A DNA stretch of 17,025 nt, taken from positions 1-17,025 of the forward strand of contig JAGQIY010000071.1 of NCBI GenBank assembly GCA_020430865.1, given 5' to 3'. The position numbers and the translations under genes are program-made. Below, in pieces: positions 1 to 17,025 of this stretch (position 1 is its first letter; each line of letters starts with the position of its first letter). Origin of the DNA: Myxococcales bacterium (GTDB lineage Bacteria; Myxococcota; Polyangia; Polyangiales; Polyangiaceae). The notes beneath the pieces are model-generated. The model saw only the letters and a list, made by a program, of their open reading frames with translations. It searched no databases and had not been told where the DNA came from.

Positions 1-863
1 AGCGCGTTCATCGGGTAGAGGATGAGCGCTCGTACGGCAGGCAGCGCGAAGGAGTCGGGCCGCTCGTGTGCTTCGTCGTAGAGGGAGCCGAGCATCGGCA
101 CGCGGAAACACTCCGTCTTTCCCGATCCTGTTCCCGTGGCGACGACGATGTCCTTGCCCTCGACGAGGAACGAGGTGAACGCGCGCTCCTGGTGTCCGTA
201 CATGCTCGGGTAGAGAATCCGCCGTTCGTCCTCCGGAGCGCTGGCTCCGGTCGGGGTTTCCGCCAACCCGGAGAAGAACTCGCCGACGTGGCTCGGTAGG
301 CCGAGCTCGTCGTAGCCATGAGGCGACGAGGCGTAGCGCGTGGTCGTCTCGATGAACGGCTCCTGGGCGAGCAGATGCCCCCCGGCCTCCGTCTCGAGCA
401 GTCGGCGGCGTGCCCGAACCAGAGTCGGATCGCTCAGCGGGTAGGCGCTCTCGATGTAGCCCCGAAGGGAATCGCTGAGGCGCTGCACGAGCCGCGTCGG
501 CGTGAAGCGGTCGTCGGTGATCGGCGGACGCTCGAGCGCTGGTGGGGGTGAGCTCGGCTTGGTCACGCGCACGCGTGGTCGAGGGCGCGAGCGTTCGATG
601 GGCTTCACCGGCGCGCTGGCTCGGTCGACCCATGCGGCGAGCGCCTCGTCTACGGCCGCGTTCATGCCCTCGAGCCGGTCACCGATGGACTCGGCGGTCT
701 CACCTTCCAGGAGCGCGTCGAGGAAGGCCGCAGACGCCTCGGTGACGCCGGTGAAGTCAAGGGTGGTGTCGGACTCGATCTTGCGTCGAAGGAACTCCGC
801 GTCCCCCACATCCTGTAGGCGCAGATCGTCGTCGGTGTACTTGGCGAGCTTGAGTGTCGTCAT
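1..863 (-). CDS. DEAD/DEAH-box helicase (DUF1998/DruE/DpdJ/DrmA-like), 3'-truncated by window
   Basis: N-terminal 287 residues of a superfamily 2 helicase that continues past the left window edge. The ATG at 863 overlaps the UvrD stop as ATGA and has a strong Shine-Dalgarno GGAGGAGG at 868-875, so the start is well fixed. Visible motifs: a Q-motif-like YGHQERAF (about 222-229), Walker A ATGTGSGKTE (242-251), then ILYPMNAL (281-288). The pair 'TGTGSGKTECF ... ALILYPMNAL' is typical of the large helicases associated with DUF1998, as in Druantia DruE, DpdJ and DrmA relatives. These act on DNA in defence or modification systems. Residues about 12-85 contain TTLDFTGVTEASAAFLDALL, which resembles the STAS-like DUF4325 fold, followed by a Pro/Arg-rich linker (about 84-113). 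The later helicase motifs and any DUF1998 domain lie outside the window. Helicase identity is firm; the subfamily and the STAS-like assignment are inference. Confidence 0.88.
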   Translation of the reverse strand, partial: MTTLKLAKYTDDDLRLQDVGDAEFLRRKIESDTTLDFTGVTEASAAFLDALLEGETAESIGDRLEGMNAAVDEALAAWVDRASAPVKPIERSRPRPRVRVTKPSSPPPALERPPITDDRFTPTRLVQRLSDSLRGYIESAYPLSDPTLVRARRRLLETEAGGHLLAQEPFIETTTRYASSPHGYDELGLPSHVGEFFSGLAETPTGASAPEDERRILYPSMYGHQERAFTSFLVEGKDIVVATGTGSGKTECFRVPMLGSLYDEAHERPDSFALPAVRALILYPMNA

Positions 864-2929
864 TGCGCCTCCTCCACGTGCCAGTCGTCGGTGTTCAGCT
901 CGAGAAGCGCTTCGTGCTGGCACCCTTCGGGTACGACGAGCATCAGTCCACGCATCGCGCGAGTGAGGCCCACGTAGAGAAGCCGGCGTTCATGGCGCAT
1001 GCGCTCGTCAAAGAGATCGGGATCGTCGAAGTCCTCGGCCACCGGGTACGTCCCGTCGTGGAAGCCCGCCGCCACGACGATCGGGAACTCGAGCCCCTTC
1101 GCGCTGTAGAGGGTGATGACCTTGACGACGTCGGCGGCGAGGTCGAGCTCGCGGCCTGGGAAATACTGCGCCGGCAGCCCCGCGTCGGTGAGCGACTGCG
1201 CCAGATTCTGCCCCACCGCGCCGGCGGGAACGAGGACGGCGGCGGCGCTTGGACGCAGGTGGAGGTGGCGCGACATCTGGCGCACGAAGCGCGCGATCCA
1301 CTCCGCCTCGCTCGCCTCGTCGACGCTGCGAACGAGCACTGGAAGCGGACCCTCGTGAACGCTGCTCGACGCCTCCAGCTTCTCGTCGGCCTCGGGTCGG
1401 AGCACCGCGAAAGCCGCGCGGTCGATTTCCTTCGTCGACCGGTAGTTCCGGCGCAGGACGGCTGTGCGACCTCGGAACTGCAGCCGAGGATGAACAGCAG
1501 ACCAGCTGTAGTTGCGCGAGTAGAGGGACTGCTTCGAGTCCGCGGCGAAGAAGAGACCCTCCGCGGTTCGGGCGACCTCCGCCATGAGGCCGAGGGCCGA
1601 CGGACTGAGGTCCTGTGCTTCGTCGACGAACACGTAGTCCCAGTGGCCGGCCCAATCATCGCTGCGGACGATGCCGAGCGCCTCGTTTCGCAGGGCCGGG
1701 AAACGCTCTCCCGACTCTTCCACGAATGCCTGGTGGAGCTCCCAGAGTGTCTCTCGAAGGCGCTCCGGAAATGCGACGCCGCGGCCCGGGCGAGGAGCTG
1801 CCTTGTACTCCTCGAGTGACCCGAGGTCTCGGCCGTCGATAATCCAGTCGAACTCCTCGAGCACGTACTTGTCGGACAGCCGAGCCAGGGCCCGCTTGCG
1901 GAGTTTCGCTTCGAAGGCCGATGAGGTAGATGGCGAGAAGGACTTCCGGAGCTTCTTCAGGCGCTTCAGAGCATCGTAGTCGAACTCGATCTTGGCGATC
2001 TTGCGACGGTCCGAGACGACCTCACGCGCGATCTGGTCCACCGTCGCGACGCGGACTCGGGCCATCTGGGCTGGGGTCAGGATCTGCTCCAGCAGCTGGC
2101 GCGTCACGGTCAGGAGCGCGCGGGTGTAGGTCGTGAAGAGCACCGTCTCCTCGCCGCTCGCCCCCGACCGTTCGAGGACCTCCTTCACCCGGTAGAGCGC
2201 CACGGTGCTCTTGCCGGTGCCGGCGCCGCCTCGAACCATCGTCGGCCCCTTCATCGCCCACCGCGTGAGGCGCACCTGATCCTCGTCGAGTCGCAGGAGG
2301 AAGCCCAGCAGGTCTCCCTCCTTGTACCGGACGAGATGCTCAGTGGACGGGACGACCAGATCGGGCTGACGAGCCACCGCCTCGAGGCTCGGTGGGTAGA
2401 TGGCGTCCAACACCTGCGCGAGCACGTCGCCCCCGATCGGAGCTTCGAGAAGGTCCTCTTCCGTCTTGCAGCGGAGCAGGAAGGGGAACGCCGACGCGGG
2501 GACGCTCTGCTCCTTGAGCCAGTCCTTGGTGATCTCGAGAGGCAGCGGCTTCGCCGTCGAGGCCGGTTCGAAGTTGAAGCTCACCGGCTCGGCCGGCTCG
2601 AGCAGCTCATCGAGGTCGTCGTCATGGTCGGGCGGCAGTTGCGGAGCGTCGTCGCCCTCCGGCATCGCCCGGTACGTGTCTTCCTTACGTCGCCGGACGC
2701 CGATCAGGCTGACCCAGTCCTCTCCGAACCGGTAGAACACGCGATGGTCGCCGACTCGGAGCCGGTAGATGCCGTCGCCCCCCTGGAGTTTCTTCTTCAC
2801 CTTCCCGTCGGGGAAAGGGTCGGTGACGAGCCAGTTGATCTTCTCCCACAAGGACGCGGCGCGGTCTGCCGGGAACGCCAGCAGCTCGCGCATGCATGTG
2901 GGCTTGATGGTGATCTGTCGTTTGCTCAT
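860..2929 (-). CDS. UvrD/PcrA-like SF1 helicase with N-terminal RelE/ParE toxin-like domain
   Basis: 689-aa two-part protein. Residues 1-90 look like a RelE/ParE-superfamily fold: FPDGKVKKKLQGG, then IYRLRVGDHRVFYRF, then LIGVRRRKEDTYR. The Arg/Lys/Tyr pattern matches RNase-type family members (R56, R58, R63, R79-K82, Y86). An acidic linker (about 91-130) and about 100 residues of unknown fold follow. The SF1 helicase core has Walker A GGAGTGKST (234-242), motif II FVDEAQD (434-440), motif III/IV-like AADSKQSLY and NYRSTKEI (495-502), motif V ITLYSAKGLEFP (605-616), and motif VI LLYVGLTRA (650-658). It should be an ATP-driven 3'-5' DNA translocase. The ATG at 2929 overlaps the upstream stop as ATGA and has Shine-Dalgarno AGAGGAGG at 2937-2944. 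No antitoxin gene is adjacent, so the toxin fold may be held inactive within the protein or may serve only as a binding module. The helicase is certain; the toxin activity is not shown. Confidence 0.93.
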   Translation of the reverse strand: MSKRQITIKPTCMRELLAFPADRAASLWEKINWLVTDPFPDGKVKKKLQGGDGIYRLRVGDHRVFYRFGEDWVSLIGVRRRKEDTYRAMPEGDDAPQLPPDHDDDLDELLEPAEPVSFNFEPASTAKPLPLEITKDWLKEQSVPASAFPFLLRCKTEEDLLEAPIGGDVLAQVLDAIYPPSLEAVARQPDLVVPSTEHLVRYKEGDLLGFLLRLDEDQVRLTRWAMKGPTMVRGGAGTGKSTVALYRVKEVLERSGASGEETVLFTTYTRALLTVTRQLLEQILTPAQMARVRVATVDQIAREVVSDRRKIAKIEFDYDALKRLKKLRKSFSPSTSSAFEAKLRKRALARLSDKYVLEEFDWIIDGRDLGSLEEYKAAPRPGRGVAFPERLRETLWELHQAFVEESGERFPALRNEALGIVRSDDWAGHWDYVFVDEAQDLSPSALGLMAEVARTAEGLFFAADSKQSLYSRNYSWSAVHPRLQFRGRTAVLRRNYRSTKEIDRAAFAVLRPEADEKLEASSSVHEGPLPVLVRSVDEASEAEWIARFVRQMSRHLHLRPSAAAVLVPAGAVGQNLAQSLTDAGLPAQYFPGRELDLAADVVKVITLYSAKGLEFPIVVAAGFHDGTYPVAEDFDDPDLFDERMRHERRLLYVGLTRAMRGLMLVVPEGCQHEALLELNTDDWHVEEAQ

Positions 2930-3942
2930 GCCGGCGCCTCCTCTTTGATGTCGAGCCCAAGGCGGCGGCTGAGCGTGTCGAACACATCGTCAACGCGAGA
3001 GAGGGGGATCGACCATTGTTGTTGGTTCTCGATTCGTGATGGGGAGGCGAGAGACGACAGGTACCGATATTCGGCGCGCGGTAGCCACTCGCGGAGTCGA
3101 AGATGGGCGAAGGCGTCGTCGCGAACGACGGACGCCGAGACGGATTGGCCGGCCTCTCGCGCCACGGCGAAGAGCGTACGGTTTGCGTCGTCGGCGAAGA
3201 GCGTCACGAACGCGTCGGTCGAAGGCGTGCCGCCCGCAGTCCCCCACGCCCAGATCCAGCGACCGTAGGACGTTCGAGCGCGCCACAGTCGAGTGGGCTC
3301 ATTCGAATTCCGGCGCCATCGAGGTCCGTCGGCCGTCAGGGTGAGGCTCTGCCAGTCGAGCGCCCCGTCGCGCTCGAGGCTGCCCGCCGCTTCGGGACGC
3401 CACTCCAACCGCTGGTCCAGGTTGTCGAGCCAGGCGCCGTCGGCGACAGGCGTCAGGTCGAGGCCGGCCCATGCTTGGGGCGACACGACCACGCCTCCCA
3501 GTGCTTGGAGGGCGGCCGCAACCTCCGGCTCCGTGTTGGGATCGAAGCGATGGAGCCGTCGCAGACCATCAACGTGGAGCTCGCCCGGTAGACTGGCGCG
3601 CAATCGACGGCTGGGAAGGCTGCACACCATCCGGTGCACACCCGCCTGGAGCTCGATCGCTCGGACAGGGCTGACGTTGAGCACGCCACCGCTCGACGCG
3701 GTGAGGTCGCCCTCGTACTCCAGGCCATCGCAGAGTTCCCGCAGACGCGCGCGACTCTGGTCCGCATCGTCATCTCCGAGTGCCTGCTCCAATCGACGCA
3801 GAGCCGTCCAACGAGGACAGCTTCCACGTGCAGTCACCTCGGCACGAATGAGGTCCGAGAGGGTCTCGTCCTGGCCGAAGTCGCCCCACCGCGCGGCGGA
3901 GCGAGCAGCAACCTGTTCTTGTGGAACGACCGTCGGCTTCAT
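2926..3942 (-). CDS. Unrecognised 338-aa operon protein
   Basis: No family recognised. The first 90 residues are charged and probably helical, with LSDLIRAEVTAR (28-39) and a second helix-rich stretch (45-75) before a short hydrophobic LNVSPV segment, which could be a winged-helix-like module. The middle and C-terminal parts look mixed alpha/beta, with a tryptophan-rich stretch TRLWRARTSYGRWIWAWG (217-234). There is no signal peptide, membrane segment, cysteine cluster or nucleotide-binding motif, so it is probably a soluble cytoplasmic partner of its neighbours. The ATG at 3942 shares one base with the preceding stop (TGATG) and is 7 bases after GGAGG. A GTG at 3945 in the same frame would give 339 aa but lies only 4 bases from that site, so ATG is preferred. 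The 3' end overlaps the UvrD start by four bases and carries its ribosome site, which implies coupled translation and perhaps fixed stoichiometry. Confidence 0.85.
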   Translation of the reverse strand: MKPTVVPQEQVAARSAARWGDFGQDETLSDLIRAEVTARGSCPRWTALRRLEQALGDDDADQSRARLRELCDGLEYEGDLTASSGGVLNVSPVRAIELQAGVHRMVCSLPSRRLRASLPGELHVDGLRRLHRFDPNTEPEVAAALQALGGVVVSPQAWAGLDLTPVADGAWLDNLDQRLEWRPEAAGSLERDGALDWQSLTLTADGPRWRRNSNEPTRLWRARTSYGRWIWAWGTAGGTPSTDAFVTLFADDANRTLFAVAREAGQSVSASVVRDDAFAHLRLREWLPRAEYRYLSSLASPSRIENQQQWSIPLSRVDDVFDTLSRRLGLDIKEEAPA

Positions 3943-6680
3943 CACACGCCCTCCGCCACGTCACGAAGGAACGCGATGAGCAGCTCGTCCTGCGCGAGGA
4001 CCTCGTCCAGCTCCCACACTTTCAACGGCAGTCGGCTGCGCCTGCGATGCTCTGCCCAGGACAGTCCGGTGCTGATGAGCGCGTTGTCGACACCGAATCG
4101 CAGGCACACGCCGTCAATCCAGTCGAGCAGCTCTTCGCCCAGCTCGGCCTGCAGCTCTTCGAGCATCACGAGGACTCGCTTGCAGCGGCGCCCGATCCCA
4201 TCTGCGCGCCTCTCTGTGACCAGGAGCCGGGCAGCTGCGGCGTGCACTGGCGGCTCTTCCGGAAGTTCCGCGACCGTCTCTACCTCGTAGCCGAGGCATT
4301 GCCCGACGGGCTCGAACCACATCGGTAGCAACTGCGTGAAGGCCCCAGCACGGCGCCGAACGAAGTCGCCCTTGGTCCTAGCCAATTCGCCAAGAACCGA
4401 GCCCACGCCTTGTACCGTTGCGTGCCGCTCGTGTTCCAGCACAAGCGAGCCGAGCTCTCCACAGTCCAGCACCAGGTCGCCCAAGAGACGCCGCTCCCGG
4501 CGTTCTCGCGTGAGACTGAAGAGACGCGGGACGTCCAACTGCCCCGTTGCGTCCAGTTCGAGGGTCGCGAGGTAGTCGTCGGTGACTTCACGCCAGAGCA
4601 CGCGAACGGCCCATCCGGGCGGCCCTTCAACGGCCACCTCGTCTTGCGCCAGGAGCGCGAGGTCCCCGCGCCAAGCACGCGTCACGGTGTTTGGCGCACC
4701 CGCAGTCGATTCGCCCGCGACGTTGGTCCCCAACGATGCATCCGGCGGAGCTGCCAGGTCCGCCGCGACCTCGAACGGCAGATGCGCCGGTTGAACCCGG
4801 GTTCGCTGATGCAGAAGCGTGCAGAAATACTGCCCAGTGGACAGGCCCGACAGCTCGACGGTGGCCGTCGAACCCGCAGGCAGCGACACGCGGCGCGGGC
4901 CGCCCGGACCGTGTACGAAGAGCTGGGCCTCGTCGTCGACCTCGGCCTCGTACCCGTCAACGGAGACGAGCACCGACGTCGAACCGTTCTCTCCGGCCGC
5001 GAAGGTGGCGAAGCCCTCACCCCTGAGGGTGGAGCGCCACTCGTCGGGCCAGCTTGCCAACGCGAACGAGAGTGAGGGGGTGAGGTCTCCGAGGCGGAAG
5101 CCGAGCTTCTCGAGGTCGTCCACCAGCTCGGGGCGTGGCTCGGAGGGCAGCGCGAGCTCGGCGAGGTGCCACCCATCTGAGAGTTCGCTTGTCGGCATCG
5201 AGCAGTCGACGCTCTCCCACACCTCAGAAGGAACAAGCAGTCGATACGCCTGACCAGGAGAGAGATGGTCCCCAGAGAGCAGCTTGCCGACGCCGTCTGC
5301 GCCCACGCGAAACGCACTGACTCGATCGGTCGGCACGCCGGGGACGTCGAGGGCGGACAGGTCGACGTCTGGATCGTCCTCGAAGCCCTCCGCGCCCCAG
5401 GTCCACGCGCCATCCGACGCCAGCACAGCGACGCGCACAGGCCGCAGCCTCGCGTTGGATGCCAGCGTCTGCTTCGTTTCGCCTGTCGCCGCGCGTGCTA
5501 CGAGGACCTTCACGAACTTCCAGAGTCCAATCAGCGGCCCGATCTCGAGGTGCAGCCCGCCCGAACCGGCATCGAGGCAGACGACCTGGCTGTTCCACAC
5601 GCTGGTATCCGGCTGCTCTTCCTCGTTCTCCGTCGCGGCTGGTTGGGCCTCAAAGAAGCGCGACGCCCGTTCCGACAGGCGCTCGTGGACTCGCTCGAGC
5701 GCATCTTCGTTGTCCAGGTCGCGCCGGCCTTTGCGCCGCAGCGGCTTCGGTCGCCGGGCGTACTCGTCTGGGGAAAGGGGCTGGATGACCTTGGCAACGA
5801 CCGTCAGTGCTTCTTCGTCTTCGACCTGAAGCTCGATGTCGGGGTAGCGCTCCTTGTCGGGGTTGAGCGAGACTAGGTTGATCTGGTGGTGGCGTCCTTC
5901 CGCGTCACGCTGGTCCGCCACGTACTTCTTGACCGCGTAGCTCCCGGTCTCTGGATCGCGGAACGAGCCTCGCACGAGCACGCTCAGCAGCTGCTTAGTA
6001 CCCGAAGGCCAGAGCTCGAAGATGGCATAGCCGCCGTCGACGAGGCCGCTGCGCCCGTCGTCCATGCTGTGCCCCTCGATCTGCGCGACGAACATCCGCG
6101 AGTTCAAGCGGCGTCGGCTCGAGACGCGGATCCAGCCGAGCGTCTCGATCATCTGCTCCTGAGCATCCGGACCCCACTCACCGGCAGGTTCGGATGCTGC
6201 CGCTGCCTTGAGGCTGTGGACCGGGAGGTGCGTCGTGTACCTCTCCAAGTCACCGACCTCGTCCTCGATCACCGGCTGCCTGGAAAGCTCGGACGCCGCG
6301 AGCCGCACTTCATCGCCCTGCAGGACGAAGCGCGGGTCCCCAGGACAGAACACGCACCGCCGGCCGAACAGCCCTCCGACCACATCGAGGCTCTTGTTGA
6401 GGTTGGCGCTTCCCCTGCGCTGTGCGTGCAGCTCTCGATGGAGCGCGTCATTACCGAGCAGGTCCTCGGCGCGCATCCACCGGCCCCAGGGAGTCTGACG
6501 GAAGCGAAGGTCCTCACGCAGCCGAGCGTCCTGGCCAAGTTCCCAGTGGGACGATCGGAGCAAGTCGCCCTCACGCAAGGTGACAATGGAACTCGCGAGG
6601 CGCCCAAGGACGGCATCAAATGACGCCCTGGGGGGCTTTCTCAGACCCCACGTGACCTTGTCAAATGCAGTCGCCGCCAC
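3942..6680 (-). CDS. 912-aa protein with LexA/S24 peptidase-like domain
   Basis: Large protein with a recognisable S24 (LexA/UmuD/phage repressor) peptidase-like domain at about residues 150-300. It runs from HLPVHSLKAAAA (151-162) and an Ala166-Gly167 dipeptide, through FVAQIEGHSMDDG (197-209, Ser205 in the nucleophile position), to SYAVKKYVA (247-255, Lys251 as general base), then INLVSLNPD and VVAKVI. The order and spacing match the Ser/Lys dyad fold: Gly167 to Ser205 is 38 residues, against 34 in E. coli LexA. The N-terminal 150 residues are unknown and include RFRQTPWGRWM and CVFCPGDPRF. Residues 300-350 are very charged. Residues 550-640 look beta-rich, perhaps Ig-like, and the C-terminus is helical. 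No HTH is evident, so this is not an ordinary repressor. The GTG start is chosen because AGGGG (6686-6690) sits 5 bases upstream and it begins 8 bases after the methylase stop. A TTG at 6746 would overlap the methylase by 58 bases. The role is unknown; damage or phage sensing by self-cleavage is conceivable. Confidence 0.85.
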   Translation of the reverse strand: MAATAFDKVTWGLRKPPRASFDAVLGRLASSIVTLREGDLLRSSHWELGQDARLREDLRFRQTPWGRWMRAEDLLGNDALHRELHAQRRGSANLNKSLDVVGGLFGRRCVFCPGDPRFVLQGDEVRLAASELSRQPVIEDEVGDLERYTTHLPVHSLKAAAASEPAGEWGPDAQEQMIETLGWIRVSSRRRLNSRMFVAQIEGHSMDDGRSGLVDGGYAIFELWPSGTKQLLSVLVRGSFRDPETGSYAVKKYVADQRDAEGRHHQINLVSLNPDKERYPDIELQVEDEEALTVVAKVIQPLSPDEYARRPKPLRRKGRRDLDNEDALERVHERLSERASRFFEAQPAATENEEEQPDTSVWNSQVVCLDAGSGGLHLEIGPLIGLWKFVKVLVARAATGETKQTLASNARLRPVRVAVLASDGAWTWGAEGFEDDPDVDLSALDVPGVPTDRVSAFRVGADGVGKLLSGDHLSPGQAYRLLVPSEVWESVDCSMPTSELSDGWHLAELALPSEPRPELVDDLEKLGFRLGDLTPSLSFALASWPDEWRSTLRGEGFATFAAGENGSTSVLVSVDGYEAEVDDEAQLFVHGPGGPRRVSLPAGSTATVELSGLSTGQYFCTLLHQRTRVQPAHLPFEVAADLAAPPDASLGTNVAGESTAGAPNTVTRAWRGDLALLAQDEVAVEGPPGWAVRVLWREVTDDYLATLELDATGQLDVPRLFSLTRERRERRLLGDLVLDCGELGSLVLEHERHATVQGVGSVLGELARTKGDFVRRRAGAFTQLLPMWFEPVGQCLGYEVETVAELPEEPPVHAAAARLLVTERRADGIGRRCKRVLVMLEELQAELGEELLDWIDGVCLRFGVDNALISTGLSWAEHRRRSRLPLKVWELDEVLAQDELLIAFLRDVAEGV

Positions 6681-6685
6681 TGAAA

Positions 6686-6690
6686 CCCCT
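6686..6690 (-). promoter_or_regulatory. Ribosome binding site that decides the GTG start of the S24 protein
   Basis: AGGGG on the coding strand, five bases before the GTG at 6680 and overlapping the methylase TAG stop. It favours the GTG over the upstream in-frame TTG at 6746. Confidence 0.6.
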
Positions 6691-9600
6691 AGCTTCCCGA
6701 GCCATCGCCGAGGAAGAAGGCCCCCGGCCAGCCACCTGCTGCACAAATCGCGCTCTCAATCTCCGTTGTCACCTCGCGCGTGCGTTTAAGCGCCCGAATG
6801 ATCTCAATGAGTCGCTTTACGTCTGCAGCCTCAAGAGGAATGGCTGGCTGAGGGGACCTGCCGCCAGTCGCCTTCCGACCCTTCAACCACTTCTGCAGCA
6901 CTGGATATCCGCCGATACGGAGTGCCCACAACTCCTCGCTGACCCCTCGAAAACCAGACGTTCTATCCTTATCGAGCCAAACCGAGTTGTCATGCCAGTG
7001 GGGGCGGACCACCGTTGTCGGCAGCGATCCCACGTAGCACACGGATTCGTCGTCAACAGGCGCGTCGAGCAGATGGCATTCCACCAGGGAGCGACCGAGC
7101 TCAATCAGCCTCTCAAACAACTCCCGACCCGCAGGAACCGGGATCCTGGGAAATCCTGAGCGGAGGTATTCGCCGTAGCGATCCCTGTAACCATCGCTAT
7201 ACAGAACCGCGTAGCAGTACTCGAGAATGTTCTCGGGAGTGTATCCTTCGGGCACTCCATGATTGCCGGCCCGGACGTCGATTCCGGCGCAGAACATCCG
7301 CAGGTGTTTCTGGTCTAGGTTTGGCGCGGCCCTGTCGACGAGCGCGAGCTCGCCCTGGGCTCCCCCGTCATCAGCTAGATACAGCGGGAATACGGTGCAA
7401 CTCCTTGTCGACTCTCCGGTCTTCATTTCCACAAGATGACGCGTCACGAATGCTGCGTCATTCGCGCCGGCGGCCTGAAGGCGAGCGGACACCAAGGCGA
7501 TGTTCGGATGAAGAAGGTGCCTGAGGGTTGGGTACTTCGCGTCTCCCTTCTCAATAATCTCTGGGTTGTAGTAGATCCAACGGTCGTCAAATGGCCGGTA
7601 GGTCACCCGCCTGACGAACTGCTCAATATCCGCCGCGGCCACGGTCTTCCTGGCGTCTTCGAAAGACCAATGCTTGGTATCCTTGATACCGTACTTGCGC
7701 CGGACCATCTCTAGGTCAGAATTTGTGGCGATATCCGTGAACCTGGCGATCACCTCGTTTCGGCTGAAGCCGATAAGGACCGCGTCACGGTGAGTTTTCA
7801 CGCCACACGAGTGAACTGGAAACAGCTCATTGAGTGACGGAAACCGCTGGTACTCGTCGAGATGGGTCTTGTCGAACGGAATGAAGAAGTACTTCGGTTC
7901 GATCGGTTCAAGTTTCGCGCGCGCCAGTGCGCTCACCGTGCCAGACAGTAGAGCGTCGTATTTTTCGCCTCGGGTGCCCCATACGTCCCGGTGCGCCACC
8001 TCGGATAGCGATGTCGATGTGCCCTGGGAAGCGCTTGCGCATACCGTGATGCTCACGCCCTGCTGAATGTCGAACACATTCTCATTGGACATTCCGCTTG
8101 GGGGCTTCTCGCCAACGTTTGAATCTCCATGAAGGTCGACAATGAACAGCTTGTCGAACTGCGTCAGGAGCTCCTGGCGCACTCCGCGGTGGATGACTCC
8201 CTTCAGGAAACCGTGATTGGTGACCATCCCCCAGAGTCCGCAACCGGATTGGCCCAGGAAGTACTGGCTGACCCGAATGAATTTGAGATAGTCGTCTGAC
8301 AGTGCGACGAGTCCCTGCTCCCCTCGAACATGCTTCTTGTAGTCGTTCATCAAAGCATCGATGAACGGGTTCGAGTTCGCACTCGTGACCGAGTACGGCG
8401 GGTTGCCCATCACGACGGTAAATCTGCCTTGTTCCTTCACGCGGTTGACTGCCTCAGCCTCCGCCGCGAGCGCCGGAAGCGAAAGCGAGAGCTGCTCGTT
8501 GCCTCCATGCGGTCGTTCAAGAGCGTTGGTGAGGTAGATTCGCGCCCGCCGCTCCTCCTCGAAGCGATAGCCCGTCTCGTGGAGCTTCAGGCCAATCTTG
8601 AGATGCGCTATCGCATACGGAGCCATCAGAAGTTCGAAGGCGTGCAGGCGGTCGAGCAATCCGCAGCCTGCCCAGTCACCACGGCCAGCGACGTAGTCGT
8701 TCCAAAGGCGGAGCCTTGCCTGCTCTGTTTGCGACGCCCATTCGCGTGTCATCGTTCGATGGATGACGTCAATGGCCTCTACCAGGAAGGTGCCTGTGCC
8801 GGTAGCTGGATCGAGGATCGAAACGAATGGTGAATTCGGGTCGGCGCCATCTGGAATTGAAATCTCGTGGTTCGCGGCGACCTCCTTCCAGGTACTCCAG
8901 TCAGCGAGACCGAGCCGAAGGCGAAACTCGCTCCTAAGAAGGTCATCGATACTACGAACGATGTTCGAAACGATGGGCCGAGGCGTGTAGTACACGCCTC
9001 TCTGAACTCGCTGTGCGCTGTCGTACGCAGCCAGAAAGTCCTCGAAGAAGTGAATCACGGGGTCTTTCCCCGCATGCTCGTCCTCCGAGTTGAAATCGAA
9101 CACGTGGCTGACGTCTACGCGCTCGAGTAGACTGGCAATGTCGTCAATCATCCACAGGTAGAGGCCCCCATCTGATTGACGGCGAATTCTGTCGATCCCG
9201 GCGAAAAAACCCTTCAAGAACGGGTTGGTTGCCGGAATCGATGTCAAAGCGTCCGATACCGTGAACGGGCCGTGTTTGTTCGTGTCTGCAGTGCGCTGTG
9301 CCCAGCGAGCCGTGAGGAGACCGTTGGTCACTGTTTGGGCGAACGCATCAGAAAACGCTCCCTCGTCCAGATCGTGCACAAGTCCGGACTGGAAGGCCTC
9401 GTACAGCGATCTCAGAGGCCCGTTTTCGCGCTCTAGGCGCAGTTGTCGAAGCGACAACGCACGCAAGTACTTGGCCCGCTTGGCGAGGCGTTCCGCTAGG
9501 TCCTTCGGGTTGCGGATCGACGCTTGGCTCACCAGGAAGAAGCGCGAAAGCAGGCTGAGTACCTTGCCCACTCCCTCGAACTGAGTGTTCTCACGAGTGA

Positions 9601-10720
9601 GGCGGCCTTTAAGCTGCTCAGTGCCGTGCCACAGCTCGATGACCGCGTCTCCGCGTTCCGGGTATACGATCAGCACGTTGTCGAAAGAGTTGAAGGAGCC
9701 GAGGCGCGCGCGTACGCGCTGTGCCTCTGCGCTGCTGTCAGCGCAATAGACCACATAGCCGAGAACCCTGGCCTCGCTGTCTCGAACCACAAGCCCCTGC
9801 AGCGGGTTGCTGTGATCTCCTCTTTCAATGTCCTCCGGGTTCGACGCTATGAAGTGGTCGTCGCGGAGGGTCTCGAACAGAAGTTGATTCCGGCGTCGAC
9901 CGTAGCTGGCCCCAACCTCGCGAAGCAATGCCTCGATCGCGGCCGTGATTCCCGATTGGGATGGAGCGTCCGTTGCGCAGGCATCGAGAAGGCGCGACGC
10001 CTTCCGACGGTGTTCGCCCGTGACGAAAGCATCTTGCCACCGTTCCCCGCGACTCAAGGGAAAGATGTGCCGCGTATAGAAGATCTCGAAGTGCTCGCGT
10101 GCGATCGAAGGATCCCAATCCCGAGCGGCCTCGTAGAGCGCGAATGCTTCGAAGCTAGCGGTTTCCATACAGACGGCGCCAAACGCAAGTACCTGACGTC
10201 GACGGTCGGGTAGCCCCTCTCGAACGGAGACGACAAAGAGAGTGTCCTCCCTCGTTCCTTGCGGCATGTCTGCCGTGCGTCTCGATCCTCCTCGAGCGAA
10301 CCAGTTCAGTCCGTCGGCAACCAATCGGAACAACTCGTCTTCAAGGAGTCCGAGTTCTCGGATGCTGCGACGAGGACTGGTTGCGAGCAGCGAGGATGCT
10401 TCTGACCCAAGCCGAACGAGTACAATGTGGAATGGGCGCTGGGCTGTCTTTCGCCAGTAATAGGCGCCAGGCTCGTACAGTTCGGCGAGCTTCTGACGAT
10501 CAGATTCGCTAGCTGTAAGGAGTACGCGGTCCAGCGGCTCCTGCTGGCCTTCGCCGAAGCACTGCACAAGCACCTGCCGTGCTAGGTCCCCATCGCTGGA
10601 ATCCGCTGTAAGTGCGTGGTTTTCGAAGGTGTCAAAGCCGGCGATCATGCTGGCCGGTTCGGAAGTGACCGAGGACGCACCGTTCATCAGGATTTGTACG
10701 AAGTCTTCCTTCTTCAGCAT
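6689..10720 (-). CDS. Adenine-N6 DNA methyltransferase, type ISP-like (LlaBIII-type methylase plus TRD), no nuclease seen
   Basis: 1343-aa protein whose C-terminal two thirds match the methylase/specificity half of type ISP restriction enzymes. Motifs: LAERLAKRAKYLR (408-420), FSDAFAQTVTNGLLTAR (456-472), motif X RGVYYTPRPIVSNIVRSID (574-592), SAM-binding motif I ILDPATGTGTFL (635-646), catalytic motif IV NPPY (773-776), then a target-recognition region with YRPFDDRWIYY (1041-1051) and YRDRYGEYLRSGFPRIPVP (1178-1196). It should transfer methyl from SAM to adenine N6 in an asymmetric site. The N-terminal 430 residues replace the Mrr-type nuclease and helicase of classical ISP enzymes. I see no PD-(D/E)xK motif there, so cutting would have to come from another protein. 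The ATG at 10720 overlaps the helicase stop by 7 bases (ATGCTGA) and follows GAGGAA at 10723-10728. GC is visibly lower than in its neighbours (31/60 at 7681-7740, 33/60 at 9001-9060), which suggests separate ancestry. Confidence 0.93.
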   Translation of the reverse strand: MLKKEDFVQILMNGASSVTSEPASMIAGFDTFENHALTADSSDGDLARQVLVQCFGEGQQEPLDRVLLTASESDRQKLAELYEPGAYYWRKTAQRPFHIVLVRLGSEASSLLATSPRRSIRELGLLEDELFRLVADGLNWFARGGSRRTADMPQGTREDTLFVVSVREGLPDRRRQVLAFGAVCMETASFEAFALYEAARDWDPSIAREHFEIFYTRHIFPLSRGERWQDAFVTGEHRRKASRLLDACATDAPSQSGITAAIEALLREVGASYGRRRNQLLFETLRDDHFIASNPEDIERGDHSNPLQGLVVRDSEARVLGYVVYCADSSAEAQRVRARLGSFNSFDNVLIVYPERGDAVIELWHGTEQLKGRLTRENTQFEGVGKVLSLLSRFFLVSQASIRNPKDLAERLAKRAKYLRALSLRQLRLERENGPLRSLYEAFQSGLVHDLDEGAFSDAFAQTVTNGLLTARWAQRTADTNKHGPFTVSDALTSIPATNPFLKGFFAGIDRIRRQSDGGLYLWMIDDIASLLERVDVSHVFDFNSEDEHAGKDPVIHFFEDFLAAYDSAQRVQRGVYYTPRPIVSNIVRSIDDLLRSEFRLRLGLADWSTWKEVAANHEISIPDGADPNSPFVSILDPATGTGTFLVEAIDVIHRTMTREWASQTEQARLRLWNDYVAGRGDWAGCGLLDRLHAFELLMAPYAIAHLKIGLKLHETGYRFEEERRARIYLTNALERPHGGNEQLSLSLPALAAEAEAVNRVKEQGRFTVVMGNPPYSVTSANSNPFIDALMNDYKKHVRGEQGLVALSDDYLKFIRVSQYFLGQSGCGLWGMVTNHGFLKGVIHRGVRQELLTQFDKLFIVDLHGDSNVGEKPPSGMSNENVFDIQQGVSITVCASASQGTSTSLSEVAHRDVWGTRGEKYDALLSGTVSALARAKLEPIEPKYFFIPFDKTHLDEYQRFPSLNELFPVHSCGVKTHRDAVLIGFSRNEVIARFTDIATNSDLEMVRRKYGIKDTKHWSFEDARKTVAAADIEQFVRRVTYRPFDDRWIYYNPEIIEKGDAKYPTLRHLLHPNIALVSARLQAAGANDAAFVTRHLVEMKTGESTRSCTVFPLYLADDGGAQGELALVDRAAPNLDQKHLRMFCAGIDVRAGNHGVPEGYTPENILEYCYAVLYSDGYRDRYGEYLRSGFPRIPVPAGRELFERLIELGRSLVECHLLDAPVDDESVCYVGSLPTTVVRPHWHDNSVWLDKDRTSGFRGVSEELWALRIGGYPVLQKWLKGRKATGGRSPQPAIPLEAADVKRLIEIIRALKRTREVTTEIESAICAAGGWPGAFFLGDGSGS

Positions 10721-13700
10721 GTTTCCTCGCTCTCGGGCGATGGCGCTTCTCTGCGGGTCTGGCGACACGCACGACACCAGGGTTGAGGAGTCTCGTAGGG
10801 GGTCCCGTCGCTCGACCGCAGGCGTCGGAAGCCGAAGGTGGTCTCGATCTTGGGCTCGCCGTCCGCACGGGCACCGCACGAGGGGCAGCACTTGTGCATC
10901 CCGGGCGCATGCCCGCAAACGCCGCACTTGCGCGCGATGCCGCGGCGCTCGGCCCGCACCCGCGGCGGTTCCGGCAGGTCCAAAGACGCGAGCTGGAGGA
11001 GGCGGAAGCCTCGCACCTGGATCGAGCGGCGGTCGGCCTCGGCGCCGAGGAAGCCAGCGCTTATGGCGGAGGCGCCCTGCATCACGGGGCGTCCGATCTC
11101 GCGGCCGCGCTCCTCGAGCTCGACGCCGCCGTCGACCAGCCGCACTGCTGTACCGAGGAGGTCTTCTGCGGACAGGGGACGGGAGGCGTCCTCGGACCAG
11201 CCAAGGTCGGTTCGAACGTCGGCGGGGAAGGTCTTGCCGTCGAGGGCCAACCAGAAGTTGAGCATCGACTTCACGGGTTTGGCGGTCGTCCAGAGCCAGT
11301 GAGGAACGCCACCGTCGACCACGGGCTCCAGATGACGGGTGTACTCGGCAAGCTCCCCGCCTTTCCGGCCGAGCAGCGCCCACGCGACGATGGCGCTGGC
11401 ATCGCTGGCGGTGTGCTCCCGAAGCCAGCCATTCCAGTTGGACAGCCAGTCCGGCACGATGCCCCGTTCGGACATCAGACGTCGCAGTCGCTCCTGGTAG
11501 CCGGCCACGCGCTCGATGGCGCGATCCTTCTGCCAGACGTTGAGGGCGGAGATACCCTGATATCGGTAGTCAGCCATCCACTCGGCTTCGGCCCCGGTCC
11601 CCTGTTCGAGACCGAGCGTGAAGTCGATCGCCAGGGTCTTGTTGGCGATCCGCTCGCGCAGCTGCAGCTCCGCTTCGAGCTCGTCGGGCAGGAGCAGGTT
11701 GACCGTGACGGGGGCGGCATCCTGATGGTCGTGCCACCAGTAGCGGGGCACGGGCTTCTGGAGCTTCACTGAGAGGCGCTCGAGGTCCGGGAACGCGTCT
11801 GCCTCCTCGATTGCGGGATTGAGGCGGCGATCCACGCGGCCAGCGCGCTGGATCATGCGGACCGGGTTCCAGTGCACGTCGTAGTTCACGAGCAGGGCCG
11901 CATCCTGGAGGTTCACGCCCTCGGCCAGCACGTCGGAAGCGAGCAGGATGTCGATCGGCTCCTCGATCGCGCGGGTCCATCCTATGGTCCAGGCGTCTGT
12001 CTCCTCGCCCAGAAGGTCCGTGGTCGGCGAATTGGGGCGTACCGGACCGAGCCGGTAGTACGGAGCGAACGCGTTGATCGCGGCGTCGCGATCCTCGGTC
12101 TCGCCGCTCACCACAGCGGTCCGGGTGGTGAGGGCCTTGACGTCCTCTTCGGTGACCTGAGCCCCCACATCGAGGGCGAGCGTCTGCAGGGCGAGACGCC
12201 ATTCGTTGCGTTCTAGGTAGGCGGTCGCCCGCAGCACCGATTCGACGTAGGCGAGTGTGTCGGTGAACTGGGAGAACACGATCGCCTTCTGGTCGTCCCG
12301 GCGAGCGCGCAACAGGCGCGACACCAGGCGGCGCAACTTCGCGTCAGTGACGATACGAAGGCCCCACGTCGCCGAGGTAGGCCAGTCGATGCTGGACCCA
12401 CCAGCGATAAAACGACGCGGCCAGTCCTGCCGCTCGAAGCGACCGAACACGATGTCGGCGAGCCCCGGAGCAACAGCGAGCAGCGTTTGGAAGTCGGACT
12501 CCAGGTCTTCTCGCAGCTCCCAGAGCCGCTCAAGTTGCTCCCGTCGACCTCCGCTTTCCTCGTCGTCCAGTTCGAAGAGCTGCAGCTGTGGAGGAGCCGG
12601 GTCATCTGCACCCGCCGCCGGTCGGGCGCTCATGTGGGCCTTGCTCCAACGGGTGAGGAGCTCGCGAGGACGACATGTCGACACCTCGCCGGTCAGCAAC
12701 AGGTCGAGTCGGTCGCGTGCGACTCGGTCGAGCTGATCGATGCGTTGGTCGAGGTCACGGCCCAGCTCATCGGCGCGCTTGCGGTCGCCGAGCTCGTGGC
12801 AGAGGTTGAGCAGTTGCCGCAGGCGGTGGGCGTAGAGCGCGAGGAGGCGCAGCAGGGTGATCAGGAACGCAACGGGGGAGCTCTCGAGGCGCTTGAGCAC
12901 GAGGACGCGCTGAAGTCCGACCACCGAAGACGTTTCGGACGCATCGCGGACCCCGTCGCGAACGTCCGACCACATGTAGACCTTGAGCGACAGCGCCTGG
13001 GAGTGAGCCTCCGCGGCTTCGCCGGTGTCGAAGAGCGGCAGGAAGCGTGCGAGCACGTCGCGGGTGTCGTCGTAGACGTCCTCGTAGACCAGCTTCTCGG
13101 GTGGGGGAGCGTCCCGGCGGAAGAGGAGCTTGATGTTGGAGCCCTGCTCGCGCTCGATCTGCTTGCACAGTTTTCGAGAGCGCTGCACCACGATTCGGTC
13201 GAGAAGCTCGGAGGCGACCCGGACCTGGGGTGGCTTCGTGTCGGAGGCCTCCGCCATCATGGCCGCGCGGACGGCCTGTTGCTGCTCCTGGAGCAGCTTC
13301 TCCTGCTCCTTGAGGTAGTCACCGACGCGGGGGATCTGGACACCGAATTGGAGGTCGTCTCGGAAGTCGATGCCGATCGAAAATCGGGCATCGGCGCTCC
13401 CGTGGATGAGCGTCGCGGCGACATCTCCACCCTTGCCGCCACGGGCCTTCTCGATGCGCTCCTCGACGTCTCGCGGCACGCGTCCGCGGTAGCCATCAGC
13501 AGTCAGGTTGTCGTTGAACCAGAGCGGCTTCGAGAAGAGCAGCGACGCCTGCTGGCGCAGATCTTCCAGGCTGTTGTTGACCGGAGTCGCCGTCAGGAGC
13601 AGCACCTTGCGGCGGATGTCCTTGCGAGGCTGGAGCCGCAGCAGGTCGCGAAGCACTACCGTCCGCCTGGCCGCGACGGACCTGAAGTTGTGCGCCTCGT

Positions 13701-15336
13701 CGACGATCACCAGGTCGGAGAGCAGCAGGTGCTCCATGTCGCTCGGGCGATCGGAGGCGCCACTGAGAATCTCGCTCGAGGGGAGGATCCGCGAGAGCTT
13801 CGTGTGCGAGAGGACGCGAATCGTCGCGAGTGGCACACCCTGAGCTGCCAGCGGCGGAATGGCCTCGCGCTGCCAGGTGCTGACGACAGAGTTCGGCGCG
13901 AGCACGGTGATGCGGAACGGATCATCCGCAGCCGACTGCTGCAGCGCCGCGAGCCTATCCCGCCAGGCGTTGGCGTAGTGGACCATGACCGTGGTGGCCA
14001 CGTAGGTCTTCCCAAGTCCGACGCCGTCGCAGAGCATAGCGCCCGCGTAGTCTTCGAGCTGGGCAACGATGCGTTGTGCAGCCTGCCGCTGATAGGCTGC
14101 CGCCTGGTAGCGCTCGGCGTTCCCGTGGAGCGTGCGCGCCTCGCCGACCATCTGGCTGATGTGGCCCTGCAGGACCAGCCACGCCTTCTCGACGGGCGTG
14201 CACTCGTCGATCGAGCTGACCTTGCGGATCGTGGGGCGTTGGCAGACGGATCCGAGCAACGTGGCGACGTCGCGATCCCACTGTCGATGAGGGGAACGCG
14301 TCGACACCGACTCCACGGTGTCCCAGTGGCCCCATGCGTCGCCGGGTTGGACGTGTCCAAGCTCCGCATGCCCGCACAGGTGCAGGAGGGCCCCGGCGAC
14401 GACGCTGGCCGGCTGCTCGAAGTCGACCGCAAGCACCAGCTTGTCGTCTGTGGGCACGAGTCGACCGATGACACCCGCTTCCGGCGTGATCGTGTCCGAC
14501 GCTTCGGGTGCGTTCGAGAGCTCGTCGAGCTCCCAGTCGAACGGGACCTTGAAGACCAGGGCGAGATGCTCTCGAAGCTCGGGAAGCGAACTGCGCGGCG
14601 CCGCGGCGAACTCGTCGAAAGCACTCCACCACGTCTCGTCGGGGGGGGGCCGCGACTCCCGGCGCTGCCCTGTGACGAACCACGCCTCCGCAGACTCAGC
14701 TTCGCCACCAACGGCCCAGGTCGTGTCCGCAAGAGATGCCTCGATCGGGGCCGCGTCTTGCTCCGGACGAGACGGATGCCACTCGAATGGCTGCTCGTCG
14801 TCGGTCTTCGCAACCGCACCAACGAAACCACCGACGCGGAGTGCGAGCCCGATGAGGGCGTGCAGGGCCTCGGGCGTCAATGCGCCAGCAGCAACGGGCA
14901 GTGCCAGCGCCCGAACAGGCGACATCGCCTCCGGGTCGCACTGCAGCCAGTGTCGGCCGGACACTGGAACCGGGGACAACGGCAGGTCGAGCGCGATCTC
15001 GGAGGGGTGCTCCGGATCTTGCGCCATCTCGATATCGACCTCGCTCCCGTCCAAGGAAGCCGTGATCTCGAGCCCCGCCACCAGCCCGGCCTCGAGTCGG
15101 TGGTCGATCTCGGCGGCGGTCAGGTCATCGCGGCGACTGCCGGTGGATGATCGAACGGTGATGGTCGAGGCGGAGGCGTAGAACAGGCTGGCCAGGGAAG
15201 AGGCGAATCGGATCGCCTTCTCGGGCGACTCGAAGGTGAGGCGAAGCTCGGCGCGCACGCAGGACCTCGGCCCCCTCGCCGGGTTTCCGGCGGGGGCTCC
15301 TCGGAGTCCTGTGGTTGCTACCTGCTCGGCCATCAT
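10714..15336 (-). CDS. SNF2/HepA-family helicase with degenerate M78-like N-terminus and C-terminal zinc ribbon
   Basis: 1540-aa Snf2-type SF2 ATPase. Motif I LCDGVGLGKTYVAT (435-448), II VIVDEAHNF (543-551), III LLLTATPVNNS (579-589), IV KAIVFSQFTDTL (1017-1028), V ILLASDVLAEGVNLQ (1130-1144), VI RMIQRAGRVDR (1160-1170). The family translocates on double-stranded DNA. A long helical insert (about 660-960) separates the two RecA lobes. Residues 255-365 resemble an ImmA/IrrE (M78) metallopeptidase, with HLCGHAELGH (319-328) where the catalytic Glu of HExxH is Leu, followed by QWDRDVATLL. The C-terminus holds three CxxC pairs (1471/1474, 1484/1487, 1521/1524), probably a DNA- or protein-binding zinc ribbon. 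It resembles DISARM DrmD in being a SNF2 helicase beside an adenine methylase, but that equivalence is not proved. ATG codons at 15336 and 15333 are both possible starts; the ribosome site is modest (GGTGAGAG about 6 bases upstream of 15336). A C9 run encodes Pro230-232. Confidence 0.93.
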   Translation of the reverse strand: MMAEQVATTGLRGAPAGNPARGPRSCVRAELRLTFESPEKAIRFASSLASLFYASASTITVRSSTGSRRDDLTAAEIDHRLEAGLVAGLEITASLDGSEVDIEMAQDPEHPSEIALDLPLSPVPVSGRHWLQCDPEAMSPVRALALPVAAGALTPEALHALIGLALRVGGFVGAVAKTDDEQPFEWHPSRPEQDAAPIEASLADTTWAVGGEAESAEAWFVTGQRRESRPPPDETWWSAFDEFAAAPRSSLPELREHLALVFKVPFDWELDELSNAPEASDTITPEAGVIGRLVPTDDKLVLAVDFEQPASVVAGALLHLCGHAELGHVQPGDAWGHWDTVESVSTRSPHRQWDRDVATLLGSVCQRPTIRKVSSIDECTPVEKAWLVLQGHISQMVGEARTLHGNAERYQAAAYQRQAAQRIVAQLEDYAGAMLCDGVGLGKTYVATTVMVHYANAWRDRLAALQQSAADDPFRITVLAPNSVVSTWQREAIPPLAAQGVPLATIRVLSHTKLSRILPSSEILSGASDRPSDMEHLLLSDLVIVDEAHNFRSVAARRTVVLRDLLRLQPRKDIRRKVLLLTATPVNNSLEDLRQQASLLFSKPLWFNDNLTADGYRGRVPRDVEERIEKARGGKGGDVAATLIHGSADARFSIGIDFRDDLQFGVQIPRVGDYLKEQEKLLQEQQQAVRAAMMAEASDTKPPQVRVASELLDRIVVQRSRKLCKQIEREQGSNIKLLFRRDAPPPEKLVYEDVYDDTRDVLARFLPLFDTGEAAEAHSQALSLKVYMWSDVRDGVRDASETSSVVGLQRVLVLKRLESSPVAFLITLLRLLALYAHRLRQLLNLCHELGDRKRADELGRDLDQRIDQLDRVARDRLDLLLTGEVSTCRPRELLTRWSKAHMSARPAAGADDPAPPQLQLFELDDEESGGRREQLERLWELREDLESDFQTLLAVAPGLADIVFGRFERQDWPRRFIAGGSSIDWPTSATWGLRIVTDAKLRRLVSRLLRARRDDQKAIVFSQFTDTLAYVESVLRATAYLERNEWRLALQTLALDVGAQVTEEDVKALTTRTAVVSGETEDRDAAINAFAPYYRLGPVRPNSPTTDLLGEETDAWTIGWTRAIEEPIDILLASDVLAEGVNLQDAALLVNYDVHWNPVRMIQRAGRVDRRLNPAIEEADAFPDLERLSVKLQKPVPRYWWHDHQDAAPVTVNLLLPDELEAELQLRERIANKTLAIDFTLGLEQGTGAEAEWMADYRYQGISALNVWQKDRAIERVAGYQERLRRLMSERGIVPDWLSNWNGWLREHTASDASAIVAWALLGRKGGELAEYTRHLEPVVDGGVPHWLWTTAKPVKSMLNFWLALDGKTFPADVRTDLGWSEDASRPLSAEDLLGTAVRLVDGGVELEERGREIGRPVMQGASAISAGFLGAEADRRSIQVRGFRLLQLASLDLPEPPRVRAERRGIARKCGVCGHAPGMHKCCPSCGARADGEPKIETTFGFRRLRSSDGTPYETPQPWCRACRQTRREAPSPESEETC
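14641..14649. repeat. Nine-base G/C homopolymer inside the SNF2 helicase gene
   Basis: Nine consecutive G on the plus strand, read as CCC CCC CCC (Pro230-232) in the coding strand. Gain or loss of one base would truncate the helicase in its N-terminal fifth, so the tract could act as a slippage switch. Runs of this length can occur by chance in a GC-rich window this long. Confidence 0.9.
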
Positions 15337-15368
15337 CTCGTGCTCTCACCAATCCTTCCCGACCCCAC

Positions 15369-15566
15369 TCAGCCGTCTGTCTCTGTCTCGGACGCGCCAC
15401 CCGACCGCACCCACTCGTCGACCTCGGAGAGCTTGAACTTCCAGAGGCGGCCGATTTTGTGCGCAGGCAGCGCCTTCGACTCGATCCAGCGGTAGACCGT
15501 GTCGCGGGCGATTCCGAGGTGCTTGGCGACGTCCTCGACGGACGCCCACGGTTCTTGTTCCGACAT
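15369..15566 (-). CDS. Small excisionase/MerR-type helix-turn-helix DNA-binding protein
   Basis: 65-aa protein that is essentially one winged HTH of the HTH_17/excisionase family: VEDVAKHLGIARDTVYRWIE (10-29) is the helix-turn-helix, ALPAHKIGRLWKFKLSEVDE (32-51) the wing and following helix. The length is typical of such single-domain proteins. It is first in the operon, 32 bases before the SNF2 gene, with a GGAG ribosome site at 15574-15577, seven bases before its ATG. In defence loci such proteins often lead the operon and probably autoregulate it. Because a serine recombinase lies just upstream, it could instead act as a recombination directionality factor. The sequence does not separate these roles. 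The fold assignment is confident; the function is inferred from position. Confidence 0.92.
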   Translation of the reverse strand: MSEQEPWASVEDVAKHLGIARDTVYRWIESKALPAHKIGRLWKFKLSEVDEWVRSGGASETETDG

Positions 15567-15573
15567 CGGTTCG

Positions 15574-15577
15574 CTCC
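15574..15577 (-). promoter_or_regulatory. Ribosome binding site of the HTH gene
   Basis: GGAG on the coding strand, seven bases before the ATG at 15566. It supports this start for the first gene of the operon. Confidence 0.6.
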
Positions 15578-15586
15578 AGCGGGCAC

Positions 15587-15617
15587 GGAGGCACCCCGGT
15601 CAAGACGCACTGCCTCC
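15587..15617. repeat. Inverted repeat GGAGGCA / TGCCTCC in the operon leader
   Basis: Perfect 7-bp arms (15587-15593 and 15611-15617) separated by 17 bases, ending 20 bases before the HTH start codon. It lies between the putative promoter and the ribosome site, so it could be an operator for the HTH protein or an RNA hairpin in the leader. No direct evidence of function. Confidence 0.5.
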
Positions 15618-15632
15618 ATCTTGGGCTGCGCG

Positions 15633-15662
15633 AAGCTAACACGATCAGGTCTAGACGCTCAA
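15633..15662 (-). promoter_or_regulatory. Putative sigma70-type promoter of the main operon
   Basis: Coding-strand TTGAGC (15657-15662) and TAGCTT (15633-15638) with an 18-base spacer approximate -35 and -10 elements (4/6 and 3/6 matches). The spacer holds the perfect 8-bp palindrome GTCTAGAC (15649-15656), adjacent to the -35, a plausible place for an operator. CTCAAG/CTTGAG arms also flank this region (inverted pair with a 16-base gap, 15657-15683 approximately). Matches are weak and the call is tentative. Confidence 0.3.
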
Positions 15663-15681
15663 GCGCAGACAGGATCGTCTT

Positions 15682-15698
15682 GAGTCGGAAAGAGTCGG
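15682..15698. repeat. Direct repeat GAGTCGG-AAA-GAGTCGG
   Basis: Two identical 7-base copies separated by AAA on the plus strand, immediately beside the hairpin that follows the recombinase-associated gene. It could be a protein-binding site such as tandem HTH half-sites. It is too short to call an attachment core. Confidence 0.5.
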
Positions 15699-15711
15699 CA
15701 CGCTGCGTGCC
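15697..15711 (-). terminator. Hairpin after the recombinase-associated gene, possible weak terminator
   Basis: GGCACGC-T-GCGTGCC is a perfect inverted repeat (6-bp stem with a 3-base loop as RNA) beginning 6 bases after the TAG stop of the 133-aa gene. Only a short T run (CTCTTTCC on the coding strand) follows, so it may be a weak or factor-assisted terminator, or a dyad binding site. Confidence 0.35.
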
Positions 15712-15717
15712 GCGGAA

Positions 15718-16119
15718 CTACCCATCGACCTCGGCCTCTGGCCGCACCTCCGTCCACGCCGCCCGCTGATCGTCCCAGCACAGGCTGGCCAGCACCCGGC
15801 GCAGGGTGCGCTCCGTGACGGGCTCCCGCCCCACCGGGAACTCGAGGGCCAGCACCTCCTCCTGGATGTCCGGGGCGAGGAGCAGGAGGTTCATCAGCTG
15901 GGTCAGCCGGGCGCGGGTGAGCCCATGGCGGCGGGCGACGTCGGCGTAGTCCTTGTAGCGACCGGCCTCGATGTCGGCGGCGATGCGGTGGGCCAACGCC
16001 AGGCGGCGGGCGACGCGGGCGGGACGGCGCTCGGCGAGCTGACGCCGGCGGCGCTTCACGCGGGCCTGTGTGCGCCGCTGTCGGGGCCGGAAGGCGACCG
16101 TCTCGGCGTGCTCGGTCAT
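15718..16119 (-). CDS. Recombinase-associated small basic protein with ParB-like HTH
   Basis: 133-aa protein. The first 45 residues are very rich in arginine (VKRRRRQLAERRPARVARR), then DYADVARRHGLTRARLTQLMNLLLLAPDIQEEVL (58-91) forms a KorB/ParB-like helix-turn-helix, and the C-terminus is short. The ATG (16117-16119) overlaps the recombinase stop as ATGA, indicating coupled translation. I infer an accessory DNA-binding role in integration or excision, or repression of the recombinase. The reading frame stays open upstream to about 16839, opposite to no gene but inside the recombinase sequence; that extension is a GC-rich shadow, and the overlap start is preferred. No gene name recognised. 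Confidence 0.8.
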   Translation of the reverse strand: MTEHAETVAFRPRQRRTQARVKRRRRQLAERRPARVARRLALAHRIAADIEAGRYKDYADVARRHGLTRARLTQLMNLLLLAPDIQEEVLALEFPVGREPVTERTLRRVLASLCWDDQRAAWTEVRPEAEVDG

Positions 16120-17025
16120 GGGCGCGCCTCCATCGCCGGGGCCGACACGGGGGCGCTGGGGGCCACCGCTGGCGAGTCGTCGTCGGGCTCGTCCTCGGGC
16201 TCGGTCGCCAGCGGCTCGAAGGGCGCGGCCAAGTCGTGGAACTCGAGGTCGAGCTTGCCCTCGGGCTCGTTGACGACAACCCGCTTCACCACCAGGTGCA
16301 CGAGGTCCTGCTTCTCGGCGGCCTCGAACTCGTCCCAGACGGCGTCGAAGACCTCGAGGATGTTCACCGTGGCGCGCACCTGCTCGGTGGCGTTCTGCAG
16401 ACCTCGCAGCTGGGCGTCCAGCGAGCACCGCTCGGTCGTCAGCACGTCGAGCCGCGCCTCGATCTCGCCGATGCGCTCGGCCAGCAGCTTGCCTTGGGTG
16501 CCGGTCTCCGAGCCGATGGCGTCCATCAGCTTGCGGCCCTCGGCGTGGAGCTTCGCCTCGTCGGCCACGATGCGCTCGCGCTCCAACGTGATCGCGGCCA
16601 TGGCCTCGACCCGACCGACCTCCATGCGCGCGACGATCTCCTCGCGCAGCAGCGGGTCGGTGCAGCGGGCCTTCACCCGGCTGACCACCAGCTGCTCGAG
16701 CTCCTCGGCGCCGAGGCGCGGGTGGTCGCAGCCGTCGCGCCCCTTCCGCCCGCGGTTGGAGCAGACGTAGTAGCGGTAGATCTCCTTGTTCCGCCCGCGG
16801 CCCGCCGTGGTGGTGATGCGCTTGTCGCAGAGCCCGCACCAGGCGATGCCCTGGAGCAGGTACTCGGGGTTTCGCCCGCGCCGCCTGCCGCGCCCGCAGG
16901 CCTTCGACGTGAGCACCGACTGCACCCGCGCGAAGAGCTCCTCGCTGACGATGGCCTCGTGCTCGCCCTCGTAGAGCTCGCCGTTGAACTCCACCTTCCC
17001 GAGGTAGGTCACGTTGCGCAGGATG
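16116..17025 (-). CDS. Large serine recombinase, C-terminal part (5' end outside window)
   Basis: C-terminal ~302 residues of a large serine integrase/resolvase-family recombinase; the frame is open to the right edge, so the catalytic domain lies outside. The visible part starts within the Recombinase domain (ILRNVTYLGKVEFNGELYEG, then EHEAIVSEELFARVQ), continues with the recombinase zinc beta-ribbon (LLQGIAWCGLCDKRI, YYVCSNRGRKGRDGCDHP), and then a long coiled coil (KLLAERIGEIEARLDVLTTE) used in synapsis control. It ends with an acidic Pro/Ala-rich tail (EPEDEPDDDSPAVAP). Such enzymes integrate or excise phages and genomic islands at att sites. It is co-directional with and just upstream of the main operon, so it is likely the mobility gene of the island carrying it. 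Base composition here is the most GC-rich of the window (44/60 at 16621-16680). Confidence 0.93.
   Translation of the reverse strand, partial: ILRNVTYLGKVEFNGELYEGEHEAIVSEELFARVQSVLTSKACGRGRRRGRNPEYLLQGIAWCGLCDKRITTTAGRGRNKEIYRYYVCSNRGRKGRDGCDHPRLGAEELEQLVVSRVKARCTDPLLREEIVARMEVGRVEAMAAITLERERIVADEAKLHAEGRKLMDAIGSETGTQGKLLAERIGEIEARLDVLTTERCSLDAQLRGLQNATEQVRATVNILEVFDAVWDEFEAAEKQDLVHLVVKRVVVNEPEGKLDLEFHDLAAPFEPLATEPEDEPDDDSPAVAPSAPVSAPAMEARP

Follow-up and report, generated by a model that had tools for sequence, protein, structure and literature searches.

A conserved multi-helicase operon with Druantia-like core genes, a LexA-like domain and an exchangeable modification cassette

Described systems and layout of the locus

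The closest published gene set to the one analysed here is that of ARMADA type II. This system is reported to combine a SNF2 helicase (ArmA), a PglX/YeeA-like methylase (ArmB), a YprA helicase (ArmC) and a RelE-UvrD protein (ArmD) in a strict gene order (PMC12458937). A second group comprises McrBC-associated cassettes termed 'DISARM-like', for which a legend names YprA, SWI2/SNF2 and PglX; the group is left to a later publication, and the passages concerned mention neither S24 nor UvrD (PMC11090510). The relatives described below could belong to this group.

The window, meaning the whole stretch of DNA that was analysed, is the entire contig JAGQIY010000071.1 (17,025 nt). Seven closely spaced, co-directional genes lie on its minus strand (positions 1..15566), adjoining genes showing short overlaps, which confirms the packed seven-gene operon of the original prediction. 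The features are as follows.

1..863, minus strand: YprA/DruE-type DEAD helicase, N-terminal 287 aa, truncated at the contig end (PDLC00013 DruE1, 165.3 bits)
860..2929, minus strand: RelE/ParE-UvrD fusion helicase, 689 aa (PF05016 25.4, PF00580 68.6 and PF13361 76.8 bits)
2926..3942, minus strand: 338-aa DruD-like protein with an N-terminal winged helix
3942..6686, minus strand: S24 protein, 914 aa, with an N-terminal region, a LexA-like S24 domain and a beta-rich C-terminal half
5748..6251, minus strand: LexA/lambda-CI-like domain of the S24 protein, residues 146-313 (predicted fold and alignment)
6567..10698, minus strand: break in nucleotide homology to relative locus L001 (blastn)
6689..10720, minus strand: N6-adenine methylase with Type ISP specificity domain, 1343 aa (PF18135 206.8 bits, PF07669, PF02384)
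10714..15336, minus strand: SNF2/RapA-type helicase, 1540 aa (PF00271, PF00176)
15369..15566, minus strand: 65-aa HTH_17/excisionase/MAD1-like DNA-binding protein (HTH_17, 63.7 bits)
15718..16119, minus strand: 133-aa companion of the recombinase (no Pfam family)
16116..17024, minus strand: C-terminal part of a large serine recombinase, 302 aa, running off the contig (PF13408 49.9 bits, PF07508 23.9 bits)

In our reading the window probably holds the 5' portion of a large operon of defence type that moves horizontally. Its operon is a form without McrBC of a ten- to eleven-gene operon found in relatives, and because the contig ends before the nuclease gene and carries no McrBC, it may be incomplete.

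Conservation of the operon and exchange of its modification cassette

Scanning genomes with a pair of short peptide patterns yielded 13 loci, two of which (L008 and L012) are contigs of one MAG; L013, with a weak S24-domain match, stands outside the counts, and L004 and L012 lack the length needed to test the downstream genes. The genes for the S24 protein, the 338-aa protein, RelE-UvrD and YprA keep the same order in all ten loci with enough sequence, and a PD-(D/E)XK nuclease gene directly follows YprA in eight of eight loci. This four-gene order recurs in genomes as distant as Myxococcota, Burkholderiales and Desulfobacteraceae. Its retention in ten of ten loci bears out the earlier view that the extra genes are not passengers. 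In line with the earlier suggestion that the system may be undescribed or extended, no named system with the same set was found; nor was the combination with an S24 protein found in print in the open-licence literature, taken as articles without supplements.

S24 relatives at 92-93% identity exist on metagenome contigs of up to 100 kb. Across 377, 299 and 192 genomes, full-length S24 proteins were recovered only in those already known from the genome scan (G001 and G003; G002; and G006, respectively), a result that does not prove rarity because only two to four candidates were scored per genome. Further matches, in 15, 3 and 3 of these genomes, covered the S24 domain only, in whole or in part. 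When the operon proteins were compared with these short loci by tblastn, the S24 domain was matched; L018, L027 and L041 gave brief additional matches, and in some loci nothing matched. Scanning 72,556 plasmid records with the S24 and 338-aa proteins gave no match, and none of 127 pattern matches from a viral-contig scan with the S24 alignment was confirmed.

The recombinase is likely a mobile-element flank outside the system. A 51% identical recombinase lies upstream of the L001 operon, accompanied at the same position by a 68% identical counterpart of the 133-aa protein; in L071, which flanks L010, this protein has a 51% match spanning 100 aa. The HTH gene is present in two of the seven upstream flanks read (L001, 89%; L006, 74%). 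Its product scores 70.3 bits with the MAD1 model NF047737, under the cut-off of 80, and assignment to MADS, with its gene set MAD1-MAD8, was rejected on this score together with those of the mad2 and mad8 models, which reach no more than 24.7 and 26.5 bits.

The SNF2 helicase, which matches the DrmD, HmaA and DpdE profiles weakly, has counterparts 60-73% identical at the same place in all seven of these flanks. The methylase next to it carries LDPATGTGTF and NPPY stretches. Type ISP enzymes unite a nuclease, a helicase, a methylase and a specificity domain within a single chain; in the window's methylase protein Pfam finds only the methylase and specificity domains, and a single-chain Type ISP enzyme was therefore rejected.

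The window methylase is an exchanged, divergent, low-GC cassette. The GC content of its gene is 0.587, against 0.663-0.672 in neighbouring genes, and at the break in homology L001 carries a 35% identical methylase together with McrB and McrC, occupying 8.9 kb versus 4.1 kb in the window, while both sides of the cassette are 77-79% identical (blastn). McrB-McrC lies between the methylase and S24 genes in ten of ten relative loci (tblastn), and neither McrB nor McrC is matched within the window. The first half of the methylase is near-identical among L003, L005 and L009, loci whose S24 proteins are 48-49% (L003, L005) and only 38% (L009) identical to the window's. The nearest relative of the window methylase among the candidates scored is 50% identical. 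No contig with a methylase match had the length of one that carries a 92-93% S24 relative, which is weak evidence for an absence there given that only some candidates were scored.

Such mobility would be expected if two or three independent systems were placed side by side and co-transcribed, one a restriction unit of SNF2 and methylase (with or without McrBC), the other Druantia-like. The cassette has been exchanged between flanks that are still closely similar, and the methylases of L003, L005 and L009 move independently of S24. We nevertheless regard this arrangement as unlikely: SNF2 is kept in all seven loci with an upstream flank, neighbouring genes overlap slightly, and a methylase precedes the S24 gene in ten of ten loci that extend to this point, though L007 and L012 do so only partly.

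Helicases, DruD-like protein and S24 protein

The YprA part in the window is 91% identical to that of L001 and, being only 287 aa long, takes its clade from its relatives. The full-length L001 helicase scores 1574.9 bits with the DruE1 profile versus 39.1 with the best DrmA model, and the helicases of L001 and L011 are each in one piece, including their own MZB/DUF1998 part. Of 20 proteins extracted for a tree, the partial ones of L002, L007 and L008 were left out; L006, whose frame is broken, was passed over, and the plasmid loci L051 and L058, which lack annotation, did not enter it. In this tree the YprA proteins of L001, L009 and L011 group with Druantia I/II-type DruE (support 100/100). 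Their grouping with ARMADA was rejected (AU p 1.9e-5), in a test performed once the tree was known, against ARMADA references consisting of a single ArmC from E. coli plus two relatives from cyanobacteria, all on long branches and none from ARMADA I.

These results bear on the original prediction of either a DISARM relative or a separate modification-based system. A modification-linked multi-helicase operon of defence type stands, whereas kinship with DISARM class 1 now appears extremely improbable. The SNF2 protein does give weak DrmD matches (59.0 bits in PADLOC; 75.7 bits where the cut-off is 610). Against this, the relatives' helicase is Druantia-type by score and clade, and DUF1998 resides in the same chain in L001 and L011. 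The original note asked whether DrmB (DUF1998) and DrmC (PLD), which are separate from the DrmA helicase in DISARM class 1, follow it; the gene immediately after it encodes PD-(D/E)XK in eight of eight relatives.

Alternatively, the locus might be a plain member of ARMADA type II with extra genes and its last two genes swapped. The same four kinds of gene are present, including the RelE-UvrD fusion (reference locus L044; PMC12458937), the window's fusion being 26.9% identical to ArmD over 495 aa and 32-34% identical to proteins from Pseudanabaena and a Deinococcus BREX locus. Moreover, two Pseudanabaena plasmid loci keep the window order of helicase, methylase, RelE-UvrD and YprA, with small genes between, and their YprA, which groups with ArmC (100/99), shares the N-terminal extension of the window's system. 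We nonetheless hold this reading to be distinctly improbable. The relatives' YprA falls with the Druantia type, and its grouping with ArmC and Pseudanabaena was rejected in the post-tree test on long-branch references; the SNF2 protein matches ArmA by BLAST over short stretches only; the methylase, although adenine-methylase-type like ArmB, has no BLAST match to it at E 0.001; and UvrD precedes YprA here, against the order reported as strict in PMC12458937. The YprA extension, an extra region of ~95 aa, is at best STAS-like: PF13466 STAS_2 scores 15.3 bits, below its cut-off of 29.2, and the extensions in L009 and L011 give no STAS match.

The 338-aa protein matches a three-row DruD alignment in profile comparison (96.0%) and single DruD sequences weakly (68.3% and 19.3%). 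It had no match to the PADLOC DruD models at E 0.001, and its profile none to DruC or a 588-aa Leisingera protein. A Foldseek search with its model, in which the C-terminal two thirds were barely covered, returned no match at E 0.001.

The S24 domain is predicted to fold like LexA and retains its Ser-Lys dyad and a corresponding cleavage region. Ser207 and Lys253 are invariant across 43 S24 sequences, and AASEP (163-167) stands where LexA has its cleavage site; we take the LexA counterparts to be Ser119, Lys156 and AAGEP. The putative scissile position is Ala-Ser instead of Ala-Gly, 42 residues ahead of Ser207, compared with 34 in LexA. Fold comparison covered residues 153-306 and 534-755 and barely touched the other parts, and a PDB sequence search with the S24 alignment found nothing. 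For the C-terminal half, hhalign gives a 96% match to a protein that has no model of its own and occupies the corresponding place in Druantia operons: its gene lies between those of DruA and DruD in Nitrosococcus, and in Sinorhizobium it likewise stands upstream of DruD. The S24 profile did not match DruB, DruC or a 413-aa protein of L047.

An S24 protein of this kind might simply be the operon's transcriptional repressor, joining a DNA-binding part to S24 as LexA does, so that the SOS response would derepress the defence; it would then stand outside any effector complex. Mobile elements often carry S24 regulators, and both the conserved dyad and the helices and strands of the N-terminal region would suit this role, which we consider possible but doubtful. 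The C-terminal half is akin to a Druantia-locus protein and recurs in a sacsin-domain protein of L002, L003, L005 and L010. Other regulator genes lie upstream (HTH in the window, L001 and L006; WYL in L005), and no LexA-type box common to the upstream regions of the window, L001 and L006 was found. Scans for sigma-70 promoters and terminators around the operon start likewise gave nothing shared or found.

Proposed mechanism and comparison with known systems

Judged from sequence, the locus is best explained as a Druantia-type defence in which helicases and nuclease are guarded by modification and an SOS-type switch may operate, a reading that we think more likely than not. It would have a Druantia I/II-type core, formed by the S24 protein, the DruD-like protein and the DruE-type YprA helicase, with RelE-UvrD inserted into it and SNF2 and the exchangeable modification cassette placed in front. 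In such an antiviral system the methylase would mark host DNA at sites set by its variable specificity domain, and the SNF2 motor and methylase together would recognize unmodified DNA. Single-stranded DNA or DNA damage arising from the attack or from phage replication could then lead the LexA-like S24 domain to cleave itself, by analogy with the action of RecA-ssDNA on LexA and CI. Cleavage may release or activate an assembly of DruD-like protein, DruE and UvrD that unwinds DNA, which the separate PD-(D/E)XK nuclease, and McrC where present, would then cut. In this scheme the genes and their order, the homologies, the conserved dyad and the exchange of the cassette are observed, whereas antiviral action, marking of self and non-self, cleavage triggered by RecA and activation through it are inferred.

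More tentatively, and with the odds against it, we propose that the system reads the host's own DNA-damage signal: RecA filaments would cause the LexA-type domain to be cut, arming the DruD-like/DruE/UvrD/nuclease complex, while the swapped methylase cassette, with or without McrBC, would set self and non-self. Self-cleavage of a LexA-like domain provides a testable trigger idea for helicase defences, and the profile matches suggest candidate homologues of DruD, an obscure gene of Druantia, and of the gene beside it.

The likeness to Druantia comprises a YprA helicase of the type I/II DruE clade (via L001, L009 and L011), a protein resembling DruD of type I, and an S24 C-terminal half akin to the protein encoded next to DruD. 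DruA (DUF4338) was not matched in the window or 28 relative loci (four DruA proteins, tblastn E 0.1) or by PADLOC DruA models among the proteins scanned, and DruB and DruC had no match in the window or the 28 loci. Added here are SNF2, the methylase, the LexA-like domain, RelE-UvrD and a separate nuclease, with McrBC in relatives. The Deinococcus BREX locus (NZ_CP026518.1) shares RelE-UvrD (33% over 701 aa), encoded beside an N6 methylase gene, but contains BrxC, PglZ and BrxL genes and has no DEAD/DEAH helicase annotated in the 36-kb stretch covered.

With ARMADA II the locus has in common SNF2, a large adenine methylase, YprA and the RelE-UvrD fusion within one operon. It differs in the clade of its YprA, in a methylase lacking a BLAST match to ArmB, and in its order A-B-D-C, seen in the window and in all ten loci; beyond ARMADA II it holds the S24 protein, the DruD-like protein and the nuclease gene, with McrBC in relatives. 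One conserved operon, inside which the modification cassette is exchanged, brings together components known from Druantia, ARMADA, BREX-type loci and McrBC.

Gene content and conserved gene order

The window is one entire contig of 17,025 nt, in which the genes listed below follow one another. The original prediction put the gene couplings at −7 to +32, and these values are correct.

Genes of the window, in order
Minus strand, first: large serine recombinase, end portion
Minus strand, second: recombinase companion, 133 aa
Minus strand, after the companion: HTH protein, 65 aa
Minus strand, after HTH: SNF2 helicase, 1540 aa
Minus strand, after SNF2: Type ISP-type adenine methylase, 1343 aa
Minus strand, after the methylase: S24 protein, 914 aa
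Minus strand, after the S24 protein: 338-aa protein
Minus strand, after the 338-aa protein: RelE-UvrD fusion, 689 aa
Minus strand, last: YprA/DruE-type helicase, first 287 aa only

An S24-protein alignment, used to scan species genomes, yielded 13 loci; L013 matched the domain only weakly, and ten of the remaining 12 (L001, L002, L003 and L005-L011) were long enough for downstream order to be compared. All ten encode the S24 protein, 338-aa protein, RelE-UvrD and YprA in the same order, and the hosts of the relatives include Myxococcales/Sandaracinaceae MAGs, Ramlibacter, Xenophilus, a Desulfobacteraceae MAG and an Olavius-associated delta-proteobacterium. An extra protein of approximately 1500 aa lies between the S24 and 338-aa genes in 4/10 loci (L002, L003, L005 and L010) and bears a second copy of the C-terminal half of the S24 protein, with a sacsin-type domain in L002. 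In L008 (2200-5511), the 338-aa homologue forms the front portion of a 1103-aa frame. A PD-(D/E)XK gene directly follows YprA wherever the downstream end was read (8/8 loci), the domain itself being found in L001 and L011.

Upstream, SNF2 is present in all seven loci with a flank read, along with a small HTH gene in two and a recombinase pair in two. The pair in L001 is 51% (recombinase) and 68% (companion) identical to that of the window; a similar pair in the L010 flank reaches 26% and 51%, and L006 carries an integrase gene upstream. In Xenophilus, a WYL-domain regulator sits just upstream of SNF2 (L065 10058-11038), at the place of the HTH gene in the window, and the regulator of the operon therefore seems replaceable. 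The Xenophilus copy has probably decayed, as its UvrD gene is split by an insertion of ~0.9 kb (L005 19285-20156) and its YprA gene by one of ~1.3 kb (L066 6913-8236).

An exchanged methylase-McrBC cassette

McrB and McrC lie between the methylase and S24 genes in all ten loci covering that stretch (L001, L002, L003, L005, L006, L007 and L009-L012). Two McrB and two McrC proteins found no match in the 17,025-nt window (E 0.1). Nucleotide identity between the window and L001 is 77-79% outside the cassette; homology ends at window base 10698, just beyond the SNF2 stop, and restarts at base 6567, just within the S24 gene. The methylase in this non-homologous stretch is 35% identical to its L001 counterpart, and L001 has a methylase, McrB and McrC there over 8.9 kb. 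The window methylase has a GC content of 0.587, compared with 0.663-0.672 in neighbouring genes, and methylase GC is below that of the S24 neighbour in 8/8 relatives measured.

Alignments read by eye show near-alike first halves of the methylases of L003, L005 and L009, while in the second halves L003 groups with L010 and L009 with L005; whole-length identities are 67% (L003-L009), 77% (L003-L010) and 94% (L005-L009). On this alignment, the putative specificity halves are shuffled among relatives. Together, the homology break, the GC contents and this shuffling indicate that a predicted modification cassette is swapped within a conserved frame, and that the swap in the window left McrBC out.

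A Druantia-like core and its predicted activity

The full helicase of L001 scores 1574.9 bits against PADLOC DruE1, covering nearly the whole profile, compared with 324.3 bits for E. coli ArmC of ARMADA II. A 17-protein YprA tree groups L001, L009 and L011 (support 100/100) with Druantia I/II-type helicases from plasmids of Pseudomonas, Nitrosococcus, Halalkaliarchaeum and Leisingera, and Meiothermus DruE, encoded beside a DruA gene, falls in the next wider group. Forcing the YprA of this system together with ArmC and the Pseudanabaena relatives was rejected (p 1.9e-5) in a test made after the tree was seen and involving long branches (ArmC and the Pseudanabaena proteins).

The 338-aa protein alignment (31 rows) matched a three-row DruD alignment at 96.0% (E 3.8e-9, one comparison), and comparison with single DruD sequences scored 96.9% (L047), 68.3% (L045) and 19.3% (L046). 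Columns 444-748 of the S24 alignment (43 rows) matched a two-row alignment (Nitrosococcus and Sinorhizobium) of the protein whose gene lies upstream of that for DruD at 96.2% (E 2e-9, one comparison), or 93.9% with a single sequence. Crossed controls gave 0.15% and 0.06%, DruB and DruC profile comparisons stayed below 2%, and neither the window nor the 28 relative loci gave a match to DruA, DruB or DruC. By these profile and tree comparisons, the core of the operon is Druantia-like. A Druantia-like set including DruD and the unmodelled upstream protein also lies on a Sinorhizobium medicae plasmid (L075 5516-14383), where the helicase annotation is broken up around an IS3 transposase.

All steps beyond gene content are inferred here from protein families. 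Modification would mark self, SNF2 and the methylase would locate unmarked DNA, and single-stranded DNA stress would trip the S24 domain. The DruD-like protein, YprA and RelE-UvrD would then process the DNA, with cutting by the separate PD-(D/E)XK enzyme, plus McrC where present. The RelE-like part may contribute an RNase step, by analogy with the prediction for ArmD in PMC12458937.

Relation to ARMADA, BREX and other systems

The known parts of ARMADA II, as given in PMC12458937, include SNF2, adenine methylase and RelE-UvrD, the same kinds of part as in the window. The window SNF2 matches ArmA over short stretches only, and its methylase has no BLAST match to ArmB. E. coli plasmids of 65-168 kb carry near-identical ArmC genes of ARMADA II (99.3-99.5%). 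RelE-UvrD is also encoded in a BREX locus on a Deinococcus plasmid (L057 15511-17532), where it adjoins a methylase gene and lies close to McrC and AAA ATPase genes. In sequence, the window UvrD resembles Pseudanabaena (32-34% identity) and Deinococcus (33%) proteins more closely than ArmD (27%).

On two Pseudanabaena plasmids, genes for helicase, methylase, RelE-UvrD and YprA follow the same order as in the window, interspersed with small genes. The YprA proteins of these plasmids and of this system have in common an N-terminal extension of ~95 residues, which two Druantia I proteins lack. This common order and extension suggest that an ARMADA-like locus acquired the body of a Druantia-type helicase, or that the transfer ran the other way.

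Partial S24 matches lie in L018-L031, L033 and L034; in one search of 377 genomes, 15 had such matches, mostly in frames >1000 aa. L017 (7-1995), the one protein read among these loci, has a LexA-like S24 domain at the C-terminus and resembles a restriction-type helicase (HsdR-like by eye). Searches of an open-licence library turned up no paper describing S24 proteins as part of Druantia, ARMADA or McrBC operons, and S24 or LexA terms are absent from the searched portions of PMC12458937, PMC11090510 and PMC12839542. PMC11090510 notes McrBC together with a DISARM-like set and leaves the description for later, so part of this operon group may already be known to its authors. The LexA-like domain is the one feature that could prove to be more than a variation on known systems.
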